Below, piece after piece: positions 1 to 64,000 of a stretch of DNA of 64,000 nt. Positions within the stretch are counted from its first letter, which is position 1. The number at the start of each line of letters is the position of its first letter. The stretch is from Akkermansia muciniphila (GTDB lineage Bacteria > Verrucomicrobiota > Verrucomicrobiia > Verrucomicrobiales > Akkermansiaceae). The position numbers were made by a program, and so were the translations under genes. Location: contig NZ_CP156688.1 in NCBI RefSeq assembly GCF_040616545.1, positions 1,612,001 through 1,676,000 on the forward strand, given 5' to 3'. The notes below the pieces were generated by a model that searched no databases, was not told the DNA's origin, and was given only the letters and a program-made list of their open reading frames with translations.

Positions 1-136
1 AAAGCAAAGCGTACGCAACGGAATATTTTGTCTGAAAAAACATTTCATAAGATTAAAAAACTGATTTGACTCCGGATTCCCCTGTGTCCATGATGGATTC
101 ACTGAGGCCTCCGGCTTACCAATAGATCATTATTTT

Positions 137-550
137 ATGAAACAAAATCTCATTCCTTTTACAATGGCCTTGGCGGCATTGGCCCTTGTTTCCTGCGACG
201 GCGGCAAAAAGCCGGACCTGACCGGGAAGACTCCCGTTCCCTCCGAACAGGAGGTGCCTAAAACGCCGGGAGAAAAAATGCTGGCCGTTCTGGTGCTGAT
301 CCAGGACCAGGCGACGGCAAACGCCCATGCGGAGGAGGTGAAAGAGCTGGCCGCCTCCCTTCCCAAGGATATTTCCAATGAGGAAGGCGTGAACATCGCC
401 AATGAACTGATGCGCCTGGGCAGCCGGGAATGTTACGGCTCCCTGCCCCTGGAAGACGCCTTAAAAGGGATCAACCTGGACACCGGAGAATACACCGGCA
501 GTGTGCCTCTGGATGTGGATGCGTTTGAACCTACTCCGGAGGAACCGTAG
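137..550 (+). CDS. small secreted lipoprotein, unknown function
   Basis: The 137-residue product starts with a lysine, a hydrophobic stretch and a lipobox ending in LVSC with the likely lipidated cysteine at residue 20, so it is predicted to be an outer- or inner-membrane lipoprotein. The mature part is rich in Glu, Pro and Asp, with no recognisable catalytic motif. It stands alone: the next gene, aroB, is convergent. I do not recognise the family. Confidence is in the coding call and the lipoprotein signal, not in a function. Confidence 0.75.
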   Translation: MKQNLIPFTMALAALALVSCDGGKKPDLTGKTPVPSEQEVPKTPGEKMLAVLVLIQDQATANAHAEEVKELAASLPKDISNEEGVNIANELMRLGSRECYGSLPLEDALKGINLDTGEYTGSVPLDVDAFEPTPEEP

Positions 551-597
551 AAATCGCTTGCCTCCGTCCGGCAGTTGCGGACTGTATCAGCGTCTTT

Positions 598-637
598 CCC
601 TCCCCGTTTTTCAGGGAAGGGAGGGGCGCAATTTTTT
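598..637 (+). terminator. possible rho-independent terminator after the lipoprotein gene
   Basis: A 7-bp GC stem (CCCTCCC at 598-604, GGGAGGG at 619-625) is followed after a few bases by six T at 632-637. It lies between two convergent genes. The loop is long and the T-run is not immediately adjacent, so the call is moderate. Confidence 0.45.
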
Positions 638-736
638 GTGAGAGCGGTTTTCCCGCTTTAACGGGAAAAGGCTGTCTTTGAAACGGGGACATGGAATTCT
701 CCTTTCCGGAGGATTGGGAAAACTCCGGAGAGAAAA

Positions 737-1849
737 TCAGGCCAGGGGGCGGCGTAATTCTTCAATGGCTTCCGCCATGTCTGCCCGCGTGATCTTCTTG
801 GAAATGCCCGCTTCCCCCGCCTTGGAGAGAAGGACGAAGCGGATGGTACCGGCCCGGAATTTTTTGTCGGAGGCCGTTTTCTTGAGTACCAGTTCCGTGT
901 CGATATCGTCCGGAAGGACCAGGGGCAGTTCCAGCGCTTCAAGAGCGCAAAGAACCTTCCGGGAATCGGAAGGGCTCAAGCCGGCCTTCCGCTCGCTCAG
1001 GAACAGGGCGGCGCGCATGCCCAGCGCCACGGCTTCTCCATGCAGGATGGTGCCGTAGGGAACGGCGGCTTCAATGCCGTGGCCGATGGTGTGACCGAAA
1101 TTGAGCAGGGCGCGGATATCAAGCGTCTCCAGCTCGTCGCTCTCCACAATGCGGGCCTTGATCGCCACGTTCCGGGCAATCAGCTCCGGAAGCCTGGAAA
1201 TGGTATTCAGGGAAAAGCCGATGGAAAGCTCCGGCCCCAGCCGTTTCAAATCATGAAGCATGGAAGCGTCCCTGATGGCGGCGTGCTTGACGGCTTCCGC
1301 CAGTCCTTCCGCCAGAGTCCGGCGGTCCAGCGTCACCAGCGTGGTGGGATCAATCACGACGACGGCTGGCTGGTGGAAAGCGCCCACCAGGTTTTTCCCT
1401 TCCGGAATGTTGACGGCTGTTTTTCCGCCCACGGAACTGTCCACCTGGGCCACCACCGTTGTGGGAATATGCATGAAAGGAATGCCCCGGTAATAAACGG
1501 AGGCTACAAAACCCGCCAAATCCCCCACCACGCCTCCGCCCAGGGCGGCGATGCATCCGGTGCGGTCAATGCCCGCCCGTACCAGTTCGGAACACAATTC
1601 CTGCGCCTGAAGCATATTCTTGGAGGCTTCCCCGGCTTCCACCACATGCAGGCTGGGCATAAAGCCCGCGCTCTCCAGGGACTTCATCACGCGTTCCGCA
1701 TAAAGGGGAGCCACGCGGGTATCCGTGATAATCGCGATCTTGCCGTCCAGTCCGGCGCGGTAGGCAAACTCACCCACGCGGTCCAGCGCGCCGTTTTCCA
1801 CGTGGATATCGTAGGAACGTTCCCCGAGAGCAAGAGAAATGGTAGGCAT
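737..1849 (-). CDS. aroB: 3-dehydroquinate synthase
   Basis: This enzyme converts DAHP to 3-dehydroquinate, the second step of the shikimate pathway, in the cytoplasm. NAD-binding GGGVVGD and the QVDSSVGGKT loop are present, as are the metal-ligand regions EGLAEAVKH, FGHTIGHG and HGEAVALGM, so all active-site blocks look intact. Length from this start is 370 residues, normal for the family. An in-frame ATG 18 nt upstream (1867) would add six residues; I prefer the inner ATG because MPTISLALGERSYDI matches the usual N-terminus. It follows the gene at 1924-2487 on the same strand and may be co-transcribed with it. Confidence 0.95.
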   Translation of the reverse strand: MPTISLALGERSYDIHVENGALDRVGEFAYRAGLDGKIAIITDTRVAPLYAERVMKSLESAGFMPSLHVVEAGEASKNMLQAQELCSELVRAGIDRTGCIAALGGGVVGDLAGFVASVYYRGIPFMHIPTTVVAQVDSSVGGKTAVNIPEGKNLVGAFHQPAVVVIDPTTLVTLDRRTLAEGLAEAVKHAAIRDASMLHDLKRLGPELSIGFSLNTISRLPELIARNVAIKARIVESDELETLDIRALLNFGHTIGHGIEAAVPYGTILHGEAVALGMRAALFLSERKAGLSPSDSRKVLCALEALELPLVLPDDIDTELVLKKTASDKKFRAGTIRFVLLSKAGEAGISKKITRADMAEAIEELRRPLA

Positions 1850-1923
1850 GCGGCCAGTATGAGGCATTCCGGAAGGAAGCTCAAACGGAAAGTGCGGATG
1901 AGGCGAAGAAGACGCGCCGTTTC

Positions 1924-2487
1924 CTAGTGCGTCCTTGTCTTGGGCGCGAGCGGGGAAAGCGTCTCCAGAATGACCTTTAAATGTTCCGCGCGTGCGGACG
2001 TGAAGGCTCCCTCATCCATCCAGATAATATTGCCGTTGCCGTCCAGAAGGACGATCGCGGTCTCCGCCTTCTTATGAAGGGAAAGCCTGCGGCGTACAAA
2101 AGACTGGTCGTAATAGGAAATCAGGGAATTGGTCTTCATGTAGAAATCCGGAATATCCCCCAGGGCCTGGGTGAAAGCCGGAACGTCCCCTTCAATGGGC
2201 GGAGGCTGCAAAACCAGCAGAATGGTGTACTCCACCGGGGTGGGGGTATGCTTGTACTGCTTGCGTACATCCTCGCAGAACGGAAGCCACTTCTTCATGC
2301 TGTACAGGGTTTCCGGATGAAACACGGTCAGCATGATATGAAAGCTTTTCGGCACAATGGGAGGCAGGGAGACATTATCCCCCAGCAGGTTCATGCCGTT
2401 GATATCCGGAAAACGGTAACGCCCGTTTCCCGCTCCGTAAGGATGCTCGGGATCGGGCGTTGGCAAATGGATTTCCTGATTCTTCAT
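1924..2487 (-). CDS. hypothetical protein, possible thioredoxin-like fold
   Basis: A 187-residue soluble protein without signal peptide. The C-terminal third (TAIVLLDGNGNIIWMDEGAF followed by a helix rich in Ala, Leu and Glu) resembles the strand-turn-strand-helix end of thioredoxin-like proteins that report a redox or peroxiredoxin fold, but there is no CxxC motif: the only Cys is in FCEDVRK, in the middle of the protein. The order on the reverse strand is this gene, then aroB about 55-75 bp downstream. Fold assignment is inference from the sequence pattern; function is unknown. Confidence 0.6.
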   Translation of the reverse strand: MKNQEIHLPTPDPEHPYGAGNGRYRFPDINGMNLLGDNVSLPPIVPKSFHIMLTVFHPETLYSMKKWLPFCEDVRKQYKHTPTPVEYTILLVLQPPPIEGDVPAFTQALGDIPDFYMKTNSLISYYDQSFVRRRLSLHKKAETAIVLLDGNGNIIWMDEGAFTSARAEHLKVILETLSPLAPKTRTH

Positions 2488-2856
2488 GCGCGGTTAGACA
2501 AAATCCGGAGGTGGAATGTTCACGGCAGGGGCGCCGGGAAAAGGGTTTAAAAGGAAAAAGAAGCGGTGAAAAGAGCCTTGGCAGGAGGCCTTTCATGAAA
2601 GGAAAAGGATTGGTAACGGCAAAATGGTGCGCCCAATGCCCCTGTAGATGGGAAACCCCCCCTCCTTTTTTACCCTGTTGTGCGGTAAAACTGGTTGTCT
2701 TGGATGAGGGGGGAGTGTGGAGTGAGGGAATGTTCAAAAAAATGACGTCGTTTTTGGGGAGTATGACAAAATCCTAAAACATTCATAATGTTTATGTTGT
2801 CATGTAACGTGACAAACTTGATGAAAGGTTCCTTTGGAAAAACGACTCGAAAAAAA

Positions 2857-2884
2857 TTGACACTTGGGGTGATTTTGATAGACT
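2857..2884 (+). promoter_or_regulatory. probable sigma70-type rRNA operon promoter
   Basis: A perfect TTGACA at 2857-2862 is followed, 16 nt later, by TAGACT at 2879-2884. It lies about 390 bp upstream of the 16S 5' end with no gene between, as expected for an rRNA promoter with a long processed leader. The -10 is only a 4 of 6 match. Confidence 0.6.
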
Positions 2885-3273
2885 TCTCGGCACGCCAACA
2901 CGGCGACGGGATGAAAAGCCCGGCAGCGGAAGGCCTGGAAAACAGGAGCTGAAGCGGCTGGGGCCGGCCACCCGGAAGAGGGCTTGAAAGAGAGCTCCGA
3001 TAAGAAGATTTCAAGGGAATGACTACCGAACCCGCCGAGGGTTTTCCGGAGGTCGTCGAGAGACGGTCGAAGGAGAAAAAACCCGAAGGAGCGACCTTGC
3101 TCCGAGAGGGGCGGATTGGTAGAAGCAAGGGAAAGAAAAAAGGTCGTGACGCGCGCCGTGCTTGGCAGAGCGAAGATGTCCTCGAGAGACACAACTTGAG
3201 GGAAGAGCTGACTGAAGCATGGCGCAGATGAAATCGAAAGATTCCATTTGGTCCAGCAATTTCAAAAATTATT
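2885..3273 (+). other. rRNA operon leader (5' external spacer)
   Basis: This stretch between the probable promoter and the 16S 5' end has no convincing ORF on either strand. It is purine-rich and should be transcribed and processed away. The preceding part of the gap, 2488-2856, shows no gene either; it contains AT-rich sequence just before the promoter that could act as an UP-like region. Confidence 0.5.
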
Positions 3274-4788
<1,515 letters not shown>

Positions 4789-4955
4789 TGGAGTAAGTGC
4801 ATTAGAAGTGCACAGGTCGGATCTCTTCCTGAGGGAAGAGGGAGCGGAACCCGTGAGGGCCCGCAACGAACCAAAGATGTGTAAACAGCCAGTTCGCTTG
4901 GAGCGAAACTAGGCACGACGTGCGTGACGACCTTTTTTCAAACCGAACCGCAACT

Positions 4956-5031
4956 GGGGGTATAGCTCAGTTGGTAGAGCGCCAGCTTTGCAAGCTGGAT
5001 GTCCGGGGTTCGAGTCCCCGTGCCTCCACCA
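4956..5031 (+). tRNA. tRNA-Ala (TGC)
   Basis: A 76-nt cloverleaf with a seven-pair acceptor stem (including G-U pairs), a D-arm, an anticodon loop TTTGCAA between CCAGC and GCTGG, a T-loop TTCGAGT and an encoded CCA end. It sits in the 16S-23S spacer, a usual place for tRNA-Ala. Confidence 0.97.
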
Positions 5032-5119
5032 GTTTCGGTAAGAGGGCGGCCAGGGCGCCAGGTAAAAACTATTAACTATTACCTGTTCGCTGTTAACTGC
5101 CTCTGCGAGACCCAAAGCC

Positions 5120-5196
5120 GGGCCTGTAGCTCAGTTGGTTAGAGCACGCGCTTGATAAGCGCGGGGTCACAGGTTCAAGTCCTGTCAGGCCCACCA
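5120..5196 (+). tRNA. tRNA-Ile (GAT)
   Basis: A 77-nt cloverleaf with acceptor GGGCCTG/CAGGCCC, anticodon loop CTTGATAAG, T-loop TTCAAGT and encoded CCA. It is the second spacer tRNA. The order here is Ala then Ile, the reverse of the common Ile-Ala order in Proteobacteria. The rest of the spacer to 5409 shows no gene. Confidence 0.97.
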
Positions 5197-5409
5197 AAAG
5201 CAAATCGATTATTGAGGGAAGAACGAAAATTGACATCTGCGTGGCAAAGAAAACAATTGCTGAGAAGCAATTGCTTTCCAACAAAGTGGGTAGTTGAAAA
5301 ACAACTACAATACACAATTTAAAACATGCATACCAAGAAATAAGACAATACAGTAAGTCACGAAAGGGCTTTGTGGTATTGTGGAAGTGGTAAAAAACTT
5401 TTGCAATAT

Positions 5410-8245
<2,836 letters not shown>

Positions 8246-8486
8246 ATTACATCACTCCCGTTCGTGAATAACAACTTACCGTTGTCCTGTTCATACGATG
8301 TATGTTAAAAAAAAGTAACACCACCAGCCACGCAGATGTCAGTTTACGCTGACTTTCCTCAAGAGGCCACTCCTCTTTTAGAAATCTTCTTAAAGCCACA
8401 CAAAACACATACAAAAAATCCCCCCCTCAAAGCCCCCAAGGGCTCCCGGGCAGGCAGGATGAAGAGAAACCCTCTTCCCCCTGAAG

Positions 8487-8601
8487 CCCGGTGGCCAGAG
8501 CGCAGTGGTCCCACCCGGTCCCGTTCCGAACCCGGAAGTGAAACGCTGCCGCGCCAATGGTAGTCGGACGATAGGTCCCGCAAGAGTAGGTCGCCGCCGG
8601 G
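8487..8601 (+). rRNA. rrf: 5S ribosomal RNA
   Basis: About 115 nt. The terminal helix CCCGGTGGC (8487-8495) pairs perfectly with GCCGCCGGG (8593-8601), and the conserved loop segments GTCCCACC, CCGAAC and AAGTGAAAC are in the right order. It closes the rRNA operon. Confidence 0.94.
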
Positions 8602-8613
8602 ATTTTTTTCATC

Positions 8614-8655
8614 AAGCCCCGCCAGTTCAAAAACTGACGGGGCTTGCTCTTTTCT
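8614..8655 (+). terminator. rho-independent terminator of the rRNA operon
   Basis: A 14-bp stem (8614-8627 with 8632-8645, one C-A mismatch) with a 4-nt loop is followed by a T-rich run. It lies 12 nt after the 5S gene. Confidence 0.85.
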
Positions 8656-8852
8656 TGATAGTGTCTTCTTCTTCAAATACTGAGGTAAAACAAAAGTAAC
8701 AAGCAAGGATTGATCGCCTCCTTCAATCAAAAGGCCCTCTCCCCTTCTCCCGGTTTCCTCCTTAGGGGAACTTGGACAATGGGGAATACGAAACTGAAGG
8801 AACCCTTCCTTCTCACTTGAAAGTTCTCTCTGCCTGATTGGGTATATTGTTG

Positions 8853-11267
8853 ATGATGCTTGTTCCTCTTTCCCGCAATTATTTAAAAGTACTGGCCGGA
8901 GTTTTTTTGTTGTGCGGCGCGGGTTTCTCTTCATGGGGAAATGTGCAGGATCCTCTTTGCCACTCCGGTGTGAACACGTACCATTTACCCGGTTTCTCCG
9001 TCCGGGTGAATGGAAATGGATCCCTGGACTGCATCTTGTTGGAAGACGGTTCCGGAGAAAGAGTTCCCTTCCGTTCCGGTTCCTTGTTTCCGGAGGTGAA
9101 AGGCCCGTTGACGATCAGGAATGGCAGGGGGGAAGTGAAGGAAGAAGGTATTACGTATGGAGCGGAGTATGGTGTGGAGCATGGCGCATTATGTCTGCGG
9201 GCGTGGGTAAGGAATGATTCCGGCAAGGTATTTGCACCGGACCGTGTGCGGCTGGATTTGGGCGTGGATTGCTATATGGAGAGTTTTCCCTCCTGGAACG
9301 GGAAAATGTTTCCAACGCTGATGCGTGCGGAGCGGGACGGCTTCTGGGGATATTTCATGAGTCCCGGCGGCCGCGTGCTTTTGGTTGCCTCTCCTGATCC
9401 TGTCGCTTCCTGGGCTAATGATTATGAACAGTCCCCCCGGTGTTTCAGCGGCAAACAGGGGTACATGGGCGCGCACCGGATCCGGACCGTGTTTCTGGAT
9501 TTGATGCACAGAGGCCCGCTTCCTCCCCGTCATCCTCAACATTTATCCAGGCTGGAACCGGGAAAGTCATCATCCTTCCGTTTGTTTTTCAAGATTCTGG
9601 ATTCCTTGCGGGAAGTGAAGAGGGAGGCGGCTTTTTTAACTGGCATCCCGGTTCTGGATGCGGAATTATATACGCAGGAGGAAGGGCAGGCTTTTTGCGG
9701 AACGGTGGAGGGAGATGTGGTGAGAATGGAGATCCGGAGTCCGCGCAGTGAATTGTTTACCGTTCCTTTAAAGAAAACGGGAGAGGGACGTTTTCTGTGG
9801 TCTTTCCTGCCTGGGTCCGGATGTGGCATGTACACATGCGCCGTGTTTGGAAGTAATGGCAAGGTTGGCGAAGGAAGTTTGTTTGTGAGGCCTTCTCTGG
9901 CATCCTATCTGCGGCAGGCCAGGAAAGCGGGATTGCGATGGCTGCCGACGGAGACGCATCATGCCGAGTGTTTTTATCCGTTTTACTCTTATTTCCTGTC
10001 CCGCCTTCACGTGCCGGAGCCGGAGCTGGATTCCAAAGCGGAGGAGGTGTTTTTGTCTTTATTCCCCAAACTTTTCGATGCCGGAAAAAAGGTAATGAGG
10101 AATGGACGCCATAGAATTCAGGATGCTGCGACCATGGCGGGGATTTTGGCGGATCGGTATGCGGTGACGGGAGAGATTGCCACATTGGAGAATGCTTCTG
10201 GCTTGGCGGATTTTCTTATTTCCTGCCAGAGCCGGGACGGGGTCTTCCGATCGGGGAAAACCCATTACACCTCGGTCATTTATCCGGCCAAGTCAATCAT
10301 GGAGGTGATGGTTCATGAAAAGAAGCTGGGCATGACCGATCCTGTCTGGAAAAGCCGTTATGAACGCCACCTCGCTTCCGTCCGGGCGGCGTTGGATGAT
10401 TTGGAGCTTCGGGGGGACAACATAGACACGGAGGGGCAGTTGACGTTTGAGGACGGAATGGTTTCCTGCTCCGTGGCCCAGCTTGGCATGGCTGCCCTGA
10501 AAGAGACGGATGAAGGCCGCCGCGCCCGTTACGTGAAGCGTGCCAGGGAATTGCACCGGAAGCACTCCTGCCTTTCTGCACTGCTGGTGCCGGATTGCCG
10601 GATGAATGGCGCCACGCTGCGGTTCTGGGAATTCCAGTATACGGTGAATTTGATGACGAATGCCCTGAATTCTCCCTGCGGATGGTCCGCATGGGATGGG
10701 TATGGAAGCTGGTACCTGTATCTGCTGACGGGAGAGTATGAGTACTTGAGGCAGGCATTTAATACGCTGGGATGCTGTTTGCAGCTTTTGGATGAAAAAA
10801 CGGGAGAACTGCGTTTCGGATTCATGGTTGATCCGTATATTGATGCCTGCCAGTTTGTGGAATGGCCTTCCGGCAGCGGACGCCCGGTTCCTCAGCGCGT
10901 GGTGATGGGAGAGCAGTATGTCAGCCAGTCTTCGGATTGGCACAAGGAGCCTAATGCAACATGGCGGCAGAAATGGGGGATTGATAATTTTGCCCATGAA
11001 GGATTCAAGTTGATGGCTGAGATGGCCTTGCAGAATGCGTATATTGTGGAAAGGCCCGATGGTTCCGTTCTAGGTATCAACTGCGTCGTGAAGCAGGAAG
11101 GGCGCCGGTTGATTGTATCAAGCGCGGAATCCCTTGTTTGCCGGCTGCATGTCAATTTGCGTAATATATGGGATATTGAATCTTCCCTGATGGGAGGGAA
11201 GTATTTCCGTTCTGTTTCAGGAATGAAATGGCTTGGCGGCATACCGGAAGAACTGGAGCCATTTTAA
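8853..11267 (+). CDS. large secreted protein with alpha-helical toroid-like core, putative carbohydrate-active
   Basis: About 804 residues from the ATG at 8853; an in-frame TTG at 8838 would add five. A signal peptide (KVLAGVFLLCGAGFSSWG) is followed by a beta-rich N-terminal half, and then by repeated amphipathic helices from roughly residue 350 to 690 containing GILADRYAVTG, LADFLISCQSRDGVF and YGSWYLYLLTGEYEYL. This looks like the (alpha/alpha)6 toroid of many glycoside hydrolases and polysaccharide lyases. I cannot assign a CAZy family or catalytic residues. It lies 75 bp upstream of the GH89 gene on the same strand, which suggests a shared role in host-glycan degradation. Confidence 0.7.
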   Translation: MMLVPLSRNYLKVLAGVFLLCGAGFSSWGNVQDPLCHSGVNTYHLPGFSVRVNGNGSLDCILLEDGSGERVPFRSGSLFPEVKGPLTIRNGRGEVKEEGITYGAEYGVEHGALCLRAWVRNDSGKVFAPDRVRLDLGVDCYMESFPSWNGKMFPTLMRAERDGFWGYFMSPGGRVLLVASPDPVASWANDYEQSPRCFSGKQGYMGAHRIRTVFLDLMHRGPLPPRHPQHLSRLEPGKSSSFRLFFKILDSLREVKREAAFLTGIPVLDAELYTQEEGQAFCGTVEGDVVRMEIRSPRSELFTVPLKKTGEGRFLWSFLPGSGCGMYTCAVFGSNGKVGEGSLFVRPSLASYLRQARKAGLRWLPTETHHAECFYPFYSYFLSRLHVPEPELDSKAEEVFLSLFPKLFDAGKKVMRNGRHRIQDAATMAGILADRYAVTGEIATLENASGLADFLISCQSRDGVFRSGKTHYTSVIYPAKSIMEVMVHEKKLGMTDPVWKSRYERHLASVRAALDDLELRGDNIDTEGQLTFEDGMVSCSVAQLGMAALKETDEGRRARYVKRARELHRKHSCLSALLVPDCRMNGATLRFWEFQYTVNLMTNALNSPCGWSAWDGYGSWYLYLLTGEYEYLRQAFNTLGCCLQLLDEKTGELRFGFMVDPYIDACQFVEWPSGSGRPVPQRVVMGEQYVSQSSDWHKEPNATWRQKWGIDNFAHEGFKLMAEMALQNAYIVERPDGSVLGINCVVKQEGRRLIVSSAESLVCRLHVNLRNIWDIESSLMGGKYFRSVSGMKWLGGIPEELEPF

Positions 11268-11342
11268 CGCATTGCCGTCATGGCTGGCCGATGTTAAATT
11301 AATTGGAATATTGATTTTTTTGTTGGCGGGATTTGATGAAAG

Positions 11343-13931
11343 ATGCAGGCAGGAAGACGTGTACCGTTACACATGATAGTTAATGTCTCTACTGCTTGTT
11401 CCATTGCCGGAATGGGAGTTGCATCTATTGTCTGTGCCGCTCCGGCGGAGATATCGCCGATTGCTGCTGCGGAAGGAGTGGTGGAGCGTATGACTCCACG
11501 TGCCAAAGGGTCCGTGTTTTTCAAGTTGAACCGGAATATGGGTGCAAAGGTTTCCATCTCAGGAGTTCCGGGCGGCATCCGGGTGGAGGCGTCCGATGTC
11601 CGCCGCCTGGTGGCGGGGTATGGGTGGTATTTGAAGAATATTGCCAAGGTGCATTTTTCCTGGAATGGAGACCGTCTGGAGCTTCCCTCTCCGTTGCCCG
11701 CTCCGTCCAGTCCCGTCACGATTGAATCTCCGTGGAATACCGTTTTTGCGTATAATTATTGCACTTTGTCCTATACGGCAGCTTTCTGGGATTGGAAAAG
11801 ATGGCAGCGCGAGATTGATTTCCTGGCCCTGAGCGGGTTTACGCACGCGCTGGTAACGGCAGGCCTGGAGAAAACCTGGGAGGATTTTCTCATCGGCCTG
11901 GGGTATCCCCGGGAAAAGGCTCTCCGCTTCATCCCCAATCCAGCCTTTGCCGCCTGGTGGAACATGGGCAACCTGGAAGGGCACGGAGGACCGTTGACCC
12001 AGCAGCAGATTGACAGGATGGCGCAGCTGGGAAGGAACATCGTGTCCCGCATGGAACAGCTGGGCATGACGCCCGTGCTTCAGGGGTATGTGGGGTTTGT
12101 TCCTGCGGATTTTGCGGAGAACGTGCAGATGAAAGGCCTGAAACTTATTCCGCAGGGGGAATGGGTCAATTTCAAGAGGCCATGGGTGGTGGACCCCACT
12201 TGCGAGGCTTTTCCAAAGCTGGCAGCAGACTGGTACAAGGCTCTCCGCAAGGTATACGGTATTTCCGGAAAGATGTTCGGGGGGGATTTGTTTCATGAGG
12301 GCGGCAGCAAGGAGAACATTGACGTAACGCGCGCGGCGCAGGCGGTGCAGGGCGCCATGCAGAAGGCGTCACCGGGTTCTTCCTGGGTGATTCAGGCGTG
12401 GGGAGGCAATCCTTCCCGCGAGCTGCTGGCCGGAACAGACCCAAAGCATGCCCTCGTATTGCAGCTTACCAAGGATATGGCTGACGGCGGAAAGAATTTA
12501 AGGACCTTTGACGGCATCCCCTGGGTCTGGTGTGAGCTGGCCAACTTCGGCGGCAATACGGGGCTGTACGGAGGGGTTCCCCTTCTGTCCCGGCTTGGAA
12601 GTGACTTGGCCGGATACAGGGACAAGGGTTTGACGGGAATGGGCACCTTGTCCGAAGGACTGGAGACGAATCCCCTTCATTACGCCCTGTTTTGTGACCG
12701 CTTATGGACGCAAGAGGATATTCCTGTCCGGGACTGGCTCGGGAAGTATGCCCGCCAGCGTTACGGAGCCGCTCCGGAAGCGGTTGTACAGGCTTTGGAA
12801 GTCCTGTCTTCCTCCATTTACAATCCCGCCCGGTCCCAGGAGGGGTGTACGGAGTCCATTGTCTGCGCCCGCCCGTCCTGGGACGTCCGCAAGGCCTCCA
12901 CGTGGTCCAGCGGGGAGAGGTATTACCATCTGGGCGACATTGTTAAAGCGGCCCGCGGTTACTTGAAGGCGGCTAACGACCAGCCGTCCCTGGTGAAGGA
13001 GGAGACCTTCCGCTATGATTTGGTGGATGTTGTCCGCCAGGCGCTTGCAGATGCCGCTTTTTACCAGCTCCAGCGGGTCAGGAGCGCTTTTGATTCCGGG
13101 GATGCGGCTGCATACAGGAAGCAGGTGAAATTGTTCCTGGCCCTGGTTTCGGATATGGACGCCCTCCTGGCGACGGACAGGCAGTTCCTGCTGGGAACCT
13201 GGCAGAAGAAGGCGCTGGATTGGGGAGGCACCCGGCAGGAGAAGGCCTTGATGGACAAGTCCGCCAAAATGCTTATTACCACATGGATTGACCAGGCTCC
13301 CCGGGCGCTGAATGATTATTCCAACCGACAATGGGCCGGGCTTGTTTCCGATTTTTATTTGCCCCGCTGGAAGAATTTTTTTGAATCCCAGCTGGATGTG
13401 CTGACTGGAAAGAAGGACCGTGCCGCCGCCCATGCCGCTTTCATGGATAAAACGGTCCGTGAGGAGCTGGCTTTTGCGGGAAATGGAAAGGTGTATCCTA
13501 CCAGGCCGGCCGGGGATACGTTGACCGTCGCCAATCGCGTGATGGGCGCCCACCGGGAAATGCTGGATGCCCTGAGCGCGGAAGAAAGGCATTCCGCGGG
13601 AACGCCGTGGGATCTCCAGCAGGGTTCTCCGCTGCAATTTAACGTGACGGAACAGGTGACCGGGCCGGGTACGTACACCGCTACCTTCCAGTGGAAGAAC
13701 GGCCCCAGCGCCCTGAAAATTCATTCCGTCAAGCTATATGAGGGGAGCAGGGAGGTGGCCGCGGATACCCATGAAGGCTGGACCGGCGTGGAGAATAAGG
13801 ATAATGCCTACAGGCTCGATTTAAAGAAGTACCGCACCAACCTTGATTCCTATACCTTGAAGGCGGAGGTAAGCGGCGTTTCCGAAGGAGCTTCCAAAGG
13901 GGAAATGACGTTGAAGAAGGAAGCCCGTTGA
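11343..13931 (+). CDS. secreted alpha-N-acetylglucosaminidase, GH89
   Basis: This 862-residue protein resembles human NAGLU and clostridial GH89. GH89 enzymes release terminal alpha-GlcNAc, a cap found on gastric-type mucin O-glycans. The N-terminal small domain (GYGWYLKN, VHFSWNG) leads into the TIM barrel with WNTVFAYNYCTLSYT. Of the two catalytic glutamates, the likely acid/base is Glu319 in GGDLFHEGG and the likely nucleophile Glu438 in LSEGLETNP; WCELANFGGNTGLYGG lies between them. A C-terminal all-helical domain follows. A second start at codon 11 (11373) gives a more typical signal peptide ending near VCAAPA. Confidence 0.93.
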   Translation: MQAGRRVPLHMIVNVSTACSIAGMGVASIVCAAPAEISPIAAAEGVVERMTPRAKGSVFFKLNRNMGAKVSISGVPGGIRVEASDVRRLVAGYGWYLKNIAKVHFSWNGDRLELPSPLPAPSSPVTIESPWNTVFAYNYCTLSYTAAFWDWKRWQREIDFLALSGFTHALVTAGLEKTWEDFLIGLGYPREKALRFIPNPAFAAWWNMGNLEGHGGPLTQQQIDRMAQLGRNIVSRMEQLGMTPVLQGYVGFVPADFAENVQMKGLKLIPQGEWVNFKRPWVVDPTCEAFPKLAADWYKALRKVYGISGKMFGGDLFHEGGSKENIDVTRAAQAVQGAMQKASPGSSWVIQAWGGNPSRELLAGTDPKHALVLQLTKDMADGGKNLRTFDGIPWVWCELANFGGNTGLYGGVPLLSRLGSDLAGYRDKGLTGMGTLSEGLETNPLHYALFCDRLWTQEDIPVRDWLGKYARQRYGAAPEAVVQALEVLSSSIYNPARSQEGCTESIVCARPSWDVRKASTWSSGERYYHLGDIVKAARGYLKAANDQPSLVKEETFRYDLVDVVRQALADAAFYQLQRVRSAFDSGDAAAYRKQVKLFLALVSDMDALLATDRQFLLGTWQKKALDWGGTRQEKALMDKSAKMLITTWIDQAPRALNDYSNRQWAGLVSDFYLPRWKNFFESQLDVLTGKKDRAAAHAAFMDKTVREELAFAGNGKVYPTRPAGDTLTVANRVMGAHREMLDALSAEERHSAGTPWDLQQGSPLQFNVTEQVTGPGTYTATFQWKNGPSALKIHSVKLYEGSREVAADTHEGWTGVENKDNAYRLDLKKYRTNLDSYTLKAEVSGVSEGASKGEMTLKKEAR

Positions 13932-13999
13932 CATGCCGCCGGGCCAGGTCCGGACCTTCGGAATATCCTTTTCCGCAGGCCCGGCGCCCGGTCACGGAT

Positions 14000-15868
14000 T
14001 CAGCGTGCCGCCTGGTAAATGCTGAACATCAGGATGGCCATGCCCGTCAGGGCCGCGCCGGCAATGATGCCGGAAGCGGTGGGGATTTTGTATTCCCTGG
14101 ATTTGGCGCGGAAGAAGCGGTCCGCAGCCCAGCCGAGCACGGCCCCGGCAAAGAAGAGGAAGGAGTCATTCCACTGGATGGCCCACGCCAGCCCGAAGCC
14201 GATGGGAGTGGGGAGCCATTTTCCTGCGGCGGGAAGGTAGCGGGGGACAAGCACCAGAATGAGGCCGAGGATGCCGCCCGCGATGATGGAGAGAACCTTG
14301 ATGCTGTGCAGGTGGCTGAAGCCCATGCCCAGCGCTTCCGCCGTGGCCGCCCATGTTCTGGCCCCCGGCGCATTGAAGGCCTGGAGGGCATCCACGTCCG
14401 GGACCATGGAGCGGAAGGCGAGCACGGAGACGAGGGTTCCCAGGAAGATTCCGGAGAACTGGGCGATGAATTGCTTGCGGGGATTGGCTCCCAGCAGGTA
14501 GCCCACCTTGAGGTCCACGAGCAGGTCTGCCGAGGAACTGGACGCTCCGGAGGTGATGTTGGCCGCCATCAGGTTGGCCGTCACGTGTCCCGGCGCAATC
14601 CCGCCGAAGATGAGCTGCGTGACTTTCCCCATGGCTCCGGTGGGCGTGATGTTGGCCTCCCCGGTGATCCGGCAGACGACCAGCGCCAGGAAGAAGGAGA
14701 TGATTACTGCAATGCAGCTCATCCAGTACGGAACGTCAAAGGTGGCATGCGCCAGATAGCCGAGGGCCGCCAGGGAGACGAGCTGCCCGGCCAGGAACCA
14801 GCTCATGGGCGTTTCTATTTTTTCCACGTCCGTCAGCTCCCGCCTTTTAGTCAGGGAGAACATGGCGCCCAGGGAGGAGAAGGAGCGGACGATGCTTTTC
14901 CACTGGAACAGGAAGGCCACAATGCTGGCGACGACCATGCAGGCGGTTCCCCCCCACAGGGTCCAGCCCACAGCGTCCCGGTAGCCGGCGCCCGCGGGAA
15001 GCAGCCCCTGGTTTTCCAGCCACGGTACGTAAAGCGCCCAGCAGACCGTGCCCCCGATGAAGAGGCTGAGGGAGGTTTTCATGCCCACCAGTGCGCCTGC
15101 GCCCACAAACATGAGGTCCCATTTGAAGAAGATGGTGCGGTGGTACCAATTGCCCAGGATTTGCTGCTGGGCGGTGCCCAGCCATTGCTCCCCTCCCGCT
15201 GCCATGGCGATGGCGTTGGCGGAGGCGAAGAGGGCGGAGTAAAGAAGGGCTTTGGCCTGTCCCGCCGCCTTTTTGCCTTCTGAATAGAGCACCTTGAGGG
15301 TTTCCGCCGTGGCGATGCTGTCCGGGAATTTGATTTGTTCAATGTTGATCATCTGGCGCTTCATCGGAATGGCCATGGTGACGCCCAGCACGGCAATGAA
15401 GAATATCCAGGCGAAGGTGACGCCCAGCGGCATGTGCTGCCCAGTGAGCAGGAGCAGGGCGGCCACGGCGGAGGTAAGCGTGCCCCCGGTGGAGTAGCCT
15501 GCGGAGCTGGCGGCGGACTGCATGCACGTGTTTTCCAGGATGGTCATGGGGGATTTGGAGATGCCCAGGCGGACAAACGCATTCCAGAGGGCAAACGAGA
15601 TAATGCCTGCCGTCAGCGCCACCCCGAAGGACCATCCCATTTTAAGGTTGGCATAAAGGTTGGTGAGGGAGAGGATGGAGCCCAGGAGCATGCCTACGAT
15701 GACGGCTCTCCAGGTGAGCTGCTTCATTCTGTCGCCGGAGCCCAGGTAGACCCGGTCATACCATTGTTGTTCGATTTCATCCGGCGTCCCCTGGAAGCCG
15801 TCCAGGGGGAGCGGCTTTTCCAGGCAGGAGAGAGGAGCGGGGGAAGACTGGGATTCCGTAGGTGCCAT
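14000..15868 (-). CDS. OPT-family oligopeptide transporter
   Basis: A 622-residue polytopic membrane protein of the OPT superfamily, importing oligopeptides or metal chelates. Family features are the N-terminal LTWRAVIVGMLLGSILSLTN with NLYANLKMGW, the ENTCMQSAASSAGYSTGG block, the GEANITPTGAMGKVTQ segment and the C-terminal LPAAGKWLPTPIGFGLAW. Hydrophobicity suggests 14 or more membrane segments. It is convergent with the GH89 gene and divergent from pyrF. Substrate cannot be told from sequence. Confidence 0.9.
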   Translation of the reverse strand: MAPTESQSSPAPLSCLEKPLPLDGFQGTPDEIEQQWYDRVYLGSGDRMKQLTWRAVIVGMLLGSILSLTNLYANLKMGWSFGVALTAGIISFALWNAFVRLGISKSPMTILENTCMQSAASSAGYSTGGTLTSAVAALLLLTGQHMPLGVTFAWIFFIAVLGVTMAIPMKRQMINIEQIKFPDSIATAETLKVLYSEGKKAAGQAKALLYSALFASANAIAMAAGGEQWLGTAQQQILGNWYHRTIFFKWDLMFVGAGALVGMKTSLSLFIGGTVCWALYVPWLENQGLLPAGAGYRDAVGWTLWGGTACMVVASIVAFLFQWKSIVRSFSSLGAMFSLTKRRELTDVEKIETPMSWFLAGQLVSLAALGYLAHATFDVPYWMSCIAVIISFFLALVVCRITGEANITPTGAMGKVTQLIFGGIAPGHVTANLMAANITSGASSSSADLLVDLKVGYLLGANPRKQFIAQFSGIFLGTLVSVLAFRSMVPDVDALQAFNAPGARTWAATAEALGMGFSHLHSIKVLSIIAGGILGLILVLVPRYLPAAGKWLPTPIGFGLAWAIQWNDSFLFFAGAVLGWAADRFFRAKSREYKIPTASGIIAGAALTGMAILMFSIYQAAR

Positions 15869-15979
15869 ACGGGCCGGAACATAGCATGTGCGGGCGCGGT
15901 GGAAAAGCCGTATCTGCCTTTCCTTTCCTCCGGAACGCCTCCTGCTTGGGGCTTGCCTGCCCGTGGCGGCCGTGGTTTA

Positions 15980-16774
15980 ATGAACGGCATGAGCCCATCT
16001 TTTACGGATAAACTTGCCGCCCGCATCAGAAAGACCGGTTCCGCCCTGTGCGTGGGGCTGGATCCGCGCCCCGTCATGGATGATTTGCAGTCGGTTCCCG
16101 CCCTGTTGCGGAAGGTCGTGGAAGAAACCGCTCCGTATGCGGCGGCGTTCAAGCCGAATATCGCGTATTTTGAGGCCATGGGCCTGCGCGGCCTGGAGAT
16201 GCTTGAAGAATTGCTTCCGGATATGCCGGGGGATGTGCCCGTGGTGCTGGACGCCAAGCGCGGGGACATCGGAGAGACCCAGAAGTATTATGCCCAGGCG
16301 TATTTTGAACGTCTGGGAGTGGATGCCGTCACGTTAAGCCCCTTCATGGGTTATGATACGCTGGAACCTTTTCTGGATTATGAAGGCAAGGGCATCTATC
16401 TGCTGGCAGTCACTTCCAATCCGGGTTCCGCGGATGTGGAGCGCCAGGAGCTGGCTGACGGCCGCAAGGTGTATGAACTGGTGGGGGATATGGTGCGCCG
16501 CTCCGTGCAGGAAGGGCGCAAGACATCCGTGGGCATGGTGGTGGGGCTGACCAATGCGGATTCCAGCATTCTGGCGCGTATTCCGGACGCCCCCCTGCTG
16601 GTTCCCGGCCTGGGGGCGCAGGGAGGCGACCTTTCCAGCCTGAGCGGGTCCGGCCACGTGGCTCCCCCGTTGATCAACGTTTCCCGCGGCATCATGTACC
16701 AGAATCCGGAACTAAGCTTTGCGGAGAAAGCGGAGAGGTTTTCCCTGCGGATACGGGAAGCGCTGGGTTATTGA
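15980..16774 (+). CDS. pyrF: orotidine 5'-phosphate decarboxylase (PyrF subfamily 2)
   Basis: Catalyses decarboxylation of OMP to UMP, the last step of pyrimidine synthesis. The signature DAKRGDIGET with the catalytic lysine, an N-terminal CVGLDPRP, FKPNIAYFE and a C-terminal PGLGAQGG followed by NVSRGI identify the longer subfamily 2 form (about 264 residues). Start may be ATG 15980 or ATG 15989; neither has a clear Shine-Dalgarno site. The reading frame stays open far upstream but that part overlaps the transporter gene on the other strand and is not coding. Confidence 0.93.
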   Translation: MNGMSPSFTDKLAARIRKTGSALCVGLDPRPVMDDLQSVPALLRKVVEETAPYAAAFKPNIAYFEAMGLRGLEMLEELLPDMPGDVPVVLDAKRGDIGETQKYYAQAYFERLGVDAVTLSPFMGYDTLEPFLDYEGKGIYLLAVTSNPGSADVERQELADGRKVYELVGDMVRRSVQEGRKTSVGMVVGLTNADSSILARIPDAPLLVPGLGAQGGDLSSLSGSGHVAPPLINVSRGIMYQNPELSFAEKAERFSLRIREALGY

Positions 16775-16837
16775 TCCTCATACGGTTTCCGGCAGGATAA
16801 CAAAACGGTAACGGGCCGCACATGGCAGTGCGGGCGC

Positions 16838-16865
16838 TTGTCAACGGGAAGGGCGCTGGTATAGT
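16838..16865 (+). promoter_or_regulatory. sigma70-type promoter for the TonB-like gene
   Basis: TTGTCA at 16838-16843 and TATAGT at 16860-16865 are separated by 16 nt. The predicted start of transcription is about 30 nt upstream of the ATG at 16901. Both hexamers are 5 of 6 matches. Confidence 0.7.
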
Positions 16866-16900
16866 GAACGGGCACTTCTCTCCTCTTCCCGCCCGTTTTT

Positions 16901-17674
16901 ATGGATGAAAAGCCCGGAATTGTAAGATTCACGCCCCGTTCAACCTCCAAGTCCGCCATGTTTATTGCGGTGGGGGTGGCTTTGTGCGTCCAGGTGGCTT
17001 TATGCGCCGTGCTCGTAGCCATCCATTTTCAGGAGCTGTGGCTCCCTTCCGTCCAGAGCGGGGAGGTAGAAATGGAGTTTGTGGCCCCTTCCGAGGAGAT
17101 TCTCCAGGAGCTGGAGGAGGTTCGGCCCGTGCCGGTGGACCCCGCGGCGGCTCCTCCTACGGTCAGCTCCATTCCGGAAATTACCGCGGATGAGGACCTG
17201 CTTGCGATGAAGCTGCCGGAAAACGAGGATTGTTCCGAGATGAAGGATTTTCTTCAGGAGGAGCCTCAAACGGAGTTTTTGCCGGAAGAGCTTGCCAGCC
17301 AGCGGATTTCCATGAAAGAGGTGAAACCCAGGCGCCCCGCAAAAACTCCTGCGGTATCTCGGCCGGGACCTCCGGCGCCGGATGAAAATGTGACTCCGGA
17401 TAAAAAGGTGCGTTATAAACATGCTCCATCCTTGCCCAATTCCGTCAATTCTTCTAAAGTCGGGAAGGTGAATGCCGTGGTGAAAGTTGCGGTGGGGGTA
17501 AATCCCCGTGGCGAACCTTCATCCGTCAATCTTATTCAGTCAACGGGGAATGCGGAACTGGACCGTCTTTTCATGCGCTGGGTGAAAGAGAATTGGACTT
17601 TCTACCCGGCAGAAAAGGACGGCGTGCCCATTGCTTCCAAGGTAGTGGTGCCCGTCAGGTTGAATATAGATTAA
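16901..17674 (+). CDS. TonB-like energy transducer
   Basis: A 257-residue protein with the TonB layout: cytoplasmic N-terminus, one membrane helix (about residues 19-42), a periplasmic Pro/Glu-rich linker, and a C-terminal domain (about 185-257) with VKVAVGVNPRGEPSSV, STGNAELDRLFMRWVKENW and a closing beta strand VVVPVRLNID. It would couple inner-membrane proton motive force to outer-membrane transport. It is not next to exbB-exbD, which lie 15 kb away in this window, so partner assignment is open. It is followed by the pyrophosphatase with 21 bp between. Confidence 0.85.
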   Translation: MDEKPGIVRFTPRSTSKSAMFIAVGVALCVQVALCAVLVAIHFQELWLPSVQSGEVEMEFVAPSEEILQELEEVRPVPVDPAAAPPTVSSIPEITADEDLLAMKLPENEDCSEMKDFLQEEPQTEFLPEELASQRISMKEVKPRRPAKTPAVSRPGPPAPDENVTPDKKVRYKHAPSLPNSVNSSKVGKVNAVVKVAVGVNPRGEPSSVNLIQSTGNAELDRLFMRWVKENWTFYPAEKDGVPIASKVVVPVRLNID

Positions 17675-17695
17675 CCTGTGCAGGAAATAAGAAAG

Positions 17696-19387
17696 ATGCT
17701 TCCGGAGAAGACAGAAAAAAGGCCCATATACGTGATCGGCCACCAGAATCCGGATACGGATGCCATTTGTTCCGCCATAGGTAATGCGGAGTTTTTAAGA
17801 GCCCATGGCGAACCTGACGCCATTGCCGCCAGATGCGGGGAGATGACGCTGAGAACGTCCTGGGTGCTGGAAAAGGCCGGACTGCCGGAGCCGCTCCTCG
17901 TTTATGACGTAACACCCACTGCGGGAACGATCTGCCGCCGTGATGTGATCAGCGTAAGTCCGGACGATACGTTCCTGACGGCGTACCGCAGGATGACGGA
18001 GAACTCCCTTCAGACCATTCCGGTGGTTGACGCGGACCACAATCTTCATGGGCTGCTGCGTTATTTTGATTTGCTGAGCCTGCTGATGCCCCTGAACATG
18101 ACGGAGATGAATGTGCGCTCCGTTTTTTCCAGCCTGAGCAACATTGCCACCACCATTGACGGCAAGTGCCTGACGGGGGAGACCCTGAGTGAGGAAGAAA
18201 CGCAGAATATCATTCTGGTGGGGGCTTCCAGCGAGCCGAGCGTCCGGACGAGGCTTGCCAATTACAAAAGAAAGGGCATTGTCCAGGATCTGATCGTTAT
18301 TTGCGGGGACCGTCCGAACGTGCAGCTTTATGCCGTGGAGCACGGAGTGCGCGCGCTGGTAACCACCTCCGGGGCGTTCCCGTCCCTGGATATTGTTGAG
18401 ACGGCCCAGACGACAGGCACATGCATTTTAAGCACCCCGTGGGATACGGCCAGTGTGGGCCAGTTGATCCGCTGCTCCCGGAAGGTGATGGAACAGGTGC
18501 ACAAGGATTATACGGTTTTTCCGGAGAATATGCCGCTGCCTGAATTGAGGCAGGCCGCTGTGAAGAGCAAGCAGGCGCTATTCCCCGTGATGAGCATCAG
18601 GACCAACAAGATGATTGGCGTATTGAGCAAGACGGACCTGGTGGACCCGCCCCGCATGCGCGTAGCCCTGGTGGACCATAATGAATTTTCACAGGCCGTC
18701 AAGGGGGTGGAGGAAGCGGAGATCGTGGAGGTCATGGACCACCACCGCCTGGGCACCCAGATTTCCACCCGGGACCCGATCCGATTTTTGAATGAGCCTG
18801 TGGGCTCCACTTCCACCCTGGTGGCACGCAGGTTTTACCACCGTGATGCGGAGCCTTCCCAGGCTGTGGCGATTTGCCTGTGCGCGGGTATTCTTTCCGA
18901 TACGCTGAACCTGACGTCCCCCACCACGGCGCGGGCGGACAGGGAGATGCTGGAATGGCTGACCGGCATTGCCAAGATAGACGCCAAGAAGTTTACGGAA
19001 GAGTTTTTCGCCACCGGTTCCCTGCTGCGCTCCAAAACGGCGCCTTCCGCGATTATCCAGGCGGACAGGAAAACCTTTACGGAGTACGGGCACAAGATCA
19101 GCATCTCCCAGATTGAGGAAATCGGCATCTTCGGCCTTCAGGAAGTTCAGGATGACCTGGTGAAGGAGCTTCAGAAATTGGTGGAGGAAGAAGGGTTGAA
19201 ACTGGCGTGCCTTCTGGTTACGGACATTGTCACGCATGATTCCATGCTTCTGGCCGTGGGGGATGAAGAGGTGCTGGAGCGCATCGAGTACGAACGGCTG
19301 GGGCCCAACCTGTTTTCCGCCGCTGATGTGGTCAGCCGCAAGAAGCAGCTTTTCCCGGCTATTTCCCGTGCCTTGAAAACCCTGTAG
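17696..19387 (+). CDS. ppaC: family II inorganic pyrophosphatase with CBS and DRTGG domains
   Basis: Hydrolyses pyrophosphate with a Mn- or Co-dependent DHH-type centre. The N-terminal part has GHQNPDTDAICSA; the DHH motif is in VMDHHRLGTQIS. Between them about 240 residues form a CBS - DRTGG - CBS insert (first CBS: ISVSPDDTFLTAYRRM, second: VMSIRTNKMIGVLSKTDLV), which in this subfamily binds adenine nucleotides and regulates activity. The C-terminal DHHA2 region contains FATGSLLRSKTAPSAI. I chose ATG 17696 because AGGAAA lies 8 nt before it; a GTG at 17678 would add six residues. Confidence 0.92.
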   Translation: MLPEKTEKRPIYVIGHQNPDTDAICSAIGNAEFLRAHGEPDAIAARCGEMTLRTSWVLEKAGLPEPLLVYDVTPTAGTICRRDVISVSPDDTFLTAYRRMTENSLQTIPVVDADHNLHGLLRYFDLLSLLMPLNMTEMNVRSVFSSLSNIATTIDGKCLTGETLSEEETQNIILVGASSEPSVRTRLANYKRKGIVQDLIVICGDRPNVQLYAVEHGVRALVTTSGAFPSLDIVETAQTTGTCILSTPWDTASVGQLIRCSRKVMEQVHKDYTVFPENMPLPELRQAAVKSKQALFPVMSIRTNKMIGVLSKTDLVDPPRMRVALVDHNEFSQAVKGVEEAEIVEVMDHHRLGTQISTRDPIRFLNEPVGSTSTLVARRFYHRDAEPSQAVAICLCAGILSDTLNLTSPTTARADREMLEWLTGIAKIDAKKFTEEFFATGSLLRSKTAPSAIIQADRKTFTEYGHKISISQIEEIGIFGLQEVQDDLVKELQKLVEEEGLKLACLLVTDIVTHDSMLLAVGDEEVLERIEYERLGPNLFSAADVVSRKKQLFPAISRALKTL

Positions 19388-19497
19388 ATGTGACGGGGAA
19401 AATTCTTTTCCGCGTTTTACGTAGGGTTGCTCCGTTCCCGGGATGTCCGGAGGAATTGTTATACGGAAATAGCCTGGAGCAGTGGCGCAGGAGGGGA

Positions 19498-20538
19498 TCA
19501 GGGCATGGAAATGTCCGCCAGGATGGAGCGGCGGATGGTATCCGGTACCAGCACGGTGCTGGCGCGTTCAGGTTTGAGCGGCGGTGTGCAGAAGACCCGG
19601 TCCAGGCGCAGCAGCGGGAAGTTGACGGGACAGGTGGCCCCGTATCCGGCGCCTTTCAGCTTGAAGCAATCCTGAAAGTCGCTGCTGAGTTTGGAGAAGA
19701 TGGGGGATTGAGGAGCGGCGCTGAAGTTCCCGGCCAGGATGATAGGCAGTTCACCGTGCTGGCTTCCTACCTCCTTCAGGGTATCAAACAGATACTGGAG
19801 CTGTTTGCGGTGAATGAACCGGAGTGTGTGGAAGTATTTCCAGCAGGCGGGGGAATAAAGGTCAAAGCGGTGCTCAAAGGGCTCCAGGCTGATGTTGATG
19901 AGCCGTATTGCCAAAGAAGAGTTTTCCGGTATCCAGTCCACGATCAGGCCTGAGGTATCCGTGATGCTTTGCGCCGGACCTATCTGGCCGTGGCGCACAA
20001 TGATGGCGCAGCTTCCAATTTGCTTGATGTAGGAGGTGCGTCCGAAGATGCTGTAGGCAAATTTGAGCGTCCGGTTGTGGTTGCTGCATCCCTGGATAAA
20101 GATGACGTCCGCCCGGAGTTTGGATATCTGTTCAATGGGCGGGTTTTCCACGCAGCCCCCGTACAGGGTAAGGACTCTGATCTGGCGGGAGTCCGGCGCC
20201 GGGGGCATTTTGTAATATTCCATTCCCGTTCTGGCGATGGGAGGGATGAAATCCGTGACGACGATGCCGTATGCAAACCAGACAATGACGCCAAGCAGCC
20301 CGATCCGGGAACCGAAAATCAGCCACGCCAGAAGCGCCGGGAAGGAGAAGATAAGACAGCACGCCCAGATGGGCAGTGAAGTCATAAAGGCCATCGTGTC
20401 CGATCCGGTCCAGAAAATGGTGACGACGATAACCCACAGGCACAGAGAGACGCAACCCAGCGCTATCCCCAGGTGGTTGACACCGGATAACGCAGGCAGT
20501 GGTTCTGCCAGATGTTTGCGCCTTCTGAGCCTGTGCAC
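19498..20538 (-). CDS. membrane protein with degenerate endonuclease/exonuclease/phosphatase-like domain
   Basis: A 346-residue protein. Three hydrophobic segments lie in the first 105 residues (cytoplasmic N-terminus with LRRRKHL, then helices around 27-45, 50-70 and 75-95). The C-terminal 230 residues follow the EEP fold: IRVLTLYGG, ADVIFIQG, a central IILAGNFSAAP and LDRVFCTP near the end. Canonical EEP enzymes have E in the second strand, GDFN in the fourth and SDHxP at the end; here these read IQG, GNFS and SILADI, so the catalytic Glu, Asp and His seem lost. It is the last gene of a dnaX-ybaB unit (12-bp gap). Confidence 0.75.
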   Translation of the reverse strand: MHRLRRRKHLAEPLPALSGVNHLGIALGCVSLCLWVIVVTIFWTGSDTMAFMTSLPIWACCLIFSFPALLAWLIFGSRIGLLGVIVWFAYGIVVTDFIPPIARTGMEYYKMPPAPDSRQIRVLTLYGGCVENPPIEQISKLRADVIFIQGCSNHNRTLKFAYSIFGRTSYIKQIGSCAIIVRHGQIGPAQSITDTSGLIVDWIPENSSLAIRLINISLEPFEHRFDLYSPACWKYFHTLRFIHRKQLQYLFDTLKEVGSQHGELPIILAGNFSAAPQSPIFSKLSSDFQDCFKLKGAGYGATCPVNFPLLRLDRVFCTPPLKPERASTVLVPDTIRRSILADISMP

Positions 20539-20550
20539 GGTGATGGTAGG

Positions 20551-20865
20551 TTAAAAGCCCATGCCGGGGGGCAGGTCCAGTCCGCCCGTCAGCTTTTTCA
20601 TTTCCGCGGCTGCGGTTTCCTTGCCTTTGGCGATGGCGGCGTTAATGGTTTGCAGGAGCAGGTCCTGGAGAAATTCGGAGTCGGACGGGTCAATGATGGA
20701 GGGATCAATAACCAGCTCCGTGAGATTTCCGTCACAGGTGGCGGTGACTTTCAGCTTGCCGCCCGCGCCTTCCAGAGTAACGGTCTGGGAGGCCAGTTTT
20801 TCCTGGGCGGCGGCAAGTCCGGCCTGCATCTGCTGGACCTGCTTCATCATTTTCATCATATTCAT
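20551..20865 (-). CDS. ybaB: YbaB/EbfC family nucleoid-associated protein
   Basis: A 104-residue protein with the family pattern: an N-terminal amphipathic Met-rich helix (MMKMMKQVQQMQAGLAAAQE), a central strand pair (GKLKVTATCDGNLTELVIDP) and a C-terminal helix with LLLQTINAAIAKGKE. It dimerises and binds DNA in other bacteria. It follows dnaX by 32 bp, the conserved dnaX-ybaB order; recR is not next to it here. Confidence 0.93.
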   Translation of the reverse strand: MNMMKMMKQVQQMQAGLAAAQEKLASQTVTLEGAGGKLKVTATCDGNLTELVIDPSIIDPSDSEFLQDLLLQTINAAIAKGKETAAAEMKKLTGGLDLPPGMGF

Positions 20866-20897
20866 GGCTGTTGTATTTGGAGATGTGGGTTGATGTA

Positions 20898-23081
20898 TTA
20901 TTGGGAAATGATACGGGCGCGGAATATTTCCATGGCGGCGTCAATCAGGGGGTCCGTATAGTAGGAGTTATCTTCATTTTCCTCTTTGGCGGGTTCCCGG
21001 ACGGGCGCAGCGGTTTTTTCCCGGGGAGCCTGGGGTTTGGGGGCTGGAGCGGCCGCCGCGGGGGGCGGGGGTGCCGGCAGCGGGGCCAGTTCTTCCTGGA
21101 CAGGCTCCGGTATGGAAGCATCCTGAAGGATGGAGATGGTAACGGGAACTCCGCCGCGTTTGGAGAGATCCGCTTCCAGGGCGGCGCGGAGGGGACCGGA
21201 GCCCAGGCTGTCCATTCCCTGATGGTCGGAGGGATGGAAAGAAACGGCGACGAATGCTCCGTCATGGCCGGAAAAGACGCTGTTTGCCAGAAAGTCCGCC
21301 TGCAGGGGGAATTTGGCGGCGGCCTGTTCCAGCGCCGCTTTCCAGTCTTCCGCCGTGATGGTTCTTCCGGATTGAGGAACGGGGGCCTGCGGCTCCTCTT
21401 TTACCGCGGGAGCAGGGGCGCGGGAAGGGGCGCTTGCCGTGTCAAACAGATTGTCAAAGAAACTGCTGGTTCTCCTTTCCGGAGGCAGGCTTTCCTCAGG
21501 GTCCATGAAGGTGGGTTCCGGAGAATCCGGAGGGGACACCGGAGCATCCGAGATGACGGAGGCGGGGCGCTGGGTTTCGGCCGGGATTTCAGGAACGGGT
21601 TCTTGCTGAGGTTCAGGCGCGGAGTAAAGAGGCTCTTCCTCCGGAAGGGAGGGGGGAGGTTCTTCCTCCACGGCGGCAGGCGGAACCTGCGGTTGCGGTT
21701 CGGGGGCCTCCGCGGGAACAGGCGCTGGCGGAACACTGGCGGGTTCGCTCTTCTGCATGGCGGCAGCGGGGGACGGCTTGGCCGGAGAAAAATCCGGAAC
21801 CGGGTCCATCAGGTGCGCTTCCGGAGCGGGTTCCGGTTTTTCCACAGGAATGGGCGCCTGGACAGTTGCCGGAGGTTCCGGGGCAGGGGCGGCGGCCGCA
21901 GGCGCCTTCTGTTCCTGGCGGTCAGCGGGAGCCTGTGTGGAGGCGGCCAGCGGCGCGCCTTCCAGAGCCATGATAATATCGCTGATGCTGGCTTCCGCCA
22001 GGGCGTGGACGGCCTTGATCAGGCCCATTTCCAGATGCAGCCTTTTATTAGTAGACCAGCGCATCTTGTCTTCCGTTTCCGCCAGGACTTCCACCAGGCG
22101 CAGAATCTTGTCCGTCTGGGTGCGTTTGACTAGTCCGGCGAGTTCCTCCTTGGAGGCTTCCGGGAGGGAGTCAAAGCTGGCTTCCGGATCCACCTTGGAA
22201 ACCAGGATTTCACGCACGGCGGAAATAATTTCAGAAAGGAACTGGCCCATGTCTCTTCCCGCCTCCGCCTGCTCATGCAGAAGGTGAAGCAGGGAGGGGA
22301 GCTCCTTGTTCAGAATGAGCGCCAGGGCATGCGCCACGGTTTCCCGGGAAGTAATGCCGAAGATGTGGAGCACCTGTTCCTCTTCAATCTGGTTCCCGCA
22401 GAAGGAAACCAGCTGGTCCAGCATGGACTGGGCATCCCGCATGCCGCCGTCCGCCACCTTGGCTACGGCAAAGGCCGCTTCACGGCTCAGATTCACTCCT
22501 TCCGCAGAAGCGATGTGGAGCAGGTGCTCCGCAATGATTTCGGAAGGAATGGGGCGCAGGTCAAAACGCTGGCAGCGTGACAGGATGGTCGGCAGAATCT
22601 TGTGGGGTTCCGTCGTCGCGAAAATGAATTTGACGTGGGGGGGCGGTTCCTCCAGCGTTTTCAGCAGGGCGTTGAAGGACTCCTTGGTGAGCATGTGCAC
22701 TTCATCTATATAGACAATGCGGAAATTCCCCCGGCTGGGAGCAAAGCGCACATTGTCCCGGAGGTCGCGGATGTGGTCGATGCCGCGGTTGGATGCGCCG
22801 TCTATTTCCAGAACATCCAGGCTCCGTCCCTCCGCGATCTCTTCACAGATGTCTTCATGCGGGTCAAAATCCACTTTCGGGCCGCCGCTGCAATTCAGGG
22901 CTTTTGCGAAAATTCTGGCAGTAGATGTTTTTCCCGTTCCGCGCGGTCCTACAAAAAGGTAGGCATGCGCGAGGCGATTGTGCTCAATGGCGTTTTTCAA
23001 CGTCTGGACGACATGATCCTGTCCGAGGACGTCATTGAATGTCAGAGGACGATATTTTCTGGCAAAGACCTGGTAACTCAC
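20898..23081 (-). CDS. dnaX: DNA polymerase III subunit gamma/tau
   Basis: The clamp-loader ATPase of the replisome, 727 residues. The N-terminal AAA+ module has YRPLTFNDVLGQ, Walker A GPRGTGKTS, Walker B with IDEVHML, sensor 1 FATTEP and the arginine-finger region ILSRCQRFDLR. A collar domain follows to about residue 360. The rest is a long Pro/Ala/Glu linker and a basic-acidic C-terminal domain, as in tau. The zinc module is reduced: after the first Cys (NCSGG) the region reads DPHEDICEEI instead of three further cysteines. I saw no A-rich slippery sequence for a programmed frameshift. Confidence 0.95.
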   Translation of the reverse strand: MSYQVFARKYRPLTFNDVLGQDHVVQTLKNAIEHNRLAHAYLFVGPRGTGKTSTARIFAKALNCSGGPKVDFDPHEDICEEIAEGRSLDVLEIDGASNRGIDHIRDLRDNVRFAPSRGNFRIVYIDEVHMLTKESFNALLKTLEEPPPHVKFIFATTEPHKILPTILSRCQRFDLRPIPSEIIAEHLLHIASAEGVNLSREAAFAVAKVADGGMRDAQSMLDQLVSFCGNQIEEEQVLHIFGITSRETVAHALALILNKELPSLLHLLHEQAEAGRDMGQFLSEIISAVREILVSKVDPEASFDSLPEASKEELAGLVKRTQTDKILRLVEVLAETEDKMRWSTNKRLHLEMGLIKAVHALAEASISDIIMALEGAPLAASTQAPADRQEQKAPAAAAPAPEPPATVQAPIPVEKPEPAPEAHLMDPVPDFSPAKPSPAAAMQKSEPASVPPAPVPAEAPEPQPQVPPAAVEEEPPPSLPEEEPLYSAPEPQQEPVPEIPAETQRPASVISDAPVSPPDSPEPTFMDPEESLPPERRTSSFFDNLFDTASAPSRAPAPAVKEEPQAPVPQSGRTITAEDWKAALEQAAAKFPLQADFLANSVFSGHDGAFVAVSFHPSDHQGMDSLGSGPLRAALEADLSKRGGVPVTISILQDASIPEPVQEELAPLPAPPPPAAAAPAPKPQAPREKTAAPVREPAKEENEDNSYYTDPLIDAAMEIFRARIISQ

Positions 23082-23228
23082 GGTTCAGAAAGACTAGAAG
23101 ATGAGTCCCTGTTTGAAAAGAAAATAGAGCGTAATTGTTTTAAAATGTTGATAAGAGAAACTTTGCGGCCTCCCGTTACGGAACCTTCCTGAAAAAAATA
23201 TCAAGAAAACAATGAGGATGTCATTTTG

Positions 23229-24077
23229 ATGTTGAAATGTGAAAATGTTCATGCCAATCTCACAAAAGTAACAGGAACCTTCTCATCTCTATTATTTCCT
23301 ATGTGGGTCAAAGTATCAATTGCAGCCTTGGTCATAGCTCTTCTCGGCGGAGCCATGTATTATCTTGATAACGAGGAAGCTCTAACCAAGGAGCGTAAGG
23401 AATGCGTCTCTCGCTATAAAAACCTGAACGGTCTTCGCGGTGAGTTTACGGAAGAAAAGACAAAATATGTCGACTTCCTGGTGAAGAATGAAGGTTTGAC
23501 GAACGATATCAATGCCTTAACCAAGCAGAAGGACGAGCTGGAAGCCAAGAACCAGGAGTTGGCCGCCGCCAATGAGGCCAAGAAGACGGACCTCCAGGCG
23601 CAGCAAACCGCCCTGGCGGAACTCCAGTCCAAGAGCAAGGACATGGAAAGCATCCAGGCCATTGCCGACAAAATCAAGGGACTGGAAGAAGAATCCAAGC
23701 AGCTGGAAGTGGTCAAGCAGGCCGAACAGGGCAAGCATGACGCTATTGTGGCGGAAACGGAACAGCTTGTCGTGAACAATGCGGCCCTCCGCCAGCTCAA
23801 GGCTGACCAGGATGCGCACCTTTCCCCGCCCAACCTGAAAACGCGGGTTTCCCAGGTGATTGATGACTTTAATGTAGTGGTAATTGACGGCGGTGCTGCC
23901 GACCTGGGCGTGGTGCCCGGTTCCAAGCTGGCCGTGATGAGGGACGGCAACAAAATTGCCGAGCTTGACGTGAACGCTGTTGAATCCCGTGTTTCCACGG
24001 CTACCATCCTCCCCACCACGGTAACCGCCGGCGAACGTGTTGAAGCCGGAGACATCGTAGTATCCGTCCGCCCGTAG
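23229..24077 (+). CDS. membrane-anchored coiled-coil protein (first of a tandem pair)
   Basis: About 282 residues: a membrane helix (WVKVSIAALVIALLGGAMYYL), then about 150 residues of strongly heptad-like coiled coil rich in Lys, Glu and Gln, then a C-terminal beta-rich domain (VVVIDGGAADLGVVPGSKLA ... VEAGDIVVSVRP). The start is uncertain: ATG 23229 (GAGGA 10 nt upstream), TTG 23226, or ATG 23301, which would place the membrane helix at the very N-terminus. The next gene has the same architecture and a related C-terminal domain. Family not recognised; a structural or cell-envelope role is an inference. Confidence 0.75.
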   Translation: MLKCENVHANLTKVTGTFSSLLFPMWVKVSIAALVIALLGGAMYYLDNEEALTKERKECVSRYKNLNGLRGEFTEEKTKYVDFLVKNEGLTNDINALTKQKDELEAKNQELAAANEAKKTDLQAQQTALAELQSKSKDMESIQAIADKIKGLEEESKQLEVVKQAEQGKHDAIVAETEQLVVNNAALRQLKADQDAHLSPPNLKTRVSQVIDDFNVVVIDGGAADLGVVPGSKLAVMRDGNKIAELDVNAVESRVSTATILPTTVTAGERVEAGDIVVSVRP

Positions 24078-24124
24078 TCCTTTCCCGGTTCAATACACTC
24101 CATACACTCTCACATACACACACA

Positions 24125-24940
24125 ATGAAAACTGTCTTAGTAGTTTTATTGATTCTTGCAGCAGGTGCGGGCGCCTGGTTCTCCGGTCTCAGCGGCCTCT
24201 TCGGCATCAATGGCCAGTACCAGGACTTCAAGGAAATGATCACGTACCGCAAGGTTCTGGACAAGGAAATCCGGAATTGGACGGGATTGCGCAATGACAT
24301 GATCAAGAACCGCGGTCTGGCTGCGGAAGAAAACCTGAGCCTGACCTCCACCAAGGCTTCCGTGACGCAGCAGCGTGACGAACAGCTCTCCAAGGAAACG
24401 GAACTGAAGGAAGAGGAAGTCCAGCTGAATGCGGACCTGTCCAAGATCAACAAGCAGATGGATGAACTTAAGGCCAAACTGAACGACTTTGGCGTTTCCA
24501 GCGTGCAGGAAATCCAGGCGAAGATGGAATCCATGGAAGCCTCCAACAAAAAGCTTCAGGAAGACATTGACCAGATCAAGAGCGCCACGGAAGTGGCCGC
24601 CAAGAAGCGCGCCGAACAGGCTACCGAACTGGCCGGACGCCAGAAGGAACAGGCTGAATACCGCGCCGCCCTCGCCAAGAATGGGGATGAATACCCCGTT
24701 CTGTCCGTGGACCCGCAGTGGGGCTTTGTGGTGATTGGCGCCGGACAGGGCAGCAACATTGACCCGAACACGATCCTGCTTGTCACCCGTGACGGCCGCA
24801 GCATCGGCAAATTGAAGGTGACTTCCCTGGAAAAGAACCAGACGGTGGCTGACATCGTCAAGGATACCGTGCCTGCCGGCATGAGCATCCAGCCCGGCGA
24901 CATGGTGCAGCTCCTGCGCCCCGTACAGTCCGCCAAATAA
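24125..24940 (+). CDS. membrane-anchored coiled-coil protein (second of a tandem pair)
   Basis: A 271-residue paralogue of the preceding gene: an N-terminal helix (TVLVVLLILAAGAGAWFSGL), a long coiled coil (about residues 45-185) and a C-terminal domain (FVVIGAGQGSNIDPNTILLV ... AGMSIQPGDMVQLLRPV) that lines up with the end of the upstream protein (PGSKLAVMRDG against PNTILLVTRDG). No Shine-Dalgarno site is seen in the 47-bp gap; the bases before the ATG are CA-rich. A strong terminator follows, so the two genes form one unit. Function unknown. Confidence 0.8.
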   Translation: MKTVLVVLLILAAGAGAWFSGLSGLFGINGQYQDFKEMITYRKVLDKEIRNWTGLRNDMIKNRGLAAEENLSLTSTKASVTQQRDEQLSKETELKEEEVQLNADLSKINKQMDELKAKLNDFGVSSVQEIQAKMESMEASNKKLQEDIDQIKSATEVAAKKRAEQATELAGRQKEQAEYRAALAKNGDEYPVLSVDPQWGFVVIGAGQGSNIDPNTILLVTRDGRSIGKLKVTSLEKNQTVADIVKDTVPAGMSIQPGDMVQLLRPVQSAK

Positions 24941-24960
24941 GGTTCTGCCGCGTATTTTCC

Positions 24961-25004
24961 TTGAACCCCGCTGTGCCCTCCGGCATAGTGGGGTTCAACT
25001 TTTT
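24961..25004 (+). terminator. rho-independent terminator after the coiled-coil gene pair
   Basis: A 17-bp stem (24961-24977 with 24982-24998, two G-U type pairs) with a 4-nt loop is followed by CTTTTT. It begins 20 nt after the stop codon of the second coiled-coil gene. Confidence 0.9.
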
Positions 25005-25012
25005 AAAAGGAA

Positions 25013-25219
25013 ATGATGAAACGATTCACAGGTTCTCTTTTGCTTGCGTCCTTCTCCCTTCTTCTTGTCTCTTCCTGCTCCTGGCTGATGGAGCCGAAGG
25101 AACACGAACGCATTCCGCAGCCGCCCCCCGGAGAGACAAAGAGCGCTCTCCCCCACAACAAGACTCAGAAATTCGAGGCGGAAGCCACCCTCGGACCGCT
25201 GGCTTCTCCACGACGCTAA
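25013..25219 (+). CDS. very small lipoprotein
   Basis: A 68-residue product with MKRF, a hydrophobic stretch and lipobox LVSSC (Cys at about residue 22), then a short Pro-rich hydrophilic tail ending in SPRR. Two ATG codons in tandem (25013, 25016) follow AAAAGGAAA, so initiation is well supported. It begins right after the terminator and ends 80 bp before tRNA-Ser. The size recalls entericidin-like or other small murein or toxin-like lipoproteins, but no specific family is recognised. Confidence 0.65.
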   Translation: MMKRFTGSLLLASFSLLLVSSCSWLMEPKEHERIPQPPPGETKSALPHNKTQKFEAEATLGPLASPRR

Positions 25220-25301
25220 AAGCGTTCAAATGACGGTTGGCTGGGATTCTGTTCTTTACAGCGCCCGGCAAACCGGATACAACGCTCCCCGATTTCCAAG
25301 C

Positions 25302-25390
25302 GGAGAGATGGCTGAGCTGGTCTAAGGCACTCGACTCGAAATCGAACGTAGGGCAACCTACCGTGGGTTCGAATCCCACTCTCTCCGCCA
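25302..25390 (+). tRNA. tRNA-Ser (CGA)
   Basis: An 89-nt class II tRNA with acceptor GGAGAGA/TCTCTCC, a long variable arm (GTAGGGCAACCTACC), T-loop TTCGAAT and encoded CCA. The anticodon loop is CTCGAAA, giving CGA. The outermost anticodon-stem pair (27-43) is a C-A mismatch. Confidence 0.95.
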
Positions 25391-25403
25391 CTTTTTTAAC
25401 GGA

Positions 25404-25429
25404 AGCCCGTCCTTGAGACGGGCTTTTTT
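25404..25429 (+). terminator. rho-independent terminator after tRNA-Ser
   Basis: AGCCCGTC (25404-25411) pairs with GACGGGCT (25417-25424), followed by a T-run. It starts 13 nt after the CCA end. Confidence 0.88.
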
Positions 25430-25478
25430 GTCCCTCGGTGCGTGGAGCATCCACCCGGGAAATACGGAGGAAGGTTAT

Positions 25479-26219
25479 TCAATGATAGAGGGGGCGTCCT
25501 TTGACGGCTTCCTTGAGCCGTTCCCCGTTGGGATGGTTGTAGCTGTAGTAGTTCCTGGATGCCATTTCAGTGGGTTTCCCGATGATGATATGGTCCAGGA
25601 AACGGACGCCGAGAAGCTTGGAGCATTCCCGGACGCGTTCTGTCAGGAGGTCGTCCGTGCGGCTGGGAGCGGGATTCCCGCTGGGGTGGTTGTGCGCCAG
25701 GATGAAGCCGTAGGCGTTATGGATGACGGAGGGGCGCAGGATGTCGCGCGGGTGGGCAATGGATTCGTTCAGGGTGCCGCTGGAGATTTCCACAGGCTTG
25801 ATGAGGCTGCATTTGGTATCCAGCAGCAGAACGAGCACGGTTTCCCTGTCTCTCCAGCGCATCGCGGTGGTCAGATAGTCATAAACATCTTCAGGCGTTT
25901 GGATGGGGCGCCGCATCATCGTTTCCCGGAGGGCCCGCGCGCCCAGTTCAAAGGCGGCGCTCAGCGTGGCCGCTTTCGCCATGCCTATTCCCTTGCAGAT
26001 GTCCGCTATTTCCGCGGCGTCCATGTGGGCCAGGGCATCCAGGGAACCTGCGGACTGGATCAGGTCCGAGGATATGTCCAGCACGTTTTTCCCCTTGATG
26101 CCCATCCGCAGGAAGATCGCCAGCAGTTCCGCATTGCTGAGGCTGTGCCTTCCCTGGCGCAGCAGTTTTTCCCTCGGCAGGGATTGGGAAGGGAGGTCCT
26201 GGAGTTTGCGGTAGGCCAT
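25479..26219 (-). CDS. radC: RadC family JAB/MPN-domain protein
   Basis: A 246-residue protein with an N-terminal helix-hairpin-helix region (LAHMDAAEIADICKGIGMAKAATLSAAFELG) and a C-terminal JAB metalloprotease-like domain. The metal-binding pattern HNHPSGNPAPSRTDD is complete (His-x-His and Asp), and the last block FLDHIIIG is typical. The name RadC is historical; no repair role is firmly proven. It abuts the end of nnr (1-nt gap) and is probably translated from the same message. Confidence 0.93.
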   Translation of the reverse strand: MAYRKLQDLPSQSLPREKLLRQGRHSLSNAELLAIFLRMGIKGKNVLDISSDLIQSAGSLDALAHMDAAEIADICKGIGMAKAATLSAAFELGARALRETMMRRPIQTPEDVYDYLTTAMRWRDRETVLVLLLDTKCSLIKPVEISSGTLNESIAHPRDILRPSVIHNAYGFILAHNHPSGNPAPSRTDDLLTERVRECSKLLGVRFLDHIIIGKPTEMASRNYYSYNHPNGERLKEAVKGRPLYH

Positions 26220-26220
26220 G

Positions 26221-27711
26221 TCAGTAGCAGAGGCGTGCGGTGGATAGGATGGCGGCGGGCAGATGGCGCAGCGTATCTCCTGCCGTCAGGGTTTGCTGGG
26301 TGGAGTCCCCGGAGGAGATGGCCATCTCGGAAGCACGGCCGCACAGGTACGTTCCCAGGACGGCGGAGACCAGCAGGGATTCTCCCTGTGCCAGAAAGCC
26401 GCCGCAGACGCCCGCCAGTACGTCTCCCTGGCCGGCGGTAGCCATGCCGGGGCCTCCGGTGATGTTGTAAAAGAGGGGTTTCCCCCGCTGAGTGACGATG
26501 GTGCGCGCTCCCTTGTAGATCAGGGCCGCTTCATGCTCCTCCAGGAAGCAGTCCGCAATGTCCGCCCGGATGGCGCAGCTGTCCGCGTCCGGTAGAAGGC
26601 GGCGTATCTCTCCATGGTGCGGAGTAGCCAGAATGTGTTCTCCCAGTTTCCATTGCAGGGCCGCCGCCAGGTTCAGGCCGTCCGCATCCAGAACGGCGGG
26701 AGTGCCGGTTTCCAGAATGAGGCGGATGGCTTCCGCGTCTTCCTCCGATACGGAGCCGATGCCGGGACCGATGAGAAAGGCGCTGAATGTCCGGAGGGAG
26801 ACGTCCGCATAGCTGTCCACGGGCCTGACCATGATTTCCGGCGGCATGGACGGCGCAATGAGGAGATAGGCATTACGGTGGACGTACAGCGTCACCAGCC
26901 CGGCTCCGGCACGGAGGGCGGCTTCACAGCACAGCCTGGCGGCTCCCAGCATCCCTTCCGAGCCGGCAATGACGCCAATGTGCCCGCGTTTGTTCTTATA
27001 GTCCGTATAAGGCCTTGCAGAGAGGAATTTGGTAAGCCGGGAAGAGGTGATGAGTTCCGTGGCGGGCAGAGCCTGCACATGGAGTCCCGGAAGGTCAATG
27101 CAGGCCAGGCGCCCTGCGTGCAGGGTGGCGTCATCATCCAGCAGCCCCTGCTTGACGGCTCCTATGCACATGGTGAAATCCGCCTCCACGGCATTTTCCT
27201 GGGGCATTCCCGTATCCGGGTCAATTCCCGTGGGGATGTCGATTGCCACGGTGCGCACGGCTCCGCAGCGGTTCCGCAGGTAATTCATTTCCGCACAGAG
27301 GGCGGAGATTTCCTGGCGGAGCAGCCCCCTGGCGCCAATACCCAGCAGCCCGTCCAGCAGGATCATGGGCTTTCCCGTGCGGGGAAGGGGGGCTTCCTGG
27401 TACTCCGGGGGCGGAGGAGAGATTTCCGCCAGTTGGCGGACGGGCAGTTCCCCCCATTCGGAACGCGGATAGGCTGCCCGGAGTCCAATTTCCCAGCCGT
27501 GCTGTTTCAGGATATTGAGGACGGTGAGGGCGTCCCCGGCATTGTTGCCTTTTCCTACATAGGCTACGCAAAGACCGGGAATGGGAAAGAACTGCATCAC
27601 GGCTTCCGCAATGCCGGCGGAGGCCTGTTTCATGAGGGTTCTGGCCGGCGTTCCGCTGACGATGAGCTCGCGTTCCGCAATCTGCATATTTTCCGTGGAG
27701 CAAACTTTCAT
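26221..27711 (-). CDS. nnr: bifunctional NAD(P)H-hydrate epimerase / ADP-dependent dehydratase
   Basis: This enzyme repairs hydrated NADH and NADPH. The 496 residues split into a YjeF-N epimerase domain (about 1-215, with VGKGNNAGDALTV and DIPTGIDPDTG) and a YjeF-C dehydratase domain (about 230-496, with GVIAGSEGMLGAARL, ATPHHGEIRRL, and the nucleotide-site loop GGPGMATAGQGDVLAGV). Both active sites look intact. The usual GDG of the epimerase loop reads GDA. It is the first gene of a two-gene unit with radC and faces away from infA. Confidence 0.94.
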   Translation of the reverse strand: MKVCSTENMQIAERELIVSGTPARTLMKQASAGIAEAVMQFFPIPGLCVAYVGKGNNAGDALTVLNILKQHGWEIGLRAAYPRSEWGELPVRQLAEISPPPPEYQEAPLPRTGKPMILLDGLLGIGARGLLRQEISALCAEMNYLRNRCGAVRTVAIDIPTGIDPDTGMPQENAVEADFTMCIGAVKQGLLDDDATLHAGRLACIDLPGLHVQALPATELITSSRLTKFLSARPYTDYKNKRGHIGVIAGSEGMLGAARLCCEAALRAGAGLVTLYVHRNAYLLIAPSMPPEIMVRPVDSYADVSLRTFSAFLIGPGIGSVSEEDAEAIRLILETGTPAVLDADGLNLAAALQWKLGEHILATPHHGEIRRLLPDADSCAIRADIADCFLEEHEAALIYKGARTIVTQRGKPLFYNITGGPGMATAGQGDVLAGVCGGFLAQGESLLVSAVLGTYLCGRASEMAISSGDSTQQTLTAGDTLRHLPAAILSTARLCY

Positions 27712-27745
27712 GGCGCGTTGGTGGAGTCAGTCCGCACTTTACGCT

Positions 27746-27780
27746 AAAAAACCTTCTCCGGCAAGCCGGAGAAGGTTTTT
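27746..27780 (-). terminator. rho-independent terminator of infA
   Basis: A nearly perfect 15-bp palindrome (27746-27760 with 27766-27780, core CCTTCTCCGG) with a 4- to 5-nt loop and runs of A and T at both edges. On the reverse strand it begins 25 nt after the infA stop. It may also work in the other direction. Confidence 0.88.
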
Positions 27781-27805
27781 CGCAAAAGGAGTGAATCCGG
27801 AACGG

Positions 27806-28318
27806 TTAACCGATGCGGAAGGTGATGCGCGCCTTGGTCATGTCATAGGGAGACATTTCCATGCGGACCTTGTCGCCTACCACGATTTTGATGAAACGCT
27901 TGCGCATCTTGCCGGAGATATGGGCCAGCACTTCGTGCCCGTTGGGCAGGCGCACCTTGAACATGGTGCCTGCCAGCACGGCGCAGATGGTGCCTTCCAC
28001 TTCAATTTCACTTTCGGAGTTTTCCTCCTTGGGCGCTGATTTGCTGAAGTGCCTTCTGCCCTTGTGGCGTCCGCCTCCCTGCGGGCGCGGGCGGTTCGGT
28101 CCGCCTCCGGGGCGCGGTCCCCCGCCTGTTCTGGCTCCTCCCGGACCTGCGGACTGTCCGGCCGGGCGTGCCGGGCCGGTGCCGCTCCCTGCGGGCCGGG
28201 GCTGTCCGGGACGGCTGCCGTTGCCGGCCGGTCTTGTGCTGCTGCCTGCCGGCCTGGGGCCGGGGCGGGAATTCTGGCCGCCGCTGGGGCGGTTGCTGGG
28301 TCTTGGATTCGGGCTGAT
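27806..28318 (-). CDS. infA: translation initiation factor IF-1 with Gly/Pro/Arg-rich N-terminal extension; probable ATC start
   Basis: The C-terminal 70 residues are a complete S1-fold IF-1 ([47 protein letters not shown]). The only standard start nearby is the GTG at 28000, which would remove the N-terminal strand residues before VEGT. The frame stays open upstream for 106 codons that encode a tail of Gly, Pro, Arg, Ser and Asn, then a basic RHKGRRHF segment and an acidic KEENSESE linker. It contains no ATG, GTG or TTG before 28000. At its head, AAGGAG (28330-28325) is followed 6 nt later by ATC (28318-28316). The promoter at 28376-28403 gives a leader of about 50 nt to that codon. The extension, promoter and Shine-Dalgarno site are seen; use of ATC is inferred by analogy with ATT in infC. 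Confidence 0.85.
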
Positions 28319-28375
28319 AGGATTCTCCTTGTAAGGTTAAAATGAACGCGCGTGTACGAATTTTCGCGCAGGCGA

Positions 28376-28403
28376 ATAATAGGCCATATTTTCACGAGGG
28401 CAA
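28376..28403 (-). promoter_or_regulatory. sigma70-type promoter of infA
   Basis: On the reverse strand TTGCCC (28403-28398), 16 nt, then TATTAT (28381-28376). Transcription would start near 28369, about 40 nt before AAGGAG and 50 nt before the proposed ATC start. Confidence 0.75.
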
Positions 28404-28494
28404 GCCCTGAATGTGAAAACGCCGCAATTAAGCCGCGATTCTCCGGGCAGAGGGGGAAAAAGCCTTCAAAAGGGGAGTAATAGAGAAAAAGTAT

Positions 28495-28523
28495 TTGACA
28501 TTTACGTGAATAATCATTAGGAA
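28495..28523 (+). promoter_or_regulatory. probable promoter of the rplM-rpsI operon
   Basis: A perfect TTGACA lies at 28495-28500. With a 17-nt spacer the -10 position holds TAGGAA at 28518-28523, a weak match. It is 60-90 nt upstream of the rplM ATG and divergent from the infA promoter. Confidence 0.5.
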
Positions 28524-28584
28524 TGCGCCCCCGAATTGGAAGATTACGGCAGGATGCCGAAAACCGAGAACGAAGAATTGAACC

Positions 28585-29013
28585 ATGAAGACCTTCTCAG
28601 CCAAACCGCAAGAAGTAGAGCGCAAATGGTATGTTATTGACGCTGCCGACAAGGTGCTCGGCCGTGTTGCCGTTGAAGCGGCTAACATTTTGCGTGGCAA
28701 GAACAAGACAATTTTCACCCCCCACGTTGATTGTGGCGACTTTGTCATTATCGTAAACGCGGACAAGGTGGTGCTGACCGGCAACAAGGAAAACGCCAAG
28801 ATTTACACCCGTTTCTCCGGCTACGTCGGCGGCAAGCAGGTGGATACTCCCCGGAAAATCCGTGCCCGTCGCCCCGAACTTCTTCTGGAACTGGCCGTCA
28901 AGGGCATGGTGCCCCACACCCGCCTGGGCCGTCAGCAAATGTCCAAGCTGAAGGTTTACGCCGGCGCCGGCCATCCGCATGAAGCCCAGCAGCCCACCGC
29001 CATCACTCTCTAA
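28585..29013 (+). CDS. rplM: 50S ribosomal protein L13
   Basis: A 142-residue protein with [17 protein letters not shown], the [13 protein letters not shown] block, [10 protein letters not shown] and [12 protein letters not shown], all L13 hallmarks. It is paired with rpsI 15 bp downstream, the near-universal L13-S9 operon. Confidence 0.97.
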
Positions 29014-29028
29014 CCGATTTTTCCAGAC

Positions 29029-29424
29029 ATGAGTCAGACAACCCCATTCAACGCCACCGGCCGTCGCAAGACCGCCATTGCACACGCTTGGCTTACTGAA
29101 GGTACCGGCCGCATCACGATCAACCGCCGCGGTTTTGAAGAATACCTTCCCACCGTCCAGTTGCAGAACGCCGTTCTCCAACCCTTCCAGGTGACCAACA
29201 CCATGAACAAATTTGACGTGAACGTCGTCACCAAGGGCGGCGGCATTCACGGCCAGGTGGGCGCCATCCGCATGGCGATCGCCCGCGCCCTGGTCCAGGT
29301 TGATGAAGCCTCCCGCGCCCAGCTGCGTGAATTCGGTCTCCTGACCCGTGATTCCCGCATGAAGGAACGTAAAAAGCCCGGCCGCCCCGGCGCCCGCAAG
29401 CGTTACCAGTTCTCCAAGCGCTAA
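29029..29424 (+). CDS. rpsI: 30S ribosomal protein S9
   Basis: A 131-residue protein with ATGRRKTAIAHAWL near the start, VTKGGGIHGQVGAIRMAIARAL in the middle, and the C-terminal RDSRMKERKKPGRPGAR ending in FSKR, whose tail reaches the P-site tRNA. Second gene of the rplM-rpsI operon. Confidence 0.97.
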   Translation: MSQTTPFNATGRRKTAIAHAWLTEGTGRITINRRGFEEYLPTVQLQNAVLQPFQVTNTMNKFDVNVVTKGGGIHGQVGAIRMAIARALVQVDEASRAQLREFGLLTRDSRMKERKKPGRPGARKRYQFSKR

Positions 29425-29470
29425 GCTTGGCTGGCTGCGAAGGAACTGGCTTTACCATTTCTTTCTCGGA

Positions 29471-29504
29471 AAAGGAGTGCTCCCTGCGGAGTACTCCTTT
29501 TTCG
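29471..29504 (+). terminator. rho-independent terminator of the rplM-rpsI operon
   Basis: A 13-bp stem (29471-29483 with 29488-29500, one A-C mismatch) with loop CTGC is followed by TTC. It lies 46 nt after the rpsI stop. Confidence 0.85.
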
Positions 29505-29541
29505 TTGCAGGGGAGGCTGCTTGCTGTTATGAAGGAGCATC

Positions 29542-29952
29542 ATGACGCCAGAGCCTCAGGAAGACGCTGTTACGGAACCTTCCCCGGAAGAAGAAAAAAC
29601 AACAAGGTTTCTTTTTCCGCTTGTCCCCTTGCTGGGCACGCCGCTCCTGCTGTTGCTGGGCTCCCTTTTGAGGCATTCCCATTACGCCGGTTTTAACGCT
29701 CCCAAGGTGGTCAAATACGGACCGGGTTCCGCTTTTTTCCAGTTTGCAGGCGTGGCCCTGTATTTCTACCTTGCTTACGCAGCTTTTAAAAAAGGCCTTC
29801 CCGGCTGGGGCTGGATGTTTGGCTCCCTGGCAGTGGCGTTCAATCCTTTTCCCGCGTTTTCCACGGGAATCGTGGGTGACTCTACGGCATGGGGGCTGGC
29901 TGTAGTCGTGGCCATCATCGTCATGGTGAAGGCCTTGATTGACCGGGAGTGA
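29542..29952 (+). CDS. small integral membrane protein
   Basis: A 136-residue protein with an acidic N-terminus (about 20 residues, Glu/Pro rich) and four hydrophobic segments: around 25-41, 64-80, 87-100 and 114-130. The FNPFPAFSTG stretch between the last two recalls a family of small uncharacterised bacterial membrane proteins (the NPF motif), but I cannot confirm membership. It sits alone between the rpsI terminator and the convergent rlmH. Confidence 0.7.
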   Translation: MTPEPQEDAVTEPSPEEEKTTRFLFPLVPLLGTPLLLLLGSLLRHSHYAGFNAPKVVKYGPGSAFFQFAGVALYFYLAYAAFKKGLPGWGWMFGSLAVAFNPFPAFSTGIVGDSTAWGLAVVVAIIVMVKALIDRE

Positions 29953-29966
29953 CGGAATATTGAATC

Positions 29967-30404
29967 TTACCGGTGGTAAGGCGTCCCCGCCAGGATGGTG
30001 TGGCAGCGGTAGAGCTGCTCCAGCAGCACGACGAGCGCCAGCTCATGCTGGAGGGTGAATTTGCTCAACGCCAGGATATGGTCACACCGTGAGCGCAGTT
30101 CCTCCGTGTGGCCGTCTGACGCGCCGATGAGGAACGCGATGCGGCGTACGGAACGCATCTGCCAGTCCCTCGCCAGCTTGACCAGCTTTTCCGTGGTCCA
30201 GAGCTCTCCGCGTTCGTCCATGGCAATGCGCAGGCACCCCTCGCTGGCGGCCAGCAGTCGTTCGGAAACGTCCCTGGAGCTTCCGTCCCTGACGAGTTTG
30301 AGTTCCGCCTTGCCGAACGGCTTGAGGCGGTTGAGATAAAGTTCCACGCCTTCCCGGGCGTAGTTCAGGGCCGGCTTGCCTGCGGCCAGAATCAGGAATT
30401 GCAT
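29967..30404 (-). CDS. rlmH: 23S rRNA (pseudouridine1915-N3)-methyltransferase
   Basis: A 145-residue SPOUT methyltransferase that methylates pseudouridine 1915 in helix 69 of 23S rRNA using SAM. Diagnostic blocks are [15 protein letters not shown], the SAM-site [40 protein letters not shown] and the C-terminal GTPYHR. It follows uvrC with a 6-nt gap on the reverse strand. Confidence 0.95.
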
Positions 30405-30410
30405 GTGAGG

Positions 30411-32033
30411 TCAGGCGTTGGGTGATGAGTTGAGATAGTCCAGCAAATTGCGGGCCCAGGTTTCCGAGATGCCGCGGATGGCGGCAATGGAGGCGGGGTC
30501 CGCTTTTCTGATGGCGGCCACGGATTTGAATTTTTCCAGCAGCAGGCTTTTTTTGGACGCGCTCATGCCCGGGGCGTCGTCCAGGGCGCTTTCCCTCATG
30601 CGTTTCCGGTAAAGCAGCTCGTTGTACCCGTTGGCAAACCGGTGGGCTTCGTCGCGGATGCGCTGCATGAGCTTGAGGGCTCCGGTACTGTGCGGCAGGC
30701 ACAGGGGCTGTGACTGGTGGGGGAAGAAGATTTCCTCCCGCTGCTTGGCCAGGCCCACGATGGGCATGTCCCCCAGGCCGATGGCCTCCAGGTCCGCCAG
30801 GGCGGAGGAAAGCTGGCCCTTGCCGCCGTCCACCACCACCAGGTCCGGAACCTTGATGGGGGCTTTCCCTTCCGCGCTGAGTTTCTTGAGCCACCGGTAC
30901 AGGCTCATGCCTGCGGGCCGTGACGCTACGGCCTCGCTTTCCGCCAGAATGCGGGAATAGCGCCGCCGGATGACTTCCGACATGGAGGCAAAGTCGTTTT
31001 GGCCGTCTACGGTGCGGATGCGGTAGCGGCGGTAGGCCTTGTTGTCCGGCCTGCCATTGGTGAACCGCACCATGGAGGCTACGATGTGGTTGGAGGAGAC
31101 GTTGGAAATGTCAAAGCATTCCATAATGGAGGGGGGCTCTTCCAGCCCCAGGGCCAGGCCCAGTTCCTTCATGTCCTCCACCGGGCGCACGGTGCCGGGC
31201 AGGTTGGGCGTTCCCTTCTGGAACCTCCGCGCGGGCTCCAGCACCTTGACCAGGTTGTCCCGGATGTCCCGCAGGTAGGCGGCGCGTTCAAAATCCAGCT
31301 CGTCGGAGGCCTGCATCATCTCCCGGGTCAATTCGTCCAGGGTGCTTTTTTTGCCCGTTCCTTCCAGCAGGCGCACCGCCTGGTCGAAGTTCCGGTTGTA
31401 GTCGCTGAGGGAAATGCGGCCTACACACGGAGCGGAGCAGTTGCGTATTACGTCCGCATGGCAGTGCCTGAAGTCGTTGAGGCCGGGATTCTTGACCTTG
31501 CAGGTACGCAGCCGGAAGTGCCTGTTAAGCCATTCCTGCGTGGCGTACAGCGCCTGGGAATGGACAAAGGGGCCGAAGTAGCGCGCGCCGTCATCCTTCC
31601 TCACCCTCGCCAGTTGGAAGCGCGGCATTTTCTCCCCCTTGGGTATCTTCAGCAGGGGGTAGCGCTTGTCATCCTTCATCTGGATGTTGTAATGCGGGCG
31701 GTACTGCTTGATGAGCTTGCTTTCCAGCAGAAAAGCCTCCTGGTCGTTCCTGGTTTCAAAGTAGTCGAATGACGCAATAGCATTGATGAGCGCCCGTGTC
31801 TTGTGGTTGGAGAGGGTGGCTCCCGTAGGGGAAAAGTAGTTGCCCAGGCGGCGGTGGAGGTCCTTCGCCTTGCCTACGTAAATAGTATTCCCCAGGGCGT
31901 CTTTCATGATGTAAACGCCGGGTTTATGCGGGGTTTCCCTCCAGAGTTCCTTCAGGGATGGTTTTTCACGATCTGCCACGGGCGTTATTATGCCATATGC
32001 GGCAAGAAATGAAACTGCGGAAACGTACTGCAT
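30411..32033 (-). CDS. uvrC: excinuclease ABC subunit C
   Basis: The nuclease of nucleotide excision repair, 540 residues, a little shorter than the usual 600. The order is a GIY-YIG domain (GVYIMKD, IYVGKAKDLHRRL, about residues 39-115), a Cys-containing region (CHADVIRNCSAPCVGRIS), a UVR helix pair (ELDFERAAYLRDIRDNL), the RNase H-like nuclease (ECFDISNVSSNHIVASMV, VVVDGGKGQLSSA) and a C-terminal helix-hairpin-helix (AAIRGISETWARNLLDYL). The first 25 residues before KPSLKELWRET are unusual and a later start is possible, but none with a good Shine-Dalgarno site is seen. Confidence 0.95.
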   Translation of the reverse strand: MQYVSAVSFLAAYGIITPVADREKPSLKELWRETPHKPGVYIMKDALGNTIYVGKAKDLHRRLGNYFSPTGATLSNHKTRALINAIASFDYFETRNDQEAFLLESKLIKQYRPHYNIQMKDDKRYPLLKIPKGEKMPRFQLARVRKDDGARYFGPFVHSQALYATQEWLNRHFRLRTCKVKNPGLNDFRHCHADVIRNCSAPCVGRISLSDYNRNFDQAVRLLEGTGKKSTLDELTREMMQASDELDFERAAYLRDIRDNLVKVLEPARRFQKGTPNLPGTVRPVEDMKELGLALGLEEPPSIMECFDISNVSSNHIVASMVRFTNGRPDNKAYRRYRIRTVDGQNDFASMSEVIRRRYSRILAESEAVASRPAGMSLYRWLKKLSAEGKAPIKVPDLVVVDGGKGQLSSALADLEAIGLGDMPIVGLAKQREEIFFPHQSQPLCLPHSTGALKLMQRIRDEAHRFANGYNELLYRKRMRESALDDAPGMSASKKSLLLEKFKSVAAIRKADPASIAAIRGISETWARNLLDYLNSSPNA

Positions 32034-32047
32034 TACGGCTACTTGGC

Positions 32048-32075
32048 TTGCCTAGGAAGACATCTTCTGTATAAT
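32048..32075 (+). promoter_or_regulatory. sigma70-type promoter of the exbB operon
   Basis: TTGCCT (32048-32053), 16 nt, then a perfect TATAAT (32070-32075). Transcription would start near 32082, leaving a leader of about 10 nt before the exbB ATG at 32092. Confidence 0.8.
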
Positions 32076-32091
32076 CCCCTACGTCTTTTGT

Positions 32092-32874
32092 ATGAATCCT
32101 GTACCGTTTACCACGCTGGCTGCCGCCATGGACTTTGTGGTGGGAGATAGAAACTATCCCCTCTCCGAGCTGTTTATGAAGGGTGGCTTCATCATGTGGC
32201 CGCTGCTCCTGTTGTCCATCGCCGGAGTGGTGGTGCTGGTCATGTGCTGTTTTTCCACCCGCGCCTCCGCCGTTCTGCCTACCAAGCTGGTGGAGCAGGC
32301 GGAATCCTTCATCCGCAAGAGGGATTACACGGGGCTGTCCATCCTTTGCAAGGATGGGGACTCCTGCTACGCGCGCGTGATGCTGACGGTGGCCAGTTTC
32401 ATGCTGCGCAACCCTTCCGCCCAGTTTGAAGAGGTGAGGGAAATAGCCGCTGCGGAAGGCGGGCGGCAGGCGGGCTTCCTGAGCCGCCAGATATCCTGGC
32501 TCTCGGACATCGGCGCGCTGGCCCCCATGCTCGGGCTGCTGGGGACCGTGGTCGGGATGATGAAAACCTTCTTTGAGATCGCCAACGGTGATTTCTCCGG
32601 CGGCAAGCAGCGCATTGACATGGCGGGTGGCGTGGCGGAAGCCCTGATCACCACGGCGGGCGGCCTGATGCTGGGCATTCCAGCCATCCTGGCGTATGTA
32701 TACTTCCGCAGCCGGGTGCACAAGCGCGTGGGGGACCTGGAAGCCGCGGTGACGCACAGCGTTTCCGTAGTCGCCACCCAGCTCCAGAAGCCGCGTGCCG
32801 GGGCGTTCCATGAGGAGGAACTACCCAGGGTGCCCGTGGACCCCACCTCCCTGCGCGACGTGCGCGGGCTTTAA
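32092..32874 (+). CDS. exbB: ExbB/TolQ/MotA family proton-channel protein
   Basis: A 260-residue inner-membrane protein with the family's three membrane helices: one after MKGGFIMWPLLLLSIAGVVV, and the pair at ISDIGALAPMLGLLGTVVGMM and ALITTAGGLMLGIPAILAYVYF. The conserved LGLLGTVVGM signature and the Thr-rich third helix line the proton path. It heads an operon with exbD (36-bp gap) and a periplasmic TPR protein. No tonB gene is next to it. Confidence 0.9.
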   Translation: MNPVPFTTLAAAMDFVVGDRNYPLSELFMKGGFIMWPLLLLSIAGVVVLVMCCFSTRASAVLPTKLVEQAESFIRKRDYTGLSILCKDGDSCYARVMLTVASFMLRNPSAQFEEVREIAAAEGGRQAGFLSRQISWLSDIGALAPMLGLLGTVVGMMKTFFEIANGDFSGGKQRIDMAGGVAEALITTAGGLMLGIPAILAYVYFRSRVHKRVGDLEAAVTHSVSVVATQLQKPRAGAFHEEELPRVPVDPTSLRDVRGL

Positions 32875-32910
32875 CAGGAAGCGGCTCCGCTCCCAACACC
32901 GGAACAACGT

Positions 32911-33357
32911 ATGAAATTCCATTATAAAATGCCCAATCCCATCGGGTTCCAGCTGGCTCCCATGCTGGATATTGTTTTTCTGCTGCTGGTGTTTTTCATC
33001 GTGACCCAGACGTTTGAGGACGACGAGCCGGACCTTTCCATCAACCTCCCCTCCGCGGAGACTCCCAAGCCCGGTGAAAGCGTTTCCAATGAAATTACCG
33101 TGAATATCCGGAAGGACGGCACGGTGGTCATCAACCGCCAGCCGTACACCATGCCGCAGCTGGAAGACAAGCTTCTTTCCGTCGCCCGGCTGGATAAAAC
33201 CATGCTCGTCCGCATCCGCGTGGATGAAAAGGCGGAATCCGGCGTGGTGGTGCATGTGATGGACGCCTGCCTGAAGGCCGGCCTGAACAACGTTTCCTTT
33301 TCCACGCGGCCCCCGGCTCCGTCTTCCGTTAATGTTTCCAATCCCCAAGCTTCATGA
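32911..33357 (+). CDS. exbD: ExbD/TolR family protein
   Basis: A 148-residue protein with one membrane helix near residue 15-35 (LAPMLDIVFLLLVFFIVTQ), including the essential Asp that takes part in proton flow, followed by a periplasmic domain with INLPSAETPKPGES and VTVNIRKDGTVVINRQ-like strands. Its stop overlaps the ATG of the TPR gene by 4 nt, so the two are translationally coupled. Confidence 0.9.
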   Translation: MKFHYKMPNPIGFQLAPMLDIVFLLLVFFIVTQTFEDDEPDLSINLPSAETPKPGESVSNEITVNIRKDGTVVINRQPYTMPQLEDKLLSVARLDKTMLVRIRVDEKAESGVVVHVMDACLKAGLNNVSFSTRPPAPSSVNVSNPQAS

Positions 33358-35786
33358 AAGCGTTCCTTTTCGTCAATGCAGGTTTAATGGCCCTGGCCGC
33401 GTTTGCCGCCGCACAGGAGAACATTCCGGATGCCGCTCCCGTACCGGACGGCCCGCTGGTCGCCAATCCGGAGCAGGATACCCTGGACATGGCGGACATG
33501 CTGTACAAGCAGGCCCAGGAGCCTGCCATGAAGGGGAATCCGCAGGAACACGCCCGCCTGCTTGACCTGAGCCTGCGCAAGTATCTGGAATTTGCCCAGC
33601 GTTTCCCCCAGTCCGCCCAGGCCCCTCTGGCGGAGTACCGCGCCGCCATGTGCCTCACGGAGCTTGGAAGGAAGGCGGACGCGCATGGCCTGTTCCGCAG
33701 GCTTACCCAGACGGGCACCCCGGCTTTGGTCGCCGCTTCCGCCTACCGGCTGGCTACGGACGCTTCCGCTGCCGGGGAAACGGAAAAGGCCATCCAGTAT
33801 TACCAGCTCGTGGTCCGCAATGCGGAACAGAATGATTTGAAGGTGGACGCGCAGTACCGCCTGGGGCGCCTCTTCCTCTCCAGCGGGAATCCGGAGGCCG
33901 CCGCCACCATGTTCTGCGCGGTGATGGGCAACCCGCAGGCTGACGGAAAATTCGTGCTGGTGTCCCGGATGGGGTATGCCGCCCTGTGCGCGGATACGGG
34001 CCGCCTGGGCGAGGCCTATTCCGAATACCGCAAGGTGCTGGAGACGCCCGGCGTGGATGACCGTAACCGGGGCATTGCCACCCTGCAGGCCGCCATGCTG
34101 GCTACCAAGCTGAAGAAGACCGCGGAAGCCCAGGGCCTATACGAACGGCTTTTGAAGGACGAGTCCCTGAAGGAAATGGCTCCGGAGGCCCGCATGGGGC
34201 TGCTCCTGGGACTGTACGACATGGGCAAGTACAAGGAAATCCTGTCCCAGTACGCGCAGCAGAAGGACATGAAGATGCCGACCAAGGAAGGAGAAGTACG
34301 CCTCCTGATGCTGCTGGGCCAGTCGGCCTACAAGCTGAAGGAGTACCAGAAGGCGGCGGATTTCTTCCTGGAAGCGGAAAAGGCCGTTCCCTACACGCAG
34401 GAAGCCATGCAGGCCTCCTTTTACCGCCTGATGTGCTATAATGAACTCAAGCAGAAAGACCTTCCGCAGCGCGCGCAGAGTTTCCTGAACCATTATGCCA
34501 AGGCTTTCCCGACCAGTGAGCTGCATGACCTCGTGCGCCTGATGGCCGCGGAGAATCTGTTTAACAGCAGTCCGGCGGATGCCGCCCGGTTTTACGCCAG
34601 CATTGATTTTGACAAGCTGCCTCCCAAGATGCGTGCGGACATCCTTTACAAGAGCGCTTGGGCCATCGCCCAGGCCGGGAACCGGGAAGCGGCCGCCACG
34701 CTGTTGACGGATTTCATCAGCAAGTACCCGCAGGACCCCCGCATTTGCGAGGCGCTGACTCTGCGCGGAGACATGTATGCCAAGACCAGGAAGGAGGCGG
34801 AAGCCCTGATGGACTTTGACCGGGTGATCGCGCGCTGGCCCAAGGAGGAATCCGCCGCCGCCGCATGGCAGCGTGCGGCCCAGATTTACGCGGGACGCCA
34901 GGATATGGTGAACATGGCGAAGTACTATGAAGGCCTGATCCAGAACTTCCCGAAGGCGTCCCCCGCCGCGCTGGCGGAAGCCCACTTCCTGCTGGGCCGC
35001 GCGGCGTTTGACCAGGGGGATTTCAAATCCTCCATCAGCCACATGGCGGAAGCCAAGACGCTGGACCCCCAGAAATACGGAGAACAGGTGAACGTGCTTT
35101 CCGTCCTGTCCTACCACAAGCTCCAGGACGTGAAAAAATTGAAGGAAGCCCTGGAAACCCTCCAGAAGGAGAACCCCTCAGCCGTAGCCCGCGTGCCGGA
35201 CGTCATTCCCGCGTGGCTGGGCCTTCAGGCCTATGGCATGAAGGATCTGGAAACGGCGGACAAGTACATGACCTGGGCCACCCAGAACGACCAGCTCCAG
35301 AATGTGAAGAAGGTGATCTGGCGCAATCTGGCGAAGGTGCGGCTGGCCCTCAAGAAGTATGACCGCGCCCTGGTGGCCTCCAACAATTTCCTGAAAGATG
35401 AAGACCAGCCCTACCGCCGGGCGGACGGCTTGCTGGACAAGGCTTCCATCCAGCTGGGGCTTGGCAGGTATGCGGACGCCCGGAAGACGGCGGAGGAGGC
35501 GCTGGCGCTGGGAGTGGAAGGCCCCCTGATGGCCTCCCTGAAAATCGTTCTTGGAGACATATCCTATGCGGAGAAAAAGTTTGATGAAGCGGCCAAGTAT
35601 TATGGCGTCACGGCTGAATTGTTTGTCAATGACGCCGAACTGAAGCCCAAGGCCCTGTTCAAGGCGGCGGAAGCGCTGGACAAGGCCGGCCGCAAGTCGG
35701 AGGCTTCCCAGTACCGGGCGCGCCTGCAAAAGGAGTTCCCGGATTGGAAGCAGGATGAAGATTCACTGCCGCCGGACGCCCGCTAG
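33354..35786 (+). CDS. large periplasmic tetratricopeptide-repeat protein
   Basis: An 810-residue protein with a signal peptide (MKAFLFVNAGLMALAAFAAA) and TPR-like helix pairs along nearly its whole length, for example AEYRAAMCLTELGRKADAHG, KYKEILSQYA, QSAYKLKEYQKAADFFLEAE, DILYKSAWAIAQAGNREAAA and LLGRAAFDQGDFKSSISHM. Coupling to exbD suggests a periplasmic partner of the proton channel, similar to the TPR proteins that follow ExbB-ExbD or TolQ-TolR pairs in other phyla. The client is unknown. The downstream transglycosylase starts 24 bp later. Confidence 0.85.
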   Translation: MKAFLFVNAGLMALAAFAAAQENIPDAAPVPDGPLVANPEQDTLDMADMLYKQAQEPAMKGNPQEHARLLDLSLRKYLEFAQRFPQSAQAPLAEYRAAMCLTELGRKADAHGLFRRLTQTGTPALVAASAYRLATDASAAGETEKAIQYYQLVVRNAEQNDLKVDAQYRLGRLFLSSGNPEAAATMFCAVMGNPQADGKFVLVSRMGYAALCADTGRLGEAYSEYRKVLETPGVDDRNRGIATLQAAMLATKLKKTAEAQGLYERLLKDESLKEMAPEARMGLLLGLYDMGKYKEILSQYAQQKDMKMPTKEGEVRLLMLLGQSAYKLKEYQKAADFFLEAEKAVPYTQEAMQASFYRLMCYNELKQKDLPQRAQSFLNHYAKAFPTSELHDLVRLMAAENLFNSSPADAARFYASIDFDKLPPKMRADILYKSAWAIAQAGNREAAATLLTDFISKYPQDPRICEALTLRGDMYAKTRKEAEALMDFDRVIARWPKEESAAAAWQRAAQIYAGRQDMVNMAKYYEGLIQNFPKASPAALAEAHFLLGRAAFDQGDFKSSISHMAEAKTLDPQKYGEQVNVLSVLSYHKLQDVKKLKEALETLQKENPSAVARVPDVIPAWLGLQAYGMKDLETADKYMTWATQNDQLQNVKKVIWRNLAKVRLALKKYDRALVASNNFLKDEDQPYRRADGLLDKASIQLGLGRYADARKTAEEALALGVEGPLMASLKIVLGDISYAEKKFDEAAKYYGVTAELFVNDAELKPKALFKAAEALDKAGRKSEASQYRARLQKEFPDWKQDEDSLPPDAR

Positions 35787-35809
35787 GCGTCCGGATCATT
35801 GGAACCGGA

Positions 35810-37600
35810 ATGGAAAACAGGCGCAAAAGATGGTATGATCTGTTCGGATTGCTCCCGCGCAATCTGGGACGCATGCTGCTGTGGCTGGGGCTCATTCCCA
35901 TTGCGTTCGTCATCGTTCTGCTCGTGTACGCCTGGAGAGCGGACCAGTATGAACTGGACGAAGTGCTGGCACCGCTGGAAAATTGCGCCGCTTATGACCG
36001 CAACGGCCAGTGGATAGGCACCCTGACGGACCATGACCGGGTGTACGTGGCCCGCAATGAACTGCCGGACAATCTGGTGAATGCCTTCATTGCACGGGAG
36101 GATGAAGCCTTTTTCGATCACGGTGGCATCGTGTACTCCTCCATTATCCGCTCCATCTGCCGGAACCTCACCACGCTGTCCTATGCGCAGGGAGCGTCCA
36201 CCATCACGATGCAACTGGCGCGGAACTGTTATGAACTGGGGGGAAAGACCCTGGACCGCAAGATTCTGGAAATGGCCGTGGCGCGCCGCATTGAAGGCAA
36301 GTATTCCAAGGATGAAATTCTGACGGCCTACCTGAACCGCATTTACTTTGGCCAGCAGTGCTACGGCATCGCCCAGGCGGCTGACCTGTACTTCGGTAAA
36401 AAAGTGGCGGATCTCACGCTGGCGGAGTGCGCCACGCTGGCCGGGCTGGTACGCGGGCCGTCCATTTACAACCCCGTTTACAGCCCGGACGCGGCCGTGA
36501 AGGTGCGCAACGCCACGCTGGAAAGGATGCTGGAATGCAATTTCATCACTCAGGAGCAATTATGGCAGGCATCCCGTGAGCCGATGACGGTAGCGGGAGA
36601 GAAGGAGGCCCGGCCCGGCTCATACCCCATCCTGGTCATTTCCCGTGAATTGAGGGACATGGACTGCTGCGACGAGCAGGAGGGGACGTCCAGCATTTTT
36701 GTGATGACCACGCTGGATCTGGAAGTCCAGCGCATGGTGGAGGAAATAAGCGAGCCCCTGCTGGCGGAGCTGGAACATTCCCCCGTGTGGGCCGGACTGC
36801 CCAGGAGGGTGGACAACCAGCTAAAGAACTGCGTGCAGGCGGCCGTTCTGTGCGTGGACTCCCGCAAGGGGGACCTGCTGGCCGTGACGGGCGGACGCTC
36901 CGCCCTGGACGGCGTGGACCGGTGGCAGGCCATGGTGATGCCCGGGGACCTCTTCACCCCCATTGTCAACGTATGTGCCGTGGACCAGCGCAGAACCGTC
37001 ATCCGCAGCAGTCCGGAAGTCACCGGGCGCGGGGTAGGGTTCAATACGGTGATAGAAACGGCGCAAAAAGCCGGATACAAGGTGGACCTTCCCCGTTCCC
37101 CCGACCTGTATGCCGGGAGGTTCCGCGCCCCTCTGGCGCAAGCCGTCAATGCGCTGTACCTGATCGGCAGCGACGGGCGCAACGTGCAGATCTCCTCCGT
37201 CCGGCAGGTAGGCACCACCAAGAAGAACCTGGTGATGGTGAATGCGCCCTCTCCGGAGGAAAGCCGCCGTGAAATCCTGCCGCGTGAATCAGCCCATCTG
37301 GTGGCCGCGCTGCCTCCCTTCCGTTATGACGAACGCTCCAGGAAGACATTCGTCAATGTCAGGCTGCCGGAGAACACCGGGAATTTCTCCGCCGTCATGG
37401 GGCGTTATTTTACGGTGTTCGTCTGGGTGGGCTTTGACTCCCCGGAGGAGGCCGTTTATAAAAAGAAGGGGGTGGCCGCCGCGCTGGCAAAAACCACTGC
37501 CGCGCTGGCCGGGGAAGTATATGACCGGACGGAAGAAAACCGGAGGAAAGCCGTTCAGGAACGGAAGGAGAAGGAAGCCCCTGCGGAGCAGGATTCCTGA
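35810..37600 (+). CDS. GT51 peptidoglycan glycosyltransferase with degenerate transpeptidase domain
   Basis: A 596-residue class A PBP-like protein. After a membrane helix (about residues 20-43) the GT51 domain has EDEAFFDHGG (catalytic Glu97), GASTITMQLARN, RKILEMAVARRIEGKYSKDEILTAYLN and FGKKVADLTLAECA, so glycan-chain polymerisation should be possible. The C-terminal half follows the PBP layout, but the active-site S-x-x-K reads D380-L-F-T383 within MPGDLFTP, and the later KTG position reads NTGN. The transpeptidase is therefore predicted to be inactive. It lies 24 bp after the TPR gene and may belong to the exbB operon. Confidence 0.88.
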   Translation: MENRRKRWYDLFGLLPRNLGRMLLWLGLIPIAFVIVLLVYAWRADQYELDEVLAPLENCAAYDRNGQWIGTLTDHDRVYVARNELPDNLVNAFIAREDEAFFDHGGIVYSSIIRSICRNLTTLSYAQGASTITMQLARNCYELGGKTLDRKILEMAVARRIEGKYSKDEILTAYLNRIYFGQQCYGIAQAADLYFGKKVADLTLAECATLAGLVRGPSIYNPVYSPDAAVKVRNATLERMLECNFITQEQLWQASREPMTVAGEKEARPGSYPILVISRELRDMDCCDEQEGTSSIFVMTTLDLEVQRMVEEISEPLLAELEHSPVWAGLPRRVDNQLKNCVQAAVLCVDSRKGDLLAVTGGRSALDGVDRWQAMVMPGDLFTPIVNVCAVDQRRTVIRSSPEVTGRGVGFNTVIETAQKAGYKVDLPRSPDLYAGRFRAPLAQAVNALYLIGSDGRNVQISSVRQVGTTKKNLVMVNAPSPEESRREILPRESAHLVAALPPFRYDERSRKTFVNVRLPENTGNFSAVMGRYFTVFVWVGFDSPEEAVYKKKGVAAALAKTTAALAGEVYDRTEENRRKAVQERKEKEAPAEQDS

Positions 37601-37633
37601 CGGAAGCAAATTTTCTACAATAGACCACATATC

Positions 37634-38398
37634 ATGAACCACTCACCTGAAATGACCACGGCCATTCTGGCCGCCAAATCCGCCGGAGCCTTCCTGAAAA
37701 AGCATTTTTATGACAGCAAGAAGGTGGATGAAGCCAGCCAGAATGACATCAAGCTGGAGCTGGACAAGCTTTCCCAGAAACTGATTACGGAGGAAATCCT
37801 CTCCGTGTTCCCCACTCATGCCGTTCTGGGCGAGGAAGGGTATACCGGGAACCGCGACAGTGAATACGAATGGATTGTGGACCCCATTGACGGGACGGTG
37901 AATTACTTTTACACCATTCCCTGGTTCTGCGTCTCCATCGCCCTGCGCCGCCGCGGGGAAGTGGTGCTGGGCGTGATTTACGATCCCATGATGGACGAAT
38001 GCTGGCATGTGGAAAAGGGAGGAATTCCGTACATGAATGACCACCCCATGCATTGCAGCCGCCGGGAACGCATGGCGGAGGCCGTGGTGTTTGTGGGGCA
38101 CGGCAAGACGGACGGTTCCAAGGAAAAGGGGATTGAACGTTTTGCCAAAATAGCCTGGCAGGTGCGCAAGGTGCGCAACAACGGCTCCGCCGCGCTGGCT
38201 CTGGCGTACATTGCCTGCGGCAGGTTTGACGCCTATGTGGAAAGTGTCATTTCCATCTGGGACATCGCCGCCGGCGCTCTGCTGGTGGAGGCCGCCGGAG
38301 GAAAAGTGATTCTGGAACCCCGGGAGGATAATCCGGAACAGTTTGCCATCATCGCCTGGAACGGCCGCATCCCGATTGTGGAGGCGCTGAACGAATAA
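37634..38398 (+). CDS. inositol monophosphatase family protein
   Basis: A 254-residue Mg-dependent phosphatase with all metal-site motifs: GEEGY (for GEE), DPIDGTVNY, and WDIAAGALLVEAAGG. Substrates in this family include inositol-1-phosphate, histidinol phosphate and 3'-phosphoadenosine 5'-phosphate; the sequence alone does not separate these. It follows the transglycosylase by 33 bp and precedes ispF by 20 bp. Confidence 0.9.
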   Translation: MNHSPEMTTAILAAKSAGAFLKKHFYDSKKVDEASQNDIKLELDKLSQKLITEEILSVFPTHAVLGEEGYTGNRDSEYEWIVDPIDGTVNYFYTIPWFCVSIALRRRGEVVLGVIYDPMMDECWHVEKGGIPYMNDHPMHCSRRERMAEAVVFVGHGKTDGSKEKGIERFAKIAWQVRKVRNNGSAALALAYIACGRFDAYVESVISIWDIAAGALLVEAAGGKVILEPREDNPEQFAIIAWNGRIPIVEALNE

Positions 38399-38418
38399 CC
38401 TGAACAAACTGCCTCAGT

Positions 38419-38928
38419 ATGAAAGACATGATTGCCCTGACCGGGCTGGGATATGATATCCACCGTTTTGCGGAAGTCCCGCGGCCCCTGATGCTGGGGG
38501 GCGTGCACATTCCTTCCGCCCGCGGGCTGGACGGCCATTCCGATGCGGACGTCCTGTGCCATGCCGTTGCAGACGCATTGCTCGGCGCGGCCGGACTGCC
38601 GGACATCGGGTACTGGTTCCCGCCGGGAGACCCCTCCTGCAAGGATATTCCTTCTCTGGAAATCGTGGCGAAGGCCGTTTCCCTGATCCGTGAGCGCGGC
38701 GGCCGCGTGGTGAATGTGGACTCCTCCCTGATTGCGGAAGCTCCCCGCATCTCTCCCTATCTGGAACAGATGAAGGAAGCCCTGGGAAGCGCCCTGGGCA
38801 TTTCTCCGGCGCGCGTGGGAGTGAAAGCCACCACCAATGAGCAGCTCGGCGCCCTGGGGCGCCGGGAAGGCATAGCCGCGTTTGCCGTGGCGGCCATCTT
38901 GATGCCGGAAGATTTACCCACGCCATAA
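38419..38928 (+). CDS. ispF: 2-C-methyl-D-erythritol 2,4-cyclodiphosphate synthase
   Basis: Forms the cyclodiphosphate in the MEP isoprenoid pathway. The 169 residues contain GYDIHRF (zinc ligands Asp and His), the GLDGHSDADVLCHAVADALLGA block (third zinc ligand His), DIGYWFPP and KATTNEQLGALGRREGIAAFAV near the end. Codons are typical for the neighbourhood. Last gene of the forward-strand run before a 690-bp gap. Confidence 0.95.
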   Translation: MKDMIALTGLGYDIHRFAEVPRPLMLGGVHIPSARGLDGHSDADVLCHAVADALLGAAGLPDIGYWFPPGDPSCKDIPSLEIVAKAVSLIRERGGRVVNVDSSLIAEAPRISPYLEQMKEALGSALGISPARVGVKATTNEQLGALGRREGIAAFAVAAILMPEDLPTP

Positions 38929-39020
38929 CGCATCACTGCCATATTTTTGGAACCCTTCAAGCAGAAGGGGAGCATGGCTTTTTGTGCCATGGGCTGCGGG
39001 TCAGTCTGTAGAGTTTCATA

Positions 39021-39361
39021 CGGATTATGAATCCGGGGTCAACCCACAAATTTGATGGAAAATCCCTTAATGCGAATTTACCCCGGCATTTCCGGATGCT
39101 GTGCGCGTTGGAATGAAGGATTTCAGATAACTTTGTCTGAGATAATTTCCAGAGAACTATGAGGGGGATTGGAGAAGCCGGGAGGCCCTTGTTCCCAGCA
39201 GCGCGGCCACCAAAACACAGTGGAGGAACAACATACCCACGGTTTGAACGGGCCACGACCAGCTGGGAGCGGAGGCCTCCCGGCCTTCGTACTGAAATTC
39301 CTTCCGGAGCAAAGCAGGGGTGTTCTTTTCTCTTTCTCCCATGTAACGGATTCATAATCCG
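39021..39361. repeat. paired inverted 15-bp sites CGGAT-N5-ATCCG, element 1 (candidate invertible segment or MITE)
   Basis: CGGATTATGAATCCG (39021-39035) is repeated in exact inverted form as CGGATTCATAATCCG (39347-39361), enclosing 311 bp. Each copy is itself an inverted repeat with 5-bp arms. On the reverse strand a -35-like TTGACC (39042-39037) lies 1 nt inside the left site and TATGAA (39020-39015) lies just outside, so a promoter would read leftwards through the site. The enclosed DNA has no convincing gene and holds a 108-nt nested hairpin. The gap lies between ispF and yidC. No gene was recognised in the whole stretch 38929-39618. Confidence 0.75.
39177..39284. repeat. nested long inverted repeat inside element 1
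   Basis: GCCGGGAGGCC (39177-39187) pairs with GGCCTCCCGGC (39274-39284). Inside it TCCCAGC (39193-39199) pairs with GCTGGGA (39262-39268), and a further GGCC/GGCC pairing is possible. As RNA it would fold into a stable rod; as DNA it resembles the interior of a small non-autonomous element. No coding potential is seen. Confidence 0.6.
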
Positions 39362-39440
39362 CTAAGGTAGTTTCAGTGGGTGTTTTGGCATTTTCTGCCA
39401 GGCCGCTCCAATTAGCTACACAAAGATATATGACGAGAAA

Positions 39441-39476
39441 AACCGGGCTTCTCCGTGTGGGGAAGTCCGGTTTTTT
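39441..39476 (+). terminator. rho-independent terminator without an assigned gene
   Basis: AACCGGGCTTC pairs with GAAGTCCGGTT (one G-U pair), followed by six T near 39470-39476. It lies 80 bp right of element 1 and over 500 bp after ispF. Any transcript it ends must come from ispF read-through or from a start in or near element 1. Confidence 0.8.
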
Positions 39477-39551
39477 CATCAGGGGTGCGAAGGGCGCGGG
39501 CTCTGCTTTTCTTCCGGCGCTCCTGTAGCACGGTGCGGTTTTCCGCGTTTC

Positions 39552-39587
39552 CCCATAAAAAATGCGGCCGCGTGAACGGCCGCATTT
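39552..39587 (-). terminator. rho-independent terminator of yidC
   Basis: An 11-bp stem (39560-39570 with 39577-39587, core GCGGCCG) with a 6-nt loop. On the reverse strand it is followed by a run of six U and starts 31 nt after the yidC stop. Confidence 0.88.
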
Positions 39588-39618
39588 GCAGGGAAAAAGA
39601 GTGCTGAAAGCGCGCCCT

Positions 39619-41517
39619 TTACTTCTTTTTAGGCGTAATGTTGCGCATGTTGTGGCCTTTGCCCTTGCGTTGCTGTTCCTCCAGGGCCACGCGCTGCTGG
39701 TCCATCATCCGCTGGAAGAAGCCGGGCTTCTTCTTTTTGGCGGCGGTGAGCACGGGCATGGGAAGACGGCGGATCAAGGCCGTCTGGCCGATGGAAATAA
39801 GGTTCTGCGTGGTCCAGTACAGGGCCAGGGCGGAAGCGAAGTTATAACAGAACAGGAAGAACATGACGGGCATCAGGTTCATGATGATGCGCTGGGAGCG
39901 TTCCCCCGCCTGCGGGGTCATCCGCATCTGGATGATCATGGTGACCGCCATGATGAGCGGCAGGATGTTGATCGGAATGCCGAACAGGTGGCCCACGGTG
40001 TCAGGCAGGGACAGGTCCGTCATCCACAGGCAGAAGGGCTGGCCCCTCAGTTCCGCGGAGTACTGGAGAACGCGGTAGAAGGCGAAGAAGATAGGTATCT
40101 GGATGAGCATGGGCACGCAGCCGCTGGCCGGGTTGATGCCGTATTTCTGGTACAGCTTCATCATTTCCATGTTCACCTTCTGGGGCTCGTCCGGATATTT
40201 TTCCTTGAGCTTGGCCATTTCCGGCTGAATCAGGGACATGCGCTTCATGGCCATGTAGGACTTCTTGTGCAGCGGCCAGATGAGGGCGCGGACGACGATG
40301 GTCATGCAGATGATGGCCACGCCCCAGTTACCGAACCAGCCGTGGAAGAGGTTGAGCAGCCAGTTCATCGGCACGCTCAGGAAGACGAGCCAGCCGTAGG
40401 CCATGATGTCGCTGATGGCGGGGTAGGTGAGGTTCAGGTCGCGCAGGTAGGCGTTGAACTTGGGTCCCGTGTAAATGTCGTACGTGAGCGTCTTGATCTC
40501 GTTGGGCGCCATCGTCAGGTTGGGAATTCCCATGGCTACGGTAACGCCGGGCACCAGCGTGTTGTTTTCATGGGCCAGCGGGAATTCCTGGCGGGTGGCG
40601 TACACGGTGGAACCGTTGGACTTATCCTGGGGAAGAAGGATGGTGGCGTAATACTGGCTCATTACGCCGGCATAGGTCAGGTCCTGAAGGGGGCCTTCCA
40701 GAACGCGGGCCTTCGCTGTGCTGAAAATGCCGCCCGTGAAGTAGGAGGGAACTTCCTGCTCCAGGGAGCCGTCCGCATGGTAGAAGAAGTGGGTGTAGGT
40801 GTCCTTGGGTTCGCTTTTGGCGATGGGATAGGCGCTGCCGCCGAAGATGCCCATGTAGCGCAGGTCCTGGACATTGGGGGATTTGTTGAGCAGGGAGACG
40901 GTCAGGCGGATAAGGTATTTGCTGCCGGGCAGTACGTTTCCTTCCAGATTTTTGACGGGGTGCAGAGTATAGGTCTTGGAGATGAAAAGCTGCCGGGCGG
41001 CGTCATAGCCTTCCAGAGTGACGGAGTCCGCCGTGCGCTTGACTTCCCGGTATACCGTGTTGTCATAGGAAGGGTCCTGCGTGGCGTCCATGTTGAAGAC
41101 GAGCTCGCCGATTCCCCTCTGCTGGGCTTCGTTGATCGTAATGTTGTGGTCCGCGACCTTCTGGGAGTCCACAATGTCGTTGTGGAGGGTGACGGCGCCG
41201 ATGGAGCCGCCGATGCGGTTGAAGGTGTAGGTGATGAAGGGCTCCTGCCTGCCGTCCGCTTCCTGCGTGGCCGTCAGCGTAATCGGGCTGGTTTTGTCTT
41301 CTTCCAGGGCCTTGGCGGCGGAAGTCTGTTCCGGCGCGGCGGGGGAGGCGGGCGTTTCAGCGCCGGGAGCCGGGGCGCCGGCGGGAGCGGCGGCGGTTTG
41401 CTGGGCGGGGACGGGGGCTGCGGGAACGGGCTCTTCCTTTTTATTGTTGCCCATGTAAATGTTCAGGCCCAGAAGGGCGGCGCAAACGCCTATGATGATC
41501 CATGCTGTGCGATCCAT
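39619..41517 (-). CDS. yidC: membrane protein insertase YidC
   Basis: A 632-residue insertase of the long Gram-negative type. An N-terminal helix (WIIIGVCAALLGLNIYM) is followed by a Pro/Ala/Glu-rich linker, a periplasmic beta-sandwich domain (about 75-385) and the conserved five-helix core, with WGVAIICMTIVVRALIWPL, YQKYGINPASGCVPMLIQIP and MPVMFFLFCYNFASALALYW. It inserts membrane proteins with or without SecYEG. The C-terminus is basic (KGKGHNMRNITPKKK), which helps ribosome binding. Last gene of the rpmH-rnpA-yidD-yidC cluster. Confidence 0.96.
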   Translation of the reverse strand: MDRTAWIIIGVCAALLGLNIYMGNNKKEEPVPAAPVPAQQTAAAPAGAPAPGAETPASPAAPEQTSAAKALEEDKTSPITLTATQEADGRQEPFITYTFNRIGGSIGAVTLHNDIVDSQKVADHNITINEAQQRGIGELVFNMDATQDPSYDNTVYREVKRTADSVTLEGYDAARQLFISKTYTLHPVKNLEGNVLPGSKYLIRLTVSLLNKSPNVQDLRYMGIFGGSAYPIAKSEPKDTYTHFFYHADGSLEQEVPSYFTGGIFSTAKARVLEGPLQDLTYAGVMSQYYATILLPQDKSNGSTVYATRQEFPLAHENNTLVPGVTVAMGIPNLTMAPNEIKTLTYDIYTGPKFNAYLRDLNLTYPAISDIMAYGWLVFLSVPMNWLLNLFHGWFGNWGVAIICMTIVVRALIWPLHKKSYMAMKRMSLIQPEMAKLKEKYPDEPQKVNMEMMKLYQKYGINPASGCVPMLIQIPIFFAFYRVLQYSAELRGQPFCLWMTDLSLPDTVGHLFGIPINILPLIMAVTMIIQMRMTPQAGERSQRIIMNLMPVMFFLFCYNFASALALYWTTQNLISIGQTALIRRLPMPVLTAAKKKKPGFFQRMMDQQRVALEEQQRKGKGHNMRNITPKKK

Positions 41518-41570
41518 AATGTATATAGCTTGATTGAAGTTGGCAGGTAGGGAGGGGAGAGAAAGGTAAT

Positions 41571-41819
41571 TTAACGCGGCGTGCGGGCCGGAGGCACGGG
41601 ATCATACCCTGAGCCGCCCCACGGGTTGCATCTTAAAATGCGCCATGTTCCAAGAAGAAGGCCGCGCCATGCCCCGTGGAGCCGGACGGCCTGAATGAAG
41701 TACTGGGAGCAGGTGGGAGTGTAGCGGCAGCCGCTGCCGGGGCCCCCCAGTGCATGCAGGGGAGCGCTGATGAAGGTTTGATAGCCCCGTACCAGGGCAA
41801 TGAGCAGCCATTTCATCAT
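41571..41819 (-). CDS. yidD: membrane protein insertion efficiency factor YidD
   Basis: An 82-residue protein with an N-terminal amphipathic stretch ([20 protein letters not shown]), the [14 protein letters not shown] cysteine block, and [15 protein letters not shown] near the C-terminus, all diagnostic. Its ATG overlaps the rnpA stop as ATGA, which selects this start over longer in-frame options. It assists YidC and lies 53 bp before yidC. Confidence 0.94.
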
Positions 41820-42187
41820 GCGTTGTCTTTTTCCCGGGAAAGAAGTTGCAGTTTGAGCTTGCGGGCGGCTTTCTGCCAGTCCCGCTCCAGATCGGCATAG
41901 CTGGCTTCCACGGCCCGCCAGCGGAGGACGCACACCAGGTGCACGCCATTTTCAAAGGGGGCGCCGTGCTCCCTCAGGATTTCCCGCACGCGCCGCCGCA
42001 GTTTGTTGCGGACGACGGCGCAGCCGATTTTCTTGGTGCAGATGATGCCGAATTTGGACGGGTCTTCCGGATGTTCCAGCGGGGCTGCACTTAAAACAAT
42101 AAGCCGACCTGCTACGGATGGTCCCTCGTTGCGTACCCGGGCAAATTGAAATGCCCTGGTCATGCTTTGTTGACGAGTAAGACGCAT
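41816..42187 (-). CDS. rnpA: ribonuclease P protein component
   Basis: A 123-residue basic protein that partners with RNase P RNA in tRNA 5' maturation. [20 protein letters not shown] near the start, the RNR motif region [18 protein letters not shown] and the later [20 protein letters not shown] match the family. The frame stays open upstream to 42379 but only the part from MRLTRQQS onwards looks like RnpA, so I chose ATG 42187. It follows rpmH by 64 bp. Confidence 0.92.
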
Positions 42188-42251
42188 CTCCCGCGGGTCG
42201 GCCCGTGAAAAGAAGTTCCAAGGAGGCGTTAACCGAGTCCTGGTGGCTGAA

Positions 42252-42437
42252 TTAACGGCCGTGCTGGATGGTGTGGCGCTTGTACTGGATTTCGGCTCCC
42301 TTGGGAAGCAGGCGCTTGCGGCCTTTGGCGCGGCGGCGGCGGATGATGTCTGCTCCGTTCTTGGTAGCCATGCGTGCACGGAATCCGAACTGACGCTTGC
42401 GGCAACGCTTGGATGGTTGATAAGTCCTCTTGCTCAT
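42252..42437 (-). CDS. rpmH: 50S ribosomal protein L34, C-terminally extended
   Basis: The first 46 or so residues are L34 ([40 protein letters not shown]). The protein continues to 61 residues with [19 protein letters not shown], about 15 more than the usual 44-47. Whether the tail is lineage-wide I cannot tell. First gene of the rpmH-rnpA-yidD-yidC cluster; dnaA and oriC are not adjacent. Confidence 0.95.
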
Positions 42438-42514
42438 GATGTTGAAAGATGCTTCTTGTGAATTACTAGATTCAGTGCCGTCCGTCTAAGCGGCCTATGC
42501 ACAACCGGACGGAA

Positions 42515-42542
42515 AGGATAACTATTTTGGCTGTTTTGTCAA
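42515..42542 (-). promoter_or_regulatory. promoter of the rpmH-rnpA-yidD-yidC cluster
   Basis: On the reverse strand a perfect TTGACA (42542-42537), 16 nt, then TATCCT (42520-42515, 4 of 6). Transcription would start near 42508, about 70 nt before the rpmH ATG. Confidence 0.7.
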
Positions 42543-42647
42543 TCCGTCAGGCTATTAATTTGCCGTTTTTCTTGTTGGTGGAACTGGATTTAGTGATATT
42601 TATGATTGATAGTCAATAATTTTCTCTTTTGAGGAAAGGCTGTTGTT

Positions 42648-44759
42648 TTACAGAAAGAGCAGTTCCGCATACGTGGGAACGGGCCACAGGTCTGCGTCCG
42701 TCAGGCCTTCCAGCATGTCGATCGTGCTTCTCAGATTGTCCATGCCGGACTGAATGTCCTTTGTGCTGGCGCGGTCCACGGCCTGGCGGAGTTCTTTCAC
42801 CTGGGTGGGGAGGAGGTCCAGCAGCGTGCCGATCTGGTTGGCGCGGTCCACGGTGGATTTCATGCCCGCCTTGATCCCGGCGGCTTTCATCTGAGCGATG
42901 GCGGTGGTGAGCTGCGTGAGCTGCTCCGTCACGGCGGGAATGTACAGGGTCTCCACCATCAGCAGGGCGGTTTCCGCTTCAATGCTGATTTCCTTGTAGA
43001 ATATTTCCGTCTGGATTTCATGGCGGGCGTGGAGCTCCACGGGGCTGACCACCTTGTATTTTTCAAAGAGGGCCTTGGCTTTGGGCGTTTCCAGGGCGGC
43101 CAGGGCTTCAATGGTGCCGGGGACGTTGGGGAGCTTGCGGCGTTCCGCCTCTTCAATCCAGGCCTCGCCGTAGCCGTCTCCGCTGAATAGGATGCGCTTG
43201 TGCTTCTTGATGATGCCCTGGAGGTGCTTGTTCAGCGTGGCGTGGAATTCCTCCGGGTTGTCCTTGACGGGTTCCAGAAGGGTGCAGATTTCATCCAGGC
43301 TTTCCGCCACGATGGTGTTGAGCACCGTCATGGGCCATGCGCAGGTCTGGGAGGAGCCTACGGCGCGGAACTCGAATTTGTTGCCCGTGAAGGCGAAGGG
43401 GCTCGTGCGGTTGCGGTCGGAGGCGTCCAGCGGGAACATGGGCAGGGTGTCCACGCCGATGTTGATGGTCTTCAGCGTGCGCGCCTTTTTGGTGCCGCCC
43501 TTTTCAATCTGCTCAATGATTTCATCCAGCAGGTCCCCCAGGAAAATGGAGATGATGGCGGGAGGCGCTTCGTGGGCGCCCAGGCGGTGCTCGTTGCCGG
43601 ATTTGGCTACGGAGGCGCGCAGCAGGTCGGCGTGTTCGTCCACGGCCTTGATGGTGGCGCAGAGCAGGGTGAGGAAGATGGCGTTTTCCTGCGGGCTGGA
43701 ACCGGGATTCAGCAGGCTGCCGTAACCGGGCGCGGAAAGGGACCAGTTGTTATGCTTGCCGGAGCCGTTCATGCCGGAGAAAGGCTTTTCATGCAGCAGG
43801 CAGACCATGTCATGCTTGTTGGCGGTTTTCCGGAGCACTTCCATGACCAGCATGTTGTGGTCCACGGCCAGGTTCTGGCTTTCAAAAATGGGCGCGATTT
43901 CAAACTGGCCCGGCGCCACTTCATTATGGCGTGTTTTGGCCGGAATGCCGAGCTTCCAGAGGGCTTCGTCCACGTCCACCATGAATTCCAGCACGCGGTC
44001 CTTGATGGAGCCGAAGTAGTGGTCTTCCATCTGCTGGTGCTTGGGAGGAACATTGCCGAAGAGGGTGCGGCCGCACATCATCAGGTCCGGGCGCAGGGCG
44101 TAAAGCTGCTTGTCCACCAGGAAGTATTCCTGTTCCGCGCCCAGATCCGCGCTGACGTGGATGTTTTCCGGCCCTCCGAAGCAGGCGAGCAGCCGTTTGG
44201 CCTGGCGGGTGACGGCGGTCATGGACCGCAGAAGGGGGGTCTTTTTATCCAGCGCCTGTCCCTTGTAGGAGCAGAAGGCGGTGGGGATGCAAAGGGTGGC
44301 GCCGTTTTCCGTGCGCTTGATGAAGGCGGGGCTGGTGGGGTCCCACGCGGTGTAGCCGCGCGCTTCAAAGGTGGCGCGCAGGCCGCCGGAGGGGAAGCTG
44401 GAGGCGTCTGGCTCTCCCTGCACCAGGCTCTTTCCGGAGAACTTGAGCTCCAGGTTTCCTTCCGGGTCCACGTCCACGAAGGAGTCATGCTTTTCCGCCG
44501 TGCTTCCGTTCAGGGGCTGGAACCAGTGGGTGTAGTGGCTGGCGCCCTTTTCCAGGGCCCACGTCATCATGGCCTGGGCCACTTCATTGGCAATGTCCGG
44601 GTCCAGCTTCTCGTCCTTGCGGATGGTTGCCAGCAGTTTCTTGTAAACGGGACGCGGCAGGTAATCGCGCATGGTCTCCATATTGAAGACATCCTGACCG
44701 TAAATTTCCGCAATAAAAGTTGCGGCGTCGCCAACATCGGAAGGTGGGTTTGTATGCAT
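42648..44759 (-). CDS. glnN: type III glutamine synthetase
   Basis: A 703-residue GSIII, the long form found in Bacteroidota, cyanobacteria and Verrucomicrobia; it makes glutamine from glutamate and ammonia in a dodecamer. Markers include SFPSGGLRATFEARGYTAWD, the catalytic-core SADLGAEQEYFLVD, KTRHNEVAPGQFEIAP, FSGMNGSGKHNNWSL and the ATP-site DRNRTSPFAFTGNKFEFR. I start at the ATG at 44759 (MHTNPPSDVG); a TTG at 44798 would add 13 residues and has only a weak AAGG before it. The gene stands alone; no PII gene is next to it. Confidence 0.94.
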   Translation of the reverse strand: MHTNPPSDVGDAATFIAEIYGQDVFNMETMRDYLPRPVYKKLLATIRKDEKLDPDIANEVAQAMMTWALEKGASHYTHWFQPLNGSTAEKHDSFVDVDPEGNLELKFSGKSLVQGEPDASSFPSGGLRATFEARGYTAWDPTSPAFIKRTENGATLCIPTAFCSYKGQALDKKTPLLRSMTAVTRQAKRLLACFGGPENIHVSADLGAEQEYFLVDKQLYALRPDLMMCGRTLFGNVPPKHQQMEDHYFGSIKDRVLEFMVDVDEALWKLGIPAKTRHNEVAPGQFEIAPIFESQNLAVDHNMLVMEVLRKTANKHDMVCLLHEKPFSGMNGSGKHNNWSLSAPGYGSLLNPGSSPQENAIFLTLLCATIKAVDEHADLLRASVAKSGNEHRLGAHEAPPAIISIFLGDLLDEIIEQIEKGGTKKARTLKTINIGVDTLPMFPLDASDRNRTSPFAFTGNKFEFRAVGSSQTCAWPMTVLNTIVAESLDEICTLLEPVKDNPEEFHATLNKHLQGIIKKHKRILFSGDGYGEAWIEEAERRKLPNVPGTIEALAALETPKAKALFEKYKVVSPVELHARHEIQTEIFYKEISIEAETALLMVETLYIPAVTEQLTQLTTAIAQMKAAGIKAGMKSTVDRANQIGTLLDLLPTQVKELRQAVDRASTKDIQSGMDNLRSTIDMLEGLTDADLWPVPTYAELLFL

Positions 44760-45032
44760 CTTGGTAGGGAACGCGCCAAAAGGCTCGGAATCTACCAAAC
44801 CTTAAAAGGGGGGTTTTTGCAAGCCGAATCCTGCCGCAGAGGTTGACGGAGGGACGTTTCAGGGAACAAAAGTTCCGGGTGCGCCCAATTTCCGCCTTGT
44901 GGAGGGAGGCTGCCTTTCACGCTCCCCCTGTACGGAGAAATGGCGCGGAATTGTTCCGGCGGCCTTTTCTCCCGGAAGGGGCTCCCGTCCGGGACTGCCT
45001 TGATCCGCAGATGAAAGGGAGGGGAATACCCG

Positions 45033-45869
45033 CTATTTCAACGGCCCTACCGTGATTTTCTGGCACATGGTATGAGTCTGTCCGGAGGCGAGGGGAATGC
45101 AGCGCGACCCGGCATTCCCCACTTCCACGCACAGAAATTTGTTCCAGGATGCCGCGCCCAGGTCCGCCATGTTTTTGGCACCCTGCTGTCCCGGGTTCCA
45201 GACGATGACGGAAGAGGCGTGGCTCCGTTCCACCGTGATGGCGCGGTTCAGCACGAGGTCCTCCAGCACTGTTTTTCCCGAGCAGGCGGGGCAGTCGTAA
45301 ACGCGGTCCAGGCACCCCAGGGGCGCCAGCGGGCGTTCTCCGTGCTTCATGGGCCGGGCCGCTTCTTCCCGGAACGGGATGCCGTCCAGTCCGTGAACGC
45401 GGCATTTGGTCAGGTTGCCCACGGCAAAGTAGTTGTGGAAGGCTTCCGTGAGCTTGCAGGGTTGCGTGCGCGCGGTGGTTTCCAGCTTCATGGCCAGCGT
45501 GCGGCCCAGGGCCAGGCGCAGGATGGCGGCGGGGAAAGCCTCGTCTTCCGGATAGAAGGCCAGGGAAAGCAGGACGTTCCCTTCCTTGTCCGTCTCCTGG
45601 TGGTGGAGGCGCCATTCGGAGATGCGCGCCACGCCGTGGGACGGGGCGTTTTTCCGCGGTCCGAACCACGGCCAGCAGATGGGAATCCCGCCGCGGATGG
45701 CCTTGCCGGGAGCAAAGACCGCATGGGGGGAAAGGAAGAGGCATTCCTCCTGTCCTTCCGGCTTCCATGACGTGAGGTGCGCGCCCTGAAGGCACAGCGT
45801 GGCGGTACAGAGCGGTGTTTCCACGTCCAGGAAAGTGATTCCCTGGTCTGTTGCGCGCGGAGTAATCAT
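45033..45869 (-). CDS. D-hexose-6-phosphate mutarotase (YeaD-like)
   Basis: A 278-residue aldose-1-epimerase-family protein that interconverts anomers of hexose 6-phosphates. LQGAHLTSWKP, the AIRGGIPICWPWFG block, PSHGVAR with the catalytic His, and EAFHNYFAVGNL fit the glucose-6-phosphate 1-epimerase subgroup. Its ATG overlaps the pdxH stop as ATGA. Last gene of a five-gene reverse-strand run starting at asd. Confidence 0.9.
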   Translation of the reverse strand: MITPRATDQGITFLDVETPLCTATLCLQGAHLTSWKPEGQEECLFLSPHAVFAPGKAIRGGIPICWPWFGPRKNAPSHGVARISEWRLHHQETDKEGNVLLSLAFYPEDEAFPAAILRLALGRTLAMKLETTARTQPCKLTEAFHNYFAVGNLTKCRVHGLDGIPFREEAARPMKHGERPLAPLGCLDRVYDCPACSGKTVLEDLVLNRAITVERSHASSVIVWNPGQQGAKNMADLGAASWNKFLCVEVGNAGSRCIPLASGQTHTMCQKITVGPLK

Positions 45870-46504
45870 GGCTGGAGGCGTTCGATCGTCCAGGAGCCGT
45901 TTTCCTGGAGCTTGTACATGAAGCGGTCGTGAACGCGGCCGGGGCCGCCCTGCCAGAATTCAAAGGTGTCTGGAATGATCCGGTAGCCGCCCCAGAAGGA
46001 GGGCAGGGGGATTTCTCCCTTGGAGAATTTGTTTTTCAGCTCCATGAGCTTCATTTCCAGCAGTTTTCTTCCGGAAATGACGGAGCTTTGCTGGGAGACC
46101 CACGCGCCGAGCTGGGATTCCTTGGGACGGGTGAGGAAGTATTTCAGGGATTCCGCGCGGGAAACCTTGACGGCTTTTCCGTAAATGATGACCTGGCGTT
46201 CCAGCATCACCCAGGGCAGCATCATGCAGACCTGCGGGTTTTCCGCAATGTCATGGGCCTTGTGGCTGCCGTAGTTCGTGAAAAAGACAAAGCCCGTCTG
46301 GTCAAAGTACTTGAGCAGCACCGTGCGCAGGGACGGCCTTCCCTGCGCGTTCACCGTAGCCAGGGAGAAGGCGTTCGGTTCCGGAATGCCCGCCTTCAGG
46401 GCCTGCTCAAACCAGGTTTGAAATTGTTCAAAGGGGTTCTCCGCCAGGTCTTTTCTGTGCAGCTGGCCCTTGAGGTATTCTTCTCTGAAATTGGACAGGT
46501 CCAT
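45866..46504 (-). CDS. pdxH: pyridoxine/pyridoxamine 5'-phosphate oxidase
   Basis: A 212-residue FMN enzyme making pyridoxal 5'-phosphate. RTVLLKYFDQTGFVFFTNYG, SRKAHD-like GSHKAHDIAENP, WVMLERQVIIYGKA, the QLGAWVSQQSS segment and the C-terminal PSFWGGYRIIPDTFEFWQGG followed by RVHDRF cover the FMN and substrate sites. I start at ATG 46504 (MDLSNFREEYLKG), since upstream codons overlap the nadC end in another frame. Confidence 0.94.
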   Translation of the reverse strand: MDLSNFREEYLKGQLHRKDLAENPFEQFQTWFEQALKAGIPEPNAFSLATVNAQGRPSLRTVLLKYFDQTGFVFFTNYGSHKAHDIAENPQVCMMLPWVMLERQVIIYGKAVKVSRAESLKYFLTRPKESQLGAWVSQQSSVISGRKLLEMKLMELKNKFSKGEIPLPSFWGGYRIIPDTFEFWQGGPGRVHDRFMYKLQENGSWTIERLQP

Positions 46505-46524
46505 GATGGGTTGGAGGATAAATG

Positions 46525-47388
46525 TTATTCCACGCTGAAGTCCAGCCCCAGGTCCAGGGAAGGGGCGGAGTGGGTGACGTAGCCCACGGAGACGAAGTCC
46601 ACGCCGGATTCCGCAATGGCGGCCACCGTATCCAGATTGACGCCGCCGCTCGCTTCCATCAGGGGCGTGGCGCGGTCGCCGCGCATGGCGACGGCCTGCT
46701 TCAGCATTTCCGGCGTCATGTTGTCCAGCAGGATGTGGTCCACCCCTTCCAGCTTGAGGAAGGACTCCACCTGTTCCAGGGTGTCCGCCTCCAACTGGAT
46801 TTCCACGCCGGGCTTCTCCGCGCGGAGGGTGTTGATGCACTGCTGGAGGTGTTCCGTGTTGCCGTCCGTCATCAGGTGGTTGTCCTTCACCATGGCGCGG
46901 TCATACAGGCCCATGCGGTGGTTGGTGCCTCCGCCGTGGGCCACGGCCGCTTTCTCCAGCAGGCGGTAGCCGGGCGTGGTCTTGCGGGTGTCCAGGATGC
47001 GGGCGCTGGTGTGGGAGACGGCCTTCACGTATTTCCGGGTAAGCGTGGCTACGCCGGAAAGGCGCTGGATGAAATTGAGCGCGGTGCGTTCCGCTCCCAG
47101 GATGGAGCGGGCGGAGCCTTCAATGAGCATCACCACGGCGCCGGGCGCCACGGCTTCCCCGTCGTGCAGGTACACTTCCACCTTCAGGGCGGGGTCCACC
47201 TTGCGGAAGACCTCCGCCGCCACGTTGACGCCGGAAAGAACGCCTTTCTTGCGGGGCGTCAGGATGGCTCTGGCGGTCAGGTGTTCCGGGACGAAGTAGG
47301 TGGAGGTGACGTCCCCGGAGCCGAAGTCTTCGGCCAGTGCCAGGTTGATCAGGGTTTCCACGTTGTCGGATACGGTTTCTGCGGGCAT
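46525..47388 (-). CDS. nadC: nicotinate-nucleotide pyrophosphorylase (carboxylating)
   Basis: Converts quinolinate and PRPP to nicotinate mononucleotide in de novo NAD synthesis. The 287 residues include EDFGSGDVTS near the start, TALNFIQRLSGVATLT, DTRKTTPGYR, the HGGGTNHRMGLYDRAMVKDNH block, and EASGGVNLDTVAAIAESGVD followed by VGYVTHSAP. nadA and nadB are not in the window. It lies 15 bp after ispA and 20 bp before pdxH. Confidence 0.95.
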   Translation of the reverse strand: MPAETVSDNVETLINLALAEDFGSGDVTSTYFVPEHLTARAILTPRKKGVLSGVNVAAEVFRKVDPALKVEVYLHDGEAVAPGAVVMLIEGSARSILGAERTALNFIQRLSGVATLTRKYVKAVSHTSARILDTRKTTPGYRLLEKAAVAHGGGTNHRMGLYDRAMVKDNHLMTDGNTEHLQQCINTLRAEKPGVEIQLEADTLEQVESFLKLEGVDHILLDNMTPEMLKQAVAMRGDRATPLMEASGGVNLDTVAAIAESGVDFVSVGYVTHSAPSLDLGLDFSVE

Positions 47389-47403
47389 GAATGAAATTGC
47401 GGC

Positions 47404-48300
<897 letters not shown>

Positions 48301-48340
48301 GACGTTAAGGAATGGGTGCGGGGATAGTGGATGATATGGT

Positions 48341-49351
48341 TCAGCGGCTGACCAGAAGTTCCGCGATCTGTACGGCGTTCAGGGCTGCTCCCTTGCGCAC
48401 CTGGTCTCCCACGACCCAGAGGGCCAGGGCATTATCAATGGCCATGTCCGGGCGGATGCGCCCCACATAGCAGGTGTCCCCGTTGGTGCTGTCCAGCGGG
48501 GTGGGCCAAACGCCTTCCGCGGGGTTGTCCATCAGGGCTACGCCGGGCTTTCCTTCGTAGGCGCCGCGGGCCGCTTCCACGTCCACGGGCTGCTCAAACT
48601 GGGCGGTCACGGAGATGGAGTGGGAGCGGTACACGGGCACGCGCACGCAGGTGCACGTTACCTTGAGCTCCGGCAGGGAAAGGATTTTGCGGCCTTCATT
48701 GAGCATTTTAAGCTCTTCCTTCGTATAGCCGCTTTCCGTGAAGGAGTCTATCTGGGGAAGAAGGTTAAAGGCAATCTGGTGCGGATAAACGTTTTTCACT
48801 ACGGGATGGCCGTCCACCACGGCGCGCACCTGTGATTCCAGCTCCGTAATGCCGTGCTGCCCGCTGCCGGAAACCGCCTGGTAGCTGGAGGCAATGACGG
48901 TTTTCAGGCCGAAGCGCTGGTGCAGAGGGAAGAGCGCCATCAGCGTAATGATGGTGGTGCAGTTCGGGTTGGCGATGATGTTGCGGGGGTGGTTGAACGC
49001 CGCCTCCGGGTTGATTTCCGGCACCACCAGGGGTACGTCCGGGTCCTGGCGGAAGGCGGAGGAATTATCAATCACCACGCAGCCCGCGGCTGCGGCAATG
49101 GGGGCGAACTTCAGGGAAATGCCGCCGCCTGCGCTGAACAGGGCGATGTCCACGCCTTCAAAGGATTTCTCCGTCAATTCTTCCACAGTCAGCATTTCTC
49201 CCCGGAAGGCGACCTGTTTTCCGGCAGACCGTGCGGAGGCCAGAAGCTTCAGGGAGCCTACGGGAAAGTTGCGGGTTTCCAGGCAGGACAGGATCTCAAC
49301 GCCCACCGCTCCGGTGGCGCCGACGATGGCAACATGGGGTGCTTGGTTCAT
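48341..49351 (-). CDS. asd: aspartate-semialdehyde dehydrogenase
   Basis: A 336-residue NADPH enzyme on the way to lysine, threonine, methionine and diaminopimelate. The N-terminal VAIVGATGAVGVEIL binds the dinucleotide; NPNCTTI holds the catalytic Cys, SSYQAVSGSG the active-site Gln, and RVPVYRSHS the catalytic His. It heads the run asd-ispA-nadC-pdxH-mutarotase with gaps of 40, 15, 20 and -4 nt. Confidence 0.95.
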   Translation of the reverse strand: MNQAPHVAIVGATGAVGVEILSCLETRNFPVGSLKLLASARSAGKQVAFRGEMLTVEELTEKSFEGVDIALFSAGGGISLKFAPIAAAAGCVVIDNSSAFRQDPDVPLVVPEINPEAAFNHPRNIIANPNCTTIITLMALFPLHQRFGLKTVIASSYQAVSGSGQHGITELESQVRAVVDGHPVVKNVYPHQIAFNLLPQIDSFTESGYTKEELKMLNEGRKILSLPELKVTCTCVRVPVYRSHSISVTAQFEQPVDVEAARGAYEGKPGVALMDNPAEGVWPTPLDSTNGDTCYVGRIRPDMAIDNALALWVVGDQVRKGAALNAVQIAELLVSR

Positions 49352-49506
49352 GATTGTGTCAGAAAATGGCGGAATTCAGTCCGCATGGGCATGATGATAA
49401 AGGTTTTTTCCAAGAAAAGCAATACGGGATCGGCAGCAGATGAACAGCGCAGGTTAATATGAAGGCTATAAGCAGTATTAACTATTCACTGTTAACTGTT
49501 ACATGC

Positions 49507-50196
49507 TTATTTAACCCATTTCCCCACGCCTTCCGGCAGCCTGCCGTCGGAGACGGGGCCGTAGCGGGTGGATTCCATATTGCCCCAGAGGGGCACGCCC
49601 ACGATGCGCCTCCACCAGCGGGACATGCTGGCTCCGGTATAGCATCCGAAGCTCCAGCAGTCGGACCGCGGGGTGAAAATATCCCGGCGTATCCGGTTCA
49701 GGTCCGTCTCATGAATCCATTCCGTGGAGATGGCCATGATGTTGTTGCCGTAGTCCAGCATCCACGCAAAGCAATTGGAATGGCCGAAGTAGTAAAAGGA
49801 TTCCACCGTGTCCCCCCGGAAGCGCGGAGAGGAGTTCAGCGCGCGGATGGCCTGGTCCGCGCTGTCCACCCAGACGAGCTTGATCCTGTACTTGGAAGCC
49901 AGGTCCGCAATCCAGCGGGTATAGGGCTTGCCGTCCTCCCGCCCGCGGGCCGCGTAACCCGGACGGTAAACGATCCAGGTGATTCTGGCGGAGGGGTCTT
50001 TCTGCTGGATCTGGGAGATGCGGATGGTGGAAGCCCTTACAAAGTTGGCCCACCAGTTGTCATGCCTGTCAGGCTGGATTCTGAGCCCCTCCCATTGTCT
50101 GAGGGCGGGGCCGCCGCACATGACGACGTGGACGGCCTGGGACAGTCCCGTGCCGCCCAGCAGCAGGGCCAGAGCGAGAAAAAGGCGTGAAAACAT
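49507..50196 (-). CDS. secreted protein with possible caspase-like His/Cys pair
   Basis: A 229-residue protein with a signal peptide (MFSRLFLALALLLGGTGLSQA). Later blocks are ITWIVYRPGYAARG, SFYYFGHSNCFAWMLDYGNN and CWSFGCYTGASMSRWW. The spacing of His139 (FGHS) and Cys185 (FGCYTG), each at the end of a hydrophobic strand, resembles the catalytic dyad of clan CD peptidases (caspase-like, CHAT, gingipain). I do not recognise the exact family and this is a pattern-level inference. Alone between asd and sdaA; 150-bp flanks hold no other gene. Confidence 0.7.
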   Translation of the reverse strand: MFSRLFLALALLLGGTGLSQAVHVVMCGGPALRQWEGLRIQPDRHDNWWANFVRASTIRISQIQQKDPSARITWIVYRPGYAARGREDGKPYTRWIADLASKYRIKLVWVDSADQAIRALNSSPRFRGDTVESFYYFGHSNCFAWMLDYGNNIMAISTEWIHETDLNRIRRDIFTPRSDCWSFGCYTGASMSRWWRRIVGVPLWGNMESTRYGPVSDGRLPEGVGKWVK

Positions 50197-50297
50197 GCCC
50201 GCACCCTACCTTTGCTCCCCGTATCTGTCAACCCGCCGCAGTGTTTTTTAAGGGAACAGACACATATGGAATCCCGTGGGATGATTTCCGTTTCCCT

Positions 50298-51677
50298 TTA
50301 GCAATTCACCACATTCACGGCCAGTCCGCCCTGGGCGGTCTCCTTGTACTTGGACTGCATGTCCCTGCCGGTATCCAGCATGGTGCGGATGACCTTGTCC
50401 AGCGGAACGAAGTGGGCGCCCGTGCCGCCCATGGCGATGCGGGCGGCGTTGATGGCCTTGATGGCGGCAATGGCGTTGCGTTCAATGCAGGGAATCTGGA
50501 CGAGCCCCGCGATCGGGTCGCAGGTGAGGCCCAGGTTGTGTTCCATGCCTATTTCCGCGGCGTTTTCCACCTGATGGGGCGTTCCGCCCAGGTACTCCGC
50601 AAGAGCCGCCGCGGCCATGGAGCAGGCTACGCCCACTTCCCCCTGGCACCCTACGTCCGCGCCGGAAATGGAAGCGTTCTTTTTATACAGGATGGCGATT
50701 CCTCCCGCGGTGAGCAGAAAACGGTGAACGGCGTCCGGGTGCGGGGAAAAACAGAACTTGGTGGCGTAATTGAGCACGGCCGGAACAATGCCCGCCGCGC
50801 CGTTGGTGGGAGCGGTGACGATGCGGCCGCCTGCCGCGTTCTCCTCGCTCACGGCAATGGCGTACAGGTTGATCCAGTCCATGATGGAAAGAGGGTCCTT
50901 CAGGGCTGATTCCCCGTGCACCAGGAGGGATTTCCGCAAGGTCTTGGCACGGCGCGGCACTTGCAGGACGCCCGGCAGGTTGCCGCGCGCGCTCATGCCG
51001 TTGGAAATGGACTGCTTCATGGTGGCCCAGATCAGGTCCAGCTTTTCACGGACTTCCCGTTCCGGGAGCAGGGCGCATTCATTGGCCATGACAATGGAGG
51101 AAAGGGGGCAATCCCGTTCATCCGCCATGCGCAGCAGTTCTTCCGCGGATTCATAGGGGAGGGGGAACGGTTCCCTGTCCGGTTCCTCCGGATGCAGGAG
51201 TTCCTGCTCGGAAGCGACAAAACCGCCTCCGGTGGAATAAAACACGGCGTCCTCCACCGGTTCCCCGGCCTGGTTGACGGCGGTGAACAGCATCCCGTTG
51301 GGATGCAGGCGCAGGGGCTGGTAGTGGGAAAGGTCCAGGTCCCGGGTGGGGGAGAAACGGACGGACTTTTCTTCCGTGACGGGGAGCGTCTCCTGCTGGT
51401 GCAGGCGGCCGATTTTTCCGGGAATGCTGCGCGGCTCCACCGTATGGGGTTCTTCCCCCAGCAGGCCCAGCATGATGGCCGTGTCCGTGCCGTGCCCGTG
51501 CCCGGTGGCTGCCAGGGAGCCGTAGCATTCACAGCGGATGCCCGTAATTTCCGGCAGCCGGGGGGAATGGCGTATCTGTTCCAGAAAACGGTGCGCCGCC
51601 CGCATGGGGCCTACGGTATGGGAGGAGGAAGGACCTATCCCGATGCTGAAAAGCTCAAAAATGCTGTAATGGTGCAT
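50298..51677 (-). CDS. sdaA: L-serine ammonia-lyase, iron-sulfur type
   Basis: A 459-residue single-chain enzyme that deaminates L-serine to pyruvate. The beta domain begins with FELFSIGIGPSSSHTVGPMRA; the alpha domain contains GRIVTAPTNGAAGIVPAVL. Cysteines in VGCQGEVG, LTCDPIAG and IPCIERN would hold the 4Fe-4S cluster. It follows trxB by about 70 bp, with a strong hairpin between. Confidence 0.95.
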   Translation of the reverse strand: MHHYSIFELFSIGIGPSSSHTVGPMRAAHRFLEQIRHSPRLPEITGIRCECYGSLAATGHGHGTDTAIMLGLLGEEPHTVEPRSIPGKIGRLHQQETLPVTEEKSVRFSPTRDLDLSHYQPLRLHPNGMLFTAVNQAGEPVEDAVFYSTGGGFVASEQELLHPEEPDREPFPLPYESAEELLRMADERDCPLSSIVMANECALLPEREVREKLDLIWATMKQSISNGMSARGNLPGVLQVPRRAKTLRKSLLVHGESALKDPLSIMDWINLYAIAVSEENAAGGRIVTAPTNGAAGIVPAVLNYATKFCFSPHPDAVHRFLLTAGGIAILYKKNASISGADVGCQGEVGVACSMAAAALAEYLGGTPHQVENAAEIGMEHNLGLTCDPIAGLVQIPCIERNAIAAIKAINAARIAMGGTGAHFVPLDKVIRTMLDTGRDMQSKYKETAQGGLAVNVVNC

Positions 51678-51700
51678 GTCCGTTTTCCTGTGGCGGGACA

Positions 51701-51730
51701 GGGCCGGAATTCCCGCGGGAACTCCGGCCC
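51701..51730 (-). terminator. strong hairpin between trxB and sdaA
   Basis: GGGCCGGA (51701-51708) pairs with TCCGGCCC (51723-51730), continued inwards by a TTCCCGCGGGAA palindrome with a single A-C mismatch. There is no T-run on the reverse strand, so it may attenuate, stabilise the trxB message or terminate only weakly. Confidence 0.45.
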
Positions 51731-51746
51731 GTTCCGAAAGACGGGC

Positions 51747-52676
51747 TTACAGGCCCAGCAGGTAGCGTTCCGCCTCAATGGCGGCGCCGCAGCCCATGCC
51801 GGCGGAGGAAATGGCCTGGCGGTAGTGGGGGTCCGCCACGTCTCCGGCGGCGAACAGGCCCGGCGTCCTGGTTGCCATCAGCCCGGCTTCCCGGATGATG
51901 TAGCCGGCGTCGTCCCGGTCCACCAGGTCTCCCAGGAAAGAGGTGTTCGGCGTGTGGCCGATCGCCATGAAGACGCACTTGACGGGCAGTTCCGTTTCAT
52001 CCCCTTCCACCAGGTCCTTCAGCATGACGGCTTCCAGTTCCCCCTTGTCGTCCGTCTTGTAGCTCACGATGGTGGAATTCCACATGGGGAAAATCTTTTC
52101 ATTGGACAGCGTGCGCTCCGCCATGATTCTGGACGCGCGGAGCGTGTCCCGGCGGTGGATCAGGTAAACCCGGGAGGCAAAGCGGGTCAGGAACATGGCC
52201 TCTTCACAGGCGCTGTCTCCGCCGCCCACCACGCACACGGGCACATCGCGGTAAAAGGCTCCGTCACAGGTGGCGCAGGCGGTAAGGCCGTGGCCGATGA
52301 GGCCTTCTTCTCCGGGAATGCCCAGATAGCGGGCGGAAGCGCCCGTAGCCACAATGATGCTGCGGGCTTCGTAATCCTGTCCGCTGGTTTTCACGGTAAA
52401 CAGCCCGGTGGCTTCATCCCTGACCACGCTCTTGACGTCCTCATACGCAAACCGGGTGCCGAACTTTTCCGCCTGCTGCTGCATCAGGAACATCAGGTCC
52501 GGGCCCATCACGCCGTCCGGAAAACCGGGGAAGTTTTCCACTTCCGTGGTGGTGGTTAATTGGCCGCCGATCTGGGAACCCGTAATAAGGAGGGGGGAGA
52601 GATTGGCCCGGGCGGTGTAAATGGCCGCCGTGTAGCCCGCGCATCCTGCGCCGATGATAATGACTTGTTCGCTCAT
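51747..52676 (-). CDS. trxB: thioredoxin-disulfide reductase
   Basis: A 309-residue FAD/NADPH flavoenzyme that reduces thioredoxin. It has an FAD-binding GAGCAGYTAAIYTARA, the redox-active CATCDG, NADPH-binding VCVVGGGDSACEEAMFL and the C-terminal GLFAAGDVADP with QAISSAGMGCGAA. The usual GxGPAG reads GAGCAG. I start at ATG 52676 (MSEQVIII); an upstream in-frame start would add eight residues. It comes before sdaA on the same strand. Confidence 0.95.
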   Translation of the reverse strand: MSEQVIIIGAGCAGYTAAIYTARANLSPLLITGSQIGGQLTTTTEVENFPGFPDGVMGPDLMFLMQQQAEKFGTRFAYEDVKSVVRDEATGLFTVKTSGQDYEARSIIVATGASARYLGIPGEEGLIGHGLTACATCDGAFYRDVPVCVVGGGDSACEEAMFLTRFASRVYLIHRRDTLRASRIMAERTLSNEKIFPMWNSTIVSYKTDDKGELEAVMLKDLVEGDETELPVKCVFMAIGHTPNTSFLGDLVDRDDAGYIIREAGLMATRTPGLFAAGDVADPHYRQAISSAGMGCGAAIEAERYLLGL

Positions 52677-52752
52677 AATACGTGTAAGTGATCGCCGCAA
52701 TGATAGAGGGGGAACATCCGTTTTGCCAGTAGATTCTGCGCTATGCGGCGGG

Positions 52753-53586
52753 TCACTGTCCGGCGGCTCCGGAATGGTTCTTTGCGGGCGGCGCGAAGAG
52801 CTGCCGGCACGTGTCCATGGCGACGGTTTGCAGCTTCCTGGCCCTGTCTGCGGAAATGCTGCACAGGGTCACTCCTTTCAGGGACAGTTTTCCCGGCAGG
52901 CCTGCGGGAGACTTGCCGAACAGGGTACAGTACAACACGCAGGCCGCCAGATAGCTGCCTTCTGCCGTGGGGTGCTGGCCGTCCGCCTGGTACAGGGGGA
53001 TGCCGGGATGGCGCTTGAGGCAATTCTCCCAGGCGATGCCTACCGGGGCTACGGCGGCTTTTTCCCGGCGCGCAAGTTTCAAATACGCCTCAAGGAGGGC
53101 TTTTTGCTCCTGCGGCTCCGGAACGCCGGAAGCGCTCTTCCTCCCCCACGTCAGAAACAGGACGGGCGTGCCGTGGGCGCTCCGGATGCAGGAGCACCAT
53201 TTGCCGCCGAATTCCATGGTCCGCTCCGGAGCCACGACGGGAGTGGCGCTCTGGTCCTGGAGAATGACGAAGTCCCAAGCCGTCCCTTCCAGCTTCTTGC
53301 GTGCGCCCCCGTCATGCCAGTGGGACTGGAAGGAAGCTGCCGGAGCCGCGTGCATGTGCACGTCCGGCCTCAGTCCCCGGGAATCTGCCATCGCCTTCAC
53401 CATGGCGGGCATGCGGTTGAAAAACGTATAGCTGTTTCCCAGAAAAAGAATGCGGCTTCCGGGCCGTGCGGGGGCGCAGCGGGGCCAGGGGCCCTCTCCA
53501 TGCGGCTCTTCCTGCGCCCAGAGGGAACAGGGAAAAACTGCCCAGGTAAAAAACAGCGGCAGGAAAAATTTTATGCCCGGCATCAT
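52753..53586 (-). CDS. secreted SGNH/GDSL-like hydrolase
   Basis: A 277-residue protein with a signal peptide ending near SLWA. SGNH blocks are ILFLGNSYTFFN (with Ser in block I), ILQDQS, and DGQHPTAEGSYLAACVLYC (Asp and His of block V). Such enzymes remove acyl groups from glycans or lipids; in a mucin degrader an O-acetyl sialate or xylan-type esterase role is possible but not shown. Divergent from the GNAT gene; the 250-bp gap between holds no further gene. Confidence 0.82.
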   Translation of the reverse strand: MMPGIKFFLPLFFTWAVFPCSLWAQEEPHGEGPWPRCAPARPGSRILFLGNSYTFFNRMPAMVKAMADSRGLRPDVHMHAAPAASFQSHWHDGGARKKLEGTAWDFVILQDQSATPVVAPERTMEFGGKWCSCIRSAHGTPVLFLTWGRKSASGVPEPQEQKALLEAYLKLARREKAAVAPVGIAWENCLKRHPGIPLYQADGQHPTAEGSYLAACVLYCTLFGKSPAGLPGKLSLKGVTLCSISADRARKLQTVAMDTCRQLFAPPAKNHSGAAGQ

Positions 53587-53837
53587 GAGTTGAATTTAAC
53601 CCTGATGTTTCCGGAATGGAACTTCAAACGGATGGAATATGGAGGGGAATCTACTATTTCTGCACGCTGATCGGCGTATCTTCTTATTTTATTTATTGCC
53701 AACGGTTTGCATAATGTGTTGAAAAATGTGCATCATTCTGGGAGTGAACATGTTAAACCGGAACAGCCTGCCGCATGACTGGAGAAGTCTTTCCGGGAGC
53801 CTTGCCGAAGGAGTGCGGGTGTGGTTGGATACGGGGC

Positions 53838-54383
53838 ATGAAGCCTGAAGCGTTGACCAAGCACTGCGTAACGGGGGTGGATGATCCCCTGTTCCTGGAC
53901 TCCCTGGATATTTACCGGACAAGTTTTCCGGTGCATGAACAGCGGCGCGTTCAGGATTTTCCGCTGGCGTTTCAAGACCCGGGCTTTTGTTATGAAGTGT
54001 TCTTAAACGGGAAAGGACGGGTTGTTGCCATGCTGGTGAGCTGGCGGCGGGAGAAGTTCGTGTATCTGGAATATTTTGCCGTGGATGCCTCCTTGCGCGG
54101 CCAGGGCGCCGGACAGAGGATTCTGGAGGAGCTGAGGGACGCTTTCCCCCGCAAGGTCATTCTGGAGATTGACCCGCCGGAGGATGAAATCTCACGCCGC
54201 CGCCTGGGCTTTTACCAGCGCCACGGCTTCGTTCCCAACCCCCAGTTTGATTACATCCATCCCCCCTATACGGATGAAGGCACGCCTTTCCCACTCCTGC
54301 TGATGACGCATGAGGACTTGCTGGATGAGGAAACATACCGGAGCTTTGTGGATTTCCACCACAACCACGTAGTGGCAAGATAA
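53838..54383 (+). CDS. GNAT family N-acetyltransferase
   Basis: About 181 residues from ATG 53838 (MKPEALTKHC). The acetyl-CoA-binding motif A is YFAVDASLRGQGAGQRILEEL, preceded by the beta4 strand FVYLEYFAV, and motif B contains RRRLGFYQRHGFVPNP. The substrate is unknown. The frame is open to 53775 upstream, but the extra 21 residues are unlike a GNAT N-terminus. It is followed by a 360-bp gap holding element 2. Confidence 0.85.
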   Translation: MKPEALTKHCVTGVDDPLFLDSLDIYRTSFPVHEQRRVQDFPLAFQDPGFCYEVFLNGKGRVVAMLVSWRREKFVYLEYFAVDASLRGQGAGQRILEELRDAFPRKVILEIDPPEDEISRRRLGFYQRHGFVPNPQFDYIHPPYTDEGTPFPLLLMTHEDLLDEETYRSFVDFHHNHVVAR

Positions 54384-54547
54384 GTTTTTTCCGGAAAAAG
54401 AGGCGTCGGAAATGTTTTTGGCTCTTGAGCCTGCTCTCGTGCTGTTTTTGCGGGTTGGTGTTTTATTTCATTATTGTCGTATTGCACCGTTTTTTCCGCC
54501 TTCAACCCGCCGGAAATGTTGAATATCATGTATGAAGTATCTACCAA

Positions 54548-54731
54548 CGGATAACAAATCCGGTGTTTTAATAAAAACAGACAGCACGTATTAAAACATT
54601 CTAAAATTCAATAAATAATGAATAATCCTATTTTTAACGGAATGGGTTCAAGGGAGATACGTCCTCTTTTTAAAAAGAAATATAAATCTTTATTCCTCAA
54701 AATCCACGCTTGACACCGGATTTGTTATCCG
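54548..54731. repeat. paired inverted sites CGGAT-N5-ATCCG, element 2 (candidate invertible promoter)
   Basis: CGGATAACAAATCCG (54548-54562) and its exact inverse CGGATTTGTTATCCG (54717-54731); the identity extends to 19 bp (54548-54566 against 54713-54731). They enclose about 150 bp of AT-rich DNA without a gene. A perfect TTGACA (54710-54715) lies 1 nt inside the right site and points at the PEP-CTERM gene, whose ATG is 13 nt beyond the site; the matching position at the left site has no such hexamer. The -10 outside (TTCAGT) is weak. Upstream bases 54384-54547 show no gene. Confidence 0.78.
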
Positions 54732-54744
54732 CTTCAGTGGGCAC

Positions 54745-55545
54745 ATGTTGAACCCCCACGGTCATTTAATATTCAAGGGAGCGGTGGTTGCGGCGGCTTT
54801 GTGCCTGGTTTCCGGCGCGGAGGCTGCTTCTCTGCTGTACGGACTGGATTTCAACCAGCTTGGGAGCGGCCAGAACCTGGTCAATTTGGGAAGCGGATCC
54901 ACGGCTATTTCGAAAACCACCGGTTATATGAACTGGAGCAATGCGATCACGCCCATGCCGGACGGCGGTTATTCCCATTGCCCCAACGGAGGAACGTTCA
55001 ATATCACGAACTCCGATGGCATTGACGGCCTGAATTTTTCCACCGGGTTCAGCGTGGGCATTCACATGTATTACAGTTCTTCCAACGCGGCCTGGAAGGA
55101 TGCTTTTTCCATGACCATTGCGGGTACGACGATTCGGGTGGAAATGACGGCTGCCAACAAATGGGTGATTTACAACGGGGCAGGCATTGGCATAGCAGAC
55201 GGAACCGAGCTGTTTGCCGCCAACGATGATGAATGGAATTACCTTGGGCTGACGTTCAAGGGAAACGAGATGCAGGTTTATCACGATGGCGAGCTTGTCA
55301 AAACGGTGACGACCAATCTTTCCGATGATTCCAAAGTGACCAGCATTAAGGGCAGCGGAGAGCACAATACCGCGGCCAACGGCCTTTTTGTTGATAATCT
55401 GGCCGTGTATGACGGCGTATTGAATGGGGATGATTTTGCCTACCTGAATACGCACGACATGCCTTTGTCCATCCCGGAACCGGCCACCGCTACGCTGGGT
55501 CTGATGGGGCTGACGGCGCTTCTGATGCGCCGCAAACGCGCCTGA
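54745..55545 (+). CDS. PEP-CTERM surface protein with LamG-like fold
   Basis: A 266-residue exported protein. After a signal peptide (KGAVVAAALCLVSGAEA) comes a jelly-roll domain of the concanavalin/LamG type (GLNFSTGFSVGIHMYYSS, NYLGLTFKGNEMQVYHDGEL, GLFVDNLAVYDGVL). The C-terminus is a PEP-CTERM sorting signal: SIPEPATATLGLMGL then a hydrophobic helix and MRRKRA, recognised by an exosortase and anchoring or releasing the protein at the cell surface. Glycan binding is plausible from the fold. No Shine-Dalgarno site is seen; the ATG is only 13 nt from element 2. Confidence 0.85.
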   Translation: MLNPHGHLIFKGAVVAAALCLVSGAEAASLLYGLDFNQLGSGQNLVNLGSGSTAISKTTGYMNWSNAITPMPDGGYSHCPNGGTFNITNSDGIDGLNFSTGFSVGIHMYYSSSNAAWKDAFSMTIAGTTIRVEMTAANKWVIYNGAGIGIADGTELFAANDDEWNYLGLTFKGNEMQVYHDGELVKTVTTNLSDDSKVTSIKGSGEHNTAANGLFVDNLAVYDGVLNGDDFAYLNTHDMPLSIPEPATATLGLMGLTALLMRRKRA

Positions 55546-55563
55546 GCTTGAATTTTTTGAATA

Positions 55564-55604
55564 AAAGGGCCGTTCCACATTTCTGCGGAACGGCCCTTTT
55601 TGTT
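55564..55604 (+). terminator. rho-independent terminator after the PEP-CTERM gene, probably bidirectional
   Basis: A 13-bp perfect stem (55564-55576 with 55587-55599, core GGGCCGTTCC) with a 10-nt loop, five T after it and A residues before it. It lies between two convergent genes. Confidence 0.88.
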
Positions 55605-55640
55605 GTAAAAGAAGGATGATTTCCGGGTTCGGAGGAGTAA

Positions 55641-56477
55641 TCAGCTCCACGCCCGGTCCACGGTTTCCTGTGCTTCCGGGTCAAGGTGCCTGGAGAGCCG
55701 TTCCTTCATGCGCAGCCTGTATTCCGGAATGCTCCAGGAGTGGAGCGGCTGGACGGCGGAGTTCGTGAATTGCCAGGAGGGGACGGGCACCACCACATCC
55801 ATGACTTCCGTTGCCCTGGCCGGCATTCCGGCCAGTACCGCGGCAATGGCGGAGGAAAGTTCCGGGTGTTCCTCCAAAACGTCCAGCAGCCATCCGCAGC
55901 CCAAGTCCGTGGGGATGGCTTCCGTTCCGGCCAGGAGGTCCGCAAGACGGCCGGAAGGAAGTTTTTTGGAGATGGAGGCCAGATAAGGGGCAAACCGCAT
56001 GTCTCCCAGGCTCATCAGGGCGTCCAGGGCCGGGGCCATTCCGGCCTGCCCGGGGAGCGGAGCCGCACAGATGATGTTCACCAGCCCGGCGATTCCGGGG
56101 AAGCGTTCCTCCGGCTTTGGGGCGGCCAGCGTGTAAATCAGGAAGGCGGCCTGGCGGCGGATGTCCGGAGCCGCGTCCGTCATGGCAAAGGGCAGGAGCG
56201 CCCGCCAGCCGTCCCCCTTGCGCTGGCGGATGAAGGAGGCCAGTTGAAGCGCGCATTTGCGCCGTGCGTCCGGCGCACAGCAGGACTGGAAGATGTTGTA
56301 AATGGTGACGCCTTCTTCTTCCCTGCCTGTTTCATTGCAGGTGACCAGCCCGTAGGCGATCATGGCCAGCGGCCATTGGTCCGGCCCGATTTCATCCCTG
56401 CGGGAGGGATCCATGACGAGAGCGGCGAGCCGCTTGATTTCCGACAAAGAACTGGTTTGATCCTGAAAAAGGCCCAT
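55641..56477 (-). CDS. hypothetical helical-repeat (HEAT-like) protein
   Basis: About 278 residues from ATG 56477 (MGLFQDQTSS). It consists of successive helix pairs, such as ARRKCALQLASFIRQRKGDG, DIRRQAAFLIYTLAAPKPEE and MAPALDALMSLGDMRFAPYL, like HEAT repeats. It lacks a signal peptide and catalytic motifs, so a scaffold role is likely. The frame runs 20 codons further upstream without a good start. Last gene of the reverse-strand cluster after tatD. Confidence 0.7.
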   Translation of the reverse strand: MGLFQDQTSSLSEIKRLAALVMDPSRRDEIGPDQWPLAMIAYGLVTCNETGREEEGVTIYNIFQSCCAPDARRKCALQLASFIRQRKGDGWRALLPFAMTDAAPDIRRQAAFLIYTLAAPKPEERFPGIAGLVNIICAAPLPGQAGMAPALDALMSLGDMRFAPYLASISKKLPSGRLADLLAGTEAIPTDLGCGWLLDVLEEHPELSSAIAAVLAGMPARATEVMDVVVPVPSWQFTNSAVQPLHSWSIPEYRLRMKERLSRHLDPEAQETVDRAWS

Positions 56478-56571
56478 GCCCGCATGATAGCCCGCGGCAG
56501 GAGCCTGCCAAGGAAAAAAGCCGGGGTTTCGCGCCACCCGCGTTCACAGTCTCCGTTCCGTCCCCGGCGTG

Positions 56572-57246
56572 CTAGCGGGTGGAGATTTTTTCCATATTGT
56601 CCGCGACCATGGCCGCCAGTTCTTCCACCTTCATGGAGAGGGCTTGTGCGGCGCGCCGGTAAAGCTCCGGAAGGGCCTCCGGGTGTTCGTCGGATTCCAG
56701 GGCCAGGCGTTGGCGCGGAATGGAGGAGAGGATGTCCGGGCGTTCCATCTCCCGCGGCCCCACGGAAAGGAGCCAGTTGCCGGAAGGAAGCTGTGCGGCG
56801 GGGTTCAGCGCTCCTGTCCACCCATGGAGTACGGCTTTCAGCGCAGGGTATTCCCCCAGGATGCCGGCCAGCGTTCCCCATGCGCGGCAGCAGTGCAGGG
56901 CGGCGGGGCGGTCCAGGCGCACGGCCAGCTCCAGATGCCGTTTCAGCGCTTCCCTTTGCACGGGCAGTCCCGGAATGCCCCGGCGGCATTTGTCCAGCCC
57001 GGTTTCTCCAATTCCCGCATGGGGAAAACGGTGCAGGAAGGATTCCAGCAAGCGTATTTCCTCCTGCCATGTATTCGGATTCAGGCGCCACGGATGAATG
57101 CCGAAGAAAGGGGTAACGCGTTCATCCTCTTCCGCCAGCAGGGCCACCTGTTCCCAATCCGCCGGGCAGGTGCCGCAGATGAAGCGGGGCCCCACGCCGG
57201 AGATGGCCGGGGCCGGGTGGGTGTGGGCGTCCGGCAGGTTCATCAT
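56572..57246 (-). CDS. TatD-family metal-dependent hydrolase
   Basis: A 224-residue TIM-barrel hydrolase. Metal ligands are all visible: DAHTHP at the start, Glu in IGETGLD, His in ALHCCRAWG, His in LHGWTG and Asp in ALESDEHPE. TatD proteins act as 3'-5' DNA exonucleases or deacylases. The protein is shorter than typical TatD (about 260). It starts 3 nt after the antiporter stop. Confidence 0.88.
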   Translation of the reverse strand: MMNLPDAHTHPAPAISGVGPRFICGTCPADWEQVALLAEEDERVTPFFGIHPWRLNPNTWQEEIRLLESFLHRFPHAGIGETGLDKCRRGIPGLPVQREALKRHLELAVRLDRPAALHCCRAWGTLAGILGEYPALKAVLHGWTGALNPAAQLPSGNWLLSVGPREMERPDILSSIPRQRLALESDEHPEALPELYRRAAQALSMKVEELAAMVADNMEKISTR

Positions 57247-57249
57247 GTA

Positions 57250-58977
57250 TCAGTGGGACAGCGTGGGCGCCTCCACGGGTTCAATAATATCAAAACTCCG
57301 TTTTGCCAGGCGTACCGCGGCGGCGCCCGTTTCCATTTCGTCATGGATGACGTTGGTGATGCCCGCATGATGCAGTAAAGCCACTTCCGACCGGAATTTG
57401 GCGCGTGCAATCACCGTGATGTCCGCGTTGACACCCTTGATCTGCATGTAGGTGGACAGGGCGGGGGCCGGGTCCGGGAACGTGAAGGCGATGAGCCGCG
57501 CGGTGCGGATGCCCGCCAGGTCCATGGTGATCTGGTGCTGGATGTCGCCCAGGAAGGCCAGATGGCCGTCGTTGAGCAGGGCTTTCACAGTGTCCGCGTT
57601 CAGGTCAATGATGATGCAGGGGATGCCGTACTGGGCCAGGTTTTCATGCAGCCGCCTGCCTACCGGGCCGTAGCCGCAGATGATGGCGTGGTCCTTGATG
57701 CCCTCCACGCGCGTGATCATGGTTTCCACGCTGAGGCGCTCCCGTTTTGTTTTCAGGCCGGGAATGCGCACCAGCAGGGGGGTGAGCTTCCGCGCCGCCT
57801 TCATCAGCAGGGGCGTCATGCCCATGGAGACGGCGGCAATGGCGTACACATTCGTGGTCACCAGCGCCGGAATGGGGGTGATCTCCTGCATGAAGGGGAT
57901 GAGCACCAGGGAGAATTCCCCCACGTTGGTCAGCGCGGTGGAGGCCATGATGCCCATGCGCCCCGGTATTTTCAGGAAGCTTGCGGCTACGATGCAGGCC
58001 ACGAATTTGATGGCCAGGACAAAGGCGGCGAAGGTAGCCACATGGCCGAGGTGTTCCCACAAGTCGTCAATGTCAATCAGCAGCCCGGCGGAGACGAAGA
58101 AGATGGTCAGGAAAAGGTCCTTGAAGGGGAGCACTTCACTGAGGACGCGGTGGCTGTAGTAGGAACTACTGACGAAGAGCCCCGCGGTGAAGGCCCCCAG
58201 GGCGATGCTCAGGCCCAGCAGGCTGGCCAGCATGGCGATGCCGGAGCAGATGGCGAACACCATCAGGGTGAAGAGTTCCCGGCTTTTTGTCCGGGCCACG
58301 GCCAGCATGATGCGCGGGAGCAGGTAATGGCCGATCAGCCATGCGGCGCCCAGGAAGACCAGGCCCCGCAGCACGGCCATGCCGATGTTGAGCGCGGTTG
58401 ACCATGAGCTGGGCGACGCGGTGAATATCTGGGGCATGATCGCCACCAGCATGATGGCGGCAATGTCCTGGAACAGGGCGATGCCCACCGCCATTTTTGC
58501 CCCGGAGGTGCCGCTGAGGCCGAATTCCTGGAAGGATTTCAGCGCCACCGCCGTGGAGGAAAGGCCCATGATGGCCCCTACCGTAAGGGAATGGCTCATG
58601 TCCATGCCCGTGGCGTAATGAAGCCCCAGGCCGAAGGCGGCGGTGCAGATGAACATCTGGATGCCCCCGCCGACCAGAGCCGTTTTCCGCAGGTGCCTGA
58701 GTTCGTCAATGGAAAATTCCAGCCCCAGCGTGAACATGAGCAGGATAATGCCCACCTCGGAAAGGGCCTGGATGCTGACGTCGGAATTGGGGATGTGGTC
58801 CAGAATGCCGCAGTTGGCCAGAATCACCCCGCAGATGAAATAGCCCGCCAGCAGGGACTGGCGGAAATGGGCCAGAACCAGGGCAATCGCAATGATGCCC
58901 ATGAAGACGACGGTCAGCAGGGTGAAAAAGGGAGGCGCGGCATTGGGGCCTCCGGAAGCCAGCAGAGAGAGAACCAT
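57250..58977 (-). CDS. KefB/KefC-like monovalent cation:proton antiporter with TrkA-N domain
   Basis: A 575-residue membrane protein. Twelve or so helices (about 1-400) form a CPA2 antiporter, with LTLGLEFSIDELRH, the MGLSSTAVALKSFQEFGL block and LFQDIAAIMLVA, the conserved acidic pair region. The C-terminal cytoplasmic RCK/TrkA-N domain has AIICGYGPVGRRLHENL and a ligand pocket ending in DLNADTV. It moves K or Na against protons, perhaps gated by nucleotide. Spacing to the neighbours is 18 and 3 nt, so it is in an operon. Confidence 0.92.
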   Translation of the reverse strand: MVLSLLASGGPNAAPPFFTLLTVVFMGIIAIALVLAHFRQSLLAGYFICGVILANCGILDHIPNSDVSIQALSEVGIILLMFTLGLEFSIDELRHLRKTALVGGGIQMFICTAAFGLGLHYATGMDMSHSLTVGAIMGLSSTAVALKSFQEFGLSGTSGAKMAVGIALFQDIAAIMLVAIMPQIFTASPSSWSTALNIGMAVLRGLVFLGAAWLIGHYLLPRIMLAVARTKSRELFTLMVFAICSGIAMLASLLGLSIALGAFTAGLFVSSSYYSHRVLSEVLPFKDLFLTIFFVSAGLLIDIDDLWEHLGHVATFAAFVLAIKFVACIVAASFLKIPGRMGIMASTALTNVGEFSLVLIPFMQEITPIPALVTTNVYAIAAVSMGMTPLLMKAARKLTPLLVRIPGLKTKRERLSVETMITRVEGIKDHAIICGYGPVGRRLHENLAQYGIPCIIIDLNADTVKALLNDGHLAFLGDIQHQITMDLAGIRTARLIAFTFPDPAPALSTYMQIKGVNADITVIARAKFRSEVALLHHAGITNVIHDEMETGAAAVRLAKRSFDIIEPVEAPTLSH

Positions 58978-58995
58978 GGCAGTTGGAAAGGGAGG

Positions 58996-59850
58996 CTAGG
59001 GAATGATAATGAGATTGATTTCCGGCGGGCAATTGAAGCGGCCCGGCCCCATGTAGCCTATGCCGCGGGTGACGAAGACCTGCCTGCCTTCATAGGGATA
59101 AAAGCCGGAGTACATCGTTTCCCCTTCCGAGGCCAGCAGGGGGGTGGAAGAGAAGGGCAGCCTGATCTGGCCGCCGTGCGTGTGGCCGGAAAGCATCAGG
59201 TCCCAGCGGTAGCCGTCCAGCAGCTCCCTCCCCTTGGGGTTATGGGAAAGGACGATGGTGGGCATGGCGGAGTCTTCCGCAAAGGTGAGCGGGGTCATGC
59301 ACCGCTCCGGAAAGAAGTCGCCCTCCCGTACGTCCCCCAGCCCCACCAGCTTGAACTCCGCGTTCCCCAGCCTGGGAATGGTGACGAAGGCGGCGGAATT
59401 CCTGAGCAGGGTGAAGCCGCCTTCCTTCAGGATGCGCTCCACGTTGTCCGCCAGGGCCATGTCATGGTTGCCCAGGCATGCGTAGGCCGGGGCGATGGAG
59501 GAGAGCTTCTTCATCTGCGTGATGTAGTCCCCCGCATGGGTGGCCCGCATAAAATCCGTGTAAAGATCCCCCAGGAACACGATCATGTCAGGCCTGGCCT
59601 GTTCCGCCATGCGTGCCGCTTTTTCCAGCAGGGGAAGGTTGGTGTGGACGTCTGACAGCACCAGGATGCGCAGTCCGGAGAGGTCCGGAACGCAGCCCGC
59701 GGGCGCGGTGTTTTCATTCAATTCCAGATGGTTGGCTTCCCAGTGCATGTAGGAGGCCAGCAGGGAGCCCAGCAAAATGGCTGCCGCGGCTGCGTACAGG
59801 AGCTTGCGGAGCAGGGAGCGTTTTTTGGCGGGGGTAGAGTCAGTGGTCAT
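58996..59850 (-). CDS. membrane-anchored calcineurin-like metallophosphoesterase
   Basis: A 284-residue protein with a basic N-terminus and one anchor helix (RKLLYAAAAAILLGSLLASYM). All metallophosphoesterase motifs are there: LSDVHTNLP, FLGDLYTD, CLGNHDMA, IVLSHNPKG and SGHTHGGQIRLP. It resembles the YkuE or LpxH-like group, acting on lipid or nucleotide phosphodiesters. The start ATG overlaps the M29 peptidase stop as ATGA. Confidence 0.9.
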   Translation of the reverse strand: MTTDSTPAKKRSLLRKLLYAAAAAILLGSLLASYMHWEANHLELNENTAPAGCVPDLSGLRILVLSDVHTNLPLLEKAARMAEQARPDMIVFLGDLYTDFMRATHAGDYITQMKKLSSIAPAYACLGNHDMALADNVERILKEGGFTLLRNSAAFVTIPRLGNAEFKLVGLGDVREGDFFPERCMTPLTFAEDSAMPTIVLSHNPKGRELLDGYRWDLMLSGHTHGGQIRLPFSSTPLLASEGETMYSGFYPYEGRQVFVTRGIGYMGPGRFNCPPEINLIIIP

Positions 59851-60956
59851 GATTGGGCGGGATTGAGAATAGCCAGTTCCGGAAGGGTGAACAAGCCGTT
59901 GCGGCGCACCAGCGCGCCGTCCAGGTAAATATCTCCTCCTCCGGCCTCTTCCGTCTGGATGCACACCATGTCCCAGTGGATGCGGGACTGGTTGCCGTTG
60001 TCCGCCACGTGGTAGGCCTGTCCCGGCGTCAGGTGGAAGGAGCCGGAGATCTTTTCATCAAACAGGATGTTGCGCATGGGACGGGTGATGGCCGGATTCA
60101 CGCCGAAGGCGAATTCCCCCAGCCGCCGCGCGCCGGGGTCCGTATCCAGAATGGCGTTGAGTTCCGCGGTCCTGTCTCCCGCTTCCGCCTGTACGACCAG
60201 GCCGTTTTCCAGCGTCAGGCGGATGTTGTCAAAGGGGATGCCCTGGAACAGGCTGGGGGTGTTGAAGGAAATGCGGCCGTTGGCGCTGTCAATAACGGGT
60301 GCGGTAAATACCTCCCCGTCCGGCAGGTTGCATTCCCCCGCGCAGGGGATGGCGGGCAGCCCCTTGATGGAAAAGGAAATATCCGTTCCGGGTCCGGTGA
60401 TGCGCACGTGGTCCGCCGCCTCCATCAGGGCGGCCAGCTTCTGCATGGCGGGGCGCAGGGCGGCGTAATCCATCAGGCAGGTGCTGAAATAAAAATCCTC
60501 AAACTCTTCCGTGCTCATAGCGGCCTGCTGGGCCATCCCTTCCGACGGCCAGCGCAGCCCGCACCACCGCGTGTGGCGGATGCGCCGCTGGGAGACGGGG
60601 TTCATGGCCTTCATGGCGGCGGCCATGTTCTGCTGGGGAACGGAAGAGAGTTCAAAAGCGTTCCCGCCGCCGCGTATTTCAATATAGGCGTCCATCTCCT
60701 CCATTTCCGCCAGGCGGTGGCGGCTGATGATGCCGTACTGCTCCTCCGTGGCTCCGGAAAGCATCTCCCGGTTCAGCCGGGACTGGTTCAGGCGCAGGAA
60801 GGGCAGGGCGCCCGCGGCGCGCACTTCCCGGATAAGGGCTATTCCCATTTCCTCCGGAATATCCGTTAATTCCAGCAGAACCCGGTCTCCCGGACGCAGG
60901 GTGGTGGAATACCCTGCAAGCTGGGCCGCCAGGGCCTGAAAACGGGTGTCTGTCAT
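59847..60956 (-). CDS. M29 family aminopeptidase
   Basis: A 369-residue thermophilic-type metallo-aminopeptidase. The metal-ligand set can be seen: Glu in CAGECNLPDGEVF, Glu in RRLGEFAFGVN, His in SGSFHLTPGQAYH, and the closing SRIHWDMV with His and Asp; the core also shows RISFNTPSL. I start at ATG 60956 (MTDTRFQ), preceded by AAGGGC; an upstream in-frame start would add 12 unlikely residues. It heads the five-gene cluster ending in the HEAT-like gene. Confidence 0.9.
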   Translation of the reverse strand: MTDTRFQALAAQLAGYSTTLRPGDRVLLELTDIPEEMGIALIREVRAAGALPFLRLNQSRLNREMLSGATEEQYGIISRHRLAEMEEMDAYIEIRGGGNAFELSSVPQQNMAAAMKAMNPVSQRRIRHTRWCGLRWPSEGMAQQAAMSTEEFEDFYFSTCLMDYAALRPAMQKLAALMEAADHVRITGPGTDISFSIKGLPAIPCAGECNLPDGEVFTAPVIDSANGRISFNTPSLFQGIPFDNIRLTLENGLVVQAEAGDRTAELNAILDTDPGARRLGEFAFGVNPAITRPMRNILFDEKISGSFHLTPGQAYHVADNGNQSRIHWDMVCIQTEEAGGGDIYLDGALVRRNGLFTLPELAILNPAQS

Positions 60957-61037
60957 GCCCTTATTAGGCGAATAACGACGCCTTTTTGTCAAGCCGGAGA
61001 CTTGCCACGGGCAAAAAACTGTGGTTTCATCCCCCGG

Positions 61038-61625
61038 ATGTCCAGATTGCCCAAATTAGGAATACTCGGTTCCGGTTCCGGTTCCAACTGCCAGTCCATT
61101 TATGATGCCATTCAGTCCGGCTCTCTCCGGGCGGAAATCGCCGTGGTGATGTCTGACAATCCGGACGCGTACATTCTGGAACGCGCCCGTTCCTGGGGCA
61201 TCCCGGCGGAGGTGATCGACTGCGGGGGATTCAAAACCAAATTCCCGGAGGAATCCCAGGCCGCCGTCGCCGCGCGGCTGAAGGAATACGGCGTGGACTG
61301 CGTTTGCCTGGCGGGATTCATGCGCCTGGTGAAGCATCCGCTGCTGAAGGAATTCCCCTCCCGCATCCTGAACATTCATCCTTCCCTCCTTCCCTCCTTC
61401 CCCGGGCTTCACGCCTGGGAGCAGGCCGTGAACGCCGGAGCGGCGGAGAGCGGCTGTACCGTTCATTATGTGGATGACGGCATGGATACCGGTCCCATCC
61501 TGGGGCAGGCGCGCGTGCCGGTGCTGCCGGGAGACACCCCGGAAAGCCTGCACGCCCGCATTCAGGAGCAGGAGCACACCCTTTACCCCGCCATGATTGC
61601 CCGCGTTCTGGAAACGCCTGCATAA
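61038..61625 (+). CDS. purN: phosphoribosylglycinamide formyltransferase 1
   Basis: Transfers a formyl group from 10-formyl-THF to GAR in purine synthesis. The 195 residues contain LGSGSGSNCQSIYDA, the catalytic NIHPSLLPSFPGLHAWEQ with His, and TVHYVDDGMDTGPIL with the conserved Asp. ATG 61038 gives the normal N-terminus (MSRLPKLGILGSG); an in-frame ATG at 61002 would add 12 residues. Divergent from the M29 peptidase gene. Confidence 0.94.
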   Translation: MSRLPKLGILGSGSGSNCQSIYDAIQSGSLRAEIAVVMSDNPDAYILERARSWGIPAEVIDCGGFKTKFPEESQAAVAARLKEYGVDCVCLAGFMRLVKHPLLKEFPSRILNIHPSLLPSFPGLHAWEQAVNAGAAESGCTVHYVDDGMDTGPILGQARVPVLPGDTPESLHARIQEQEHTLYPAMIARVLETPA

Positions 61626-61753
61626 CCCGCTGCACCTTTTGGCGGGAGGGCGTCCGGAGCGCGGATGACAGGATGACTGATTCTCTTGTCTTGTTCTGTG
61701 AACGGAATCCGTTAAAAAGGTGTCCTCTTTTCAAACAAAGGATAAAAACAACC

Positions 61754-62587
61754 ATGAAGATGAACCCTTCCATCGCCCTGTTTGCCGTTTCCGCCCTTCT
61801 GGCGGGTGTGGCGGGCGCGCAAGAAAAGGCCGCTGAAACTCCGGTGGCCGACCAACCCAAACAAGAGAAAGAAATTACTGTGTCTCCCGAACAGATGAAA
61901 AAGGACCTGGGCTATTTTCTGGGTTTCCAGAGCGGCCAGCAGCTCGGCTCCATCCCCACCCTTACTTTTGATGACCTGGACCAGGAATCCTTCCTGCAGG
62001 GCATCAAGGACGGCATGGTCCGCAAGCCCGCCAAGGACCAGGAACAGCTGAAGCCCGCCCTGGACGCGTTCCAGAAGCAGATTGACGAACGCATCTCCGC
62101 CAAGGCCAAGGCCAATCTGGAAGCCAGCAAGAAGTTCATGGAGGAAAACGGCAAGAAGGAAGGCGTGACTACCACGAAATCCGGACTCCAGTACAAGGTA
62201 GTGAACAAGGGCGGCGAAGAAAAATTTGACGAAAAGAAGTTCAAGAACCCCATGTTCAAGGTGAAGTACAAGGGCACGCTGCTGGACGGCACCGTGTTTG
62301 ACGACACCAAGGGCAAGGATGTGGAACTTCCCCTCCAGGTCATCCCCGGCTTTGCGGAAGCGCTGACCACCATGCCCGTCGGTTCCAAGTGGATCGTGTA
62401 CATTCCTTCCGAGCTGGCCTATGGTGAAAACACCCCCGGCGCTCCGATCGAACCCAACTCCCCCCTCATCTTTGATCTGGAGCTGGACGGCATTTCCGAA
62501 GCTCCGGCCCCCCAGGGCGGCCCCATGAGCATTTCTCCGGAACAGCTTCAGGAGATGCTCAAGCAGCAGAGCGGCGGACAGCAGTAA
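61754..62587 (+). CDS. exported FKBP-type peptidyl-prolyl isomerase (FkpA/Mip-like)
   Basis: A 277-residue protein with a signal peptide (MKMNPSIALFAVSALLAGVAGA), an N-terminal helical dimerisation region (KDLGYFLGFQSGQQLGS ... FQKQIDERISAKAKANLEASKKFMEE) and an FKBP domain (about 140-260) with VKYKGTLLDGTVFDDT, VIPGFAEALTTMPVGSKW and YIPSELAYGEN. It helps folding in the periplasm. The Gln-rich tail SPEQLQEMLKQQSGGQQ is unusual but short. Start chosen at ATG 61754; upstream codons do not resemble a signal peptide. Confidence 0.92.
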   Translation: MKMNPSIALFAVSALLAGVAGAQEKAAETPVADQPKQEKEITVSPEQMKKDLGYFLGFQSGQQLGSIPTLTFDDLDQESFLQGIKDGMVRKPAKDQEQLKPALDAFQKQIDERISAKAKANLEASKKFMEENGKKEGVTTTKSGLQYKVVNKGGEEKFDEKKFKNPMFKVKYKGTLLDGTVFDDTKGKDVELPLQVIPGFAEALTTMPVGSKWIVYIPSELAYGENTPGAPIEPNSPLIFDLELDGISEAPAPQGGPMSISPEQLQEMLKQQSGGQQ

Positions 62588-62612
62588 AAGGACAAACAGC
62601 CCTCTTTAATTT

Positions 62613-62642
62613 AAGGCCGTTCCCATGGGAACGGCCTTTTTC
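62613..62642 (+). terminator. rho-independent terminator of the FKBP gene
   Basis: A perfect 26-nt palindrome with core GGCCGTTCCC (62613-62638) followed by T residues. It lies 25 nt after the stop codon. Confidence 0.88.
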
Positions 62643-62679
62643 ATGTTCCGGACAGACGGTCTTTTGGTTGGATAAATGG

Positions 62680-62861
62680 CGGATTGGAAATCCTGCCATC
62701 TTGTCGAATTCTGCTTAAGATATTTGTCGTGAGAAATTTGAGATATTATCTAACAAAATATTCTGGATGATGATTCAATTTAACTTCTTTCTTAATATTC
62801 GCATGAAGCGTTTATGTAGAGTTTATAAGGAAAATAAGCTTGCCAACGGATTTCCAATCCG
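62680..62861. repeat. paired inverted sites CGGAT-N5-ATCCG, element 3 (candidate invertible promoter)
   Basis: CGGATTGGAAATCCT (62680-62694) and CGGATTTCCAATCCG (62847-62861) are inverse copies with one mismatch at the end of an arm. They enclose 152 bp of AT-rich DNA without a gene. The -35-like TTGCCA at 62840-62845 sits 1 nt inside the right site and TTTTAT follows just outside. The flanks of the right site (CCAA before, GGT and T-run after) are like those of the left site of element 2. Confidence 0.72.
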
Positions 62862-62868
62862 GTTTTAT
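62840..62868 (+). promoter_or_regulatory. promoter overlapping the right site of element 3
   Basis: TTGCCA (62840-62845), 17 nt, TTTTAT (62863-62868). The spacer is almost exactly the 15-bp site. Transcription would start near 62875, about 16 nt before the ATG at 62891. Confidence 0.6.
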
Positions 62869-62890
62869 GAGGCAGCATTATTAGTACAAT

Positions 62891-64000
62891 ATGAGACTGC
62901 ATCTTCCTCCTTCCCTGCGTTCCGCCCTCCTCGCCTCCCTGGTTTCTTTTTCCGGTTTTTCCATGTACTCCGCCCAGGCCGCTACGTCCGCGGATTTCTG
63001 GCAGGCTCCCGCTTTTGGCGGTCCGGAATTCATCTGGACGGGTGACGGGGAAGGTGACGCTATCGGCACGGGCGCCAACTGGCAGGGTGGAACGGCCCCG
63101 GCGCGTCAGGATAATAAAGGACCCCATCTTGTATTTGACAATAAAACCGTTACTGTTACGGGAACCACGCCCAATACGTCGGACGGCGGCGGTGTTACCG
63201 TCACGGGAAACAGCAATGTGACCGTAAGCCTGGGCCAATGGGCAGGCAGCGTTTATGTGGAGGACGGCTCCACTCTTTCCACCTCGTTCGGCAACCAGAT
63301 CAAGAACACGGAAGCGGAAGGGCATGCCAGTATCTTTGTGGACGGCACCCTGAACCTGTCCACGCCGGGCGGCAACCTCAACTTTGACAATGGTACAGGA
63401 GCCGGCAGCCACTACTGGCACATCGGCCTCAACGGCATGATCAATCTGGCCAATACCACCACCGTTACCAAGAATGACCGCACGTGGAACGTGGAAGTGG
63501 TGGTTTCCGGCGGGGGAGACCTGGGCCTGACCAACCGCACCTTGAAGAATGATGCCCTGCTGACCCGCAAATTCATGACCACCGGCGGTGATCTGGGAGG
63601 GCTTTTGGACACGCTCCGCATTTGGATGCAGACGGGGGATGACGCCTATGACGCCCTGACCAGGGTTAATTCCCTGGACCAGCTTGGAACCGGCAATTTT
63701 ATCCTCGTATCCAATGGGTCCGGTATGTCCGTGCAGTACAAGGGGACGGGCTATGATGCGGCAACCCTCGTGTGGAACTCGGCTGACGGAACGTGGACCA
63801 ATACGGGAACGGGCTGGTACACGCAGGGTGACGGCGGCAAGGTGGATACCTCCTTCCTGAATGGGGACTCCGTAATCTTCACAGCGGCGGAAGGTTCCAA
63901 GACCGTGACTTTTTCCGGTTCCATTGACGTCAATTCCATGACGTTTGAGAATGATACCGCTTATACGCTGGCCGGAGCGGATGCCTCTTCCGTCTTGGAA
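62891..64000 (+). CDS. autotransporter-like surface protein, N-terminal part only
   Basis: The frame from ATG 62891 is open to the window end (370 codons so far). A signal peptide (SALLASLVSFSGFSMYSAQA) is followed by beta-helix-like sequence rich in Gly, Thr, Asn and Ser. Turn and strand units such as FIWTGDGEGDAIGTGANWQG, LVWNSADGTWTNTGTGWYT and DSVIFTAAEGSKTVTFSG are typical of the passenger of large autotransporter-repeat proteins. A C-terminal beta-barrel or PEP-CTERM signal would lie beyond the window. Expression may depend on element 3. Confidence 0.8.
   Translation, partial: MRLHLPPSLRSALLASLVSFSGFSMYSAQAATSADFWQAPAFGGPEFIWTGDGEGDAIGTGANWQGGTAPARQDNKGPHLVFDNKTVTVTGTTPNTSDGGGVTVTGNSNVTVSLGQWAGSVYVEDGSTLSTSFGNQIKNTEAEGHASIFVDGTLNLSTPGGNLNFDNGTGAGSHYWHIGLNGMINLANTTTVTKNDRTWNVEVVVSGGGDLGLTNRTLKNDALLTRKFMTTGGDLGGLLDTLRIWMQTGDDAYDALTRVNSLDQLGTGNFILVSNGSGMSVQYKGTGYDAATLVWNSADGTWTNTGTGWYTQGDGGKVDTSFLNGDSVIFTAAEGSKTVTFSGSIDVNSMTFENDTAYTLAGADASSVLE

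What the first reader, a model, noticed from the sequence alone, without database searches (positions are those of the whole stretch)
39021..62861. A family of paired recombination-like sites: shared arms, pair-specific cores
Six copies of CGGAT-N5-ATCCG occur as three inverted pairs (39021/39347, 54548/54717, 62680/62847). All arms are the same, apart from one base in the 62680 copy. The N5 cores are TATGA/TCATA, AACAA/TTGTT and TGGAA/TTCCA: different between loci, but exact inverse complements within each pair. Site-specific recombination predicts this, because one recombinase reads common arms while strand exchange needs identical core sequence in the two partner sites. No recombinase gene is in the window, so it would act in trans. 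I know that invertible promoters occur in gut bacteria; I do not know whether this site family is already described in Akkermansia. A pair of operators joined by DNA looping, or MITE termini, are alternatives.
Basis: partly seen in the sequence, partly recalled or inferred. Interest (0 to 1): 0.92.

Follow-up and report, generated by a model that had tools for sequence, protein, structure and literature searches.

The report
Akkermansia promoter-flipping sites and their recombinase
Short DNA sites scattered through this gut bacterium's chromosome let small promoter pieces flip back and forth, switching surface proteins, capsule genes and probably small RNAs on or off; the sites were known, but a likely enzyme and the way the flip makes or breaks a promoter are proposed here.

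Summary
The genome has 89 exact CGGAT-N5-ATCCG sites (reversed-pattern control 0). I resolved 47 inverted pairs, cores identical within pairs and different between most loci. Orthologous segments lie in opposite orientation in 10 of 31 comparisons with two relatives. At window locus 3 a flipped relative keeps its outer arms and has swapped inner arms, which places the crossover inside the core. These are sites of site-specific inversion. The motif is published (Akkermansia inverton motif, Jiang 2019, as cited in PMC13343947). I saw no paper reporting three things. (1) The recombinase: a 363-aa tyrosine recombinase has a 90-100% ortholog in 12 of 65 genus genomes, all site-rich; 61 of 77 paralogs examined carry such a site pair directly upstream. 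(2) A split promoter: the -35 box TTGAC lies just inside one end of the segment (37 of 47), the -10 is outside, and the 15-bp site fills the 17-bp spacer. (3) Window pair 1 precedes a conserved terminator-ended RNA of about 105 nt, found in those 12 genomes, so it probably switches a small RNA. Recombinase identity, promoter activity and transcription are inferred, not shown.

The parts
39021..39035 (.). Pair 1 left recombination site, core TATGA
39347..39361 (.). Pair 1 right recombination site, core TCATA
39037..39042 (-). -35-like box TTGACC at the left end of the pair 1 segment (assembled state: pointing away from the RNA, read as OFF)
39363..39368 (+). Predicted fixed -10 (TAAGGT, 3 of 6 to TATAAT) outside the right site, before the RNA
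39368..39478 (+). Conserved structured RNA of about 105 nt ending in an intrinsic terminator; predicted phase-variable small RNA (extent = model R1 match)
54548..54562 (.). Pair 2 left recombination site, core AACAA
54717..54731 (.). Pair 2 right recombination site, core TTGTT
54710..54715 (+). -35 box TTGACA just inside the right site (read as ON); found at the left end in G047, G071, G107 and G084
54745..55545 (+). Pair 2 target gene: 266 aa, signal-peptide-like start, Laminin_G_3 and PEP-CTERM
62680..62694 (.). Pair 3 left recombination site, core TGGAA, one mismatch in its inner arm
62847..62861 (.). Pair 3 right recombination site, core TTCCA
62840..62845 (+). -35-like TTGCCA just inside the right site (read as ON)
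62863..62868 (+). -10-like TTTTAT (4 of 6), 17 bp from the -35
62891..64000 (+). Pair 3 target gene, open to the window end; its MRLHLPPSLR leader resembles those of autotransporter-like genes at other invertons (by eye; no Pfam hit in the 370 aa available)

Best explanation
The six sites flank three invertible promoter segments (invertons), part of a set of at least 47 in this genome. A single-copy 363-aa tyrosine recombinase elsewhere on the chromosome (positions 2,196,297-2,197,385) most likely binds the common CGGAT/ATCCG arms and exchanges strands inside the 5-bp core (about 7 bp if the flanking T/A are included). Exchange therefore needs identical cores, and partner sites recombine best with each other. 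Palindromic arms around an odd-length, never self-complementary core fix the direction, so recombination inverts rather than deletes. Each inversion moves a -35 box (TTGAC) from one end of the segment to the other. The -10 stays outside, next to the gene, and the recombination site itself fills the 17-bp promoter spacer: with the -35 next to the -10 the promoter is complete (ON); flipped, it is broken (OFF). Targets are autotransporters, PEP-CTERM and other exported proteins, capsule/exopolysaccharide enzymes, and at window pair 1 (plus a second locus) a small structured RNA. Shown by sequence: sites, matched cores, orientation differences, arm swap, -35/-10 placement, recombinase linkage. Inferred: that this protein is the recombinase, that the promoter works, that the RNA is made.
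For: Genome-wide pair-matched cores, 35 of 36. Inversion of orthologous segments: 3 of 12 against same-species G055 and 7 of 19 against G047; window pair 2 inverted in 4 of 4 other genomes where a pair was found. Arm swap at pair 3 in G071; at that locus five different cores among 12 genomes, matching within the pair in all 10 genomes where both sites are in the fetched stretch. -35: TTGAC at exactly one end in 37 of 47 invertons, at both in 0; 33 of 39 occurrences in the inner 40 nt end 2 nt before the site; 0 on the opposite strand. -10: TA at outer offset 1 in 30 of 94 ends against 5.5 on average at offsets 2-23, p 6.5e-15; such ends face a signal-peptide-like ORF in 23 of 30 against 16 of 64, p 3.5e-6. 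Recombinase: ortholog of 90-100% identity in 12 of 65 genus genomes, all with 36-84 strict sites, beside the same 445-aa gene in 12 of 12; site pair upstream of 61 of 77 paralogs, 0 of 455 shuffles, 2 of 91 downstream controls (score threshold set by me); R206, K233, D293, R296, H319, Y329 invariant in 30 of 30 aligned; model with lambda-Int and Tn1549-Int-like fold, pLDDT 88. Prophage integrase at 93% or more in 4 of the 12; Mpi-like serine recombinase at 77% or more in 4 of 65, of the 12 only in this genome, with 27-28% relatives in two more.
Against: No reads or biochemistry here, so flipping within one culture and the enzyme's action are not shown. The ortholog/site association may be one clade's shared history. 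G128 has 88 sites without the ortholog (best relative 44%) and G144 has 11 (46%), so other family members must serve there. The 12 orthologs have no adjacent site pair; adjacency evidence comes only from paralogs, 16 of 77 of which lack a detected pair. XerC/XerD were not surveyed across genomes; piv/IS110-type recombinases were not sought. 10 of 47 invertons lack exact TTGAC (3 of these have TTGAG or TTGCC), 18 of 47 have no TA at the -10 position, and pair 2's -10 (TTCAGT) is poor. 21 of 31 orthologous comparisons show the same orientation, and the yidC-side RNA switch reads OFF in 12 of 12 genomes, so not every locus is seen in both states. At pair 2, 6 of 11 other genomes have no pair in the fetched stretch. 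The pair finders require core identity; searches do not.
Confidence: 0.82

Rival explanations
1. Same invertons, but the recombinase is XerC/XerD or another enzyme, and the 363-aa protein is a bystander that shares the clade.
For: XerC- and XerD-like proteins are present in this genome. The association may be within one clade. G128 has 88 sites without the ortholog.
Against: Xer proteins are expected in all relatives (established knowledge, not tested here), while 51 of 65 genus genomes have 0-8 strict sites. Relatives of the 363-aa protein carry this kind of site pair upstream, 61 of 77, with arm type mostly following the recombinase clade. The other two recombinases of this genome are missing from most of the 12 ortholog-bearing genomes.
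Confidence: 0.14
2. A complete promoter lies inside each segment, as in Bacteroides invertible promoters, and the TTGAC at the end is an accessory or recombination motif.
For: The -10 signal is seen at only 28 (one end) plus 1 (both ends) of 47 invertons. Known Bacteroides promoters lie wholly inside (recalled).
Against: TTGAC lies at a fixed distance, at one end only, pointing outward. TA outside falls at the position that gives a 17-bp spacer. In the paralogs' own switches a -10-like hexamer (4 of 6 or better) lies outside the distal end in 40 of 61 and outside the recombinase side in 5 of 61.
Confidence: 0.13
3. MITE or transposon termini, or operator pairs joined by looping; no recombination.
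For: Inverted pairs at short spacing; palindromic half-sites resemble operators.
Against: Cores differ between loci but match within pairs. Segments are inverted between genomes, with inner arms exchanged. Published reads and PCR show flipping of the cps1 member (passages of PMC13343947).
Confidence: 0.01

Closest known systems
Akkermansia inverton motif CGGATT..AATCCG (Jiang et al. 2019; inverton group 138 of PMC11892184; cps1 inverton of PMC13343947)
   Same: Same site motif; invertible segments near PEP-CTERM, autotransporter and capsule genes; both orientations seen in reads for members described in those papers (passages read).
   Different: The passages I read state no pair-specific core rule, no recombinase for this group (links were sought by adjacency within 5 kb), no -35/site/-10 split and no RNA target. 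Jiang 2019 was not available to me and reports an Akkermansia promoter motif that may overlap the TTGAC element.
Bacteroides fragilis Mpi master invertase with many invertible promoters (recalled; in the reference list of PMC11892184)
   Same: One trans-acting invertase controlling many surface promoters.
   Different: Mpi is a serine recombinase; the candidate here is a tyrosine recombinase. The Mpi-family gene in this genome (NF009949) is at 77% or more in only 4 of 65 genomes.
Tyrosine invertases such as FimB/FimE (recalled) and PsrA (search listing)
   Same: Tyrosine recombinase acting on short inverted repeats.
   Different: Those act on one or a few loci (recalled); here at least 47 loci with common arms and largely private cores.
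Lambda Int and Tn1549 Int (PDB 1z1b, 6emz)
   Same: Best fold matches of the modelled candidate, E 3.6e-10 and 5.4e-9.
   Different: 17% and 11% identity; these integrate and excise rather than invert short promoter segments.
Junction promoters of circularised insertion sequences (recalled)
   Same: Recombination brings a -35 and a -10 together at a set spacing.
   Different: There the product is a transient transposition intermediate; here it would be a reversible chromosomal switch.

Membership tests
Akkermansia inverton family (CGGATT..AATCCG) | Inverted pair of sites with this motif 100-450 bp apart | tested here: met
Akkermansia inverton family (CGGATT..AATCCG) | Segment found in both orientations | tested here: met
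   between genomes: 10 of 31 comparisons; window pair 2, window pair 3. Window pair 1: one orientation only
Akkermansia inverton family (CGGATT..AATCCG) | Reads of one culture or stool in both orientations | not testable with these tools
   no reads held; shown for cps1 in PMC13343947 (passages read)
Akkermansia inverton family (CGGATT..AATCCG) | Pairs lie upstream of a surface or polysaccharide gene | tested here: met
   window pairs 2 and 3; pair 1 instead precedes a structured RNA
Tyrosine recombinase (candidate at 2,196,297-2,197,385) | Catalytic R-K-(H/D)xxR-H-Y set | tested here: met
   R206, K233, D293, R296, H319, Y329 invariant in 30 of 30; D stands where H is usual (recalled)
Tyrosine recombinase (candidate at 2,196,297-2,197,385) | Fold and profile match | tested here: met
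   PF00589 39 bits, cut-off 27.1; lambda Int, Tn1549 Int, XerA, XerH
Tyrosine recombinase (candidate at 2,196,297-2,197,385) | Recombines these sites | not testable with these tools
   needs deletion or in vitro assay
Mpi-type serine master invertase | Mpi-family gene present wherever the sites abound | tested here: not met
   at 77% identity or more in 4 of 65 genus genomes; of the 12 ortholog-bearing genomes only this one
MITE/transposon termini | Same terminal sequence at all copies | tested here: not met
   25 distinct cores among 35 matched pairs
Small RNA with invertible promoter | Conserved structured RNA with terminator directly 3' of the switch | tested here: met
   22 of 24 copies; fold z -5.27
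Small RNA with invertible promoter | Transcribed in ON cells | not testable with these tools
   no transcript data held

The most novel reading that the evidence does not exclude
A recombinase family that in other species of the genus sits beside its own invertible -35 and a divergent neighbour gene has given rise, in one group of species, to a fixed single-copy master invertase without a site of its own. It drives at least 47 split promoters in trans, each kept largely private by its own core, including two conserved small RNA loci that would make post-transcriptional regulation phase-variable. Cores are copied between partners as they mutate, so each locus keeps its own address.
Probability: 0.6. 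Interest if true: 0.87.

Novelty: new variant of a known kind. Interest (0 to 1): 0.74.

Why it matters
Akkermansia muciniphila is a widely studied gut symbiont, and flipping of its capsule switch is published, but I saw no named enzyme. A single candidate gene makes locked-ON and locked-OFF strains possible and the role of phase variation testable. The rule 'common arms, private core' would explain how dozens of loci share one recombinase without scrambling the chromosome. The split promoter is a compact switch design whose ON/OFF state could be read from an assembly. A phase-variable small RNA, if real, would let one inversion change many messages.

Tried and rejected
MITE termini and looped operators were rejected. 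The Mpi-like serine recombinase and the prophage integrase as general invertase were rejected by their patchy presence. Rfam gave no acceptable match for the pair 1 region: 5 weak hits, all below gathering scores. The candidate recombinase has no match in 72,556 plasmid records, and 4 phage records carry relatives of 26-39% identity. The first upstream detector gave 53 of 79; a wider window reaching past the chosen start codon gave 61 of 77. One row (2592966 against L128) was dropped from the orientation count because L128 is the ortholog of 1998618. The script printed ON for L298, which is not counted: that contig begins right after the site. A text search for a split -35/-10 inverton gave 0 papers, and one for a phase-variable small RNA with an invertible promoter gave 4, none on this by title and abstract. 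PMC9241678 speaks of a tyrosine recombinase XerD enriched in one A. muciniphila lineage, but has no occurrence of 'inversion' or 'invertible' (passages).

Limits of sampling: for G055 and G047 only the first listed sites could be used (13 and 20 stretches fetched, from genomes with 65 and 79 exact sites). The 79 paralogs are 18 that the search returned as loci plus 61 that I chose from a truncated list, high scores first, spread over genomes. Two had too little upstream sequence and were left out of the 77. The RNA search used stricter filters that can lose weak matches, and its model was built from copies out of 10 of the 12 genomes. Proteins for the tree had their first residue written as M; it is a quick tree with warnings about long branches.
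Full report
WHAT IS THERE. The six sites are real and correctly placed. They belong to a genome-wide set: 89 exact CGGAT-N5-ATCCG sites on a single 3.06-Mb contig, with 0 for the pattern read backwards. After dropping one 13-bp tandem duplicate, 36 neighbouring exact pairs lie 155-432 bp apart; 35 have reverse-complementary cores, against 1.6 on average and 7 at most in 10,000 partner shuffles, with 25 different cores. Cores are therefore mostly, not wholly, private: some occur at several loci (TTGGA/TCCAA at four). The one mismatched neighbour pair is two adjoining invertons, each with one arm mismatch. I resolved 47 invertons (35 exact, 12 with one arm mismatch). Six exact sites remain unpaired, two of them not fetched. 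Site consensus: CGGATT-N3-AATCCG, with weak signal outside it.

IT INVERTS. Flanks and inner segments were compared with G055 (same species) and G047 (same genus). Of 12 comparable loci against G055, 3 are inverted and 9 are not; of 19 against G047, 7 are inverted and 12 are not (one paralogous row dropped). Window pair 2: among 11 other genomes with the ortholog, a pair was found at this place in 4 (G047, G071, G107, G084), inverted relative to this assembly in all 4; in G055 two contigs end exactly at the two site edges; in 6 no pair lies in the fetched stretch. Window pair 3 gives the finest evidence. In G047, G107, G156, G038 and G113 the left site is GGAAT-TTATA-ATCCT and the right site CGGAT-TATAA-ATCCG. 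In G071 the segment is flipped, and the sites read GGAAT-TTATA-ATCCG and AGGAT-TATAA-ATCCG. The outer arms stayed and the inner arms changed places, so the exchange happened between the arms, inside the core. At this locus five cores are found among 12 genomes. They match within the pair in all 10 genomes where both sites are in the fetched stretch, although a left site can carry three arm mismatches; in G084 and G147 only the left site was seen. Elsewhere cores also change together: TAGGA here against TAAGA in G055 at 704482, with flanks 97-99% identical; TCGTA against TCGCA in G047 at 2735368 (that pair finder requires matching cores, so this is weaker). Window pair 1 was seen in one orientation only.

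HOW IT SWITCHES. TTGAC lies at exactly one end of 37 of 47 invertons and at both ends of none. Of 39 occurrences pointing outward in the inner 40 nt of the 94 ends, 33 end exactly 2 nt before the site; the opposite strand has none. Outside the site, TA occurs at offset 1 in 30 of 94 ends against 5.5 on average at offsets 2-23 (p 6.5e-15); 28 invertons have it at one end, 1 at both, 18 at neither. TTGACN, 1 nt, the 15-bp site and 1 nt make a 17-bp spacer before TAnnnT. The ends with TA face a signal-peptide-like reading frame in 23 of 30 cases, the others in 16 of 64 (p 3.5e-6). So inversion carries the -35 to or away from a fixed -10. By this reading 11 invertons of this assembly are ON and 13 OFF among 24 that can be scored; 23 cannot. 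The promoter reading is inferred from sequence; no transcript was seen.

TARGETS. Of 20 proteins next to invertons that I chose for Pfam, hits were autotransporter or passenger repeats, PEP-CTERM, Laminin_G_3, glycosyltransferase family 2, bacterial sugar transferase, acyltransferase_3, PMT_2 and one HZS_alpha middle domain; three had no hit. Window pair 2 faces a Laminin_G_3/PEP-CTERM protein at 54745, and pair 3 a large exported-looking protein at 62891, one of the three without a hit.

A SMALL RNA. Pair 1 faces no convincing reading frame: beyond it lies the 3' end of the convergent neighbour. To its right is a stretch of about 105 nt with a hairpin, a conserved linker and an intrinsic terminator (fold z -5.27). 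The consensus fold has 24 pairs, 6 with double changes. A model of it finds 24 copies, all in the 12 genomes that carry the recombinase ortholog, plus 2 marginal hits (E 5e-4 and 1e-3) in the other 53. 22 of the 24 lie directly after a site pair; one is a contig end exactly at the site and one a tandem second copy. At the first locus, the pair 1 place, the -35 points away from the RNA in 12 of 12 genomes. At the second locus it points toward the RNA in 6 genomes, away in 2, and 1 cannot be scored; two weaker copies in G139 and G028 read OFF. No Rfam family matches acceptably.

THE RECOMBINASE. Searches with PF00589 and PF00239 find five recombinases in this genome: XerC- and XerD-like proteins, an integrase beside phage-like genes, an Mpi-family serine recombinase and a 363-aa tyrosine recombinase. 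In 65 genomes of the genus, strict sites number 36-88 in 13 genomes, 11 in one and 0-8 in 51; other genera of the family have 0-5. The 363-aa protein has an ortholog of 90-100% identity in 12 of 65, and these 12 are all site-rich, always beside the same 445-aa gene. The exceptions are G128, 88 sites with a best relative of 44-45%, and G144, 11 sites and 46%. The prophage-type integrase is present at 93% or more in 4 of the 12. The Mpi-like gene is present at 77% or more only in this genome of the 12, with 27-28% relatives in G084 and G147. Paralogs of the 363-aa protein at 37-49% identity are common in the genus. Of 77 with enough upstream DNA, 61 have a palindromic, core-matched inverted pair just upstream, against 2 of 91 downstream and 0 of 455 shuffles; the 12 orthologs have none. 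Arm type mostly follows the recombinase clade (AGGATT, CGGATT and CGCTTT groups) with exceptions such as L162 and L173/L175. Of 13 paralogs inspected by eye, 5 have a divergent frame with an autotransporter-like leader. In the paralogs' switches a -10-like hexamer lies outside the distal end in 40 of 61 against 5 of 61 on the recombinase side. So a local form, recombinase plus its own switch plus a divergent neighbour gene, seems to exist, and the 363-aa protein looks like a member that has no site of its own and serves many loci in trans. Its catalytic residues are complete, and its model resembles lambda Int and Tn1549 Int. The association may be one clade's history, and activity is untested.

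WHAT IS KNOWN. Passages of PMC13343947 give the motif CGGATT..AATCCG as that of Jiang et al. 2019 and show flipping at cps1 by reads, PCR and qPCR; its main text has no occurrence of 'recombinase' or 'invertase'. Passages of PMC11892184 describe inverton group 138 with the same motif, PEP-CTERM enrichment, changing orientation in mice and an Akkermansia promoter motif that resembles Jiang's. In what I read neither names a recombinase for this group. My searches for one (lists capped at 20, 15, 15 and 10) showed none by title and abstract, and PMC9241678 did not link one to inversion (passages). I could not read Jiang 2019 or Chanin 2024, so part of the promoter element or the enzyme may already be described there.

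Noticed in passing
window 39177-39310: A repeat of about 130 bp with 23-bp inverted ends, 83% complementary (REP/MITE-like), lies inside the pair 1 segment; similar stretches match at many other places in this genome, G055 and G084.
   Followed up: no
L038-L205 (paralog loci): In the recombinase-linked invertons the -35 points toward the recombinase, away from the outside -10, in 51 of 61 and the other way in 4 of 61: nearly all neighbours read as OFF. A mostly-off or one-at-a-time scheme would fit; unexplained.
   Followed up: partly
G128 (L038, L157, L166): 88 strict sites in a 2.2-Mb genome without the ortholog; L038, with CGGATT arms in its own switch, is a natural candidate for its invertase.
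   Followed up: partly
L206 (Akkermansia phage Chambord, ON453894): Phage integrase 39% identical to the candidate recombinase over 92% of its length; the family may have a phage origin.
   Followed up: no
G000 C1 2343210-2343827 (L024): Mpi-family serine recombinase (NF009949), sporadic in the genus; no CGGAT-N5-ATCCG site within the 3.4 kb fetched.
   Followed up: partly
window 3274-8602: Ribosomal RNA operon (16S, two tRNAs, 23S, 5S) on the + strand.
   Followed up: no
G000 C1 1359257-1359453 (L072): One inverton has two right sites 13 bp apart with the same core, a possible trace of unequal exchange.
   Followed up: no
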